This document shows positions 1-64,000 of a stretch of 64,000 nt of DNA, piece by piece. The translations under genes and the position numbers were made by a program. Positions within the stretch are counted from its first letter, which is position 1; every line of letters starts with the position of its first letter. Source of the stretch: Taeniopygia guttata (taxonomy: Eukaryota > Chordata > Aves > Passeriformes > Estrildidae); the NCBI RefSeq assembly GCF_048771995.1, contig NC_133026.1, forward strand, positions 151,861,001 to 151,925,000, written 5' to 3'. Under the pieces are notes generated by a model. It was not told the origin of the DNA, did no database searches, and saw only the letters and a list, made by a program, of their open reading frames with translations.

Positions 1-1734
1 GTAAGGGTCTAACACTGTCCCCCAGCCCCTCCCAGTGCTCCCAGTCTCACCAGTAAGGGTCTAACACTGTCCCCCAGTGCTCCCAGTGCTCCCAGTCTCA
101 CCAGTAAGGATCTAACACTGTCTCCCAGTGCTCCCAGTGCTCCCAGTCTCACCAGTAAGGATCTAACACTGTACCCCAGTGCTCCCAGTGCTCCCAGTCT
201 CACCAGTAAGGATCTAACACTGTCCCCCAGTGCTCCCAGTGCTCCCAGTCTCACCAGTAAGGATCTAACACTGCACCCCAGTGCTCCCAGTGCTCCCAGT
301 CTCACCAGTAAGGGTCTAACACTGTACCCCAGTGCTCCCAGTCTCACCAGTAAGGATCTAACACTGTACCCCAGTGCTCCCAGTCTCACCAGTAAGGGTC
401 ACACTGTGCCCCCCAATCCCACCCAGTGCTCCCAGTCCCACCAGTAAGGATCTAACACTGTACCCCAGTCCCTCCCAGTGCTCCCAGTCTCACCAGTTAG
501 GCTCACACCCTGTCCCCCAGCCCCTCCCAGTGCTCCCAGTCTCACCAGTAAGGGTCACACTGTGCCCCCCAGTGCTCCCAGTCTCACCAGTAAGGATCTA
601 ACACTGTACCCCAGTGCTCCCAGTGCTCCCAGTCTCACCAGTTAGGCTCACACCCTGTCCCCCAGCCCCTCCCAGTGCTCCCAGTCTCACCAGTAAGGGT
701 CACACTGTGCCCCCCAGTGCTCCCAGTGCTCCCAGTCTCACCAGTAAGGATCTAACACTGTACCCCAGTGCTCCCAGTCTCACCAGTAAGGATCTAACAC
801 TGTACCCCAGTGCTCCCAGTCTCACCAGTAAGGATCTAACACTGTACCCCAGTCCCTCCCAGTGCTCCCAGTCTCACCAGTAAGGATCTAACACTGTACC
901 CCAGTGCTCCCAGTGCTCCCAGTCTCACCAGTAAGGGTCTAACACTGTACCCCAGTCCCTCCCAGTGCTCCCAGTCTCACCAGTAAGGGTCCCACTGTGC
1001 CCCAGTCCCTCCCAGTGCTCCCAGTCTCACCAGTAAGGATCTAACACTGTACCCCAGTGCTCCCAGTCTCACCAGTAAGGGTCTAACACTGTACCCCAGT
1101 GCTCCCAGTCTCACCAGTAAGGGTCTAACACTGTCCCCCAGTGCTCCCAGTCTCACCAGTAAGGATCTAACACTGTACCCCAGCCCCTCCCAGTGCTCCC
1201 AGTCTCACCAGTAAGGGTCTAACACTGTACCCCAGTGCTCCCAGTGCTCCCAGTCTCACCAGTAAGGATCTAACACTGTCCCCCAGTGCTCCCAGTGCTC
1301 CCAGTCTCACCAGTAAGGATCTAACACTGTACCCCAGTGCTCCCAGTGCTCCCAGTCTCACCAGTAAGGGTCCCACCACACCCCCCAGCCCCTCCCAGTG
1401 CTCCCAGTCTCACCAGTAAGGGTCCCACTGTGCCCCCCAGTTCCTCCCAGTGCTCCCAGTCTCACCAGTAAGGGTCTAACACTGTACCCCAGCCCCTCCC
1501 AGTTCCTCCCAGTGCTCCCAGTCTCACCAGTAAGGATCTAACACTGTCCCCCAGCCCCTCCCAGTGCTCCCAGTCTCACCAGTAAGAGTCACACTGTGCC
1601 CCCCAGTGCTCCCAGTCCCTCCCAGTCTCACCAGTAAGGATCTAACACTGTACCCCAGTGCTCCCAGTGCTCCCAGTCTCACCAGTAAGGGTCTAACACT
1701 GTACCCCAGTTCCTCCCAGTGCTCCCAGTCTCAC
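1..1734 (-). repeat. GPAA1 intron 5: 34 copies of the exon 5 donor junction
   Basis: The unit is about 40-60 bp. In the gene's orientation it repeats the last exon 5 bases and the donor, CTTACTG|GTGAGACTGGG, followed by short GAGCACTGGG blocks. I counted 34 copies before the genuine junction at 1734/1735. Some copies vary at one base (AACTGGTGAG instead of TTACTGGTGAG). The array continues past the left edge. No other gene is visible here. Confidence 0.9.
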
Positions 1735-4700
1735 CAGTAAGGTTGACATCGTGGTAGGCCTCCAGCCAGGCCTGTGTCCCCAGCAGGTCGTGCTCGGTCA
1801 CCAGGAAGATGAGATCCTTGGCCCAGTACACCTGGCCTAGAAACCAGTATAAACCAGTATGGACCAGTACAGCCCAGTACAGCCCCAGCAAGGTGAGATC
1901 CTTGGCCCAGTACACCTGGCCTGGGAACCAGTATAAACCAGTATGGACCAGTACAGCCCAGTACAGCCCCAGCAGGATGAGATCCTTGGCCCAGTACACC
2001 TGGCCTGGAAACCAGTATAGACCAGTATGGACCAGTACAGCCCAGTACAGCCCCAGCAAGATGAGATCCTTGGCCCAGTACACCTGGCCTGGAAACCAGT
2101 ATAAACCAGTATGGACCAGTACAGCCCAGTAAAGACCAGTATGGAACCAGTACACCCAGTCTGGACCAGTACAGCCCAGTATGGACCAATACACCCAGTA
2201 CCTCCCAGTACATCCCAGTACCTCCCAGTACAGCCCAGTACCTCCCAGTACAGTCCCAGTACCTCCCAGTACAGCCCCAGTACCTCCCAGTACAGCTCCA
2301 GTACATCCCAGCACAGCCCCAGCACATCCCAGTACAGCCCCAGCACATCCCAGTACATCCCAGTACAGCCCCAGCACATCCCAGCACAGCCCCAGTACCT
2401 CCCAGTACAGCTCCAGTACCTCCCAGTACAGCCCCAGTACCTCCCAGTACAGCCCCAGTACCTCCCAGTATCTCCCAGTACAGCCCCAGTACCTCCCAGT
2501 ACATCCCAATATCTCCCAGTACAGCCCCAGTACATCCCAGTACAGCCCCAGTACCTCCCAGTACAATGCCAGCAGCCCCCCATGCCCCCTTGCCCCCCAT
2601 GCCCCCCACCCCGGCAGTGCCCCCCACCTCAGCAGTGCCCCCGTGCCCCCCAGCCCCCCATGTCCCCCATGCCCCCCATGCCCCCCGTGCTCCCCATGCC
2701 CCCCAGCCCCCCATACCCCCCATGCCCCCCATGCCCCCCATGCCCCCTGTGCCCCCCATGCCCCCCGTGCCCCCCGTGCCCCCCATGCCCCCCATACCCC
2801 CCATGCCCCTCGTGCCCCCCATGCCCCCCATACCCCCTGTGCCCCCCATACCCCCCATGCCCCCCATGCCCCCCATGCCCCCTGTGCCCCCCATGCCCCC
2901 CGTGCCCCCCGTGCCCCCCATGCCCCCCATGCCCCCCATACCCCCCGTGCCCCCATACCCCCCATACCCCCCATGCCCCCCATACCCCCCGTGCCCCCCA
3001 GCCCCCCGTGCCCCCCCGTGCCCACCTCGGCAGTAGCCCCCCATGGCCCCCAGCCCCCCGTGCCCCCCATGCCCCCTGTGCCCCCCATGCCCCCCGTGCC
3101 CCCCGTGCCCACCTCGGCAGTAGCCGGCCAGCGCCAGCAGCAGCCCCACGGCCTGGTTGTTCTTGCTGCCCTCGGAGCCGGGCACCAGCAGCAGCAGCGC
3201 CTCGGTGCTGGCGGCACGGGGGGCACGCAGCACCCCGAACACGTTGGTGCCCCGCACCAGCTGGGGGGGACAGCGGGGTCAGCACCCCAAACACCCCCAC
3301 AGCACCCCAAAACCTGAACAGGCACCCCAAACATCCCCACGGCACCCCGAAAACGTTGGTGCCCCGCACCAGCTGGGACAGGGACAGCGGGGTCAGCACC
3401 CAAAACCTGCACAGAGACCCCAAATCCACCCAGGGACCCCCATCCCCCCATTCCCAGTCACCCCAGTTCCCCCAGTCACCCCATACCTGCAGCATCCCCC
3501 ATTCCCCCATTCCCAGTGCTCCCAGTGCCCCCATTCCCAGTGCTCCCAGTGCCCCATTCCCCCATTCCCAGTGCTCCCAGTGCCCCATTCCCAGCACTCC
3601 CAGTGCTCCCAGTGCCCCCATTCCCAGTGCTCCCAGTGCCCCACTCCCCCATTCCCAGTGCTCCCAGTCCTACAAGTGCCCCCATTCCCAGTGCTCCCAG
3701 TGCCCCATTCCCAGTGCTCCCAGTGCCCCCAGTGCTCCATTCCCAGCACTCCCAGTGCTCCCAGTGCCCCCATTCCCAGTGCTCCCAGTGCCCCACTCCC
3801 CCATTCCCAGTGCTCCCAGTGCCCCATTCCCCCATTCCCAGTGCTCCCAGTGCCCCATTCCCAGCACTCCCAGTGCTCCCAGTGCCCCCATTCCCAGTGC
3901 TCCCAGTGCCCCACTCCCCCATTCCCAGTGCTCCCAGTCCTACAAGTGCCCCCATTCCCAGTGCTCCCAGTGCCCCATTCCCAGTGCTCCCAGTGCCCCC
4001 AGTGCTCCATTCCCAGCACTCCCAGTGCTCCCAGTGCCCCATTCCCAGTGCTCCCAGTGCTCCATTCCCAGTACTCCCAGTGCTCCCAGTGCCCCATTCC
4101 CAGTGCCCCATTCCCAGTGCTCCCAGTGCCCCATTCCCAGTGCTCCCAGTGCTCCCAGTGCCCCATTCCCAGTGCTCCCAGTGCTCCCAGTGCCCCATTC
4201 CCAGTGCCCCATTCCCAGTGCTCCCAGTGTTCCCAGTGCCCCATTCCCAGTGTTCCCAGTGCCCCCAGTGCCCTATTCCCAGCGCTCCCAGTGCCCCCAG
4301 TGCCCCACTCCCAGTGTTCCCAGTGCTCCCAGTGCCCCATTCCCAGCGCTCCCAGTGCTCCCAGTGCCCCCAGTACGTAGCGCTCGTGGGCCTCGTCGGG
4401 GAAGGGCAGCGTGCGGCTGAAGGGCTGGCGATGGACCTCGAGCCCCAGCTGGAACATGGTCTGCTCCAGCCACTCCACGGGCATGCCCCTAAAACAAATA
4501 AATATAAATAAATATGGGATTGGGATTGGGATTGGGGCACCCCAAACCATCCCTGAACCATCCCCAAACCATCCCCAAACCATCCCCAAACCCCACAGGC
4601 TCTGCTCCAGCCACTCCACGGGCATGCCCCTAAAACAAATATGGGATTGGGGTACCCCAAACCATCCCCAAACCATCCCCGGACCATCCCTGAACCATCC

Positions 4701-7604
4701 CCAAACCATCCCAAAACCCCACAGGCTCTGCTCCAGCCACTCCACGGGCATGCCCCTAAAAATAAAATATGGGATTGGGGCACCCCAAACCATCCCCAAA
4801 CCATCCCTGAACCCCACAGGCTCTGCTCCAGCCACTCCACGGGCATGCCCCTAAAACAAATATGGGATTGGGGTTGGGATATCCCAAACCATCCCCAAAC
4901 CATCCCCAAACCCACAGACTCTGCTCCAGCCACTCCACGGGCATGCCCCTAAAAGAAATCAATATGGGATTGGGGTACCCCAAACCATCCCTGAACCATC
5001 CCTGAACCCCACAGGCTCTGCTCCAGCCACTCCACGGGCATGCCCCTAAAAATAAATAAATATGGGATTGGGGCACCCCAAACCATCCCCAAAACATCCC
5101 CAAAACATCCCTGAACCATCCCCAAACCCCACAGGCTCTGCTCCAGCCACTCCACGGGCATGCCCCTAAAACAAATCAATATAAATAAATATGGGATTGG
5201 GGCACCCCAAACCATCCCTGAACCATCCCTGAACCATCCCCAAACCCCACAGGCCCTGCTCCAGCCACTCCACGGGCATGCCCCTAAAACAAATCAATAT
5301 AAATAAATATGGGATTGGGGCACCCCAAACCATCCCTGAACCATCCCTGAACCATCCCCAAACCCCACAGGCTCTGCTCCAGCCACTCCACGGGCATGCC
5401 CCTAAAACAAATATGGGATTGGGATTGGGGCACCCCAAACCATCCCTGAACCATCCCCAAACCATCCCCAAACCCCACAGGCCCTGCTCCAGCCACCCCA
5501 CGGGCATGGCCCTAAAACAAATCAATATGGGATTGGGGCACCCCAAACCATCCCCAAACCATCCCCAAACCCCACAGGCCCTGCCCCAGCCACTCCACGG
5601 GCATGCCCCTAAAACAAATATGGGATTGGGGCACCCCAAACCATCCCCAAACCATCCCTGAACCCCACAGACTCTGCTCCAGCCACTCCACGGGCATGCC
5701 CCTAAAAACAAATATGGGATTGGGATTGGGATTGGGGCACCCCAAACCATCCCCCAAATCCCCTCTCCAGCCACTCCAAGCAGGAGTGGGAATGGGAACT
5801 CCCCCCAAACCCCAAAGGCGTCACTCCGCTCTCCACTCGTCCCCCAAAACCATCTGGATGTGTCCCCCCTCCCCAAACCCCCCAAGCCACCCCCAAACTC
5901 AACCTCAAATCCCCCTCCCCAAATCCCCCCATTCTCACCCTGCTCTCCTCTTATGCCCCCCAAAATTCCCGGGTGTGTTCCCCAAACCCCAATCCCAAAC
6001 CCCAAATCCCCCGTTCTCACCCCACTCTCCTCTTGTGCGCCCCAAAGTCGCAGGTGTGTTCCCCAAACCCCAAACCCCAACCCCCAAATCCCCTGTTCTC
6101 ACCCCGCTCTCCTCTTGTGCCCCCTGAACTCCCAGGTGTGTTCCCCTCCCCAAATCCCAATCCAAACCCCCCAAACCCAAATCCCAAACCCCAAATTCCC
6201 CCGTTCTCACCCCACTTTCCTCTTGTGCGCCCCAAAGCCCCAGGTGTGTTCCCCTCCCCAAATCCCAATCCAAACCCCCCAAACCCAAATCCCAAACCCC
6301 AAATTCCCCCGTTCTCACCCCGCTCTCCTCTTGTGCGCCCCAAAGCCCCAGGTGTGTTCCCCTCCCCAAATCTCAATCCAAACCCCCCAAACCCCAATCC
6401 TGACCCCAAATCCCCCGTGCTCACCCCGCTCTCCTCTTGTGCCCCCTGAATTCGCAGGTGTGTTCCCCAAACCCCAAACCAAACCCCAAATCCCCCGTTC
6501 TCACCCCACTTTCCTCTTGTGCGCCCCAAAGTCACGGGTGTGTTCCCCAAACCCCATACCCCAACCCAAACCCCAAATCCCCCCGTTCTCACCCCACTTT
6601 CCTCTTGTGCGCCCCGAAATCCCGGGCCAGGGCGAGGGCGCGGGGCCCGAGGTCGGAGCCCTCCCCCACCATGGTGGAGCCCATGGCGTTCTCAGACAGG
6701 TACGTGCGGGGAGCCAGGGCCGGCAGCAGCAGGAACCAGGTGAGCCCCGCCAGGTAACTCAGGACACTGCGGGGGGCACCCCAAAATCATCAGTGACACC
6801 CCAAACCCACCCCAAACCCAGCCCTGACACCCCAAACCCAGCCCTGACACCCACACCCTGCACAGGTACGTGCGGGGAGCCAGGGCCGGCAGCAGCAGGA
6901 ACCAGGTGAGCCCCGCCAGGTAACTCAGCACGCTGCGGGGGGCACCCCAAAACTGTCAGTGACACCCCAAAATAACCCCTGACACCCCAAACCCACCCCA
7001 CACCCAGCCCTGACACCCAAACCCTGCACAGGTACGTGCGGGGAGCCAGGGCCGGCAGCAGCAGGAACCAGGTGAGCCCCGCCAGGTAACTCAGGACACT
7101 GCGGGGGCACCCCAAAATCACCATCGGCACCCCAAAAATAAACCCTGACACCCCAAACCCACCCCAAACCCAGCCCTGACACCCACACCCTGCACAGGTA
7201 CGTGCGGGGAGCCAGGGCTGGCAGCAGCAGGAACCAGGTGAGCCCCGCCAGGTAACTCAGGACACTGCAGGGGCACCCCAAAATCATCAGTGACACCCCA
7301 AAACCGTCAGTGACACCCCAAACCCACCCCACAGCCAGCACTGACACTCCAAAGTACCCCAGGACTCAGGTCCCCCCAGGGGTTTTGGGGTCCCCCAGGT
7401 TTCGGGGTGCCCCCCACTCACCAGAGGGGGGTGTTGGGTTCCCCCAGGGGTGTTGGGGTCCCCCCAGGGGTTTTGGGGTGCCCCCAGGGGTGTTGGGGTC
7501 CCCCCAGGTTTCGGGGTGCCCCCCACTCACCAGAGCGGGGTGTTGAGGCGCAGCAGCAGCCGGGCCAGCGCCCGCCGGCACTGCGGGTCCGACAGCAGCC
7601 CCAT
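1735..7604 (-). CDS. GPAA1: GPI transamidase subunit GPAA1, 5' five coding exons (gene continues past the left edge)
   Basis: GPAA1 is a subunit of the ER GPI transamidase, which moves preformed GPI anchors onto proteins. Coding exons read from the start are 7604-7531, 6766-6593, 4488-4377, 3260-3113 and 1836-1735; phases match throughout and give 203 residues plus one base. The start [20 protein letters not shown] matches the family start. Residues 26-43 form the N-terminal membrane helix, followed by [12 protein letters not shown] (49-60). The later exons carry the luminal M28-peptidase-like fold: [13 protein letters not shown], the conserved [16 protein letters not shown] block, and [20 protein letters not shown]. 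Exon 3 ends at a weak donor (GTACTG); every other donor is GTGRGN. The remaining exons should lie to the left of position 1. EXOSC4 lies upstream on the same strand, the usual vertebrate order. Identification is certain from length, order and sequence; the 5' UTR is not resolved. Confidence 0.96.
1837..3112 (-). repeat. GPAA1 intron 4: exon 5 acceptor decoys, CAGTACCTCC array and CCCCCATG array
   Basis: From 1837 to about 2110 there are three extra copies (about 80 bp unit) of the exon 5 start with its acceptor, reading CAG|GCCAGGTGTACTGGG on the minus strand. From 2110 to 2565 a 10-15 bp unit around cagtacctcc fills the intron. From 2565 to 3112 a nine-base unit around ccccccatg or ccccccgtg follows. 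Short copies of the exon 4 end (CTGCCGAGGTGGGC) sit at about 3021-3036, with a degenerate one near 2610-2640. The arrays are stop-free on both strands and create long false reading frames. Confidence 0.85.
3261..4376 (-). repeat. GPAA1 intron 3: CCCATTCCCAGTGCTCCCAGTG minisatellite with one exon 4 start decoy
   Basis: A decoy of the exon 4 start with acceptor (CAG|CTGGTGCGGGGCACCAACG) lies at 3354-3380 and diverges from the exon after about 31 bases. From 3450 to 4370 a roughly 22-bp unit of CCCATTCCC plus AGTGCTCCC blocks repeats, with a higher-order duplication: 3660-3930 closely resembles 3930-4100. No gene lies inside. Confidence 0.85.
4489..5780 (-). repeat. GPAA1 intron 2, acceptor side: 11 copies of the exon 3 start with its T-rich acceptor
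   Basis: The unit is about 95-130 bp. In gene orientation each copy carries a T-rich tract, TTTTAG and the first 29-30 exon 3 bases (coding GMPVEWLEQ), then CCTGTGGGGTTTGGGGATGG. Only the copy at 4377-4488 continues into the conserved exon. A further partial copy lies near 5765. The T-rich tracts (AATAAATATAAATAAATA on the plus strand) are the most AT-rich bases in this part of the window. Confidence 0.9.
5925..6592 (-). repeat. GPAA1 intron 2, donor side: 7 copies of the exon 2 end
   Basis: The unit is about 85-110 bp and holds the last exon 2 bases (coding GAHKRK) followed by GTGAGAAC or close variants. The genuine donor is at 6592/6593. Copies start near 5932, 6013, 6098, 6205, 6313, 6418 and 6499. 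Intron 2 is thus almost wholly built from copies of its own two ends. Confidence 0.88.
6767..7530 (-). repeat. GPAA1 intron 1: three exon 2 start decoys and one exon 1 end decoy
   Basis: Three copies, at about 6866-6940, 7032-7105 and 7199-7270, carry a decoy acceptor and about 73 exon 2 bases coding [20 protein letters not shown]. They then diverge to TGCAGGGTGTGGG, where the true exon reads on into SENAMGS. A copy of the exon 1 end plus GTGAGTG lies near 7420-7440, inside CCCCAGGGGTTTTGGGGT repeats. Confidence 0.88.
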
Positions 7605-8335
7605 GGCGGGGGGGTGGGCTGTGGGGACCCCAAAACCCCAGTGAGCCCCCCAAAACAGCCCTGAGACCCCCAAACAGCCCTGAGACCCCCAAACCCCACT
7701 GAGCCCCATGGCAGGGGGGTGGGCTGTGGGGACAGGGACCCCAAAACAGCCCTGAGACCCCAAAACAGCCCTGAGACCCCAAACCCCACTGAGACCCCAA
7801 AACCCCACTGAGACCCCCAAACCCCACTGAGCCCCATGGCAGGGGGACGGGCTGTGGGGAGCAGGGACCCCAAACCAGCCCTGAGACCCCCAAACAGCCC
7901 TGAGACCCCCAAACCCCACTGAGACCCCAAAACAGCCCTGAGACCCCAAACCCCACTGAGCCCCATGGCAGGGGGACGGGCTGTGGGGAGCAGGGACGCC
8001 AAAACAGCCCTGAGACCCCACAGGGACCCCAAAACAGCCCTGAACCCCCAAACCCCACTGAGACCCCAAAACAGCTCTGAGACCCCAAACCCCACTGAGA
8101 CCCCACAGGGACCCCAAACCCCACTGAGCCCCCAAACCCTCCTCTCCCGGACACCCGAAATTCCCCTCAGGGACACCCCAAATCCCCCTCACAGACACCC
8201 CAAATCCCCTCCTCACCCCACAGACACCCCAAATTCCCCCCCGAGCCCCACAGACACCCCAAATCCCCCTCACGGACACCCCAAATCCCCTCCCCCTCAG
8301 GCCCTGCCCTCCCCCACGCCCCTACACCGCGTTCC
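7605..8335 (-). repeat. GPAA1 5' flank: CCCCAAAACAGCCCTGAGA minisatellite with three copies of the start-codon segment
   Basis: The true start reads CCCACAG, a C-rich stretch, GCCATGGGGCTGCTG on the minus strand. Near 7706, 7835 and 7964 the same CCCACAGCCC...GCCATGGGGCT segment recurs inside a repeat of 20-25 bp units. The CCCACAG just upstream of each ATG looks like a splice acceptor, so this region may be a 5' UTR intron. From 8130 to 8300 a repeat around ccccaaatccccctcacagacac follows. I saw no coding exon here. Confidence 0.75.
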
Positions 8336-8459
8336 CCCGCATCCCACACGGGCCTGACCCGGCCCTTCCCCTGCCCCGCACCCCCCTGTGCCCTCCGGGA
8401 CCCCCGAAATGCCCCAAAATGCCCCAAAACGCCCCAAAATGCCCCAAACCCCCAAAACC

Positions 8460-8668
8460 TGCGGGGCACGGCCGGGCCAGGCCGCTCAATCGCTGCCGGA
8501 GCGCGCGGCCAGGGCGGGGCGCGGAGCACAGAGACATCGATCGCGCCGCGCCGCCAGGGGGCGCCCTGAGGGGGCGGGGCCAGCTGGATATGGGCGGGGC
8601 CATCTGGATGTGGGCGGGGCCAGCTGGATGTGGGCGGGGCCATCTGGATGTGGGCGGGGCCAAGGAGT
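8460..8668 (-). promoter_or_regulatory. Probable GPAA1 promoter: CpG-rich segment with about five GC boxes
   Basis: This is the only CpG-rich, non-repetitive stretch upstream of GPAA1. From 8572 to 8663 a 20-bp unit places five GGGCGGGGCC boxes (Sp1/KLF type) one after another, separated by AGCTGGATGTG or ATCTGGATGTG. No TATA box is visible. The transcription start is inferred to lie around 8.45-8.57 kb, and a spliced 5' UTR is likely given the acceptor-like bases next to the start codon. Confidence 0.55.
8549..8567 (+). promoter_or_regulatory. CTCF-like motif at the GPAA1 promoter
   Basis: The bases CGCCGCCAGGGGGCGCCCT match the core of the vertebrate CTCF motif (CCASYAGRKGGCR) closely. It sits directly beside the GC-box cluster. 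Binding is an inference from the motif alone. Confidence 0.5.
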
Positions 8669-9395
8669 AATGGGTTTGGGGGGAAAGGGGGAAAATGGGG
8701 GGAAAAGGGGGAAAAAAGGGGGAAAAACGGGGGGAAAAGGGGGAAAAAAGGGGGAAAAACGGGGGAAAAGGGGGAAAAACGGGGGAAAAGGGGGAAAAAC
8801 GGCGGGAAAAGGGGAAAAAGGGGGAAAAGCGGGGGGGGAAGGGGGAAAAAGGGGGAAAAAGGGGGAAAAACGGGGGAAAAGGGGGGAAAAAGGGGGAAAA
8901 AGGGGGAAAAAGGGAAAAAGGGGGAGAAAGGGGAAAAAGGGGAAAAAGGGGAAAAGGGGAGAGGGGGGAAAAGGGGAAAAACGGGGAAAAACGGAGGGGA
9001 AAGGGAGGAAAGGGGGAAAGGGGAAAAAGGGGGAAAAAGGGGAAAAAGGGGAAAAGGGGAAAAAGGGGGAAAAAGGGGAAAAAGGGGGAAAGGGGAAAAA
9101 GGGGGAAAACGGGTAAAATGGGGAAAAACGGGGGGAAAGGGGAAAAACGGGGGAAAGGGGGAAAAAGGGGGAAAGGGGGAAAAAGGGGGGAAAAACGGAG
9201 GGAAAGGGGGAAAAAGTGGGGGGAAAGGGGGAAAAACGGGGGAAAGAGGGAAAAAACGGGAGGAAAGAGGGAAAAACGGGGGGAAAAGGGGGAAAAACGG
9301 GGGGAAAAGGGGAAAGGGGGAAAGGGGGAAAAAGGGGGAAAAAAGGGGGAAAAAAGGGGAAAAACGGGGGGAAAGGGGGAAAAAGGGGGGGCTGG
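8662..9395 (+). repeat. 730-bp polypurine (G/A) tract between EXOSC4 and GPAA1
   Basis: The plus strand is almost purely G and A here: runs of 3-8 G alternate with runs of 3-6 A, broken only by occasional single C or T (ACGGGG). It is C/T on the transcribed minus strand. All plus frames stay open for long stretches, giving lysine/glycine-rich false proteins. Such tracts can form triplex (H-DNA) and G-quadruplexes. It lies between the EXOSC4 poly(A) signal and the GPAA1 promoter. Confidence 0.9.
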
Positions 9396-9582
9396 GGACA
9401 CAAACGGGGCTTGGGGACACAAAGAGGGGAGCAGGACGGGCAGAGGGGTACGGGGGTGTCAGGGACAGCTCGGGGGGCTGCGAGGGCAGCACGGTGGGGA
9501 GGGGGCGTGCAAGGGTGTGACACACCCAGGTGGCACACAGGTGACACTCAGGTGACACAGAATGTGCAGTGACACACCCCAA

Positions 9583-9588
9583 TTTATT
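9583..9588 (-). other. Poly(A) signal AATAAA, probably EXOSC4
   Basis: The minus strand reads GGCAATAAATTGGGG. It is the first canonical signal downstream of the EXOSC4 stop codon and the only one on this strand before the polypurine tract. It implies a 3' end near 9560-9570 and an untranslated region of up to 2.1 kb, all minisatellite unless it is spliced. Confidence 0.6.
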
Positions 9589-9599
9589 GCCATGGCGCC

Positions 9600-10430
9600 A
9601 TGGGACCCCCAAAACCTGTAGGGTCACCACTCCAGTGTCCCCAGTGTCCCCAGAATTGGTCACCGCAGGGTCACAGCCCCAGTGTCCCCAGTACTGGTCA
9701 CTCCAGTGACCCCAGGAGCAGTGGTCACTGCAGGGTCACTGCAGGTCACAGCCCCAGTGTCCCCAAGAGGAGCGGTCACTGCAGGGTCACAGCCCCAGTG
9801 TCCCAAGGATCGGTCACTCCAGTGTCCCCAGGATTGGTCACTGCAGGGTCTGAGCCCCAGTGTCCCCAGTACTGGTCACTCCAGTGTCCCCAGGAGCAGT
9901 GGTCACTGCAGGGTCACAGCCCCAGTGTCCCCAGGAGTGGTCACTGCAGGTCACAGCCCCAGTGTCCCAAGGATTGGTCACTCCAGTGTCCCCAGGAGCA
10001 GTGGTCACTGCAGGGTCATTGCAGGTCACAGCCCCAGTGTCCCAAGGATTGGTCACTCCAGTGTCCCCAAAATTGGTCACTGCAGGGTCACAGCCCCACT
10101 GTCCCCAGGAGCAGTGGTCACTGCAGGGTCATTGCAGGGTCACAGCCCCAGTGTTGGTCACTCCAGTGTCCCCAGGAGCAGTGGTCACTGCAGGGTCACA
10201 GCCCCAGTGTCCCCAGGAGTGGTCGCTCCAGTGTCCCCAGGAGCAGTGGTCACTGCAGGGTCACAGCCCCAGTGTTGGTCACTGCAGGGTCCCCAGGAGC
10301 AGTGGTCACCACAGCGATGTCATACTGCAGCTCCCAGGGGTCAGTTGGTCACCCCAGTGTCCCCACGGTGACCCTGTGGTCACTGTGCCATGGCTGTCCC
10401 CGTCCCACGGCCACGTCCCCAGGGGGGTCA
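9600..10430 (-). repeat. Minisatellite of GTCACTGCAGGGTCACAGCCCCAGTG type, EXOSC4 3' region
   Basis: The unit is 30-50 bp: gtcactgcagggtcacagcc, then cccagtgtccccaggagcagtg, with deletions. The minus strand reads CTGCAGTGACC at every unit. CCCTACAGGTTTTGGGG at about 9608-9625, just before the poly(A) signal, looks like a possible acceptor for a spliced 3' UTR. No coding capacity was recognised. Confidence 0.75.
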
Positions 10431-11660
10431 CAGTTCCACGGTGGTGTCCTGGTGTCCCCAGGGTGGTCACTCTGGTCAGTAACTGTTCCACGGTGGTGTC
10501 CTGGTGTCCCCAGGGTGGTCACTCTGGTCAGTAACTGTTCCACGGTGGTGTCCTGGTGTCCCCAGGGTGGTCACTCTGGTCACTGTGCCATGGTCATGTC
10601 CCTGCAGTGGTCACTGTGATGGTCACTTCTCCATGGTGGTGTTCTGGGGTGGTCACCGTGGCCACTCACTGTTCCATTGCCATGTCCCTGCAGTGGTCAC
10701 TGTCATGGACACTACCTCATGGTGGCGTCCTGAGGTGGTCCCTGTGGTCAGTCACTGACCCTGCAGTGGTCACTGCGATGGTCACTGCTCCATGGCAATG
10801 TCCTGGGCGGTCACTGCGATGGTCACTGCTCCATGGCAATGTCCTGGGTGGTCACTGCGGTCACTCACTGCTCCATGGCAATGTCCTGGGTGGTCACTGT
10901 GCTGGTCACTGCACCATGGCAATGTCCTGGGTGGTCACTCACTGCTCCATGGCAATGTCCTGGGTGGTCACTGCGATGGTCACTGCTCCATGGCGGTGTC
11001 CTGGGCGGTCACTGTGGTCACTCACTGCTCCATGGCGGTGTCCTGGGCGGTCACTGTGGTCACTCACTGCTCCATGGCAATGTCCTGGGTGGTCACTATG
11101 GTCACTGCTCCATGGCGGTGTCCTGGGTGGTCACTGTGCTGGTCACTGCTCCATGGCCGTGTCCCGGGCGGTCACTGCGGTCACTCACTGCTCCATGGTG
11201 GTGTCCCAGGGTGGTCCCTGTGGTCAGTCACTGACCCTGCAGTGGTCACTGTACTGGTCACTGCCCCATGGCAATGTCCTGGGTGGTCACTATGGTCACT
11301 CACTGCTCCATGGCAATGTCCTGGGTGGTCACTATGGTCACTCACTGCTCCATGGCAATGTCCGGGGGTGGTCACTCACTGCTCCATGGCCGTGTCCCGG
11401 GTGGTCACTGCGATGGTCACTGCTCCATGACAATGTCCTGGGCGGTCACTCACTGCTCCATGGCCGTGTCCTGGGGTGGTCACTCTGGTCACTGCAGTCA
11501 CTCACTGCTCCATGGCAATGTCCTGGGCGGTCACTCACGGCTCCATGGCGGTGTCCTGGGCGGTCACTGCGGTCACTCACTGCTCCATGGCAATGTCCTG
11601 GGTGGTCACTGCGGTCACTCACTGCTCCATGGCAATGTCCTGGGTGGTCACTGCGGTCAC
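10430..11660 (-). repeat. Array of about 20 copies of the EXOSC4 stop-codon segment
   Basis: The unit is 40-55 bp. In gene orientation it repeats CATGGAGCAGTGAGTGACC, that is the last codons of EXOSC4, the TGA stop and following bases. Copies alternate between CCGCCATGG (as in the gene) and TTGCCATGG. The stop region CAGTGAGT also resembles a splice donor, so the array follows the junction-copying pattern seen elsewhere. At the far end (10430-10780) the unit decays to CCACGGTGGTGTCCTGGTGT forms. Confidence 0.82.
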
Positions 11661-14600
11661 TCACTGCTCCATGGCGGTGTCCTGGCGCAGCCGGGCCCTG
11701 ACCATGCCGTCCAGCACGGCGTGCAGCCCCCGGCAGGCGGCCAGGGCGGCGTCCAGCACGGGCCGCAGCCGCTCCTGGTGCAGCCGGGCGCTGAGCTGGC
11801 ACAGGGCCAGCTGCCCGCTGCCCGCCACCGTGGCCACGGCCAGCCGCGGGCCCCCGGCCGCCTCCTCGGCCGCGCTCAGGTCGCTCAGGGCCACCGGGGG
11901 CCCGGCCGGGGGCTCGGCCAGCCCGGCCGAACCGGCCACCACGGCCCCGCGCAGCGCCACGCCCGCGTCCAGCAGCGCCAGCCCGGCCGCGCTGACGCTG
12001 GCCCCCAGCTCGCCCCCGTCCGCCTGCAGCACCTGGGGGAGAGAGCGGTCAGGGACACCCAAAAACACCCAAAATCCACCCAAAAACACCCCAGAAACAC
12101 CCCAAACCCCAGACACCCCGTGTGCCCCAGCCCGGCCGCGCTGACGCTGGCCCCCAGCTCGCCCCCGTCCGCCTGCAGCACCTGGGGGGAGACAGGGGTC
12201 AGGGACACCCCAAAAACACCCAAATTCCACCCAAAAACACCCCAGAAACACTCAAAACACCCCAAAACACCCAAAATCCACCCAAAAAAACCCCAGAAAC
12301 ACCCCAAACACCCCCATATCCACCCAAAACCCCCACAGATCCTGTGTGCCCCAGCCCGGCCACACTGACGCTGGCCCCCAGCTCACCCCATCCGCCTGTA
12401 GCACCTTGGGGGGACAAGGGGTGACCCAAAATCCCCCAAACCACCCAAAATAACCCCCAGACTCCCCCAGGACACCCCCAAACCCCCCAGGACACCCCCC
12501 AAACCCCCCCCAGGACACCCCCAAGGCCCTGACCTGGACATGCACATCGATCTGGGAGCGGGGATAGAGCTGGGCCAGCACGGCGCCCTCCAGCAGCAGG
12601 GCACCCCCAAACCCTCCCAGGACCCCCCAGGACCCCCCCAAACACCCCAGGACCCTCAGGACCCCCCCAACCCCCCCCCCAGGACACCCCAAACCCCCCC
12701 AGGACACCCCAAAGCCCCTGACCTGGACGTGCACGTCGATCTGGGAGCGGGGTTAGAGCTGTGCCAGCACGGCGCCCTCCAGCAGCAGGGCACCCCCCAA
12801 CCCCCCAGGACCCCCAGGACACCCCCAAACCCCCCAGGGCACCCCAAACCCCCTGACCTGGACGTGCACATCGATCTGGGAGCGGGGGTAGAGCTGTGCC
12901 AGCACGGCGCCCTCCAGCAGCAGGGCACCCCCAAACCCCCCAGGACACCCCCAAACCCCCCCAGGACACCCCCAAACCCCCTGACCTGGACGTGCACGTC
13001 GATCTGGGAGCGGGGGTAGAGCTGGGCCAGCACGGCTCCCTCCAGCACGCCCCGCAGCAGAGGGCACCCCCAAACCCCCCAGGACCCCCAGGGCACCCCC
13101 AAACACCCCCAAAGCCCCCCAGAACACCCCAGACCCCCTGACCTGGACGTGCACGTCGATCTGGGAGCGGGGGTAGAGCTGGGCCAGCACGGCGCCCTCC
13201 AGCACGCCCCGCAGCAGCAGGGTACCCCCAAACCCCCCAGGACCCCCCCAAACCCCCCCAGGACACCCCAAACCCCCTGACCTGGACGTGCACGTCGATC
13301 TGGGAGCGGGGGTAGAGCTGGGCCAGCACGGCTCCCTCCAGCACGCCCCGCAGCAGCAGCGCCCGCTCCGCCGCCCGCCGGTCGCTCCCGCCCGGCCCAG
13401 GGCGGCGCCGCCGCTCTCCGCCCCCCGCGAACGGCGCCGAGCTGCACCGGCAGCTGAGCAGCGCCCGGTCCGGGGGGGCCTTGGCCCGGGACCCCCGAAC
13501 CTGCGGGAGAGGGGACGGGAGTGGGGGCACGGACATGGGGGGCTGGGAGTGGGGGGCACGGACATGGGGGGCTGTGGGACCCCCGAACCTGCGGGAGAGG
13601 GGATGGAGTGGGGGCACGGACATGGGGGAATGGGAGTGGGGGCATGGACATGGGGGACTGTGGGGGGAATTGGGGGGCTGGGAGTGGGGGGCACGGACAT
13701 GGGGGGCTGGGAGTGGGGGCACGGACATGGGGGGCTGTGGGGGGAAACTGGGGGCACGGACACGGGGGGCTGTGGGACCCCCGAACCTGCGGGAGAGGGG
13801 ATGGGAGTGGGGGGCACGGACATGGGGGGCTGGGAGTGGGGGCACGGACATGGGGGGCTGTGGGACCCCCGAACCTGCGGGAGAGGGGATGGGAGTGGGG
13901 GGCACGGACATGGGGGGCTGTGGGGGGAAATTGGGGGGCTGGGAGTGGGGGCACGGACATGGGGGGCTGTGGGGGGAAATTGGGGGGCTGGGAGTGGGGG
14001 CACGGACATGGGGGGCTGTGGGGGGAAATTGGGGGGCTGGGAGTGGGGGCACGGACATGGGGGGCTGTGGGGGGAAATTGGGGGGCTGGGAGTGGGGGCA
14101 CGGACATGGGGGGCTGTGAGACCCCCAGAGCTGTGGGACCCCCGAACCTGCGGGAGAGGGGATGGGAGTGGGGGGCACGGACATGGGGGGCTGTGAGACC
14201 CCCACAGCTGGGGGGGGGAAAATTGGGGGGCTGGGAGTGGGGGGGGACACACACAGGGCAGGGCTGTGGGACCCCCAGAGCTGGGGGGGGGGAACAGCAG
14301 GGATTGGGGGGACACGGAGATGGGGAGGCTGTGGTGGGACCCCCAAACCTGCAGGGGAAAAAGAGGGGCTGGGAGTAGGGGGGCGACCCATGGGATCCCC
14401 ACAAGTGGGGGGGAGGGCACAAATTGGGGAGGGGGGCTCAGAATGGGGGACCCTGAAAGCCCCAGGGGTGGGGACAGAGACTGAGGGGGGTTCACAGGGA
14501 CTGAGGGGGAGTCACGGGCATTGAGGGGGTTCACAAGCCCCGGGAGAGGCTCACAAGCCCCGGGAAAGGCCCACAAGCCCCGGGAGAGGCCCACAAGCCC

Positions 14601-14786
14601 CGCGGCCCCGCTCACCTCGTGCGGGCCGTACACGGCCGCCAGCACTTTGGTGTTGCCCTGCTCCAGGTAGGCCGAACCGTCCGCCCGGGCCAGCACCCCG
14701 AGCCGGGCCCGCACCTTGCGCAGCTCGTCCGGCCGCCGCCCGTCCGCCCGGAACCCCGCGTCGGACAGCAGCTCCAGCCCCGCCAT
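11661..14786 (-). CDS. EXOSC4: Exosome complex component RRP41 (EXOSC4)
   Basis: EXOSC4 is one of the six RNase PH-like subunits of the exosome ring, which channels RNA to the catalytic DIS3/EXOSC10 subunits in nucleus and cytoplasm; in animals the ring itself is taken to be inactive. Exons are 14786-14616, 13500-13282 and 12032-11661: 57, 73 and 123 residues, all phase 0, 253 in total against about 245 in mammals. The sequence opens MAGLELLSDAGFRADGRRPD. The RNase PH landmarks are EQGNTKVLAAVYGPHE (42-57), YPRSQIDVHVQ at the exon 2 end, and LQADGGELGASVSAAGLALL in exon 3. Exon 2 has an unusually GC-rich stretch (GGGERRRRPGPGGSDRRAAE). The C-terminus MVRARLRQDTAMEQ ends at TGA in a donor-like context, so a spliced 3' UTR is possible. 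It shares a promoter region head-to-head with OPLAH. Confidence 0.96.
12033..13281 (-). repeat. EXOSC4 intron 2: five copies of the exon 2 end and two of the exon 3 start
   Basis: Copies of the exon 2 end (62-78 coding bases, QLYPRSQIDVHVQ, plus donor GTCAGG) lie at about 12535-12602, 12722-12788, 12858-12925, 12986-13062 and 13141-13222. The three farthest share loss of the same 12 bases, which marks a subfamily. Copies of the exon 3 start with acceptor lie at about 12127-12182 and 12352-12412. C-rich ccccaggaccccccaaac and cccaaaaacacccc filler lies between. Confidence 0.9.
13501..14615 (-). repeat. EXOSC4 intron 1: five copies of the exon 2 acceptor in a GGGGGCTGGGAGTGGG array
   Basis: CCGCAG|GTTCGGGGGTCCC, the exon 2 start with its acceptor, recurs near 13577, 13778, 13868, 14141 and 14336. 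The filler is a 40-50 bp unit around ggctgggagtgggggcacgg and acatggggggctgtgg. From 14525 to 14610 a 28-bp unit (cacaagccccgggagaggc) repeats the first intron bases next to the exon 1 donor. Confidence 0.85.
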
Positions 14787-15775
14787 GCCGGCCCCGCGCC
14801 CGGTACCGCGTGAGGGGCGGGACTACAACTCCCGGCGTGCCCCGCGTCAGGCGGCAGCTCCAGCCCCGCCATTCCGGTACCGCGTGAGGGGCGGGACTAC
14901 AACTCCCGGCGTGCCCCGCGTGCGGCGGCAGCTCCAGCCCCGCCATTCCGGTCTGGCGTGAGGGGCGGGACTACAACTCCCGGCGTGCCCCGCGTCCGGC
15001 GGCAGCTCCAGTCCCGCCATAACGGCACCGCGCCCGGTACCGCGTGAGGGGCGGGACTACAACTCCCGGCGTGCCCCGCGTCCGGCGGCAGCTCCAGCCC
15101 CGCCATGCCGGTACCGCGTGAGGGGCGGGACTACAGCTCCCGGCGTGCCCCGCGTCCTGCGGCAGCTCCAGCCCCGCCATTCCCGTACCGCGTGAGGGGC
15201 GGGACTACAGCTCCCGGCGTGCCCCGCGTCGGACAGCAGCTCCAGCCCCGCCATGCCGGTACCGCGTGAGGGGCGGGACTACAACTCCCGGCGTGCCCCG
15301 CGTCCGGCGGCAGCTCCAGCCCCGCCATGTCGGCACCGCGCCCGGTACCGCGTGAGGGGCGGGACTACAGCTCCCGGCGTGCCCCGCGTGCGGCGGCAGC
15401 TCCAGCCCCGCCATGCCGGTACCGCGTGAGGGGCGGGACTACAGCTCCCGGCGTGCCCCGCGTCTGGCGGCAGCTCCAGCCCCGCCATGTCGGCACCGCG
15501 CCCGGTACCGCGTGAGGGGCGGGACTACAGCTCCCGGCGTGCCCCGCGTCCGGCGGCAGCTCCAGCCCCGCCATTCCGGTACCGCGCCCGGTACCGCGTG
15601 AGGGGCGGGACTACAGCTCCCGGCGTGCCCCGCGGTCGGCGGCAGCGCCAGCCCCGCCATTCCGGTACCGCGCCCGGTACGGCGTGAGGGGCGGGACTAC
15701 TACTCCCGGCGTGCCCCGCGGCCGGCGGCAACTACAACTCCCGGCGTGCCCCGCGCGAGCCGCCCGCCAACGGGA
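14787..15775. promoter_or_regulatory. Amplified EXOSC4/OPLAH promoter: about 13 tandem units with ZNF143-like site, GC box and EXOSC4 start codon
   Basis: The unit is 74-88 bp. On the plus strand each holds GTGAGGGGCGGGAC (GC box) followed by ACTACAACTCCCGGCGTGCC, which matches the ZNF143/THAP11 motif ACTACAATTCCCAGCATGCC at most positions. Then come bases equal to EXOSC4 codons 1-6 in reverse (ATGGCGGGGCTGGAGCTG). I count 13 motif copies, starting near 14816, 14890, 14960, 15050, 15125, 15200, 15270, 15355, 15430, 15515, 15605, 15690 and 15730. The copy ending near 15254 still has the LLSDAG codons of the true exon; the others read LPPDAG or similar. The bidirectional role is inferred from the head-to-head genes. 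Confidence 0.8.
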
Positions 15776-15899
15776 GGCACCGCCCCCGTGACGCAACCGC
15801 ACACCAGGCCACGCCTCCATGGGTGCCTAACGAGGCCACGCCCCCTTTGGGCCACGCCCCCGGACAGAGACCACGCCCCGAGGGGGCGGGGTCCCGGTA

Positions 15900-16301
15900 C
15901 CGCCCCCCGAGGCCCCGCCCCCTCGGCCGGTTCGCGGCACCGAACGGGACCGAACGGCACCGAACGGCACCGAACGGCACCGAACGGGACCGGGCCGGCC
16001 GCAGCGCCCCCTGGAGGAGCGGCAGCACCGGGACCCGCGGCACGGCCCGTTCCGACCCCGGCCCGTCCCGACCCCGGCCCGCTCTGACCCGGGCGGGCAC
16101 CGGCACCGAGCCTCGGACCGGGGCAGAACCGGCACCGGACAGCACCGAGCGCTCACCGGAGCGGACCGGACCGACCCTTCCCCGGCCGCCGCCGCTGACC
16201 CCTGTCCGGCCGCCCGACCTTGTCCAGGCCGGAGCGGAGCCCCGGGGCCGCCGCTCCCGGTCCGGTGCCGGTGCCGCTCCCTGCCCGGTGCCGGTCCCGC
16301 C
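15900..16301 (+). promoter_or_regulatory. CpG-rich OPLAH 5' flank and probable 5' UTR
   Basis: This is a unique-sequence CpG-rich stretch up to the OPLAH start. It holds a 10-bp tandem repeat (cgaacggcac/cgaacgggac, six copies, about 15940-15992). A CTCF-like core on the minus strand (CCTCCAGGGGGCGCTGC) lies at 16001-16019. No TATA box is seen. The start codon context CCCGCCATGG is a strong initiation context. Confidence 0.55.
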
Positions 16302-19300
16302 ATGGCCGCGCCGCTCGCCCCCGGCGGGTTCGAGTTCGCCATCGACCGCGGCGGGACCTTCACGGACGTGTTCGCGCGGTGCCCCGGCGGCCGCGTCCGC
16401 GTCCTGAAGCTGCTCTCCGAGGACCCCGCGTACCGGGACGCGCCCACCGAGGGCATCCGCCGCGTCCTGCAGGAGGTGCGAGCCCCGGGACGGCGGCGGG
16501 ACAGCGGGGGGACACGGCGGGACCCCCCCCGAGTGCCCTGCTGGGACCCCTGGGACCCTCGGGACCCCTGGGACTACCGGGACACGGCGGGACCCCCGGG
16601 ACGGCGGGGGGACAGAGAGGGGACACGGCGGGACCCCCCCGAGTGCCCTGCTGGGACCCCCGGGACCCCCGGGACCCCCCCGAGTGCCCTGCTGGGACCC
16701 CCGGGACCCCCGGGACACGGCGGGGACACGGCGGGACTCCCGGGACCCCCGGGACCCCCCCCGAGTGTCCTGCTGGGACCCCCCCCCCGGACCCCTCCCA
16801 GCCCCTTAAGCCCCCCAGCCCTGGGCCTGCCTGGACCCCGTGAACCACCCCGTGCTGGGGGTCCTCGAATGGGTCTGGGGGTCCCCAAATGGGTCTGGAG
16901 TCCCACTGTGGGTATGGGGTCCTGGGGCTGAGTTTTGGGGTCCCACAGGAACTGGGGGTGCCCCTGTGGGTCTGGGGTCCCCGGGTGAATTTGGGGTGCC
17001 CCACAGGAACTGGGGGTGCTGCTGCCCGGGTGAATTTTGGGGCTCCCCGGGTGAATTATTTTGGGGTGCCCCCGCAGGAACTGGGGGTGCCGCTGCCCCG
17101 GGTGAATTTTGGGGTCCCACAGGAACTGGGGGTGCCGCTGTGGGTCCGGGGGTGCCCATGTGAATTTTGGGGTCCCCCCGCAGGAACTGGGGGTGCCGCT
17201 GCCCCGGGTGAATTATTTTGGGGTCCCCCCGCAGGAACTGGGGGTGCCGCTGTGGGTCTGGGGCCCCTGGCTGAGTTTTGGGGTGCCCCACAGGAACTGG
17301 GGGTGCCGCTGCCCCGGGTGAATTTGGGGTGCCCAACAGGAGCTGGGGGTGCCGCTGCCCCGGGTGAATTATTTTGGGGTGCCCCACAGGAGCTGGGGGT
17401 GCCGCTGCCCCGGGTGAATTATTTTGGGGTGCCCTACAGGAACTGGGGGTGCCGCTGCCCCGGGTGAATTTTGGGGTGCCCCCACAGGAGCTGGGGGTGC
17501 CGCTGTGGGTCCCCGGGTGAATTTTGGGGTGCCCAGGTGAATTATTTTGGGGTCCCACAGGAGCTGGGGGTGCCGCTGCCCCGGGTGAATCATTATGGGG
17601 TCCCACAGGAACTGGGGGTGCCGCTGTGGGTCCGAGGGTGCCCCAGGTGAATTTTGGGGTCCCACAGGAGCTGGGGGTGCCGCTGCCCCGGGACCAGCCC
17701 CTGGACGCCTCCGGGATCCGCTGGATCCGCATGGGCACCACGGTGGCCACCAACGCGCTGCTGCAGCGCCGCGGGGAGCGCCTGGCACTGGCGGTGACCC
17801 GCGGCTTCCGCCACCTGCTGCACATCGGCACGCAGGCACGGCCGCAGCTCTTCGACCTGGTGAGCACCTGGGCACACCTGGGCACACACCTGGGCACCTA
17901 ACCCATCCCCAAACCCAATAACCCAAACCCAACAACCCACACCGACACTGCTGCACATCGGCACCCAGGCACGGCCGCAACTCTTCGACCTGGTGAGCAC
18001 CTGGGCACACACCTGGGCACACACCTGGGCACAGCTGGCACACACCTGGGCACCTAACCCAACCCCAAACCCACCCTAAACCAAATAACCCAACCCAACA
18101 CCCCACACCGACACTGCTGCACATCGGCACCCAGGCCCGCCCGCAGCTCTTCGACCTGGTGAGCACCTGGGCACAGCTGGGCACAGCTGGCACACACCTG
18201 GGCACACACCTGGGCACCTAACCCACCCCTAAACCCAATAACCCAACCCCAACATCCCACACCGACACTGCTGCACATCGGCACCCAGGCACGGCCGCAG
18301 CTCTTCGACCTGGTGAGCACACCTGGGCACACACCTGGGTACACACCTGGGCACACACCTGGGCACACACCTCGGCACCTAACCCACCCCAAACCCACCC
18401 AAAACCCAATAACCCAAACCCAACACCTGCTGCACATCGGCACCCAGGCCCGCCCGCAGCTCTTCGACCTGGTGAGCACCTGGGCACAGCTGGGCACAGC
18501 TGGCACACACCTGGGCACACACCTGGGCACCAAACCCACCCCAAACCCATCCCCAAACCCAATAACCCAACCCCAACATCCCACACCGACACTGCTGCAC
18601 ATCGGCACCCAGGCCCGCCCGCACCTCTTCGACCTGGTGAGCGCCTGGGCACAGCTGGGCACACACCTGGGCACACACCTGGGCACCTAACCCATCCCCA
18701 AACCCATCCTAAACCCAACATCCCACCCCGACACTGCTGCACATCGGCACCCAGGCACGGCCGCAGCTCTTCGACCTGGTGAGCACCTGGGCACACACCT
18801 GGGCACAGCTGGCACACACCTGGGCACACACCTGGGCACACACCTGGGCATACACCTGGGCACACACCTGTACCCCTAACCCATCCCTAACCCACCCAAA
18901 CCCCACCCCAAACCCAACAACCCAAACCCAACACCTGCTGCACATCGGCACCCAGGCGCGGCCACACCTCTTCGACCTGGTGAGCACCTGGGCACAGCTG
19001 GCACACACCTGGGCACACCTGGGTACACACCTGTACCCCTAACCCATCCCCAAACCCACACCCATCCCACACCGACACTGCTGCACATCGGCACGCAGGC
19101 GCGGCCGCAACTCTTCGACCTGGTGAGCACACCTGGGCACAGCTGGGCACAGCTGGGCACACCTGGGCACACACCTGTACCCCTAACCCACCCCAAACCC
19201 ACCCCAAACCCACCCAAAACCCAATAACCCACACCCACCCCACACCCACACCTGCTGCACATCGGCACCCAGGCGCGCCCGCGCCTCTTCGACCTGGTGA

Positions 19301-22300
19301 GCACCTGGGCACAGCTGGGCACAGCTGGCACACACCTGGGCACACACCTGTGTGCACACCTGGCACTCACCTGGCACATACATGGCACACACCTGGCACA
19401 CACCTGGGCACAGCTGGGCACACCTGTACATGGATACACCTGGACACACACCTGGACACACACCTGGGCACACACCTGGGCACACACCTGGGCACACCTG
19501 GGCACACCTGTGCCCGTGCTGGCACTGCCAGGCTCTGTGGTGCCACATCCCCCTGTCCCCGTGTCCCCTGGGGTGGGGGTGTCAGGTCCCTGTGCCCGCA
19601 GTGCCACGTGTCCCCTGTGTCCTGTGACCCCTCGGTGACCCCTCGGTGACCCGTGGCCGCCTGGCACGGGGCTGGCACATCCCGTGACCGGCACGTCCCG
19701 TGACTGGCACCGTGTCCCCGTGTGCCCCCGTGTCCCCGTGTGCCCCACATTGTCCCCAGCACCCTGTCCCTGTGTCCCTGCTCAGGGTGGCACCGTGTCC
19801 CCTGTGTCCCACACTGTCCCTGTGTGTCCCACAGTGTCCCCTCCTGGGCTGGCACCGTGTCCCCTGTGCCCCACCGTGTCCCCCTGTGCCCCACAGTGTT
19901 CCCAGCACCCTGTCCCCGTGTCCCTGCTGAGGGTGGCACCGTGTCCCCTGTGTCCCACACTGTCCTGCTGTGGGGCTCAGTGTCCCCTCATGTCCCCTGT
20001 CCCCTGTCCCCCCCACTGTCAGGGCCTGGCTGGGTGTCCTTGGCATGTCCCTGTCCCCTGTCCCTGTCCCTGTCCCCTATCCCCTGTCCCCTGTCCCTGT
20101 CACATGTCCCCTGTCCCCTGTCCCTGTCCCTGTCCCCTATCCCCTGTCCCCTGTCCCTGTCCCCTGTGCCTGTCCCCTGTCCCTGTCCCTGTCCCTGTGT
20201 CCCCTGTCCTCGTGTCCCCATCCCTGTCCCTGTCCCGTGTCAGGTGTCCTTGGCGTGTCCCTGTCCCTGTCCCATGTCCCCCCGTGTTCCCCCGTGTCCC
20301 CTGTCCCCTGTCCCTATCCCTGTCCCTGTCCCTGTCCCCGTCCCCTGTCCCTGTCCCTGTCACATGTCCCCCCGTGTCCCCCCGTGTCCCCATCCCTGTC
20401 CCTGTCCCCCCCGGTGGCCGATGGCTCTGGCCGGGCCGTGCTGGCCACGGGCCAGGACTGGCCCCGAGCCCGACCCCGCTGACAGGACAGGGACAGGGAC
20501 AGAGGACAGGGACAGGGACAGGGACGGGGGACAGGCACAGGGACACCCGACACGGGACAGGGACAGGGACAAGGGACACGGGGGGACACGGGGGGACATG
20601 TGACGGGGACAGGGACACGCCAAGGACACCTGACACGGGACAGGGACAGGGGACACGGGGGGACACGAGGGGACACGGAACGCGGACAGGGGATGTGGGA
20701 GGAACAGAGGGGACAGAGGATGCAGGACAGGGGACACAGGACACAGCGGGGGGGACACGGAGGGACATGGAGGGGACAGGGGACAAGAGGGGACATGGTG
20801 CCGGTCACAGGAGGGGAGGGGGGGACACTGGTGCCACCCCAGTCCTGTCGCTGTCCTGTCCCAGTGCCACCCCACTCCTGTCCCAGTGCCATCCCGGTCC
20901 TGTCCCTGTCCTGGTGCCACCCCGGGGTGTCCCCGCGTGTCCCCGCAGGAGGTGGCCATGCCCGAGGTGCTCTACGAGGAGGTGATCGAGGTGGACGAGC
21001 GGCTGATCCCGGAGCAGCCGGATTGTCACCTGCCGGGGAGTGACACCTGGCCCCGGGTGCAAGGTGGGACACGGGGGTGGCACTGGGACACGGGGGTGGC
21101 ACTGCCATTGTCACCTGCCGGGGAGTGACACCTGGCCCCGCGTGCAAGGTGGGACATGGGGGTGGCACTGCCATTGTCACCTGCCCGGGAGTGACACATG
21201 GCCCCGGGTGCAAGGTGGGACACGGGGGTGGCACTGGGGTGGCACTGCCATTGTCACCTGCCGGGGAGTGACACCTGGCCCCGGGTGCAAGGTGGGACAC
21301 TGGGGTGGCACTGGGGTGGCACTGCCATTGTCACCTGCCGGGGAGTGACACATGGCCCCGGGTGCAAGGTGGGACATGGGGGTGGCACTGGGACACGGGG
21401 GTGGCACTGGGGTGTCACCTGGCAGGTGACCCTGCTGTCACCAAGCCCCGCTGCTCTGTGAGGTGGCACCGGGGGGTTTTGGGGTCTCAGGGGGGAGGTG
21501 ACACCACTGTCCCCATGTCCCCCAGGGGTGGCCGGGGTGACCCTGCTGGTGCAGTTTGGGGGTCTCAGGGGGGAGGTGACACTGCTGTCCCCCAGGGGTG
21601 GCCGGGGTGACCCTGCTGGTGCAGTTTGGGGATTTTGGGGGGGAGGTGACACTGCTGTCCCCCAGGGGTGGCCGGGGTGACCCTGCTGGTGCAGTTTGGG
21701 GGTTTTGGGAGGGGAGGTGACACCGCTGTCCCCCAGGGGTGGCCGGGGTGACCCTGCTGGTGCAGTTTGGGGGTTTTGGGGGGAGGTGACACTGCTGTCC
21801 CCCAGGGGTGGCCGGGGTGACCCTGCTGGTGCAGTTTGGGGGTCTCAGGGGGGGAGGTGACACTGCTGTCCCCCAGGGGTGGCCGGGGTGACCCTGCTGG
21901 TGCAGCGGCCGCTGGACGAGGCGCGGCTGCGCGAGGACCTGGAGCGGGTCCTGGCCCGCGGCATCCGGAGCCTGGCGGTGCTGCTGCTGCACAGCTACGC
22001 GTGAGGGGCTGGGGGGTTTGGGGGGGATTTGGGGGGTCCTGGGGGGTCCTGGGGGGGATTTGGGGGGTCCCGGGTGGGGTTTGGGGGGTCCCAGGGGTCC
22101 CCAGAGCCCGGCGGTGCTGCTGCTGCACAGCTACGCGTGAGGGGCTGGGGGGTTTGGGGGGGATTTGGGGGGTCCTGGGGGGGTTTGGGGGGTCCCGGGG
22201 GGGTTTGGGGGGTCCTGGGGGTGGTTTGGGGGGTCCCGGGGGTGATTTGGGGGGTCCTGGGGGTGGTTTGGGGGGACCTGGAGGGGATATGGGGGGTCCT

Positions 22301-25300
22301 GGGGGTGGTTTCGGGGGTCCTGGGTGGGGTTTGGGGGGTCCTGGGGGTGGTTTGGGGGTCCTGGGTGGGGTTTGGGGGGTCCTGGTGGGGTTTGGGGGGC
22401 ATTTGGGGGGGTCCCGGGGGTGGTTTGGGGGGTCCTGGGGGTGGTTTGGGGGTCCTGGGGGGGATTTGGGGGGCCCCGGGGGGGATTTGGGGGGCCCCGG
22501 GGGGGTTTGGGGGGTCCTGGGGGAGATTCGGGGGTCCTGGAGGGGTTTGGGGGGTCCTGGGTGGGGTTTGGGGGCTTCTGGGGGGGATTTGGGGGGTCCT
22601 GGGGGGGTTTGGGGGGTCCCGGGGGGGATTTGGGGGGTCCCGGGGGTGGTTTGGGGGGTCCCGGGGGTCCCCAGAGCCCAGCGGAGCTGCTGCTGCACCG
22701 CTACGCGTGAGGGGCTTTGGGGAAATTGGGCAAAAGGAGAAATTCTGCCCCAAATCCGGCCCCGCGTTCAGCCCCGCCCCTCCTCGCGGCGTTAATTGCC
22801 GCTAATTCGGCGTTAATTAAAGGCGTTAATTGGCCCGGAAAGCCGCAGCCGAAATGGGAGAGGAAATTCCGGGAAAGGGCAACGAGGGAAGATCGGGAAA
22901 GGGGAAAGTGCCCGAATTTGGGTCTGGGGGAGAAAAAAGAGAGAAAAGTGCCCGAATTTGGGTCTGGGGGAGAAAAAAGAGAGAAAAGTGCCCGAATTTG
23001 GGTCTGGGGGTGAAAAAAGAGAGAAAAGTGCCCGGATTTGGGTCTGGGGGCGAAAAAGAGAGAAAAGAGAGGAAAATGCCCGGATTTGGGGCTGGGGCTC
23101 AAAAACAGGTGACACACAGGTGACACAGGTAGCACAGGTGTGACACAGGTGGCCCAGGTGTGACACAGGTGGCACACAGGTGTGACACAGGTGTGACCCA
23201 GGTGACACACACCTGTCCCACAGGTGGCCCGGGCACGAGCAGCAGGTGGGGTGTGTGGGTACAGGTGACACACAGGTGACACACAGGTGTCCCCGCAGGT
23301 GGCCCGGGCACGAGGAGCAGGTGGGGTGTGTGGGTAGAGGTGTGACACAGGTGACCCAGGTGTGACACAGGTGGCACACAGGTGTGACACAGGTGTGACA
23401 CAGGTGACACAGGTGACCCAGGTGTGACACAGGTGACACAGGTGTCCCCGCAGGTGTCCCGAGCACAAGGAGCAGGTGGGGTGTGTGGGTACAGGTGTGA
23501 CACAGGTGACACAGGTGACACAGGTGACACACAGGTGACACACCTGTCCCCGCAGGTGGCCCGGGCACGAGCAGCAGGTGGGGTGTGTGGGTACAGGTGT
23601 GACACAGGTGACACAGGTGACACACAGGTGACACACACCTGTCCCCGCAGGTGGCCCGGGCACGAGCAGCAGGTGGGGTGTGTGGGTACAGGTGTGACCC
23701 AGGTGACACACAGGTGACACAGGTGACACACAGGTGTGACCCAGGTGTCCCCGCAGGTGGCCCGGGCACGAGGAGCAGGTGGGCGCCCTGGCACAGTCGC
23801 TGGGCTTCGCGCAGGTGTCGCTGTCCTCGGCGGTGGCGGGCATGGCGCGGGCGGTGCCGCGCGGCCTCACGGCCTGTGCCGACGCGTACCTGAGCCCCGG
23901 CGTGCGGCGCTACCTGCGCGGCTTCTGCCAGGGCTTCCGGCACGGCCTGCGGGTGAGCGGGGACGGGACGGGACTGACCCGGGACTGACACGGGACTGAC
24001 ACGGGATAGGGGGGGACTGACACGGGACTGACACAGGATAGAGCAGGACTGACCCGGGATAGAGCGGGACTGACCCGGGATAGAGCTGGGACAGAGCGGG
24101 GGACAGGGCGGGACTGACCTGGGACAGACCCGGGATAGAGCTGGGACAGGGCGGGACTGACCTGGGACAGACCCGGGACAGGGCGGGACTGACCCGGGAC
24201 GGGGCGAGACTGACATGGGACTGACCCAGGACAGAGCGGGACTGACCCGGGATAGGGGGGGACAGAGCGGCACCGGCCCGGAACAGGGTGGGACTGACCC
24301 GGGATGGGGCGGGACTGACCCGGGACAGACACGGGACATGCGCTCGGACGGGGGGCTCTGACCCCCTGAACCCCCAAACCCGTTTTTAGGGGGTGCAGGT
24401 GCTGTTCATGCGCTCGGACGGGGGGCTCTGACCCCCTGACCCCCCTGACCCCCTGAACCCCGTTTTTAGGGGGTGCAGGTGCTGTTCATGGGGGGCTCTG
24501 ACCCCCGACCCCCCAAACCCGTTTTTAGGGGGTGCAGGTGCTGTTCATGCGCTCGGACGGGGGGCTCTGACCCCTCTGACCCCCCCAAACCCCGATTTTA
24601 GGGGGTGCAGGTGCTGTTCATGCGCTCGGACGGGGGCTCTGACCCCCTGACCCCGTTTTTAGGGGGTGCAGGTGCTGTTCATGCGCTCGGACGGGGGGTC
24701 TGACCCCATTGACCCCCTGACCCCCCGTACCCCGTTTTTAGGGGGTGCAGGTGCTGTTCATGCGCTCGGACGGGGGGCTCTGACCCCCTGACCCCCATTT
24801 TTAGGGGGTGCAGGTGCTGTTCATGGGGGGCTCTGACCCCCCAAACCCCGTTTTTAGGGGGTGCAGGTGCTGTTCATGGGGGGCTCTGACCCCCCAAACC
24901 CGATTTTAGGGGGTGCAGGTGCTGTTCATGCGCTCGGACGGGGGGTCTGACCCCATTGACCCCCCAAACCCCGTTTTTAGGGGGTGCAGGTGCTGTTCAT
25001 GCGCTCGGACGGGGGGCTCTGACCCCCTGACCCCCTGACCCCCATTTTTAGGGGGTGCAGGTGCTGTTCATGCGCTCGGACGGGGGCTCTGACCCCCTGA
25101 ACCCCGTTTTTAGGGGGTGCAGGTGCTGTTCATGCGCTCGGACGGGGGGCTCACGCCCATGGACACCTTCGGGGGGGCTCGGGCCATCCTGTCGGGTCCG
25201 GCCGCGGGGGTCGTGGGCTACGCCCGGACCACCTTCGACCCCCAGGACGGGACCCCCGTGATCGGCTTCGACATGGGAGGTGAGGGCGGGGCCCGGGGGT

Positions 25301-28300
25301 CCGGGGGGTCTGGGGGATTGGGGTCACGGGGAGGGGGTCCCGGGGGTCTGGGGTCACAGGGAGGGGGTCCCGGGGGATTGGGGTCATGGGGAGGGGGTCC
25401 TGGGGGACTGGGGTCATAGGGAGGGGGTCCCGTGGGATTGGGGTCCCAGAAAGGGGGTCCCGGGGGTCTGGGGTCATGGGGAGGGGGTCCTGGAGGTCTG
25501 GGGTCCCGGGGGTCTGGGGTCTTGGGGAGGGGTTCTGGGGGGATTGGGGTCATGGGGAGGGGGTCCCGGGGGACTGGGGTCACAGGGAGGGGGTCCCATG
25601 GGATTGGGGTCCGGGGGTCACTGGCTGGGGTTGGGGTCCTGGGAAGGGGATCCTGTTGGGATTTGGGTTATGGGGAGGGGGTCCTGCTGGGTCTCGGGTC
25701 CTGCTGGGTCTGGGGTCCGGCAGTTTTGGGGTGCAGCAGTTTTGGGGTCTGTCTGGGTCTGGGGTCTGGCAGTTTTGGGGTGCAGCAGCTCTGGGGTCTG
25801 TCTGGGTCTGGGGTGCGGCAGTTTCGGGGTGCGGCAGTTTCGGGGTGCAGCAGTTTTGGGGTGCAGCAGTTTTGGGGTCCCGCTGGGTCTGGGGTCTGGC
25901 AGTTTTGGGGTGCGGCAGTTTTGGGGTCCCGCAGTTTCGGGGTCCCGCAGTTTCGGGGTGCAGCAGTTTTGGGGTCCCGCAGTTTCGGGGTCCCGCAGTT
26001 TCGGGGTCCCGCAGTTTCGGGGTCCCGCAGTTTTGGGGTCCCGCAGTTTCAGGGTGCAGTTTTGGGGTCCCGCAGTTTCGGGGTGCAGCAGTTTTGGGGT
26101 CCCGCAGTTTCAGGGTGCAGTTTTGGGGTCCCGCAGTTTCGGGGTGCGGCAGTTTCGGGGTGCAGCAGTTTTGGGGTCCCGCAGTTTCGGGGTCCCGCAG
26201 TTTCGGGGTCCCGCAGTTTCGGGGTGCAGCAGTTTCGGGGTCCCGCGGTTTTGGGGTGCAGCAGTTTTGGGGTCCCGCAGTTTTGGGGTCCCGCAGTTTT
26301 GGGGTCCGGCAGTTTTGGGGTCCCGCAGTTTTGGGGTGCGGCAGCTCTGGGGTGCGGCAGTTTTGGGGTGCGGCAGTTTTGGGGTGCAGCAGTTTCGGGG
26401 TCCCGCAGTTTCGGGGTCCCGCAGTTTTGGGGTCCCGCAGTTTCGGGGTGCAGCAGTTTTGGGGTCCCGCAGTTCTGGGGTCCCGCAGTTTTGGGGTGCA
26501 GCAGTTTTGGGGTGCAGTTTTGGGGTCCCGCAGTTTCGGGGTCCCGCAGTTTCGGGGTGCAGCAGTTTTGGGGTGCAGTTTTGGGGTCCCGCAGTTCTGG
26601 GGTGCAGTTTCGGGGTCCGCAGGCACCTCGACCGACGTGAGCCGCTACGCGGGCGAGTTCGAGCACGTGTTCGAGGCCACCACGGCGGGGGTCGCCATCC
26701 AGAGCCCGCAGCTGCACATCAGCACCGTGGCCGCGGGGGGGGGGTCCCGCCTCTTCTTCAGGTGGGAATGGGGGGGAGAGGGGTCCTGACTGTTCTTCAG
26801 GTGGGAATGGGGGGGCGGGGGGGGTCCCGCCTCTTCTTCAGGTGGGGGGGCCTTGGGGCGGGGTCCCGGCTGTTCTTCAGGTGGGGGGCGGGGGGATGGG
26901 GGGGCCGGGGGAAGGGGAGGGGGCTCCAAGTGTTGGGAGGCTGGGGGGGGTCCAGGGGATGGGGAGGGGTCTGGGGCTGTGGAGGGATCCAGGGGCTGGG
27001 GAGGGGGTCCGGGGCTGGGGGAGGGGGTCCGGGGGCTGAGGAGGGGGTCCAGGGGCTGGGGAGGGGGTCCAGGGGCTGAGGAGGGGGTCCAGGGGATGGG
27101 GAGGGGGTCCGGGGGCTGGGGAGGGGGTCCGGGACCTGGGGGGGATCCGGAAGCTGGGGAGGGTGTCCAGGACCTGGGGAGGGGTCCGGGGGCAGGGGAG
27201 GGGGTCCAGGGGCTTGGGGAGGGGGTCCGGGGGCTGGGGAGGGGGTCCAGGGGCTGGGGAGGGGGTCCAGGGGCTGAGGAGGGGGTCCAGGGGCTGAGGA
27301 GGGGGTCCGGGGGATGGGGAGGGGGTCCAGGGGATGGGGAGGGGGTCCGGGGCTGGGGAGGGGGTCCGGGGCTGGGGAGGGGGTCCAGGGGCTGGGGAGG
27401 GGGTCCGGGGGCTGAGGAGGGGGTCCAGAGGATGGGGAGGGGATCCGGGGGCTGAGGAGGGGGTCCAGAGGATGGGGAGGGGATCCAGGGGATGGGGAGG
27501 GGGTCCAGGGGCTGGGGGGGGTCCGGGGCCTGGGGAGGGGGTCCGGGGGATGGGCGGGGCTGGGGAGGGGGCTCCAGGTGTGTCCCAGGTGAATGAGGTG
27601 CGCCCCCGTGGGTGTCACTGTCCCTTCCGTGTCCCCGCGGGTGTCGCTGTCTGTCTTGTGCCCCCCGTGGGTGTCCCCGTGTCCCCCTGAGTGTCCCCAT
27701 GTCCCCCTGAGTGTCCCCGTGTCCCCTGAGTGTCCCCGTGTCCCCCTGAGTGTCCCCGTGTCCCCGCAGGTCCGGTCTCTACGTGGTCGGTCCCGAGTCC
27801 GCGGGCGCCCACCCGGGACCCGCCTGTTACCGCAAGGGTGAGTGAGGGACACCCGTGTCCCCGTGTCACCCTGACCCCCCGTGTCCCCCCCTGACCCCCG
27901 TGTCCCCCTGACCCCGCCGTGCCACCCCTGACCCCTCTGTGTCCCCTCTGAGCCCCCCGTGTCCTTCTATCCCCCGTGTCCCGGTGTCCCCAGGCGGTCC
28001 CTGACCCCCCTGACCCCCATGTCCCCGCGGTGTCCCCCTGACCCCCGTGTCCCCCTGACCCCCGTGTCCCCCCGTGTCCCCAGGCGGTCCCTGACCCCCG
28101 TGTCCCCGCGGTGTCCCCAGCCGGTCCCTGACCCCCGTGACCCCCCTGACCCCCGTGTCCCCGCGGTGTCCCCAAGCAGTCCCTGACCCCCCGGTGTCCC
28201 CCTGACCCCCGTGTCCCCCCGGTGTCCCCAGGCGGTCCCTGACTCGCCTGACCTCCCCCGTGTCCCCAGCCGGTCCCTGACCCCTCTGACCCCCCGGTGT

Positions 28301-31300
28301 CCCCAGCCGGTCCCTGACCCCCGTGTCCCGCGGTGTCCCCAGCCGGTCCCTGACCCCCGTGTCCCCCCGGTGTCCCCAGCCGGTCCCTGACCCCCGGTGT
28401 CCCCCTGACCCCTGTGACCCCCCGGTGTCCCCAGGCGGTCCCCTGACTGTCACCGACGCCAACCTGGTGCTGGGCCGGCTGCTCCCCGAGTTCTTCCCGC
28501 GGATCTTCGGTCCCGGCGAGGATCAGCCGCTGTGCCGGGACACGGCGGCGGCGGCGTTCCGGGAGCTGGCGGCCACCATCCGCGCCTTCCAGAGGGGCTC
28601 CGGGGGCTCCGGGGGCTCCGGGGGCTCCGGGGACACCGGGGGCTCCGGGGACACCGGGGACACTGCGGACACCGGGGACACCGGGGACACCGGGGACACC
28701 GCGGACACCGGGGACACCGAGGCGCTCTCGGTGGAGGAGGTGGCCCTGGGCTTCATCCGGGTGGCCAACGAGGCCATGTGCCGACCCATCCGCGCCCTGA
28801 CGGAGGTGGGGGTCCCTCGGGGGTCCCGGGGGGCTCGGGGGGTCCCGGGGGACAGTGGTGTCCCCTCCCGCTGGGTGGGTGTCCCTCGGGGGTCCCGGGG
28901 GTCCCGGTGTCACCTCCCGCTGGGTGGGTGTCCCTCGGGGGTCCCGGGGGTCGCGGTGTCACTGCCCGCTGGGTGGGTGTCCCGCGGGGGTCGCGGTGTC
29001 CCCTCCCGCTGGGTGGGGGTCCCGAGGGTCCCGGGGGTCCCGGGGGTCCCGGTGTCACCGGCTGTCCCCTGGCAGGCGCGGGGACACGAGGCGGCGCGAC
29101 ACGTGCTGGCGTGTTTCGGGGGCGCCGGGGGGCAGCACGCCTGTGCCATCGCCCGCACGCTGGGCATGGCCCGGGTCTTCATCCACAGGTGGGTGCGGGG
29201 GGGACCCCCGGGGTGGGCGGGGGGCGTGGGGACCCCCGGGATGGGGCGGGGGGCATGGGGACCCCCGGGATGGGGCGGGGGGCACGGGGACCCCCGGGAT
29301 GGGCAGCGGGCATGGGGACCCCCGGGGTGGGGCGGGGGGCACGGGGACCCCCGGGATATGGGGCAGGGGGCGCGGGGACCCCCGGGATGGGGCGGGGGGC
29401 GTGGGGACCCCCGGCATGGGGGGCAGCTGGGGGGGGGCCGTGGGGACCCTCGGGTTGGGGGGGCGGTCGTGGGAATCCCCGGGATGGGGTGCGGGGACCC
29501 CCCTGCATGGGCGGGGGGCACGGGGACCCCCGGGTTTGGGGTGGATCTGGGTGGGGGGCGTGGGGACCCCCAGGATGGGGCGGGGGGCGTGGGGACCCCC
29601 GGGTTTGGGGTGAGGGGTGTGGGGATCCCCTTTTTGGGGTGGGGGCAGTGGGGACCCGATTTGGGGCGGACCTGGAGGGTCCACAGGGATTCCCCTCTTG
29701 GGGGGGGGGTCCCGGAGACCCCGACCCTCCCCCTGCGGGGCTGGGGAGGGGCCCGAGGGATTTGGGGGACCGGTGGCTTTGGGAGGGGGTCCCCGGGGCT
29801 GGGACAGGGACGGGCCGGGGGAGTCCCGGGGCTGTCCCGGGCGGTGACAGCAGTGACCCGGGGCTGTCCCGGGCTGTCCCCGCGGTGTCCCCGCAGTGTC
29901 CCCGGCCTGTCCCCACGGTGACAGCGCTGTCCCCCCAGGCACAGCGGGCTGCTGTCGGCGCTGTCCCGGGGCTGTCCCGGCGCTGTCCCGGGGCTGTCCC
30001 CGCGGTGACAGTCCTGTCCCGGGACTGTCCCCCCAGGCACAGCGGGCTGCTGTCGGCGCTGTCCCGGGGCTGTCCCGGCGCTGTCCCGGGGCTGTCCCCG
30101 CGGTGACAGTCCTGTCCCGGGACTGTCCCCCCAGGCACAGCGGGCTGCTGTCGGCGCTCGGACTGGCGCTGTCCGGGGCTGTCCCGGGGCTGTCCCCGGC
30201 GGTGACAGGAGTGTCCCCGGGCTGTCCCCGCGGTGACAGGCCTGTCCCGGGGCTGTCCCGGGATGTCCCCCCAGGCACAGCGGGCTGCTGTCGGCGCTCG
30301 GGCTGTCCCGGGGCTGTCCCGGGGCTGTCCCGGGGCTGTCCCTGGGCTGTCCCCGCGGTGACAGGCCTGTCCCGGGCTGTCCCGGTCTGTCCCCGCAGGC
30401 ACAGCGGGCTGCTGTCGGCGCTCGGGCTGTCCCGGGGCTGTCCCCGGGCGGTGACAGGCCTGTCCCGGGGCTGTCCCGGGGCTGTCGCGGGGCTGTCCCC
30501 GGGCGGTGACAGGCCTGTCCCGGGGCTGTCCCGGGATGTCCCCCCAGGCACAGCGGGCTGCTGTCGGCGCTCGGGCTGTCCCGGGGCTGTCCCGGGGCTG
30601 TCCCCGCGGTGACAGGAGTGTCCCCGGGCTGTCCCCCCAGGCACAGCGGGCTGCTGTCGGCGCTCGGGCTGTCCCGGGGCTGTCCCGGGGCTGTCCCGGG
30701 GCTGTCCCTGGGCTGTCCCCGCGGTGACAGGCCTGTCCCGGGCTGTCCCGGTCTGTCCCCGCAGGCACAGCGGGCTGCTGTCGGCGCTCGGGCTGTCCCG
30801 GGGCTGTCCCGGGGCTGTCCCCGCGGTGACAGGAGTGTCCCCGGGCTGTCCCCCCAGGCACAGCGGGCTGCTGTCGGCGCTCGGGCTGGCGCTGGCGGAC
30901 GCGGTGCAGGAGGAGCAGGAGCCGTGCGCGCTCCCGTACGGCCCCGGCGCGTTCCCGCGGCTCGAGGAGCGGCTCCGGGAGCTGGAGCGGCGCTGCCGGG
31001 ACGGGCTGCGGGCACAGGGATTCGCACCGTGAGAGAGGGACGGGGACAGGGACAGGGGACAGCGGGACAGGGGATGGGGACAGGGCACAGGGATTCGGCC
31101 CGTGAGAGAGCGGGGACAGGGATGGGGATGGGGACAGCGGGAGGGGACAGGGGATGGGACAGGGGATAGTGGGACGGGACCGGGGATAGGGGACAGGGAC
31201 AGGGGACAGCAGGATGGGACAGGGAACAGTGGGATGGGGACAGGGGACAGCGGGATGGGACAGGGGATGGGGACAGGGGACACGGGATGGGACAGTGGGA

Positions 31301-34300
31301 AGGGACGGGGGACAGCGGGACGGGGACAGGGACAGCGGGATGGGACAGGGGATGGGGACAGGGCACAGGGATTCGCACCGTGAGCGAGAGAGGGGCTGGG
31401 GACAGCGGGAGGGACAGGGGACAGGGACAGGGGACAGGGGATGGGGACAGGGACAGGGGACAGGGGGATGGGGACAGGGGACAGGGGATGGGACAGGGGA
31501 CAGCGGGGATGGGACAAGGGACAGGGGACAGGGGATGGGGACAGGGGACAGCGGGGATGGGACAAGGGACAGGGGACAGGGGATGGGACAGGGGACAGCG
31601 GGGATGGGACAAGGGACAGGGGACAGGGGATGGGGACAGGGGACAGGTGACACCGGAGATGGCAGGATGGGGACAGGGGACAGCGGGGACAGCAGGGATG
31701 GCAGGATGGGGACAGGGTGACCCAGTGGTTGTGACATTGGGGACAGGGTGACACAGTGCCACGGTGACAGGGTGACACAGGGTGACATAGTGACACAGTG
31801 TGACACAAGGTGACACCCGGTGACACAGACTGACCCGCGCCGTGCCGCAGGGAGCAGATCCGCACGGAGCCGTTCCTGCACCTGCGCTATGAAGGCACCG
31901 ACTGTGCCCTGATGGTCTCTGCCCGCGGGCACCCGGCGCACCCCGGCTCCTGCGCCGCCGGCGACTTCCTGGCGGCCTTCACCGCCCGGTCAGTGCCACA
32001 GTGTCACCGGCCCTGTCCCAGTGTCACCAACTCTGTCCCAGTGTCACCAACTCTGTCCCAGTGTCACCAGCCCTGTCCCAGTGTCACCAGTCCTGTCCCA
32101 GTGTCACCAGTCCTGTCCCAGTGTCACCAACTCTGTCCCAGTGTCACCAGCCCTGTCCCAGTGTCACCAGCCCTGTCCCAGTGTCACCAACCCTGTCCCA
32201 GTGTCACTGCCCTGTCCCAGTGTCACCAACCCTGTCCCAGTGTCACCAGTCCTGTTCTGGGGCCACCAGTCCTGTCCCAGTGTCACCAGTCCTGTCCCAG
32301 TGTCACCAGCCTGGCATGGTGTCACCGGCCCGGCTCCTGCGCCGCCGGCGACTTCCTGGCGGCCTTCACCGCCCGGTCAGTGCCACAGTGCCACCAACTC
32401 TGTCCCAGTGTCACCAGCCCTGTCCCAGTGTTGTCACAATCCCACCCCCTCACCCCAATCCCATCCCTCACCCCAATCCCATCCCCTCACCCCAATCCCA
32501 TCCCCTCACCCAATCCCATCTGTGCACCCCAATCCCATCTGTGCACCCCAATCCCATCCCTCACCCCAATCCCATCTGTGCACCCCAATCCCATCTGTGC
32601 ACCCCAATCCCATCCCCTCACCCCAATCCCATCTGTGCACCCCAATCCCATCTGTGCACCCCAATCCCATCTGTGCACCCCAATCCCATCTGTGCACCCC
32701 AATCCCATCCCTCACCCCAATCCCATCCCCTCACCCCAATCCCATCCCTCACCCCAATCCCATCCCCTCACCCCAATCCCATCTGTGCACCCCAATCCCA
32801 TCCCCTCACCCCAATCCCATCCCCTCACCCCAATCCCATCTGTGCACCCCAATCCCATTCCCTCACCCCAATCCCATCTGTGCACCCCAATCCCATCTGT
32901 GCACCCCAATCCCATCCCTCACCCCAATCCCATCCCTCACCCCAATCCCATCCCTCACCCCAATCCCATCTGTGCACCCCAATCCCATCTGTGCACCCCA
33001 ATCCCATCTGTGCACCCCAATCCCATCCCCTCACCCAATCCCATCTGTGCACCCCAATCCCACCCCTCACCCCAATCCCATCTGTGCACCCCAATCCCAT
33101 CTGTGCACCCCAATCCCATCTGTGCACCCCAATCCCATCCCCTCACCCCAATCCCATCCCTCACCCCAATCCCATCCCTCACCCCAATCCCATCCCTCAC
33201 CCCAATCCCATCCCCTCACCCCAATCCCATCTGTGCACCCCAATCCCATCTGTGCACCCCAATCCCATCTGTGCACCCCAATCCCATCCCCTCACCCCAA
33301 TCCCATCTGTGCACCCCAATCCCATCCCTCACCCCAATCCCATCTGTGCACCCCAATCCCATCCCCTCACCCCAATCCCATCTGTGCACCCCAATCCCAT
33401 CTGTGCACCCCAATCCCATCTGTGCACCCCAATCCCATCCCCTCACCCCAATCCCATCTGTGCACCCCAATCCCATCTGTGCACCCCAATCCCATCTGTG
33501 CACCCCAATCCCATCCCTCACCCCAATCCCATCTGTGCACCCCAATCCCATCCCCTCACCCCAATCCCATCCCCACACCCCAATCCCATCCCTCACCCCA
33601 ATCCCATCTGTGCACCCCAATCCCATCTGTGCACCCCAATCCCATCCCTCACCCCAATCCCATCCCTCACCCCAATCCCATCTGTGCACCCCAATCCCAT
33701 CCCCGCACCCCAATCCCATCTGTGCACCCCAATCCCATCTGTGCACCCCAATCCCATCTGTGCACCCCAATCCCATCCCCTCACCCCAATCCCATCCCTC
33801 ACCCCAATCCCATCTGTGCACCCCAATCCCATCCCTCACCCCAATCCCATCTGTGCACCCCAATCCCATCCCTCACCCCAATCCCATCCCTCACCCCAAT
33901 CCCATCCCCTCACCCCAATCCCATCTGTGCACCCCAATCCCATCTGTGCACCCCAATCCCATCTGTGCACCCCAATCCCATCCCCTCACCCCAATCCCAT
34001 CTGTGCACCCCAATCCCATCTGTGCACCCCAATCCCATCCCTCACCCCAATCCCATCTGTGCACCCCAATCCCATCCCCGCACCCCAATCCCATCTGTGC
34101 ACCCCAATCCCATCCCCTCACCCCAATCCCATCCCTCACCCCAATCCCATCTGTGCACCCCAATCCCATCCCCGCACCCCAATCCCATCCCTCACCCCAA
34201 TCCCATCTGTGCACCCCAATCCCATCCCCTCACCCCAATCCCATCCCTCACCCCAATCCCATCTGTGCACCCCAATCCCATCCCTCACCCCAATCCCATC

Positions 34301-37300
34301 CCCTCACCCCAATCCCATCTGTGCACCCCAATCCCATCTGTGCACCCCAATCCCATCCCCGCACCCCAATCCCATCTGTGCACCCCAATCCCATCCCCTC
34401 ACCCCAATCCCATCCCCTCACCCCAATCCCATCTCCTCACCCCAATCCCATCCCCGCACCCCAATCCCATCTGTGCACCCCAATCCCAACCCCGCACCCC
34501 AATCCCATCTGTGCACCCCAATCCCATCTGTGCACCCCAATCCCATCCCTCACCCCAATCCCATCTGTGCACCCCAATCCCATCTGTGCACCCCAATCCC
34601 ATCCCTCACCCCAATCCCATCTGTGCACCCCAATCCCATTCCCTCACCCCAATCCCATCCCCTCACCCCAATCCCATCCCTCACCCCAATCCCATCTGTG
34701 CACCCCAATCCCATCTGTGCACCCCAATCCCATCTGTGCACCCCAATCCCATCCCCTCACCCCAATCCCATCTGTGCACCCCAATCCCATCTGTGCACCC
34801 CAATCCCATCTGTGCACCCCAATCCCAACCCCGCACCCCAATCCCATCCCTCACCCCAATCCCATCTGTGCACCCCAATCCCATCTGTGCACCCCAATGC
34901 CATCTGTGCACCCCAATCCCATCTGTGCACCCCAATCCCATCCCCGCACCCCAATCCCATCCCTCACCCCAATCCCATCTGTGCACCCCAATCCCATCCC
35001 CGCACCCCAATCCCATCCCTGCACCCCAATCCCATCCCTCACCCCAATCCCATCCCCTCACCCCAATCCCATCTGTGCACCCCAATCCCATCCCCTCACC
35101 CCAATCCCATCCCCTCACCCCAATCCCATCTGTGCACCCCAATCCCATCCCCTCACCCCAATCCCATCCCTCACCCCAATCCAATCTGTGCACCCCAATC
35201 CCATTCCCTCACCCCAATCCCATCTGTGCACCCCAATCCCATCTGTGCACCCCAATCCCATCTGTGCACCCCAATCCCATCCCCTCACCCCAATCCCATC
35301 TGTGCACCCCAATCCCATCTGTGCACCCCAATCCCATCCCTCACCCCAATCCCATCTGTGCACCCCAATCCCATCCCCTCACCCCAATCCCATCTGTGCA
35401 CCCCAATCCCATCTGTGCACCCCAATCCCATCTGTGCACCCCAATCCCATCCCTCACCCCAATCCCATCCCTCACCCCAATCCCATCCCCTCACCCCAAA
35501 CCCATCTGTGCACCCAATCCCATCCCACACCCCAATCCCATCTGTGCACCCCAATCCCATCCCCTCACCCCAATCCCATCCCTCACCCCAATCCCATCTG
35601 TGCACCCCAATCCCATCCCTCACCCCAATCCCATCCCGACACCCCAATCCCATCCCTCACCCCAATCCCATCTGTGCACCCCAATCCCATCTGTGCACCC
35701 CAATCCCATCCCCTCACCCCAATCCTATCCCTCACCCCAATCCCATCTGTGCACCCCAATCCCATCCCTCACCCCAATCCCATCCCCTCACCCCAATCCC
35801 ATCTGTGCACCCCAATCCCATCTGTGCACCCCAATCCCATCCCCTCACCCCAATCCTATCCCCTCACCCCAACCCCATCTGTGCACCCCAATCCCATCCC
35901 TCACCCCAATCCCACCTGTGCACCCCAATCCCATCCCCTCACCCCAATCCCATCCCTCACCCCAATCCCATCTGTGCACCCCAATCCCATCTGTGCACCC
36001 CAATCCCATCCCCTCACCCCAATCCCATCTGTGCACCCCAATCCCATCTGTGCACCCCAATCCCATCCCTCACCCCAATCCCATCTGTGCACCCCAATCC
36101 CATCTGTGCACCCCAATCCCATCCCCTCACCCCAACCCCATCTGTGCACCCCAATCCCATCCCTCACCCCAATCCCATCTGTGCACCCCAATCCCATCCC
36201 CTCACCCCAATCCCATCCCCTCACCCCAATCCCATCCCCTCACCCCAATCCCATCTGTGCACCCCAATCCCATCCCTCACCCCAATCCCATCTGTGCACC
36301 CCAATCCCATCTGTGCACCCCAATCCCATCCCTCACCCCAATCCCATCCCCTCACCCCAATCCCATCCCTCACCCCAATCCCATCCCTCACCCCAATCCC
36401 ATCCCACCCCAATCCCATCCCTCACCCCAATCCCATCTGTGCACCCCAATCCCATCTGTGCACCCCAATCCCATCTGTGCACCCCAATCCCATCCCTCAC
36501 CCCAATCCCATCTGTGCACCCCAATCCCATCCCTCACCCCAATCCCATCCCTCACCCCAATCCCATCTGTGCACCCCAATCCCATCCCTCACCCCAATCC
36601 CATCCCCTCACCCCAATCCCATCTGTGCACCCCAATCCCATCTGTGCACCCCAATCCCATCCCCTCACCCCAATCCCATCTGTGCACCCCAATCCCATCT
36701 GTGCACCCCAATCCCATCTGTGCACCCCAATCCCATCTGTGCACCCCAATCCCATCCCTCACCCCAATCCCCTCTCTCTGTGTGTCCCTGTGCCCCTACC
36801 CCATCCACCTGTCTCCCCCAGGTCGGTGTCCCTGTCCCCTCCCCGCTCTGGCTCCCTGTCCCCTCCCCGCTGTGGGTCCCTGTCCCCTCCCTCCCTGGTC
36901 CCTGCTCCGGTTCCGTGTCCCCTCCCGGGGTCCCCGTCCCCCCTGTGTGTCCCTGTAACCCCAGGGTTGGTGTCCCTGTCCCCGTGTCCCTCTGTCACCT
37001 CGGGGTCAGTGTCCCCTGTCCCCCCAGCTCGGTGTCCCTGTCCCCCTGTCCCTGTCCCGGCCGGTGTCACTGACACCCCCGTGTGTCCCTGTCCCCATCC
37101 CCTGTCCCCTGTCCCCTGTCCCTGTCACCCCCGTGTCCCCTCCGCAGGTACCGGCAGGAGTTCGGGTTCACCATGCCGGGCCGGGCCGTGCTGGTGGACG
37201 ATCTGCGGGTGCGCGGCACCGGCAGCACCGAGCCCGTGCCCGAGACCCCCCTGGGACCCCGCGGGCACCCCCCGCGCCCCGAGACGGTGAGGGGGCACCG

Positions 37301-40300
37301 GGGCACGGGGGGCATGGGGGGACTGGGGGGACAGGGGGCACCGGGGGCACCCCCCGCGCCCCGAGACGGTGAGGGGGGACCGGGGAACCGGGGGCACCGG
37401 GGGGACAGGGGGAACCGGGGAACCGGGGGCACCCCCCGCGCTCCGAGACGGTGAGGGGGCACCGGGGAACTGGGGGATACTGGGGGGACAGGGGGCACCG
37501 GGGGCACCGGGGGCACTGGGGGCACTGGGGGCACTGGGGGGCACTGGGGGGCACTGGGGGCATCAGGGGAATGAATGGGGCAAATGGGGCCTGGGGGTAC
37601 CTGGGGGTACCTGGGGGTACCTGGGCTCTGGGGGTGACCCATGGGACTGGAGGTCCTGGAGGGTCCTGGGGTGACCCAGAGGGCTGAGAGTGACCAGAGG
37701 GTGACCCAGGAATGACCCCAGGTGACCCCTGGGTGACCCCGGTGGGTGTCCCCAGGTGACCTGGTGCTATTTCGAGGGGGGGTACCGGGACACCCCTGGG
37801 TGACCCCTGGGTGACCCCGGTGACCCCGGTGGGTGTCCCCCAGGTGACCCGGTGCTATTTTGAGGGGGGGTACCGGGACACCCCCGTGTTCCTGCTGGGG
37901 GAGTTGGGCAGTGACCACGTCCTGCCCGGGCCGGCCATCGTCATCGACACCAACAGGTGACACGGACACGGGGGACACAGAGGGGGACACGGGGGGACAG
38001 GGACAGGGGACAGGGACAGGGACAGGGGACAGGGACAGGGACACAGGGACAGGGATGGGGGTCAGGGATGGGGACAGGGACAGGGACAGAGGGGACAGGG
38101 ACAGGGACAGGGACAGGGGGACAGGGATGGGGACACAGGGACAGGGACAGGGGACAGGGGTCAGGGGACAGGGACAGGGACGGGGGATGGGGGTGACGGG
38201 GGGGACAGGGGGGGACAGGGGACAGGCGGGCACAGGGACAAGGACAGGGGACAGGGGGGATGGGGGTGACAGTGGGGGGACAGTGGGACACTGGGGACAG
38301 CAGCAGGACACCAGGGACAGTGAGGGACAGTGGGGGGACAGAGGGGGGGACAGTTGCGGGGGTTCCAGGGGACCCCGAGGCGCTATGGGGGCATCCTGGG
38401 GGGTTCGGGGGTCCCCGGGGGGCCCGGAGGGGTTTCGGGGGGTCCCGGGGGGTTTCGGGGGTCCCGGGGGGTCCCGGGGGTTTTGGGGGTCCCCGGGGGG
38501 GTTTGGGGGGCCCAGGGGAGTTTGGGGGGTCCCGGGGGGTTTGGGGGGTCCCGGGGGGATTTGGGGGGCCCCGGTGGGTTTCGGGGGTCCCGGGGGTTTT
38601 GAGGGGTCCCGGTGGGTTTTGGGGGGTCCCGGGTGGGTTTGGGGGTCCCGGTGGGTTTTGGGGGGCCCCGGTGGGTTTCGGGGGGTCCCGGGGGGGTTTT
38701 GGGGGGTCCCGGCTCCCCCTGACCGCCGCCGCAGCACCATCGTGGTGGAGCCGGGCTGCGTGGCCACCGTGACGCGGTTCGGGGACATCAACATCGCGGT
38801 GGGCGCGGGGCCGGCGGCGGCGCGGGACACGCGGCTGGAGCCGGTGCGGCTCTCGGTGTTCTCGCACCGCTTCATGAGCATCGCAGGTGGGGCTGGGGGC
38901 GTTTGGGGGGTCCCGGGGGGGTTTGGAGGGTCCTGGGGGTTCCTGGGGGTCTCCTGGGGGTCTCCCAATTTTGGGGTGCCCCTGAGGGTCTCCGGGAGTG
39001 GGGACTTGACTCAAACTCATCACCCCCCCCACAGCTCCCCATGGCAGATCCGTGATGGGGGATCCCGGGGTGGTCCCAGGGATGGCCCCAGGGGGGTCTC
39101 AGGGGTCTCTGAGTGGTCCCAGGGTGGTCCTGGTGGTCTCTGTCTGTTCCCGGGGGTCTCTCAGGGGTCCTGGGGGTCTCTCAGGGCCCCCTGGCCGTGC
39201 TGGTTTTGGGGTGCTCTGGCCATTCCCTCTGGTCTCTCAGGGGTCTCTTGGGGGTCTCTCGGGGGTCCCTGGGGTCTCTTGGGGGTCCCGGGGGTCTCTG
39301 GGGGGTGTTTCAGGGGTCTCTGTCTGTTCCCGGGAGTCTCTGTCTGTTCCCGGGGGTCTCTCAGGGGTCTCTGTCCATTCCTGAGGGTCTCTCGGGTCTC
39401 TCGGGGGTCCCGGGGGTCTCTGTCCATTCCTGGGGGTCTCTCGGGGGTCCTGGGAGTCTCTCGGGGGTCTCTTGGGGGTCCCGGGGGTCTCTCAGGGGCC
39501 TCTGTCTGTTCCCTGGGGTCTCTCGGGGGTCTCTCAGGGGTCTCTCGGGGGTCTCTCGGGGTCCCTCGGGGGTCTGAGCGTACCCTAACCCCGCAGAGCA
39601 GATGGGGCGCGCGCTGCAGCGCTCGGCCGTCTCCAACACCAACCGTGCTGGTTTTGGGGGTCTCTCGGGGGTCCCGGGGGTCTCTGGGGGGTCCCTGGGG
39701 GTCTCTCGGGGGTCTCTCAGGGGTCTCTGGGGGCACTGAGGGTACCCTAACCCCGCAGAGCAGATGGGGCGCGCTCTGCAGCGCTCGGCCGTCTCCACCA
39801 ACATCAAGGAGCGTTTGGATTTCTCCTGCGCGCTCTTCGGGCCCGACGGGGGGCTGGTGTCCAACGCCCCCCACATCCCCGTGCACCTGGGCGCCATGCA
39901 GGAGGCCGTGCAGTTCCAGGTGGGATTGGGGGATTTGGGGGGTCCCAGAGGGGTTTGGGGGGTCCCAGGGGGGGATTTGGGGGGTCCCAGGGGGGTTTGG
40001 GGGGTCCCAGAGGGTTTGGGGGCTGGTGTCCAACGCCCCCCACATCCCCGTGCACCTGGGCGCCATGCAGGAGGCCGTGCAGTTCCAGGTGGGGTTTGGG
40101 GATTTGGGGGGATTTGGGGGGTCCCAGGTGGGATTGGGGGGATTTGGGGGGTCCCTGGGGGGTTTGGGGGGTCACAGAGGGGTTTGGGGGCTGGTGTCCA
40201 ACGCGCCCCACATCCCTGTGCACCTGGGCGCTATGCAGGAGGCCGTGCAGTTCCAGGTGGGATTGGGGGGATTTGGGGGGATTTGGGGGGTCCCAGGGGG

Positions 40301-43300
40301 GTTTGGGGGGTCCGAGGGGGGTTTGGGGGGTCCCTGGGGGGTCCCAGGGGGGATTTGGGGTTCAGCCCCCCCCCCATTTCCCCCCCAGATCCGTAACCTG
40401 GGCCCGGAGCTGCGGGAGGGGGACGTGATCCTGAGCAACCACCCCCGGGCGGGGGGCAGCCACCTGCCCGACCTGACCGTCATCACACCTGTGAGTGCCA
40501 CCTGGGCACACACCTGGGGGCACCTGGGGGCACCTGGGGGCACCTGGGGGCACACCTGGGGGCACACCTGGGCACAGGGGGCAGCCACCTGCCCGACCTG
40601 ACCGTCATCACACCGGTGAGTGCCACCTGGGACACCTGGGGCACCTGGGGGCACCTGGGGGCACCTGGGGGCACCTGGGCACACCTGGGGGCACCTGGGG
40701 GCACACCTGGGCACAGGGGGCAGCCACCTGCCCGACCTGACTGTCATCACACCTGTGAGTGCCACCTGGGACACCTGGGGCACACCTGGGGCACCTGGGA
40801 ACACCTGGGCACACCTGGGCACACCTGGGGGCACACCTGGGGGCACACCTGGGCACACCTGGGGGCACCTGGGGGCACCTGGGGGCACACCTGGGGCACC
40901 TGGGCACACCTGGGGGCACCTGGGGGCACACCTGGGGACACCTGGGCACAGGGGGCAGCCACCTGCCCGACCTGACCTTCATCACACCTGTGAGTGCCAC
41001 CTGGGGCACCTGGGGCACCTGGGGCACCTGGGGACACCTGGGGCACCTGGGCACACCTGGGCACACCTGAGCACACCTGGGGGCACCTGGGCACATCTGG
41101 GGGCACACCTGGGGCACCTGGGGCACCTGGGAGCACACCTGGGGCACACCTGGGTACACCTGGGGGCACCTGGGGCCACCTGGGCACACCTGGGCACACC
41201 TGGGGCACCTGGGACAGCCGTGCCCCCCTCAGGTGTCCTGGCTGGGTGTCACCAGCCCCCACAGTGTCACCTGTCCCAGGTGTCCTGTCCAGGTGTCTGA
41301 CCCCCCTCAGTGTCACCTGTCCCGGTCTCTAACCCCTCAGTGTCACCTGTCCTGGTCCCTAACCCCTGTCCCACCTGTGCAGGTGTTCTGGCCAGGCCAG
41401 CCCCGCCCCGTGTCACCTGTCCCAGTCCCTAACCCCTCAATGTCACCTGTCCTGGTCCCTAACCCCTCAATGTCACCTGTCCCAGTCCCTAACCCCTCAA
41501 TGTCACCTGTCCTGGTCCCTAACCCCTCAGTGTCACCTGTCCCAGGTGTTCTGGCCGGGCCAGCCCCGCCCTGTGTCACCTGTCCTGGTCCCTAACCCCT
41601 CAGTGTCACCTGTCCTGGTCCCTAACCCCTGTCCCACCTGTCCCAGGTGTCTAACCCCTCAGTGTCACCTGTCCCACCTGTACAGGTGTTCTGGCCGGGC
41701 CAGCCCCGCCCCGTGTTCTTCGTGGCCAGCCGTGGCCACCACGCCGACGTCGGGGGCTGCAGCCCCGGCTCGATGCCACCGCACTCGCAGAGCCTGGCCC
41801 AGGAGGGGGCCACCTTCGTGTCCTTCAAACTGGTCACCAACGGAGAGTTCCAGGAGCAGGGTGGGACATGGGGACATTGGGGACATTGGGGACATTGGGG
41901 ACATTGGGGACATCGGGGACATCGGGGACATTGGGGACATTGGGGACATTGGGGACATTGGGGGGACATTGGGGACATCCTGGGGACATTGGGGACATTG
42001 GGGGGCCACCTTCGTGTCCTTCAAACTGGTCACCAACGGAGAGTTCCAGGAGCAGGGTGGGACATGGGGGACATTGGGGACATCGGGGACATTGGGGACA
42101 TTGGGGACATTGGGGACATTGGGGACATTGGGGACATTGGGGGGACATTGGGGACATCCTGGGGACATTGGGGGCCACCTTCGTGTCCTTCAAACTGGTC
42201 ACCAACGGAGAGTTCCAGGAGCAGGGTGGGACATGGGGACATCCCTGGGGATTGGGGACATTGTGGGCCACCTTCGTGTCCTTCAAACTGGTCACCAACG
42301 GGCAGTTCCAGGAGCAGGGTGGGACATTGGGGACATTGGGGACATTGGGGACATTGGGGGCCACCTTCGTGTCCTTCAAACTGGTCACCAACGGAGAGTT
42401 CCAGGAGCAGGGTGGGACATTGGGGACATCCCTGGGGACATTGGGGACATTGGGGGCCACCTTCGTGTCCTTCAAACTGGTCACCAACGGAGAGTTCCAG
42501 GAGCAGGGTGGGACATTGGGGACATTGGGGACATTGGGGACATTGGGGACATCGGGGACATTGGGGGGCCACCTTCCTGTCCTTCAAACTGGTCACCAAC
42601 GGAGAGTTCCAGGAGCAGGGTGGGACATTGGGGACATCCCTGGGGACATCGGGGACATTGGGGACATTGGGGACATGGGGGACATTGGGGGGATTGGGGA
42701 CATTGGGGACATTGGGGACATTGGGGGCCACCTTCGTGTCCTTCAAACTGGTCACCAACGGGCAGTTCCAGGAGCAGGGTGGGACATGGGGACATTGGGG
42801 ACATTGGGGACATTGGGGACATTGGGGACATCCCTGGGGATTGGGGACATTGGGGACATTGGGGACATTGGGGACATTGGGGACACGGGGGAAGATGTCC
42901 TGGCGGGGGTGACGACACGATGGGGGGCAGTGGGGACAAGGTGGGGACATTGGAGATGCAGGGGGGACATGCTGCTGGCCCTGAGGGGGGGCCCGGGAGG
43001 GGACCTGGGGGGGTCCCTGTCCCTGTCCCCAGTGGTGGGTGACAGAGTCCCATGGAGGTGACACTGTCCCTGTCCCCCCTCACTGTCCCTGTCCCTGTCC
43101 CCAGCAGTGACCGAGGCCCTGCTGGCCCCCGGGGCCGTGCCAGGGGGTGTCACTCTCATTGTCACTGTCCCTGTCCCTGTCCCCAGCAGTGACCGAGGCC
43201 CTGCTGGCCCCCGGGGCTGTGCCAGGGGGTGTCACTGTCCCCAGGGTGACATTGTCCCTGTCCCCAGCGGTGACGGAGGCCCTGCTGGCCCCCGGGGCCG

Positions 43301-46300
43301 TGCCAGGGGGTGTCACTGTCCCCAGGGTGACATTGTCCCTGTCCCCAGCGGTGACCGAGGCCCTGCTGGCCCCCGGGGCCGTGCCAGGGGGTGTCACTGT
43401 CCCTGTCCCCCCTCACTGTCCCTGTCCCCTCGCTGTCCCCAGCGGTGACCGAGGCCCTGCTGGCCCCCGGGGCCGTGCCCGGCTGCTCGGGCACGCGGAA
43501 CCTGCGGGACAACCTGGCGGACCTGCGGGCACAGGTGGCAGCGAACCAGAAGGGGATCGGGCTGGTGCGGGAGCTGATCGAGCAGCACGGGCTGGAGGTG
43601 GTGCAGGCCTACATGGGCCACGTGCAGGTCAGACCCCAAAAATACCCTAAAAACCCCAAATACACCCAAATCCCCAATGCCCTGTGCCCCGGGCTGGAGG
43701 CCGTGCAGGCCTACATGGGCCACGTGCAGGTCAGACCCCAAAAACCCCAAAAATACCCCAAATCCACCCAAATCCCCAATGCCCTGTGCCCCGGGCTGGA
43801 GGTGGTGCAGGCCTACATGGGCCACGTGCAGGTCAGACCCCAAAAATACCCTAAAAACCCCAAAAATACCCCAAATCCACCCAAATCCCCAATGCCCTGT
43901 GCCCCGGGCTGGAGGCCGTGCAGGCCTACATGGGGGACGTGCAGGTCAGACCCCAAAAATACCCTAAAAACCCCAAAAATACCCCAAATCCCCAATGCCC
44001 TGTGCCCCGGGCTGGAGGCCGTGCAGGCCTACATGGGCCACGTGCAGGTCAGACCCCAAAAATACCCCAAAAATACCCCAAATCCACCCAAATCCCCAAT
44101 GCCCTGTGCCCCGGGCTGGAGGTGGTGCAGGCCTACATGGGCCACGTGCAGGTCAGACCCCAAAAATACCCTAAAAACCCCAAATCCACCCAAATCCCCA
44201 ATGCCCTGTGCCCCGGGCTGGAGGCCGTGCAGGCCTACATGGGCCACGTGCAGGTCAGACCCCAAAAATACCCTAAAAACCCCCAAAATACCCCAAATCC
44301 CCAATGCCCTGTGCCCCGGGCTGGAGGTGGTGCAGGCCTACATGGGCCACGTGCAGGTCAGACCCCAAAAATACCCCAAAATACCCCAAATCCACCCAAA
44401 TCCCCAATGCCCTGTGCCCCAGGCTGGAGGTGGTGCAGGCCTACATGGGCCACGTGCAGGTCAGACCCCAAAAATACCCCAAATACACCCCAAATACACC
44501 CCAAATACACCCAAATCCCCAATGCCCTGTGCCCCGGGCTGGAGGTGGTGCAGGCCTACATGGGCCACGTGCAGGTCAGACCCCAAAAATACCCTAAAAA
44601 CCCCAAAAATACCCCAAATCCCCAATGCCCTGTGCCCCGGGCTGGAGGTGGTGCAGGCCTACATGGGCCACGTGCAGGTCAGACCCCAAAAATACCCTAA
44701 AAACCCCCAAAATACCCCAAATCCCCAATGCCCTGTGCCCCGGGCTGGAGGTGGTGCAGGCCTACATGGGGCACGTGCAGGTCAGACCCCAAAAATACCC
44801 TAAAAACCCCAAAAATACCCCAAATCCCCAATGCCCTGTGCCCCGGGCTGGAGGTGGTGCAGGCCTACATGGGCCACGTGCAGGTCAGACCCCAAAAATA
44901 CCCTAAAAACCCCAAAAATACCCCAAATACACCCAAATCCCCAATGCCCTGTGCCCCGGGCTGGAGGTGGTGCAGGCCTACATGGGGCACGTGCAGGTCA
45001 GACCCAAAAATACCCTAAAAATACCCTAAAAACCCCAAATCCACCCAAATCCCCAATGCCCTGTGCCCCGGGCTGGAGGTGGTGCAGGCCTACATGGGCC
45101 ACGTGCAGGTCAGACCCCAAAAATACCCTAAAAACCCCAAAAATACCCCAAATCCCCAATGCCCTGTGCCCCGGGCTGGAGGTGGTGCAGGCCTACATGG
45201 GCCACGTGCAGGTCAGACCCCAAAAATACCCCAAATCCACCCAAATCCCCAATGCCCTGTGCCCCGGGCTGGAGGCCGTGCAGGCCTACATGGGCCACGT
45301 GCAGGTCAGACCCCAAAATACCCCAAAAATACCCCAAATACACCCAAATCCCCAATGCCCTGTGCCCTGGGCTGGAGGCCGTGCAGGCCTACATGGGCCA
45401 CGTGCAGGTCAGACCCCAAAAATACCCAAAAATACCCCAAATCCACCCAAATCCCCAATGCCCTGTGCCCCGGGCTGGAGGTGGTGCAGGCCTACATGGG
45501 CCACGTGCAGGTCAGACCCCAAAAATACCCCCAAAACCCCAAATCCCCAATGCCCTGTGCCCCGGGGTGGAGGTGGTGCAGGCCTACATGGGCCACGTGC
45601 AGGTCAGACCCCAAAAATACCCTAAAAACCCCAAATCCACCCAAATCCCCAATGCCCTGTGCCCCGGGCTGGAGGCCGTGCAGGCCTACATGGGCCACGT
45701 GCAGGTCAGACCCCAAAAATAACCTAAAAACCCCAAAAATACCCCAAATCCCCAATGCCCTGTGCCCCGGGCTGGAGGTGGTGCAGGCCTACATGGGCCA
45801 CGTGCAGGTCAGACCCCAAAAATACCCCAAATACACCCCAAAACAGCTGAGACACCCCAAAACCACCCTAAACCCCCAAATGCCCCCAAAACTCCTGTGT
45901 GACCTCTGGGTGACCCCTGTGTGACCCCTGTGTGACCCCAGGCACACGCGGAGCTGGCGGTGTGGGACACACTGCGGGCGGTGGCCGCGCTGTGACCCTG
46001 TGTGACCCCTGTGACCCCTGTGTGACCCCATGACCCCTGTGTGACCCCGTGTGACCCCAGGCCAACGCGGAGCTGGCAGTGAGGGACACGCTGCGGGTGG
46101 TGGCCGCGCTGTGACCCTGTGTGACCCTGTGTGACCCCTGTGTGACCCTGTGTGACCCCTGTGACCCTGTGACCCCTGTGTGACCCCTGTGTGACCCCTG
46201 TGACCCCAGGCCAACGCGGAGCTGGCAGTGAGGGACACGCTGCGGGCGGTGGCCGTGCTGTGACCCTGTGTGACCCCTGTGTGACCCTGTGTGACCCCGT

Positions 46301-49300
46301 GTGACCCCTGTGTGACCCCTGTGACCCCGTGTGACCCCAGGCCAACGCGGAGCTGGCAGTGAGGGACACGCTGCGGGCGGTGGCCGCGCGCTGGGGGACG
46401 TCGCTGGCGGCCGAGGACACGATGGACGACGGGACCCCGATCCGGCTGCGCGTGCGGCTGGAGCCCCTCACGGTGGGGAGGGGGACGGGGACATGGGGAC
46501 AGGGAGGGGACAGAGAGGGGACAGGGCAGGGACAGTGAGGGGACAGCAGGGGGACAGAGAGGGGACAGAGAGGGGACAGTGAGGGGACAGTGAGGGGACA
46601 GTGAGGGGACAGTGAGGGGATAGAGAGGGGACAGAGAGGGGATAGAGAGGGGACAGAGGGGGGACAGGGAGGGGACAATGAGGGGACAGAGGGGGGACAG
46701 AGAGGGGACAGAGAGGGGACAGTGAGGGGACAGTGAGGGGATAGAGAGGGGACAGTGAGGGGACAGAGAGGGGACAGAGAGGGGACAGTGAGGGGACAGT
46801 GAGGGGACAGAGAGGGGACAGGGAGGGGACAGGGAGGGGAGAGCGGAGGGACAGTGAGGGGACAGTGAGGGGACAGAGCAAGGACACCCTGGGGACACCA
46901 CGGGGACACAGGGACACCTCTGAGACCCCAGAGAGCTGAGGGGACACGGGGACCTCCCGGGCTTTGTGGGGACACGGGGACGTCCCCAAGGTTTGGGGAC
47001 CTCGATGAGGTCAGGGGGAAATGGGAGAGCCCCGGGTGTGGGGTCAGCCAGGTTTGGGGACACCCGAGTTTGGGGACACCCGGGTTTGGGGACACCCAGG
47101 TTTGGGGTCACCTGGGTTTGGGGTCACCTGGGTTTGGGGTCAGCCCAGGTGTGGGGTTACCCTGGGTTTGGGGTCCCTGTGGGCTCCAGGCAAGTTTTGG
47201 GGTCCCCCCCAGACTCCGGGCGGGTTTTGGGGTCACTCCCTGGTCCCTGGGTGGGTTTTGGGGGTCCCTGTGGGCTCCAGGCAGGTTTTGGGGTCCCTCA
47301 GGCTCCGGGCGGGTTTTGGGGTCCCTCAGGCTCCGGGCGGGTTTTGGGGTCCCTGTGGGCTCCAGGCGGGTTTTGGGGTCCCCCCCAGGCTCCGGGTGGG
47401 TTTTGGGGTCCCTGTGGGCTCTGGGCGGATTTTGGGGTGCAGTGTCCCCCCCCATCCGCCCAGGGCAGCGCCGTGTTCGATTTCGGGGGGACGGGCCCCG
47501 AGGTGCTCGGGAACTGCAACACCCCCCGAGCCATCACCCTGTCGGCACTGATCTACTGCCTGCGCTGCCTGGTGGGGCACGACATCCCCCTCAACCAGGT
47601 GAGACCCTAAATACACCCTAAATACCCTAAATACACCCCAAACACACCAAACAGACCCCAAACGCACCCCAAACCCACCCCGAACCCCGTCAGCGCTGAT
47701 CTACTGCCTGCGCTGCCTGGTGGGGCACGACATCCCTCTGAACCAGGTGAGACCCTAAATAAATCCTAAATACACCCCAAAAACCCCAAACACATCCCAA
47801 ATACGCCCCAAAACCCCCAAACCCACCCCAAACCCACCCCAAGACCCCAGACAGACCCAACCACCCCAAACCAGGTGAGGCCCCAAATCCCTCCAACCTC
47901 CCCACCCTGGGGACCTCAGGCTGGCTCAGGGAGTGCCCAGGTGTGCCCAGGTGTACCCAGGTGTATCCCAGGTGTGCCCAGGTATGTATCAGGTGTATCT
48001 CAGGTGTGCCCAGGTGTGCCCAGGTGTATCCAGGTGTGCCCAGGTGTGCCCAGGTGTACCCAGGTGTACCCAGGTGTATCACAGGTGTACCCAGTTGTAC
48101 CCAGGGGTATCTCAGGTGTGCCCAGGTGTGTGCCCAGGTGTATCTCAGGTGTGTTCCCCCCAGGGCTGCCTGGCCCCCGTCCAGGTGCGGATCCCGGGAT
48201 GTCAGGGCTGTACCCAGGGGTATCTCAGGTGTGCCCAGGTGTGTGCCCAGGTGTGCCCAGGTGTGCCCAGGTGTGTTCCCCCCCAGGGCTGCCTGGCCCC
48301 CGTCCAGGTGCGGATCCCGGGGGGTCAGGGCTGTACCCAGGGGTATCTCAGGTGTGCCCAGGTGTGTGCCCAGGTGTGCCCAGGTGTGTGCCCAGGTGTG
48401 CCCAGGTGTGCCCAGGTGTGCCCAGGTGTACCCAGGTGTATCTCAGGTGTACCCAGGTGTATCTCAGGTGTGCCCAGGTGTGCCCAGGTGTGTGCCCAGG
48501 TGTCTCTCCCCCCAGGGCTGCCTGGCCCCCGTCCAGGTGCGGATCCCCCCCGGCTCCATCCTGGACCCCTCCCCCGAGGCCGCGGTGGTTGGCGGGAACG
48601 TGCTGACGTCACAGCGCGTGGTGGACGTGGTGCTGCGCGCGTTCGGCGCATGCGCGGCCTCCCAGGTGGGGGCGGGGCCGGGGCGGGGGGGCGGGGCCGG
48701 GGCGGGGGGGCGGGGCCGGGGGGGTTTTGGGGTATTTGGGGTATTTGGGGTCGGTTTTAGGGTCAGTTTTGGGGTGACACTTCCCCTGTCCCAGGGCTGC
48801 AAGAACAGCGGGGTTTGGGGTCAGTTTTGGGGTATTTGGGGTGTATTTGGGGTATATTTGGGGCTTATTTGGGGTATATTTGCGGTATATTTAGGTTTTA
48901 TTTGGGGTCAGATTTGGGGTCAGATTTGGGGTCAGTTTTGGGGTATATTTGGGGTATATTTGTGGCGTATTTGGGGTAAATTTGGGGTGTATTTGTGGCG
49001 TATGTGGGGTGTATTTGGGGTCAGTTTTGGGGTATATTTGGAGTGTATTTGGGGTCAGTTTTGGGGTATATTTTGGGTATATTTGGAGTATATTTGGGTC
49101 ATATTTGGGGTGTATTTGGGGTCAGTTTGGGGGTATATTTGGGGCGTATTTTGGGTGTATTTGGGGTATATTTGGGGTATATTTGGGGTGTGTTTGGGGT
49201 ATATTTGGGGTATATTTGGGGCCTATTTGGGGTGCATTTGGGGTCAGTTTTGGGGTGCCACTGCCCATCCGCAGGGCTGCATGAACAGCGGGGTTTGGGG

Positions 49301-49791
49301 TGTATTTGGGGTCAGTTTTGGGGTATATTTCTGGTATATTTGGGATATATTTGGGGTATATTTGGGGTGCCACTGCCCGTCCCCAGGGCTGCATGAACAG
49401 CGGGGTTTGGGGTGTATTTGGGGTCAGTTTTGGGTATATTTGGGGTATATTTGGGGTGTATTTGGGGTATATTTGGGGTATATTTGGGGTCAGATTTGGG
49501 GTGTATTTGGGGTCAGTTTTGGGTATATTTGGGATGTATTTGGGGTACATTTGGGGTGCCACTGCCCATCCCCAGGGCTGCATGAACAGCGGGATTTGGG
49601 GTGTATTTGGGGTACATTTGGGGTCAGTTTTGGGTATATTTGGGATATATTTGGGGTACATTTGGGGTGCCACTGCCCGTCCCCAGGGCTGCATGAACAA
49701 CGTGACGTTCGGCTCGGCCCGGGGCGGGTACTACGAGACGGTGGCGGGGGGCGCGGGGGCCGGGCCGGGCTGGGCCGGGCGCAGCGGGGTC

Positions 49792-49829
<38 letters not shown>

Positions 49830-52717
49830 GATCCTCGAGCTCCGGTGGGTTTTGGGGGGTCCTGGGGTTCCTGGGGGGGTCTGGGGGGTTTGGGGGGGTT
49901 TGGGGGGTCGGGGGTCCCACACGCACATGACCAACACCCACATCACCGACCCCGAGATCCTCGAGCTCCGGTGGGTTTGGGGGTCCGGGGGGGTTTGGGG
50001 GGATTTTGGGGGGTCCTGGGCGGGTCCCGAGTGGCTCCCTGAGGAGGGGTCCCCGGGGGTTTCGGGGCTCTCTTGGTGACTGCTGTGGGATTTTGGGGTG
50101 CCCCTCTTGGCCCTCCATATCTCCCTCCCCCCCAGGTACCCACTGGTTAGACTTGTGGGGGGTTTGGGGTGTCTCGGGTGGGATTTTGGGGGTCCTGACC
50201 CCTCTCCCCCCCCCCAGGTACCCGGTGGTGCTGTGGGGGGTTTGGGGGGTCTCGGGTGGGATTTTGGGGTTCCTGACCCCCGTTTTTTCCCTCCCAGGTA
50301 CCCGGTGGTGCTGGGGGGGGGGGTTGGGGGGTGTCAGGGTGATTTTGGGGGTCCTGACCCCCGTTTTCCCCCTCCCAGGTACCCGGTGGTGCTGGGGGGG
50401 AGGGGGTCAGGGCAGGTTTGGGGTGTCTCGGGTGGGATTTTGGGGTTCCTGACCCCCTTTTCCCCCCTCCCAGGTACCCGGTGGTGCTGCGGCGCTTTGA
50501 GCTGCGGGCGGGCTCGGGGGGCGCGGGGCGGCACCGGGGGGGGGACGGGGTGATCCGGGAGCTGCAGTTCCGTGAGCCCACCCAACTCTCGGTGCTGAGC
50601 GAGCGCCGCGCCACGCGGCCCTACGGCATGGCGGGTGAGACCCCAAAACCCCCCAAATCCCCCCAAAATTCCCCCAAAAATCCCCCCAAAATTCCCCCAA
50701 AAATCCCCCCAAAAATCCCCCCAAATCCCAAAAAAATTCCCCCAAAAATCCCCCCCAAAAATCCCCCCCAAAATCCCCCCCAAAATTCCCCAAAAAATCC
50801 CCTAAAAATCCCCCCAAAATCCCCCCAAAATCCCCCAGCGCCACGTGGCCCTACGGCATGGCGGGTGAGACCCCAAAATCCCCCAAATCCCCCCAAAAAT
50901 CCCCCCAAAATCCCCCAAAAATGCCCCCCAAAATCCCCCCTAAAATCCCCCCAAAAATCCCCCCAAAAATCCCCCCAAAAATCCCCCCAAAAATCCCCCC
51001 AAAATCCCCCAAAATCCCCCCAAAATCCCCCCAAAATCCCCCCAAAATCCCCCCCAAAATTCCCCCAGAAATCCCCCCCAAAATTCCCCCAGAAATCCCC
51101 CCCAAAATTCCCCCAAATCCCCCAAAAATCCCCCCAAAATTCCCCCAAAATCCCCCCAAAAATTGCCCCCAAATCCCCCCACACCACGCGGCCCTACGGC
51201 ATGGCGGGTGAGACCCCAAAATCCCCCAAAGCCCCCAAAAATTCCCCAGAAATCCCTCCAAAAATCCCCCCAAAATCCCCCCAAAAATCCCCCCCAAACT
51301 CCCCCTCAAAATCGCCCCCCAAATCCCCCCCAAATCCCTTGGGACCCCCTCAATTTCTCAGTCCCCCACCCCGAGACCCCCCAGATCCTCCCAAATCCCC
51401 CCAGATCCCCCTTCAGTTCCCCCCTGACTCCCCCCGACCCCCCAAATCCCCCCTGACCCCCCCTGACCCCCCTGACCCCCCTGACCCCCCTGACCCCCCT
51501 GACCCCCAAATCCCCCCTGACCCCCCTCTCGCCCAGGGGGTCTCCCGGGGGCCCCGGGGCTGAACCTGCTGCTGCGGCGGGACGGGCGCCTCATCAACCT
51601 GGGGGGCAAGAGCTCGGTCAGCGTGGAGCCGGGGGTGAGCAAAACCCCAAAAACACCCCAAAAACTGCCCTGAAACCGCCCCAAACCCACCCCAAAAACT
51701 GCCCTAAAAACTGCCCCAAAACTGCCCCAAAATCACCCCAAACCTCATCAACCTGGGGGGCAAGAGCTCGGTCAGTGTGGAGCCGGGGGTGAGCACAACC
51801 CCAAAATCACCCCAAAAACTGCCCTGAAACCGCCCCAAAAACTGCCCCAAAATCACCCCAAAAACTGCCCTGAAACCGCCCCAAACCCACCCCAAAAACT
51901 GCCCCAAAAACTGCCCCAAAACCGCCCCAAAGTCACCCCAAACCCCATCAACCTGGGGGGCAAGAGCTCGGTCAGCGTGGAGCCGGGGGTGAGCAAAAAC
52001 CCCAAAATCACCCCAAAAACCGCCCTGAAACCGCCCCAAAATCACCCCAAAAACCGCCCTGAAACCGCCCCAAAATCACCCCAAAAACTGCCCCGAAACT
52101 GCCCCAAAATCACCCAAAAAACTGCCCCAAAACCGCCCCGAAACCACCCCAAACCCCATCAACCTGGGGGGCAAGAGCTCGGTCAGCGTGGAGCCCGAGG
52201 TGAGCAAAAACCCCAAAAACCGCCCCAAACACACCCCAAAATCATTGCAAAAACCACCACAAAACCACCCCAAAATTCCCCAAATCACCCCAAAATCACC
52301 CCAAACCCTGACCCCAAACCCTGATCCGTATCCTGACCCCAAACCCTGACCCCAAACCCCAAACCCAAACCCCAAACCGGACCCCAAACCCGACCCCAAA
52401 CCCCAAACCCTGACCCCAAACCCAAACCTGACCCCAAACCCTGACCCTAAACCCCAAACCCCAAACCCGACCCCAACCCTCTCTCCCCACAGGACATCTT
52501 CCGCCTGCTGACCCCGGGCGGGGGCGGCTTTGGCCCCCCCGAGGATGGGGGTGACCCCCAGGGCCCCCCGGAGCCCCCGGACCCCCAGGACCTCTGGGCC
52601 CCCCAGAACTCCCCGGGCCCCCAAAACCCCGGCGGCCCCCCGGGCCCCCCGACCCCACAAACCGTCCCGGAGCGCAGCAGCGTCTTCGAGTTCCGCCAGG
52701 CGCAGGAGGCCGTGTGA
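16302..52717 (+). CDS. OPLAH: 5-oxoprolinase (OPLAH), complete, 26 coding exons
   Basis: OPLAH is the cytosolic ATP-dependent enzyme of the gamma-glutamyl cycle that opens 5-oxo-L-proline to L-glutamate. Exons: 16302-16475, 17668-17859, 20949-21063, 21877-22000, 23757-23952, 25114-25279, 26623-26761, 27770-27837, 28435-28805, 29076-29188, 30858-31028, 31851-31988, 37148-37286, 37844-37956, 38735-38886, 39759-39919, 40389-40490, 41686-41860, 43443-43627, 46341-46472, 47464-47598, 48516-48665, 49687-49844, 50474-50634, 51537-51634, 52493-52717. They sum to 4053 bases (1350 residues; mammals 1288) with every phase matching. The hydantoinase A half shows [10 protein letters not shown] (15-24), [11 protein letters not shown] (80-90), GFDMGGTSTD (318-327) and FGGAGGQH (529-536). 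The hydantoinase B half shows [10 protein letters not shown] (828-837), [14 protein letters not shown] (860-873) and SRGHHAD (893-899). The last exon has a longer Pro/Gly-rich tail and ends EFRQAQEAV. Nothing suggests inactivation. Confidence 0.97.
16476..17667 (+). repeat. OPLAH intron 1: GGGACCCCCGGG repeats, then about 15 copies of the exon 2 start
   Basis: From 16490 to 16800 units of cgggacacggcgggaccccc and cgagtgccctgctgggac repeat. From about 16940 to 17660 the unit is CACAG|GAACTGGGGGTGCCGCTGCC, then CCGG|GTGAATTTTGGGGT. Most copies therefore have an acceptor, a 24-base block equal to the exon 2 start (coding ELGVPLPR) and a donor-like GTGAAT. Some carry a 36-base version. Only the last copy, at 17668, runs on into the exon. 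Confidence 0.9.
17860..19540 (+). repeat. OPLAH intron 2, donor side: nine copies of the exon 2 end
   Basis: About 45 coding bases (CTGCTGCACATCGGC... to TTCGACCTG, coding [15 protein letters not shown]) plus GTGAGC recur near 17948, 18114, 18270, 18427, 18592, 18735, 18937, 19080 and 19251. They are separated by (A)CACCTGGGCACA and CCCAAACCCA repeats. Single substitutions separate the copies (CGGCCGCAG, CGCCCGCAG, CGGCCACAC). Confidence 0.92.
19541..20948 (+). repeat. OPLAH intron 2, remainder: TGTCCC array, then its inverse GGGACA array
   Basis: From about 19,720 to 20,410 units of tgtcccctgtccctgtccc and gtgtccccctgtg dominate. After a roughly 70-bp unique spacer (20412-20482) the sequence turns to gggacagggacaggggaca until about 20,800. 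Around 20,222-20,270 and 20,600-20,650 the two halves are near-perfect reverse complements, including gtgtcaggtgtccttggcg and its reverse. This gives an inverted repeat with arms of about 80 bp and a loop of about 260 bp. No gene lies inside. Confidence 0.8.
21064..21876 (+). repeat. OPLAH intron 3: four copies of the exon 3 end and five of the exon 4 start
   Basis: From 21064 to about 21410 copies of the exon 3 end (coding [13 protein letters not shown]) plus the GTGGGA donor alternate with gggtggcactgggacac. From about 21,520 to 21,870 five copies (about 70 bp) carry CCCCCAG|GGGTGGCCGGGGTG, then accctgctggtgcag, and diverge at tttggggg where the exon reads cggccgctg. The intron is copied inward from both ends. 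Confidence 0.92.
22001..22715 (+). repeat. OPLAH intron 4, donor side: two exon 4 end copies flanking a GGTTTGGGGGGTCCTGGGG array
   Basis: Copies of the exon 4 end (GCGGTGCTGCTGCTGCACAG, then CTACGC|GTGAGG) lie at about 22108-22147 and 22677-22717, the second with several substitutions. Between them lies a roughly 20-bp G-rich unit, ggtcctgggggtggtttggg, in about 25 copies. Confidence 0.88.
22716..23756 (+). repeat. OPLAH intron 4, acceptor side: unique TAATT-rich segment, 46-bp repeat and five exon 5 start copies
   Basis: From 22,716 to 22,905 the sequence is mostly unique and less GC-rich, with a cluster of GTTAATT/CTAATT motifs at 22788-22834. From 22,906 to 23,098 a 46-bp unit (gtgcccgaatttgggtctgg plus a gaaaaaagagagaaaa block) repeats four times. 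From 23,100 on, CAGGTGTGACACAGGTGACA repeats carry five copies of CAG|GTGGCCCGGGCACGAG, the exon 5 start with its acceptor. Confidence 0.85.
23953..25113 (+). repeat. OPLAH intron 5: GGGACTGACCCGGGATAGAG repeats and 11 copies of the exon 6 start
   Basis: From 23,960 to 24,340 a 12-25 bp unit of cgggactgacacgggactga type fills the donor side. From 24,385 to 25,113 eleven units of 52-80 bp carry TTTTTAG|GGGGTGCAGGTGCTG, then ttcatgcgctcgg. In the copies the next bases read CTCTGA, an in-frame stop after [12 protein letters not shown], whereas the true exon reads CTCACGCCC. Three copies lack the cgctcggac bases. Confidence 0.92.
25280..26622 (+). repeat. OPLAH intron 6: GGGGTCCCGGGGG array, then GCAGTTTTGGGGTCCC array
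   Basis: From 25,290 to 25,700 a 30-35 bp unit (ggggtcatggggagggggtc, ccgggggtctg) repeats. From about 25,715 to 26,615 a 15-18 bp unit of cccgcagtttcggggt type repeats about 55 times. Each unit contains CCGCAG, the same hexamer as the true acceptor at 26617-26622, but no exon 7 coding bases are copied. Confidence 0.85.
26762..27769 (+). repeat. OPLAH intron 7: three exon 7 end copies and a GGGGAGGGGGTCCAGGGGCTG array
   Basis: Three copies of CTCTTCTTCAG|GTGGG or CTGTTCTTCAG|GTGGG lie within 26,795-26,885 beside the true donor. From 26,930 to 27,570 a 21-bp unit (gaggagggggtccaggggct) repeats about 30 times. From 27,600 to 27,768 tgtccccctgagtgtccccg units form the pyrimidine-rich acceptor side. 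Confidence 0.85.
27838..28434 (+). repeat. OPLAH intron 8: about nine copies of the exon 9 start
   Basis: The unit is 40-90 bp: gtccccag|gcggtccctgac, then ccccgtgtccccgcggt. The decoys lack one C compared with the genuine exon start (GCGGTCCCCTGACTGTCACC), so their reading frame differs from the first codons on. Some copies read ccagccggtccc. Confidence 0.85.
28596..28721 (+). repeat. Coding minisatellite in OPLAH exon 9
   Basis: The 126 bases code residues 446-487, a run built only from Gly, Ser, Asp, Thr and Ala and closing with one Glu (GSGGSGG blocks, then GDTGDTADT blocks). The unit is 9 bp (ggcgacaccggg or ggcggctcc type). Mammalian OPLAH has a shorter, non-repetitive linker at this place. 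The flanks [21 protein letters not shown] and [19 protein letters not shown] align normally, so this is an in-frame expansion of a surface loop. Confidence 0.88.
28806..29075 (+). repeat. OPLAH intron 9: CCCTCCCGCTGGGTGGGTGTCCC repeat
   Basis: Four to five copies of a roughly 55-bp unit (tcccgctgggtgggtgtccc, then tcgggggtcccgggggtc). No exon bases are copied here. Confidence 0.75.
29189..30857 (+). repeat. OPLAH intron 10: CCCCCGGGATGGGGCGGGG array and eight copies of the exon 11 start
   Basis: From 29,195 to 29,640 a 30-bp unit (ggggacccccgggatggggc) repeats. From 29,935 to 30,857 eight units of 95-150 bp carry CCCCCAG|GCACAGCGGGCTGC, then tgtcggcgct. Most add CGGGCT before passing into gtcccggggctgtcccgggg, and the copy at about 30,133 keeps more exon (cggactggcgctg). 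Only the copy at 30,858 continues to [14 protein letters not shown]. Confidence 0.92.
31029..31850 (+). repeat. OPLAH intron 11: GGGACAGGGGACAGCGGGAT array with two exon 11 end copies
   Basis: The exon 11 end plus donor (GGGCACAGGGATTCGCACCG|TGAG type) recurs near 31,083 (with GGCCCGTGAGAG) and 31,361. The filler is a 10-25 bp G-rich unit. From 31,720 to 31,830 gtgacacagtgtgacac units precede the acceptor. Confidence 0.85.
31989..37147 (+). repeat. OPLAH intron 12: 4.3-kb array of an 18-19 bp unit, plus one exon 12 end copy
   Basis: From 31,990 to 32,320 a 19-20 bp unit (gtcaccagtcctgtcccagt) repeats, then one copy of the exon 12 end (about 50 coding bases plus GTCAGTGCCACAG) at 32,329-32,390. 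From about 32,440 to 36,770 the unit CCCCAATCCCATCTGTGCA alternates with CCCCAATCCCATCCCTCA and CCCCAATCCCATCCCCTCA, roughly 230 copies. It has no stop in any plus frame, so all three frames stay open for over 1600 codons. The minus strand GGGATTGGGG can form G-quadruplexes. Confidence 0.93.
37287..37843 (+). repeat. OPLAH intron 13: two exon 13 end copies and one exon 14 start copy
   Basis: GCACCCCCCGCGCCCCGAGACG|GTGAG, or its GCTCCGAGACG variant, recurs at about 37,347-37,378 and 37,428-37,457. From 37,490 to 37,570 ggggcactggg repeats follow. At 37,755-37,800 a copy of the exon 14 start with acceptor (about 44 coding bases, coding [14 protein letters not shown]) stands before the true one at 37,844. 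Confidence 0.88.
37957..38734 (+). repeat. OPLAH intron 14: GGGACAGGGACAGG array, then GGGTTTTGGGGGGTCCC array
   Basis: From 37,960 to 38,350 units of gggacagggacagggga repeat; from 38,395 to 38,715 units of gggggtcccgggggg and tttggggggtcccgg repeat. No exon bases are copied. Both are G-rich on the transcript strand. Confidence 0.8.
38887..39758 (+). repeat. OPLAH intron 15: GTCTCTCGGGGGTCTCTCAGG array with one exon 16 start copy
   Basis: At 39,580-39,640 a copy of the acceptor (CCCTAACCCCGCAG) and about 43 exon 16 bases (coding [12 protein letters not shown]) occurs, then diverges at aacaccaaccgtgctgg. The true exon begins at 39,759. The filler unit is 15-30 bp around ggggtctctcgggggtcccg. 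Confidence 0.88.
39920..40388 (+). repeat. OPLAH intron 16: two 70-base copies of the exon 16 end
   Basis: At 40,019-40,088 and 40,187-40,256 the exon 16 end is copied with about 70 coding bases ([20 protein letters not shown], then QFQ) plus the GTGGG donor. The copies are almost identical to the exon; changes include GCGCCC, CCTGTG and GCTATG in the second. These are the longest exon pieces copied in OPLAH. The filler is ggggggatttggggggtccc. Confidence 0.9.
40491..41685 (+). repeat. OPLAH intron 17: three exon 17 end copies and two exon 18 start copies
   Basis: GGGGGCAGCCACCTGCCCGA, then CCTGACCGTCATCACACC|GTGAG type, recurs at about 40,577, 40,717 and 40,950 inside cacctgggggcacctggggg repeats. 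Copies of the exon 18 start (CAG|GTGTTCTGGCCGGGCCAG, then CCCCGCCC) lie near 41,378 and 41,545 inside cctgtcccagtccctaaccc repeats. Confidence 0.9.
41861..43442 (+). repeat. OPLAH intron 18: seven exon 18 end copies, GGGGACATT array, four exon 19 start copies
   Basis: About 55 coding bases (coding [17 protein letters not shown]) plus GTGGGAC recur near 42,003, 42,171, 42,269, 42,358, 42,450, 42,566 and 42,725. Two copies read GGGCAGTTCC and one TTCCTGTCC. The filler is an eight- to nine-base unit, ggggacatt. Exon 19 start copies with acceptor (CCCCAG|CGGTGACCGAGGCC, then ctgctggcccccggggc) lie near 43,101, 43,185, 43,266 and 43,347. Confidence 0.93.
43628..45850 (+). repeat. OPLAH intron 19, donor side: 21 copies of the exon 19 end
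   Basis: The unit is 93-113 bp: ATGCCCTGTGCCCCGGGCTG, then 33 exon bases (coding [11 protein letters not shown]), donor GTCAGAC, and a variable CCCCAAAAATACCC filler. Two classes differ as GAGGTGGTG (as in the exon) and GAGGCCGTG, intermixed along the array. The copies are far more uniform than the filler, which suggests recent spread or homogenisation. Confidence 0.94.
45851..46340 (+). repeat. OPLAH intron 19, acceptor side: three copies of the exon 20 start
   Basis: CCCCAG|GCCAACGCGGAGCTGG, then the bases coding [11 protein letters not shown], recur at about 45,942 (diverged, gcacacgcgg), 46,062 and 46,210. In the copies the frame ends at GCGCTGTGA or GTGCTGTGA; the genuine exon at 46,341 reads GCGCGCTGGGGG instead. 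The filler is ctgtgtgaccccgtgtgacc. Confidence 0.9.
46473..47463 (+). repeat. OPLAH intron 20: GGGGACAGAGA array, then TTTTGGGGTCCCTGTGGGCTCC array
   Basis: From 46,480 to 46,880 units of ggggacagtgaggggacaga repeat, about 35 copies of an 11-bp core. From 47,040 to 47,440 units of tttggggtcacctgggtt and tttggggtccctgtgggctc repeat. No exon bases are copied. Confidence 0.8.
47599..48515 (+). repeat. OPLAH intron 21: one exon 21 end copy, CCAGGTGTGCC array, two exon 22 start copies
   Basis: A copy of the exon 21 end (about 60 bases coding [18 protein letters not shown] plus GTGAGACC) lies at 47,690-47,755. From 47,940 to 48,510 gtgcccaggtgtacccaggt repeats. Two copies of the exon 22 start with acceptor (CCCCAG|GGCTGCCTGGCCCC, then cgtccaggtgcggatccc) lie near 48,163 and 48,285. 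Confidence 0.9.
48666..49686 (+). repeat. OPLAH intron 22: TATATTTGGGGT array with four exon 23 start copies
   Basis: After a short ggggcggggccgggg run at 48,668-48,720, an 11-18 bp unit (tatatttggggtgtatttgg) fills the intron. It is the most T-rich array in the gene. CAG|GGCTGCATGAACAGCGGG, the exon 23 start with its acceptor, lies near 48,795 (GCAAGAAC), 49,275, 49,387 and 49,577. The genuine exon reads AACAACGTGACG. Confidence 0.9.
49845..50473 (+). repeat. OPLAH intron 23: one exon 23 end copy and four exon 24 start copies
   Basis: At 49,918-49,975 about 57 bases of the exon 23 end (coding [16 protein letters not shown]) plus GTGGGT are copied. CCCAG|GTACCCGGTGGTGCTG recurs near 50,136 (diverged, cccactggtt), 50,217, 50,299 and 50,380, in units of 80-85 bp with ttttggggttcctgaccccc filler. 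Confidence 0.9.
50635..51536 (+). repeat. OPLAH intron 24: CCCCCCAAAAATCCCC array with two exon 24 end copies
   Basis: GCCCTACGGCATGGCGG|GTGAG, the exon 24 end, recurs at about 50,848-50,873 and 51,190-51,214. The rest is a 9-12 bp unit of ccccccaaaaatc type, C-rich on the transcript strand, unlike most OPLAH introns. Confidence 0.9.
51635..52492 (+). repeat. OPLAH intron 25: three exon 25 end copies in a CCCCAAAAACTGCCC array
   Basis: CTCATCAACCTGGGGGGCAA, then GAGCTCGGTCAGYGTGGAGC, plus GTGAGC recur at about 51,743, 51,945 and 52,156 (coding [14 protein letters not shown]). From 52,300 to 52,480 a six-base repeat, ccaaac with ctgacc variants, precedes the last exon. Confidence 0.9.
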
Positions 52718-53910
52718 CCCCAAACCCCAAACCGGACCCCAGACCCCAAATCTGTGGGGCAGCCCCACATCGCTGTGTGACCCCAAACCCGCTGTGTGAC
52801 CCCAAACCACTGTGGGGCAGCCCCAAATCTGCTGTGGGGCAGCCCTAAACCTGCTATGTGACCCCAAACCGCTGTGTGACCCCAAACAGCTGTGGGGCAG
52901 CCCCACACCTCTGTGGGGCAGCCCCAAATCCACTATGTGACCCCAAACCTGCTGTGTGACCCCAAACCACTCTGTGACCCCAAACAGCTGTGGGGCAGCC
53001 CCAAATCTGCTGTGTGACCCCAAACTGCTGTGGGGCAGCCCCACACCTCTGTGGGGCAGCCCTAAACCACTGTGTGACCCCAAACCTGCTGTGTGACCCC
53101 AAACCGCTGTGTGACCCCAAACCTGCTGTGTGACCCCAAACCGCTGTGTGACCCCAAACCGCTGTGGGGCAGCCCCTGACACAGCTATGGGGCAGCCCCC
53201 TAACTTTAGACACGCACAGTCCATAGGGCAGCCCCCTAACTCCGCTATGGGGCAGCCCCCCACCCACTCCAGCTATGCACCCCCTCTATGGGGCAGCCCC
53301 AGACTTCGCTATGGGGCAGCCCCTGATCCCATCTATGCACCTCCTATGGGGCAGCCCTTTAACCCCACTATGGGGCAGCCCCCCTTTAGATACGCACAGT
53401 CCATAGGGCACCCCCCTAACTCTGCTATGGGGCAGCCCCCCACCCACTCCAGCTATGCACCCCCCTGTGGGGCAGCCCCAGACTTCGCTATGGGGCAGCC
53501 CCTGATCCCATCTATGCACCTCCTATGGGGCAGCCCCCTAACTTTAGACACGCACAGTCCATAGGGCAGCCCCCTAACTCCGCTATGGGGCTGTCCCCAA
53601 TCCCATCTATGCACCTGCTATGGGGCAGCCCCTGGCCCAGCTATGGGGCAGCCCCCCCTTTAGACACGCACAGTCCATAGGGCAGCCCCCTAACTCCGCT
53701 ATGGGGCAGCCCCCCACCCACTCCAGCTATGCACCCCTCTGTGGGGCAGCCCCCATCCCCGCTATGGGGCAGCCCCCTAACTTTAGACACGCACAGTCCA
53801 TAGGGCAGCCCCCAGCCCTCCATGGGGCAGCCTCCCCCCCAGCTCAGCCCCTCCATGGGGGACCCAGCTCCCCCCAGTTCCCCCCCCCAATAAACTTCCT
53901 GTGCCCCCCA
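52718..53910 (+). repeat. OPLAH 3' UTR: CTGTGTGACCCCAAACC and CTATGGGGCAGCCCC arrays
   Basis: From 52,725 to 53,170 units of gctgtgtgaccccaaac and tgtggggcagccccaaat alternate. From 53,170 to 53,850 a larger unit (ctatggggcagccccctaac, a tttagacacgcacagtccat block, then actccagctatgcaccc) repeats about five times. The 3' UTR is bounded by the poly(A) signal. Confidence 0.8.
53889..53894 (+). other. OPLAH poly(A) signal AATAAA
   Basis: CCCCAATAAACTTCCTGTG stands at the end of the 3' UTR repeats, followed within 40 bases by the GT-rich TGTCTGGTGTCTTGGGG. This is the expected layout of a cleavage site, predicted near 53,910. Confidence 0.85.
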
Positions 53911-54069
53911 ACTCCTGTCTGGTGTCTTGGGGAGGACCGGGACCCCCAGGGACCCCCCCCAGCCCCACGGAGCCCCCCAGGGCTCTGCCCCACAAATCCG
54001 GGGGGGGGACACCGACCCCAGACTCTGGAATGGGGAGAACCCCCCTGTGCCACGGGGGCTGTGCCAGCC

Positions 54070-55430
54070 CCGCCGGAGAGAGGCTGGATCAATGCTGGAT
54101 CAATACCGGATCAATGCTGGATTAATGCCAGATCAATACCAGACCAATGCTGGGTCAGTGCCAGATCAATACTGGCTCAGTGCCAGATCAGTATTGGATC
54201 AATACCAGATCAACAATGGATCAATACCAGACTGATAGGTCAGTGCTGGATCAATGATGGATCAATACTGGACCAATATCAGACTGATGCTGGATCAATA
54301 CGAGATCAATGTTAGATCAATACCATATCAATGCTGGATCAATACCGGATCAATGACGGCCAATGCTGGACTGATACAGAGCCAATGCCGGATCAATACT
54401 GAGTCAGTGTCGGATCTATACTGAGCTAATGCCAGACTGATGATGGATGAGTGCTGGATCGATACCGAGCCAATAATGGATTGATACTGTGCCAGTGCTG
54501 GATCAATGCTGGTTTAATGCTGGATTGATACGGAGCCAATGCCGGATCAATACTGAGCCAATGCCAGATCAATGTTACAGGAGGATTCAGACCCCGGCTT
54601 GAGGTGAAGCCATTCAGTTCCTTCTCCAGGAGCCTTTGGAGCAGGATCAATGCCGGATCAATACTGAGTCAGTGCTGGATCAATGCCGGATCAATACTGA
54701 GTCAGTGCTGGATCAGTGCTGGATCAATGCCAGATCAATACTGAGTCAGTGCTGGATCAGTGCTGGATCAATGCCGGATCAATAGTGATTCAGTGCTGGA
54801 TCAGTGCCGGATCAATGCCAGATCAATGCCGGATCAATGCCAGACTAATGCCCAATCCATGCTGGATTAATGCCCAATCAGTGCTGGATCAATGCTGGTC
54901 TTGGGATGTCAGATCAATAGCGAAGTGATGCTGGAATAAAGCTGGATCAATGCCTGATCAATATCAGATCAATACTGGATTGCTGCTGGACTGGCGATGG
55001 ATCAATGCTGCATTATTGATGCTGGATCAATGCCAGATGATCAGTGATGGATCCTTTCTGAACCGATGACAGATCAATGCTGGATTGATACCGGATCAAT
55101 GCTGGACCTATCCTGGACTGATCAAAGCTGGATCAATGCCTGCATCGGTACAGAACTGATCCTGCCCTGATACCAGATCAATGCTGGATCAATACTGCAC
55201 CAATCCTGCCCCAATAGTGGATCAATGCTGCACCTGTCCTGAACTGATATTGGATCAATGCCTGCATTGATACAGAACCGATCTTGCCCCAATACCAGAT
55301 CAATGCTGGATCAATACTGCACCAATCCAATAGTGGATCAATACCTGATCAATACTGGATCAATGCTGGATCAATACTGCACTGATCCTGCCCCGATACC
55401 GGATCAATGCCGCTATTGATCATCCCCAGG
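54070..55430. repeat. GATCAATGCTG array between the convergent OPLAH and SMPD5
   Basis: A 10-12 bp unit (gatcaatgctg, gatcaataccg and variants) repeats about 110 times. It is clearly less GC-rich than the rest of the window and carries many GATC tetramers. Higher-order blocks such as ctgagtcagtgctggatcag recur. No gene is seen. A minus-strand ATTAAA at 54513-54518 is a weak candidate for the SMPD5 poly(A) signal. Confidence 0.85.
54574..54648. other. 75-bp unique island inside the GATCAATGC array
   Basis: The bases from about gttacaggaggattcagacc to cctttggagcag are not part of the repeat unit and have no other copy in the window. Their composition is ordinary (about 52 percent GC). I do not recognise the sequence. 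It could be the ancestral sequence in which the array grew, or a small insertion. Confidence 0.5.
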
Positions 55431-55489
55431 GTCAGCCTGGTCAGTGACACCTGTGGGGACACGGCCGGGCCCCCGGGGTCACGCCGAGG

Positions 55490-55690
55490 TCACGCCGGGG
55501 TCACGCCGGGGTCACAGCAGTGACCGGTGCTGTGTCCGGAGTCACGGTCACACCGAGGTCACACCGGGGTCACAGCAGTGACCGGTGCTGTGTCCGGAGC
55601 CATGGTCACACCGAGGTCACACTGGGGTCACAGCAGTGACCGGCGCTGTGTCCGGAGCAGTGACCGGTGCTGTGTCCAGTTCGTGGCCAC
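55490..55690 (-). repeat. SMPD5 3' flank: GGTCACAGCAGTGACCGG repeat
   Basis: Three copies of a roughly 70-bp unit (gtcacaccgaggtcacaccg, gggtcacagcagtgaccggt, gctgtgtccggagc). The core GTCACNGCAGTGAC is palindromic. It lies just beyond the SMPD5 stop codon and is probably in the 3' UTR. Confidence 0.75.
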
Positions 55691-55743
55691 GCTCAGGTCC
55701 GAGCTGTGTCCGGCCCCGTGTCCGGCCCCGTGTCCGTGCGGGG

Positions 55744-58700
55744 TCAGAGGTCAGCGGGCCCCAGGCGCAGCCGCAGGGCCACGGGCAGGTGGTCAGACAG
55801 TGTGGCCAGCTGGGTGATGACCGAGTAGCCGGTGACCTCCTGTGGGGACAGCGGGGGGTCACTGGGGTCACTGGGGGGTCCCAAGTCCCAGTGGTCACTC
55901 ACGACAGCCAGCGCGGGGTCCCAGGGGGTCAGTGAGGGGTCACAGGGGTCACTGGGGGTCCCCGGTCACTCACGGTGGCCAGCGCGGGGTCCCAGGGGGT
56001 CAGTGGGGGTTCATTGGGGGGGTCCCGGTCCCTGCGGTCACTCACGGTGGCCAGCGCAGGGTCACAGGGGTCACTGGGGTCACTGGGGGTTCATTGGGGG
56101 TCCTGGGGGTCAGTGGGGGGGTCACTGCGGGTCACTGGGGGTCACTCACGGTGGCCAGCGCGGGGTCACAGGGGTCACAGGGGTCACAGTGGTCAGTGGG
56201 GGGTCCCGGGGGTCCCAGGGGGTTCATTGGGGGGTCCCAGGGGTCACTCACGGTGGCCAGCGCAGGGTCACAGGGGTCAGTGGGGGTTCATTGGGGGTCC
56301 CAGGGGTCACTGGGGGGTCCCGGGGGTCACTCACGGTGGCCAGCGCGGGGTCACAGGGGTTACTGGGGGTCACAGGGGTCACTGGGGGGTCCCAGGGGTC
56401 CCGGGGGTCCCGGGGGTCACTCACGGTGGCCAGCGCGGGGTCCCTCCGCAGCAGCACCCTGTCCACCCTCCGGCCCCGCCACGGCCGCGGCGCCCGCGGG
56501 TCCAGCGCCCCGCAGGACAGGATGGGACCCGCCAGGAACCGCTCGCGTCCCTCGGGCTGCGACAGCGTCCTGGGGACAGGGACACGGGATGTGGGGACAT
56601 GGGGACATGGGGACATGGGGACATGGGGACATGGGACATGGGGACATGGGACATGGGGACACAATGGGACACGATGGGACAGCGTCCCTCGGGCTGCGAC
56701 AGCGTCCTGTGGGGTGGGGACACGGGATGTGGGGACATGGGGACATGGGGACATGGGGACACAACGGGACAGCGTCCCTCGGGCTGCGACAGCGTCCTGG
56801 GGACAGGGACACGGGGACATGGGGACATGGGATGTGGGGACATGGGGACATGGGGACACGATGGGACAGCGTCCCTCGGGCTGCGACAGCGTCCTGCGGG
56901 GTGGGACAGGGACATGGGGACATGGGGACATGGGGACATGGGGACATGGGGACATGGGGACATGGGGACACAACGGGACAGTGTCCCACGGGCTGCGACA
57001 GCGTCCTGTGGGGTGGGGACAGGGACATGGGGACATGGGGACATGGGGACATGGGGACATGGGACATGGGGACATGGGGACATGGGACATGGGGACATGG
57101 GGACATGGGGACATGGGGACACAACGGGACAGTGTCCCACGGGCTGCGACAGCGTCCTGTGGGGTGGGGACAGGGACATGGGGACATGGGGACATGGGAC
57201 ATGGGGACATGGGGACATGGGACATGGGGACATGGGGACATGGGAACATGGGGACACAACGGGACAGCGTCCCTCGGGCTGCGACAGCGTCCTGCGGGAT
57301 GGGGACAGGGACATGGGACATGGGACATGGGGACATGGGGACACGGGGACATGGGGACATAACGGGACAGCGTCCCACGGGCTGCGATAGCGTCCTGAGG
57401 GATGGGGACATGGGGACATGGGGACATGGCCGGACACAGCCGGACACAACGGGACAGCGTCCTGCAGGACGGGACAGGGACACACGGGGACACAATGGGA
57501 CAGCGTCCTGTGGGACGGGGACAGGGACACGGGACATGGGGACACAGCCAGACACGGGACGTGGGGACGTGGGGACACGGGGACACAGCGGGACAGCGTC
57601 CTGCAGGACAGGGACAGGGACACGGGACGTGGGGACACAACGGGACAGCATCCTGCGGGACACGACACGGGATGTGGGGACATGGGGACATGGGGACACG
57701 GCCGGACACGACAGGACAGCGTCCTGTGGGACAGGGACACAGGACGTGAGGACGTGGGGACACAGCGGGACAGCGTCCTGTGGGACACAGACATGGGACG
57801 TGGGGACAGAGTGACACAGGGACAGAGGGACATGGGGACACAGTGGGACACAAGGACACGAGGGCATGGGGACACAGTGGGACAGAGTGGGATGGAGTGA
57901 TGGGGACACAGGGACATGGAAACACACGGAGACAGCAGGACACAGGGACAGGGTGACATGGGAACACGGGGACAGTGACACAGGGACACCGTGGGACACG
58001 GGGGATGGAGAACCCCCCACCCCTCCAGGCTGATGGGTCAGCTGGACCCTTCTTGTCCCCACTGTGTCCCCCCGTGTGTCCCCAGTGTCCCCATTGTCAC
58101 CTCCTCATCTTCTCAGGGGTGGACACGGGCTCCTCGTAGATCTTGAGCCAGTTGAGCAGCGTCCCTGGGGACAGGAGGGGACAGGGAGTGAGAGTGACCC
58201 TGGGCACAGGGAGGGGACAGCAGGGGACAGAGTGAGAGTGACCCTGGGCACGGAGAGGGGACAGGAGGGGACAGAGTGAGAGTGACCCTGGGCACGGGGA
58301 GGGGACAGGAGGGGACAGGGAAGGGACAGGAGGGGACAGGAGGGGACAGAGTGAGAGTGACCCTGGGCACGGGGAGGGGACAGGAAGGGACAGGAGGGGA
58401 CAGGAAGGGACAGAGAGGGGACAGGAGGGGACAGGGAGTGAGTGGGATTCTGGACACGGGGAGGGGACAGGGACATGTACGAGTCCCCAGACATGGGAAG
58501 GTGACAGTGGGGGCTTCAGGAGGTGACAGCGGGGATCCCAGTGGAGGTGACAGCAGGGTCCCCAGGACGGTGATAGTGGGGTCCCTGGGGAAGTGACAGT
58601 GAGGTCCCCAGGCAGGGGCAACACTGGGGTCCCCGGTCAGGGGGTGCCACTGGGGTCCCCGGGGAGGTGACAGTGGTGTCCCCACCGATGGCCCAGGGCT

Positions 58701-61465
58701 GTTCCTGGCCCGACTCGCAGCGCGCGGGGTCCCAGAACTCCTTGAACAGGGGGTGCTCCTGGTTCTTGGCGTCACCTGCGGGGGACACGGCGCTGCTGTC
58801 ACCCCCATGTCTCCCTGTGTCCCCCCTGTGCTTCTGTGTCTCTCCATATCCTCATGTCCCCTGATGTGTTCCCCCAATGTGTCCCCTCCACGTCCCCCAG
58901 TCCCCCCAAGTGCCCCCTGTGACCACCCCATGTCCCCCGTGTCCCTTCTTATTCCCTCATGTCCCCACCATGTCCCCCCCGTGTCCCCCCGTGTCCCCTG
59001 TCCCCACCCCGGGAGCAGTTGTCGAAGTTGAGGTCCCCGCAGAGGACATCGAAGGCCACCAGGTCCCTCGGCCGTTCCTGCTCCCGCTGGAACTCCCGGA
59101 GCCACCGGAGCACCAGGGACAGCTGCACGTCACGGATGGGGCCATCGGCTGCGACAGGGACAGGGACAGGGACACATGGTCATGGGGCATGGGGACATGG
59201 ACATGGGGACAGGTACAGACACTGGGACAGGGACCTGGGACACGGGGACATGGACATGGGGACGTGGACATGGGGACATGGGGACATGGACATGGGGACA
59301 GGTACAGACACAGGGACAGGGGCCTGGGACATGGGGACATGGGGACATGGGGACGTGGACATGGACGTGGGGACATGGACATGGGTACATGGACTGATAC
59401 AGGTACAGGGACATGGGACATGGGGACATGGACATGGGAACAGGTACAGGCACTGGGACAGGGACATGGGACAGGGACACATGGTCATGGGGACATGGAC
59501 ATGGATGTGGGGACATGGATGTGGGGACATGGACATGGGGACAGGTACAGGGACATGGGACATGGGGACATTGACATGGACATGGGGACAGGGACAGACA
59601 CTTGGACAGAGACATGGGACAGGGACACACAGTCACGGGACATGGGGACATGGACATGGGGGCACAGATACAGGGGGACTCAGAGTCACAGACATGGGCA
59701 TGTGGACACACACATGGGCATATGGACACAAGTGGACACAAACACCCGGACACAACTGGACAACACCACACAGACCCAACACCCCGAGTGCCCCCAGTGT
59801 CACCCCGAGTGTCACCCCCCAGTGTCACCCCTCCGCCATCACCGTGTCCCCACTCACCCGCGGGCGCCTGCAGGTGGGTGCAGCCCAGGTAGCCCACGAC
59901 ACGCCGGCCCCGCCCCGTCCCCAACAGCACCTGTGGGGGACACCAGCCACGTGTCACCTCAGCCGTGTGTCACCCCTGTGCCCCCCCAGGTGTCCCCTCA
60001 CCTGTGCCACCAGCAGCCCCTTGTTGGCCAGCGCGTCCTCGTGGGCACCGTTGGGGAAGGGGTGGAAGCGGGCGGCCAGCAGCGGGAAGCGGCTGCCCAG
60101 GAGCAGCCCACTGCCCAGCACGCGCAGCCGGCCGCAGCGCAGCCCCCCCGGGCCCACGCCCCACAGCACGTGCGGGAAGCGCCGGCCCAGCTGCCGGCGC
60201 AGGGTGGTGGCCGCGGTGGCATCGAACACCTCCTGCAGGCACACAAAGTCGGTGTCCGGCGGGACGTGGGCGGTCAGCACCGGGGGCATCGGATCGGGCA
60301 GCGGGATCGGCCGCTCCGGCCCCACGTTGGTCATTGGTGATGGAGCAGGTCCCAGGGTTGGGTTGGTGATCGGCAACTCCAGTGTTGGCACCGAGTCAAC
60401 GCTTGGCCAAGGGTTGTTCATCGCTGTTGGGTTGGCCATCAGTGTTGAGTTGGCCATCAGTGTTGAGTTGGTCATCGGTGTTGAATTGGTCATCAATGTT
60501 GAGTTGGTCATCAATGTTGAGTTGATCATCACTGTTGGGTTGGCCATCACTGTTGGGTTGGTCATCAGTGTTGGGTTGGTCATCAGTGTTGGGTTGGCCA
60601 CCAGTGTTGGGTTTGTCATTGGTGTTGAGTTGGCCATCAGTGTTGAGTTGGTCATCGGTGTTGAGTTGGTCATCAATGTTGAGTTGCTCATCACTGTTGG
60701 GTTGGTCATCGGTGTTGAGTTGGTCATCAGTGTTGGGTTGGTCATCGGTGTTGAGTTAGTCGTTGGTGTTGGGTTGACCATCGGTGTTGGGCTGGCCATT
60801 GGCATCTCCGTCCATGGCATCGTGCCGTCCACCGCTGCTGCCGGACTGGCCACCACCCACGTGTCCACCCTGGAATCGCCGCCCGGGTGCCCCCGGGCCG
60901 CGGTGCTGAGCGTGCCCCCGTAGCCGCCGTCCCGGCCGCGCCGCGGCTCCAGCAGCCCGTGGCGGTGCCCGGAAGGTTCCGCCGGCGCTCCGGGCGCCAG
61001 GAGCCGGGCGATGAGCGCCGCGCGCTGCCGCGTGCCGCCCAGGTTGCTGAAGCGGGCCAGGCCGCTGGGCAGCAGGCACAGGTTGGCGGTCAGGAAGGTG
61101 AAGCCGCGGGCTCGCCGCGGGTCCCAGGGCGCGGGCGCGGGCGCGGTGGCCGCGTGCTGGTAGACGAAGGGCCGGCGCTTGGCCTGCGCCGGGAGCCACA
61201 GCAGCAGCCCCAGGAGCGCCGGCGGCAGCGCCAGCAGCAGCGCCAGCAGCAGCGCCGGTGCCGCCAGCGCCCGCGCGCCCACGGCCAGGCAGCGGCCGGC
61301 CCGGTGCCGCCGCCAGCGCGCCCGCTGGGCCGTGGTGGGCCGCAGGGCCAGCAGCCGGTCCAGAGCCCAGAACCCGGGGGCCAGCAGCGCCTCGGCCACC
61401 GCGGCCACCGCCGCCGGGGCCCGGCTGGGGAAGGGAGTGTCCGGCAGAGCCGACGGCCACGGCAT
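55744..61465 (-). CDS. SMPD5: Sphingomyelin phosphodiesterase 5 (neutral sphingomyelinase family)
   Basis: The product is a membrane-bound Mg-dependent neutral sphingomyelinase that splits sphingomyelin into ceramide and phosphocholine. Exons are 61465-60002, 59930-59858, 59148-59008, 58775-58686, 58164-58101, 56569-56425 and 55839-55744: 2073 bases, 690 residues, all phases matching. Start MPWPSALPDTPFP resembles the SMPD3/SMPD5 start. Hydrophobic segments lie at about 18-41 and 65-92. Endonuclease/phosphatase-superfamily residues are visible: NLCLLP (128-133), E412 in LQEVFD, D477 in DALANKG, D551/N553 in GDLNFDN and H676 in SDHLP. Residues about 223-348 are a 21-unit repeat in the loop that is variable in this family. 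SMPD5 rather than SMPD3 is called mainly from its place beside OPLAH. An acceptor CCGCAG at 61525-61530 shows that a 5' UTR exon begins at 61524, 59 bases before the start codon. Confidence 0.9.
55840..56424 (-). repeat. SMPD5 intron 6: six copies of the exon 6 end
   Basis: In gene orientation CCCGCGCTGGCCACC|GTGAGTGACC, the exon 6 end with donor, recurs near 55,895 (with GCTGTCGTGAG), 55,967, 56,039, 56,147, 56,246 and 56,332. The filler is ggggtcactggggggtccca. The genuine donor is at 56,424/56,425. Confidence 0.9.
56570..58100 (-). repeat. SMPD5 intron 5: at least 13 copies of the exon 6 start in a GGGGACATG array
   Basis: In gene orientation CAG|GACGCTGTCGCAGCCCGAGG, then GACGCTGTCCC, is the exon 6 start with acceptor. 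Seven long copies lie near 56,685, 56,770, 56,865, 56,975, 57,135, 57,265 and 57,370. Shorter ones (CAG|GACGCTGTCCC) lie near 57,455, 57,500, 57,590, 57,640, 57,715 and 57,770. The filler is a nine-base unit, ggggacatg. Confidence 0.9.
58165..58685 (-). repeat. SMPD5 intron 4: GGGGACAGGAGGGGACAGAGTGAGAG array
   Basis: From 58,168 to 58,470 a 45-60 bp unit (ggggacagagtgagagtgac, cctgggcacggggagg) repeats about six times. From 58,495 to 58,680 a 35-bp unit (gtgacagtggggtccccagg) repeats. No exon bases are copied. Confidence 0.8.
58776..59007 (-). other. SMPD5 intron 3: short C-rich intron
   Basis: A 232-bp intron of tgtccccc and catgtcccc words, in weak repeats only. Donor GTGGGG and acceptor CCCGCAG flank it in the gene's orientation. 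Nothing else is seen. Confidence 0.7.
59149..59857 (-). repeat. SMPD5 intron 2: GGGGACATGGACATG array
   Basis: From 59,150 to 59,660 units of ggggacatggacatgggg and acaggtacagacac repeat; from 59,670 to 59,860 cacacatgggcatatggaca and agtgtcaccccc words follow. No exon bases are copied and no gene is seen. Confidence 0.8.
60420..60800 (-). repeat. Coding minisatellite in SMPD5: 21 units of 18 bp
   Basis: Within exon 1 the gene reads repeated six-residue units of MTNSTP, MTNPTL and MANSTL type, about residues 223-348. The 18-bp unit on the plus strand is ggtcatcagtgttgagtt and variants. The phase is kept over all units. Eleven units contain NST, a formal N-glycosylation sequon; ten contain NPT, which is not one. 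It has an AT content unlike the flanking exon, which is about 80 percent GC. Confidence 0.92.
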
Positions 61466-61524
61466 CGGCGTGTCCTGGCAGTCCCCCCGGTCCAGTTCGC
61501 AGGCCCGGGCACAGTAGGCACAAC

Positions 61525-62160
61525 CTGCGGGACGAGACCCCGGTGAGTGGGGAGGGACCCCGGCCATGTCCCTGCCTGTCACCTGCGGGGGAGAATGTCC
61601 CCGGATGGAGCAGGACCCTCCGTGCCCGCGTGCCACCGTGGGAAATTCGGGTGTGACCCCTCCCCGGGAGTCCTGGTCAGTGTGGGAAACTCCTGTGGCC
61701 AGAGTGAGACCTCTCCCCACTCCGGACCCCTGCCCCACGTCCTTGTCCCCGTGGGAAACTCCCGTGGCCGGAGCGGGGCCCATCCCGGCCACCGTGGGAA
61801 CTCCCACGGCCGCAGCTGCCCGCCCCCGCGTCCAGCTGCCACCGTGGGAATGTCCCCGGCCGGACCGTCCCCCGCCTCCCTGGCAGTCGAGACCATCCCT
61901 GGGATCCAGGACCATCCCTGGGATCCAGGACCCTCCCCCAGGATCCGGGACCATCCCCGGGATCCGGGACCATCCCCCTGTCCGGGAAGCAGCAGCGGGG
62001 GGACGGGCAGTGACCCCCGTCCCGATGTCCCCACGGGAGCCCCGAGGCCACCTCAGGTGGGTTCAGCCGGGCGGGGCCGCTCCGCTCCCGTCCCTCCTGC
62101 CCGGTGGCCCCGGGGCCCGGCAGTGGCCACCCGCGCCCCCAGGTGCCCCCACAGCCACCC
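61525..62160 (-). other. SMPD5 upstream region: possible 5' UTR intron, GC-rich
   Basis: No coding exon is visible. Words of ccgtgggaactcccacggcc type recur between 61,630 and 61,860, and gggatccaggaccatccct repeats lie at 61,890-61,980. In gene orientation CCCCGGACAG|GTGAGG at 62,161-62,176 is a good donor and could end a 5' UTR exon joined to the acceptor at 61,525. This is an inference. Confidence 0.4.
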
Positions 62161-62214
62161 CCTCACCTGTCCGGGGCTCAGGGGGAGTCAGGGGCCAGCG
62201 GGACCCGGCACAGG

Positions 62215-62560
62215 GTGAGCCCGGCCAGGTGAGTCCTGACCCCTCCCCTTGTCCAGGTGAGTCCTGACCCCTCCCCTTGTCCAGGTGAGTCCTGACGGAT
62301 GAGCCCGGCCAGGTGAGTCCCGGCCCCTCCCCTTGTCCAGGTGAGTCCCGGCCCCTCCCCTTGTCCAGGTGAGTCCTGACCTCTCCCCTTGTCCAGGTGA
62401 GTCCCACCCTCCCCTTGTCCAGGTGAGTCCTGGCAGATGAGCCCGGCCAGGTGAGTCCCGGGCCCTCCCCTTATCCAGGTGAGTCCTGGTCCCTCCCCTT
62501 GTCCAGGTGAGTCCTGGTGGATGAGCCCAGGATGAGCCCGGCCAGGTGAGTCCTGTCTGG
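62215..62560. repeat. CCAGGTGAGTCCTGACCCC array
   Basis: A 30-34 bp unit (gtccaggtgagtcctgaccc, ctccccttgt) repeats about ten times, with inserted gatgagcccggccag blocks. On the plus strand every unit contains CAG|GTGAGT, a perfect donor consensus. On the minus strand it reads ACTCACCTGG. No exon is recognised on either strand. Confidence 0.8.
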
Positions 62561-62619
62561 CCAGGCTGGCCCAACAGGTTCCCGGCAGCTCCGAGCCCCC
62601 AGGGCTGGACACTGCACAG

Positions 62620-62780
62620 CCGGTGACACCTCACCTGGGCAGGTGACACTGCACCTGGGCAGGTGACACCTCACCTGGGCCAGTGGCACCTCACCTGGGC
62701 AGGTGACCCTTCACCTGGGCCAGTGAAACCTCACCTGGGCAGGTGACACCCCACCTGGGCCGGTGACTCCTGCCTGACTC
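62620..62780. repeat. CACCTGGGCAGGTGACAC repeat
   Basis: About eight copies of an 18-bp unit, cacctgggcaggtgacacct. The core CACCTGGGCAGGTG is palindromic and contains E-box-like CACCTG/CAGGTG at each end. Confidence 0.75.
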
Positions 62781-62834
62781 CTGCCCCAGTTCTCCTGGAT
62801 CTGCCTGACTCTGCAGCTGCCCAATCCCAGCATG

Positions 62835-64000
<1,166 letters not shown>

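Follow-up and report, generated by a model that had tools for sequence, protein, structure and literature searches.

Probable exon stuttering in a songbird, in a repeat zone close to one end of a 152.5 Mb contig

In February 2026, Hron et al. (PMC12954441) named sequence stuttering, or exon stuttering, on chicken dot chromosomes and described its mechanism as unknown. In the sections of that report used here, 190 of 236 stuttering introns lie on dot chromosomes and 36 on macrochromosomes, and extensive length variation among individuals is given as a main feature of stuttering. GC-rich hidden bird genes with tandem-repeat introns (PMC4539667, 2015; PMC6792250, 2019) share their high GC with the locus described below, and the 2019 case studies (PMC6792250) report G4 motifs and tandem-repeat-filled introns like those found here. 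The sections of these two papers used here differ in that they do not describe copying of exon edges together with splice sites. Human subtelomeres are also enriched in VNTRs (PMC7608644), but that work concerns humans and, in the parts used here, mentions neither exon-edge-derived units nor a near-continuous zone. Our literature search found no paper joining at least four of OPLAH, GPAA1, birds, tandem repeat and chromosome 2.

We analysed a 64,000-nucleotide stretch of zebra finch DNA (Taeniopygia guttata, GCF_048771995.1; hereafter the window) covering 151.861–151.925 Mb of the 152.515 Mb contig NC_133026.1, about 0.6 Mb from the contig end. Gene models of OPLAH, GPAA1, EXOSC4 and SMPD5, built by spliced protein-to-DNA alignment (Table 1), contain 75 modelled junctions (38 donors and 37 acceptors), all 75 of them GT-AG. 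The coding parts of the four models are free of stops, with GPAA1 partial and EXOSC4 14 bp short of its end because the exon 3 model stops early, which affects no junction. A putative intron splitting OPLAH exon 9 in the first model was dropped, as there is no GT across 28557–28730 and the frame is open.

A junction-spanning copy was defined as a match in the adjacent intron with at least 6 exon bp, at least 4 intron bp and a raw score of at least 50. Such copies occurred at 42 of the 75 junctions (29 in OPLAH, 8 in GPAA1, 3 in EXOSC4 and 2 in SMPD5), reproducing exactly the total and per-gene counts of the original prediction, whereas the same queries matched non-adjacent introns in 0 of 750 comparisons. 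With a looser cut-off (raw score 30), copies were found at 44 junctions and in 1.2% of controls. Arrays overlapping an exon edge carry 13–78 coding bases (median 35.5; 42 arrays) together with an intact splice core, with one exception among the tested copies, and the number of copies per junction has a median of 3 and a maximum of 33. The copies had been described as tandem units; arrays are indeed present, but they are imperfect tandems: in just 4 of 42 does an ungapped self-match, taken at the offset of the nearest copy, cover 90% or more of the unit. As to frame selection on unit length, the smallest copy spacing is divisible by 3 in 21 of 42 arrays but the nearest-copy distance in 16 of 42. 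Of the 37 introns visible at both ends, 12 are copied inward from both, as also predicted, but this number is close to the expectation under independence (20 x 21 / 37 = 11.4), indicating no excess of two-ended introns.

The original prediction offered no name for this pattern, and one exists: exon stuttering (Hron et al. 2026, PMC12954441). As in the chicken introns described there, the lateral part of an exon and its splice donor or acceptor are copied through the adjacent intron while the exon remains intact, the copies are strictly local, and the introns are heavily covered by repeats in a GC-rich, G4-rich setting; in the window, 37819 of 45370 intron bases (83%) fall in 14-mers recurring inside the same intron. 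When the screen of Hron et al. was rerun on the window (bits >=42.1, length >=20), 24 of 38 introns were positive, with 137 proximal, 0 distal and 0 shuffled matches. The share of matches within 1 bp of an exon border (125 of 137; over 90% in chicken) and the median exon part (39 bp; 36 in chicken) are close to the published values. The frequency is not: 24 of 38 introns are affected here and 190 of 5572 on chicken dot chromosomes, a ratio that is rough because the chicken annotation is provisional and its figure a lower bound. The location also differs: stuttering in chicken is mostly on dot chromosomes, whereas the window sits close to where a 152.5 Mb contig ends, so that the dot-chromosome association, which is usual but not defining in exon stuttering, is absent.

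Local expansion has turned most of the window's non-coding sequence into imperfect tandem arrays. The 60 kb block of the original prediction belongs to a repeat zone that extends over about 1 Mb or more in sampled stretches. The two strands of the window carry 6.2 and 7.3 G4 motifs per kb, compared with 0 to 0.1 in two internal controls from the same contig; one sampled stretch (L018) has a repeat coverage of 0.74, yet just 0.5–0.6 G4 motifs per kb. We consider it probable, from this one assembly, that the window represents avian exon stuttering in a songbird repeat zone, with local, imperfect arrays whose copies are drawn from, or exchanged with, the exon. The location near a large-chromosome end, the third-position bias and the bird-residue matches described below are new here; the sections of Hron et al. 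2026 (PMC12954441) used here contain neither a test for junction preference nor codon-position and residue signals.

Table 1. Gene models, junction copies and coding arrays (window positions; exon bp, length of the copied exon part)
Feature	Positions	Strand	Copies	Exon bp	Details
GPAA1 exons 1-5	1..7604	-			continues left beyond window; spliced alignment to bird GPAA1 proteins, human GPAA1 in PDB 7w72; exons 7604-7531, 6766-6593, 4488-4377, 3260-3113, 1836-1735
GPAA1 donor 5 array	28..1748	-	33	8 or 14	exon bp of copies shown
GPAA1 acceptor 4 array	1801..2113	-	3	36	
GPAA1 donor 4	3001..3141	-	1	29	
GPAA1 acceptor 3	3230..3399	-	1	31	
GPAA1 acceptor 2 array	4454..5714	-	11	35	
GPAA1 donor 2 array	5917..6626	-	7	34	
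GPAA1 acceptor 1 array	6696..7288	-	3	71	
GPAA1 donor 1	7397..7545	-	1	15	
EXOSC4, 3 exons	11661..14786	-			spliced alignment to human RRP41; exons 14786-14616, 13500-13282, 12032-11661
EXOSC4 acceptor 2	11975..12414	-	2	58	
EXOSC4 donor 2 array	12509..13359	-	5	78	
EXOSC4 acceptor 1 array	13488..14172	-	4	13	
OPLAH, 26 coding exons	16302..52717	+			full open reading frame; spliced alignment
OPLAH acceptor 1 array	16929..17692	+	12	25	
OPLAH donor 2 array	17812..19321	+	9	48	
OPLAH donor 3 array	21022..21393	+	4	42	
OPLAH acceptor 3 array	21516..21905	+	5	29	
OPLAH donor 4	21965..22722	+	2	36	
OPLAH acceptor 4 array	23189..23783	+	5	27	contains codon 208
OPLAH acceptor 5 array	24358..25167	+	11	54	
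OPLAH donor 7 array	26735..26902	+	3	27	
OPLAH acceptor 8 array	28207..28448	+	3	14	
OPLAH exon 9 in-frame coding array	28600..28719	+	13.3		period 9 bp, 0% indels
OPLAH acceptor 10 array	29926..30894	+	8	37	
OPLAH donor 11	31010..31405	+	2	19	
OPLAH donor 12	31942..32395	+	1	47	
OPLAH donor 13	37253..37475	+	2	34	
OPLAH acceptor 13	37732..37902	+	1	59	
OPLAH acceptor 15	39574..39803	+	1	45	
OPLAH donor 16	39849..40280	+	2	71	
OPLAH donor 17 array	40452..41005	+	3	39	
OPLAH acceptor 17	41365..41716	+	2	31	
OPLAH donor 18 array	41805..42803	+	7	56	
OPLAH acceptor 18 array	43080..43482	+	4	40	
OPLAH donor 19 array	43588..45831	+	21	40	
OPLAH acceptor 19 array	45920..46389	+	3	49	
OPLAH donor 21	47536..47771	+	1	63	
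OPLAH acceptor 21	48146..48547	+	2	32	
OPLAH acceptor 22 array	49250..49705	+	3	19	
OPLAH donor 23	49786..49991	+	1	59	
OPLAH acceptor 23 array	50195..50492	+	3	19	
OPLAH donor 24	50608..51230	+	2	27	
OPLAH donor 25 array	51589..52220	+	3	46	
SMPD5, 7 coding exons	55744..61465	-			spliced alignment to songbird SMPD5; exons 61465-60002, 59930-59858, 59148-59008, 58775-58686, 58164-58101, 56569-56425, 55839-55744
SMPD5 donor 6 array	55885..56444	-	6	20	
SMPD5 acceptor 5 array	56545..57414	-	7	25	
SMPD5 exon 1 in-frame coding array	60413..60789	-	20.9		period 18 bp, 0% indels

Statistical comparison of the sequences indicates that copies differ from their exons mainly at third codon positions, and that variants shared among copies often equal the residues of other birds. 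Third positions differed in 71 of 500 cases, compared with 24 of 496 and 37 of 492 at the other two (likelihood-ratio p = 2.5e-8, with base, CpG and copy number allowed for); these tests omit 3 bp beside donors and 2 bp beside acceptors, and arrays with fewer than 18 exon bp were left out (38 of 42 kept). The excess was replicated outside the window in GPAA1 introns 5–10 (21 of 149 versus 18 of 297, p = 0.005). These main replication figures leave out GPAA1 donor 8, a doubtful site outside the window that sits in a repeat; counting it gave 32 of 192 versus 38 of 381. Among arrays of at least three copies, third positions accounted for 35 of 69 single-copy variants and 37 of 62 shared variants, which is no difference (p = 0.20), so selection on the copies is compatible with that test.

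Within arrays of two or more copies, amino-acid variants shared among copies equalled another bird's residue in 10 of 23 cases (chance 9.7%, p = 2.6e-5), and single-copy variants in 4 of 32. The comparison set held 21 OPLAH proteins (two from Catharus), 8 GPAA1 proteins (no songbird) and 9 SMPD5 proteins, hand-picked from 360 homologues; with no bird EXOSC4 in the set, that gene was left out. Altogether 52 of the 66 distinct amino-acid variants of copies were absent from the birds compared. Four of the 14 that matched a bird sit in one array, GPAA1 donor 2. Set against the exon residue, the copy residue was the more frequent one in these birds for 7 of the 14 and the less frequent one for the other 7, a split that favours neither direction of change site by site. 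At OPLAH codon 208, for example, the exon has GAG (E) and the copies, from near to far, have CAG, CAG, GAG, GAG and CAG (3 Q, 2 E). Among the songbird proteins compared, those of zebra finch, Vidua, Agelaius and Acridotheres have Q at this codon and Catharus has E, and all birds compared divide into E 14, Q 6 and R 1. Copy states are also mixed at OPLAH codon 989 (GTG and GCC), and no clear age gradient of copies away from the exon was found (mean rho -0.17, 12 of 17 negative, p = 0.12). Together, the third-position bias and the bird-residue matches suggest that copies were repeatedly drawn from, or exchanged with, the exon.

A further-reaching interpretation is that an exon edge evolves in concert with its intronic copies as a single array, with sequence passing in both directions and copies able to write variants back into the exon. 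The interleaved states at OPLAH codons 208 and 989 fit either direction of flow, and the pattern at codon 208 would be compatible even with an old copy having restored E to the exon. We regard this two-way exchange as possible and put it forward tentatively.

The original prediction also held that arrays are consistently seeded at junctions, and proposed comparing their number with that expected for random positions. In that comparison, junctions fell below random: same-side copies straddle 1367 of 1725 random intron points (79%) but 42 of 69 junctions (61%), for which the per-intron expectation is 54.7 (the 6 of 75 junctions lying in introns shorter than 400 bp are left out). With 83% of intron bases repetitive as well, the duplication process in the window has no junction preference. 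Seeding by the splice junction itself, through the splicing machinery, an R-loop or the exon-intron base step, would account for copies at 42 of 75 junctions and for the 125 of 137 exon matches that begin at the border. It also draws on GPAA1 outside the window, where copies were present at 9 of 11 junctions (8 of 10 without donor 8) compared with 213 of 300 random points, although both the excess and the sample are small. We nevertheless judge such seeding unlikely, given the more frequent straddling of random points in the window, the independent rate of two-ended introns, and a repeat density that is equally high (0.74–0.87) in nine sampled 10-kb stretches left of the window.

The lower frequency at junctions instead fits indiscriminate duplication with selection protecting the exons. 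Contrary to the expectation that exons are never themselves duplicated, SMPD5 exon 1 and OPLAH exon 9 hold arrays, and a 14-mer scan of exons found no arrays beyond these two. Both are in frame and free of indels, which, together with the sparing of junctions relative to random points, supports the predicted combination of tandem duplication and selection on the exon. Apart from in-frame arrays, coding exons are spared.

Alternatively, selection might retain the copies because they tune splicing, whether as splice decoys or as alternative ends of exons. GT/AG was lost in 0 of 167 decoys anchored outside the splice core, compared with changes in 186 of 2940 copied exon dinucleotides, and in the replication set in 1 of 70 compared with 120 of 1128 (with the doubtful donor 8 included, donor core bases differed in 4 of 126). 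Counted by site, the core changed in 0 of 76 and first and second codon positions in 61 of 988 (p about 0.008). This preservation, along with the synonymous bias of copy differences, is what functional decoys would predict, but intact cores are also expected of recent copies from an exon whose core does not change. Moreover, 184 of 210 decoys would cause a frame shift or an added stop if used, among the distinct codon differences are 3 stop codons and numerous radical substitutions, and copy number varies from 1 to 33. The intron part of acceptor units is not longer than that of donor units (p = 0.76), whereas branch-point retention would predict that it is. Relative to unit length, the exon overhang averages 0.38, below uniform, although detection limits also shape this value; the low ratio fits loss of units carrying too little splice signal. 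Our analyses of the window found no sign of a use for decoys, and we consider a splicing function improbable.

Some gene predictions are affected by the decoys: an OPLAH model from zebra finch and another from pigeon take them for exon. When 360 proteins were scanned for repeats of exon-edge peptides, the OPLAH acceptor 18 edge was read twice in zebra finch predicted protein P0019 and the acceptor 23 edge four times in pigeon predicted protein P0018. Other repeated-peptide matches (ARGHEA in 6 proteins, GPLTVT in 1) have copies far apart and look unrelated, and most of the 120 OPLAH protein models scanned do not read exon-edge decoys as exon. Separately, the alignment of P0243, a zebra finch predicted protein, treats several SMPD5 acceptor 5 decoys as though they were exons.

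That long-read assembly or polishing produced the repeats is highly improbable: such regions are difficult for sequencing and assembly (PMC6792250), but the copy-exon differences show codon-position bias, zebra finch and pigeon OPLAH proteins carry same-junction repeats (from assemblies that, judging by the species, are presumably separate), frames are open in OPLAH and SMPD5, and Hron et al. (PMC12954441) confirmed the general structure of chicken PHF8 arrays with raw nanopore reads.

If the window is indeed a case of exon stuttering, each exon edge would be one member of its own array, from which copies would have been drawn, or with which they would have been exchanged, at several times. 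Arrays would thereby preserve states of the exon that differ from its current one, and of these some are probably older; other mutations in the copies would pile up freely. The physical step may be that replication or repair synthesis repeatedly jumps back a short way in GC-rich, G4-rich DNA, possibly joined by unequal exchange or conversion. Purifying selection would then remove events that break the exon or the genuine splice site, and decoys would be by-products.

Dense stuttering near the end of a large songbird chromosome suggests that the process is separable from dot chromosomes as such. Because junctions are not the target, coding arrays occur only in frame, and some copies carry exon states known from other birds, the mechanism becomes testable. 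The arrays could help to place exon substitutions in order and to show whether exons are converted by copies. If copies do write variants back, stuttering would drive protein change at exon borders, near the ends of large bird chromosomes as well as on dot chromosomes.

We rebuilt the exons by spliced protein-to-DNA alignment, using as queries bird proteins from a homology search and human RRP41. The resulting models of GPAA1, EXOSC4, OPLAH and SMPD5, genes that adjoin one another on human 8q24.3, carry GT at 38/38 donors and AG at 37/37 acceptors in the window. Over aligned residues, its OPLAH protein is 96.6% identical to zebra finch P0001, 93.8% to that of Vidua, 90.8% to Agelaius and 86.1% to Catharus, which identifies the source as a songbird near zebra finch. 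Each exon-intron junction (up to 90 exon bases plus 25 intron bases) was then searched for in its adjacent intron at a raw score of at least 50, with 10 control searches per junction in non-adjacent introns. Junction-spanning copies (hereafter decoys) were present at 42/75 junctions, compared to 0/750 in the controls. This search returned exactly the number in the original prediction and the same split among genes (29 in OPLAH, 8 in GPAA1, 3 in EXOSC4 and 2 in SMPD5). At these 42 junctions the exon part within copies spans 13–78 bp (median 35.5), and copies number 1–33 per junction (median 3).

Gene models, coding arrays and predicted proteins with repeated exon edges
Feature	Position	Strand	Description
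GPAA1		minus	exons 1–5 inside the window, 6–11 left of it
EXOSC4		minus	3 exons
OPLAH		plus	26 coding exons, open frame complete
SMPD5		minus	7 exons
SMPD5 exon 1 coding minisatellite	60413–60789	minus	18-bp unit, 20.9 copies, in frame
OPLAH exon 9 coding array	28600–28719		9-bp unit, 13.3 copies, in frame; GS/GDT-rich linker
P0019, zebra finch			repeated edge at OPLAH acceptor 18
P0243, zebra finch			repeated edge at SMPD5 acceptor 5
P0018, Columba livia			repeated edge at OPLAH acceptor 23

The pattern had been thought to fall under no named phenomenon, but it is covered by exon stuttering, in which the adjacent intron receives copies of a lateral part of an exon and its donor or acceptor, with no alteration of the exon. 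Exon stuttering belongs to the 'sequence stuttering' reported on chicken dot chromosomes by Hron et al. (Genome Biol Evol 2026, PMC12954441). There, 190/5572 introns are positive, with a median of 36 bp and >90% of matches at the border. When we reran their screen on the 38 introns of the window, 24 were positive, with 137 proximal matches, none distal and none in shuffled introns; the median match length was 39 bp, and 125/137 matches lay at the exon border. In kind, the window closely matches chicken stuttering; its density is far above the chicken figure, although the latter is a lower bound and the chicken annotation was provisional.

We compared junctions with random intron points (n = 1725, in introns of at least 400 bp and at least 115 bp inside them), counting copies that spanned the point and lay on one side. 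Such copies were found at 1367/1725 random points (79%) and at 42/69 junctions of the same introns (61%). Per-intron rates predict 54.7 of the 69 junctions, and none of 20,000 simulations fell as low as 42, so junctions are spared. This runs against the consistent seeding at junctions previously proposed. Introns copied from both ends numbered 12, compared to 11.4 expected under independence. Within the same intron, repeated 14-mers cover 83% of intron bases; the figure for exon bases is 6.5%, all in two exons. GPAA1 introns 5–10, left of the window, served as a small replication set, with copies at 9/11 junctions (8/10 without the doubtful donor 8) and at 213/300 random points; junctions there are neither depleted nor clearly enriched. 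Read simply, expansion is local and indiscriminate, and selection on the coding sequence filters its products. The earlier interpretation is thus supported in part: junction seeding is not supported, whereas tandem duplication with selection on the exon is, among other things by in-frame exonic arrays with 0% indels.

Those arrays, in SMPD5 exon 1 and OPLAH exon 9, have open frames and fit a coding-selection filter. GT is absent from 28557–28730, which rules out the OPLAH stretch as an intron. In SMPD5, Vidua P0241 has a shorter stretch and tree sparrow P0307 has related repeated residues; in OPLAH, P0020 (duck) and P0021 (kiwi) have a short linker at the corresponding place. GPAA1 exon 8, left of the window at roughly -2698 to -2953 (window coordinates), passes at its 3' end into a lysine-rich repeat and its donor is doubtful; this exon end was possibly altered by stuttering. 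An intergenic G/A-rich array at 8678–9389 (GGGGGAAAA-like, ~73 copies by Tandem Repeats Finder) indicates that expansion is not confined to introns.

Splice cores were examined in 38 arrays with 167 decoys, using anchors that leave out the core itself. GT or AG was lost in 0/167 decoys, compared to changes at 186/2940 copied exon dinucleotides; in the replication set the figures were 1/70 and 120/1128. Counted by site, the intact cores amount to moderate evidence (p about 0.008). They could reflect decoys being used, but splicing to 184/210 of them would cause a frameshift or introduce a stop. Intact cores are expected if the copies derive recently from exons in which the splice core itself cannot change. 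Repeated exon edges, contained or aligned, occur in the predicted proteins P0019 and P0243 (zebra finch) and P0018 (pigeon) and are absent from most proteins scanned. As gene predictions, these three suggest that other birds have arrays at these junctions too, rather than proving splicing. Residues 1155–1252 of P0018, an OPLAH isoform, read the exon 24 acceptor edge four times, and by eye these copies end at nearly the same exon base as the window's array. This hints that the exon 24 acceptor array is old or recurrent.

Of the exon positions that were copied, those varying between exon and copies numbered 24/496, 37/492 and 71/500 at codon positions 1, 2 and 3, a codon-position effect with p = 2.5e-8 after allowing for base, CpG context and copy number. 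Synonymous changes made up 65/139 (47%) of distinct codon differences, compared to 27% under uniform mutation. The replication set, without doubtful donor 8, gave 21/149 at position 3 and 18/297 at positions 1–2 (p = 0.005). The third-position excess is present in single-copy as well as shared variants, and thus this test alone cannot separate exon history from selection on the copies. In GPAA1, OPLAH and SMPD5, 14/66 distinct amino-acid variants in copies equal another bird's residue at that site, compared to 9.7% at random (p = 0.004). For arrays of at least two copies, 10/23 shared and 4/32 single-copy variants match (Fisher p = 0.011); the excess is confined to the shared variants. The copy residue is the commoner among the birds compared in 7 of the 14 matches (e.g. 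GPAA1 residues 74, 77 and 82) and the rarer in 7, so the direction of change is not clear for all sites. The exon has GAG (E) at OPLAH codon 208, where the copies, from near to far, read CAG, CAG, GAG, GAG and CAG; the residue is Q in zebra finch, Agelaius, Vidua and Acridotheres, and E in Catharus and most other birds compared. Such mixed states need copying both before and after the exon changed, or exchange between exon and copy. Copies also decay independently, as 52 of the distinct variants are absent from the birds compared and all variants together include 3 stop codons. Taken from these sequence comparisons, the copies appear to carry states of the exon's history.

The window lies at 151.861–151.925 Mb of a 152.515-Mb contig (assembly 1.141 Gb, 41 contigs). 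We measured repeat coverage as 14-mers recurring within 3 kb in 10-kb pieces, or within 1.5 kb for 1.5-kb samples. Coverage is 0.67–0.85 in six pieces of the window, 0.74–0.87 in nine sampled 10-kb stretches at 150.861–151.861 Mb, 0.18–0.53 in seven sampled stretches to the right, and 0.005–0.011 at 140.86 and 148.86 Mb. Four 1.5-kb samples at 149.2–150.4 Mb gave 0; those at 152.3 and 152.5 Mb gave 0.19 and 0.30. As sampled, the dense zone starts at 150.4–150.86 Mb and ends at ~151.93 Mb, ~0.6 Mb before the contig end. By sampling (stretches L003–L018 and L021–L026), it measures ~1 Mb or more, with a marked inner border. In the homologue table, ten other birds carry OPLAH on contigs 143–173 Mb long, and the remaining birds on shorter ones; a large-chromosome location is thus common, and dot chromosomes are not required.

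The window's two strands carry 6.2 and 7.3 G4 motifs per kb, compared to 0 to 0.1 in two internal controls, though L018, a sampled stretch of the same contig about as repetitive as the window, has 0.5–0.6 per kb. Measured at the nearest-copy offset, only 4/42 arrays form simple tandems free of gaps; most are broken by indels or shorter intronic repeats. Arrays may arise when replication or repair jumps back again and again over short template distances, which would suit the rarity of simple tandems, and unequal exchange may reshuffle the copies. Hron et al. (PMC12954441) likewise do not decide whether this step reflects replication stress at G4 or events in meiosis.

The pattern in the window is a further case of the recently named stuttering. 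What is new beyond stuttering as named is that it has no junction preference, that the zone affected lies close to one end of a large chromosome, and that its copies hold states the exon does not have at present.
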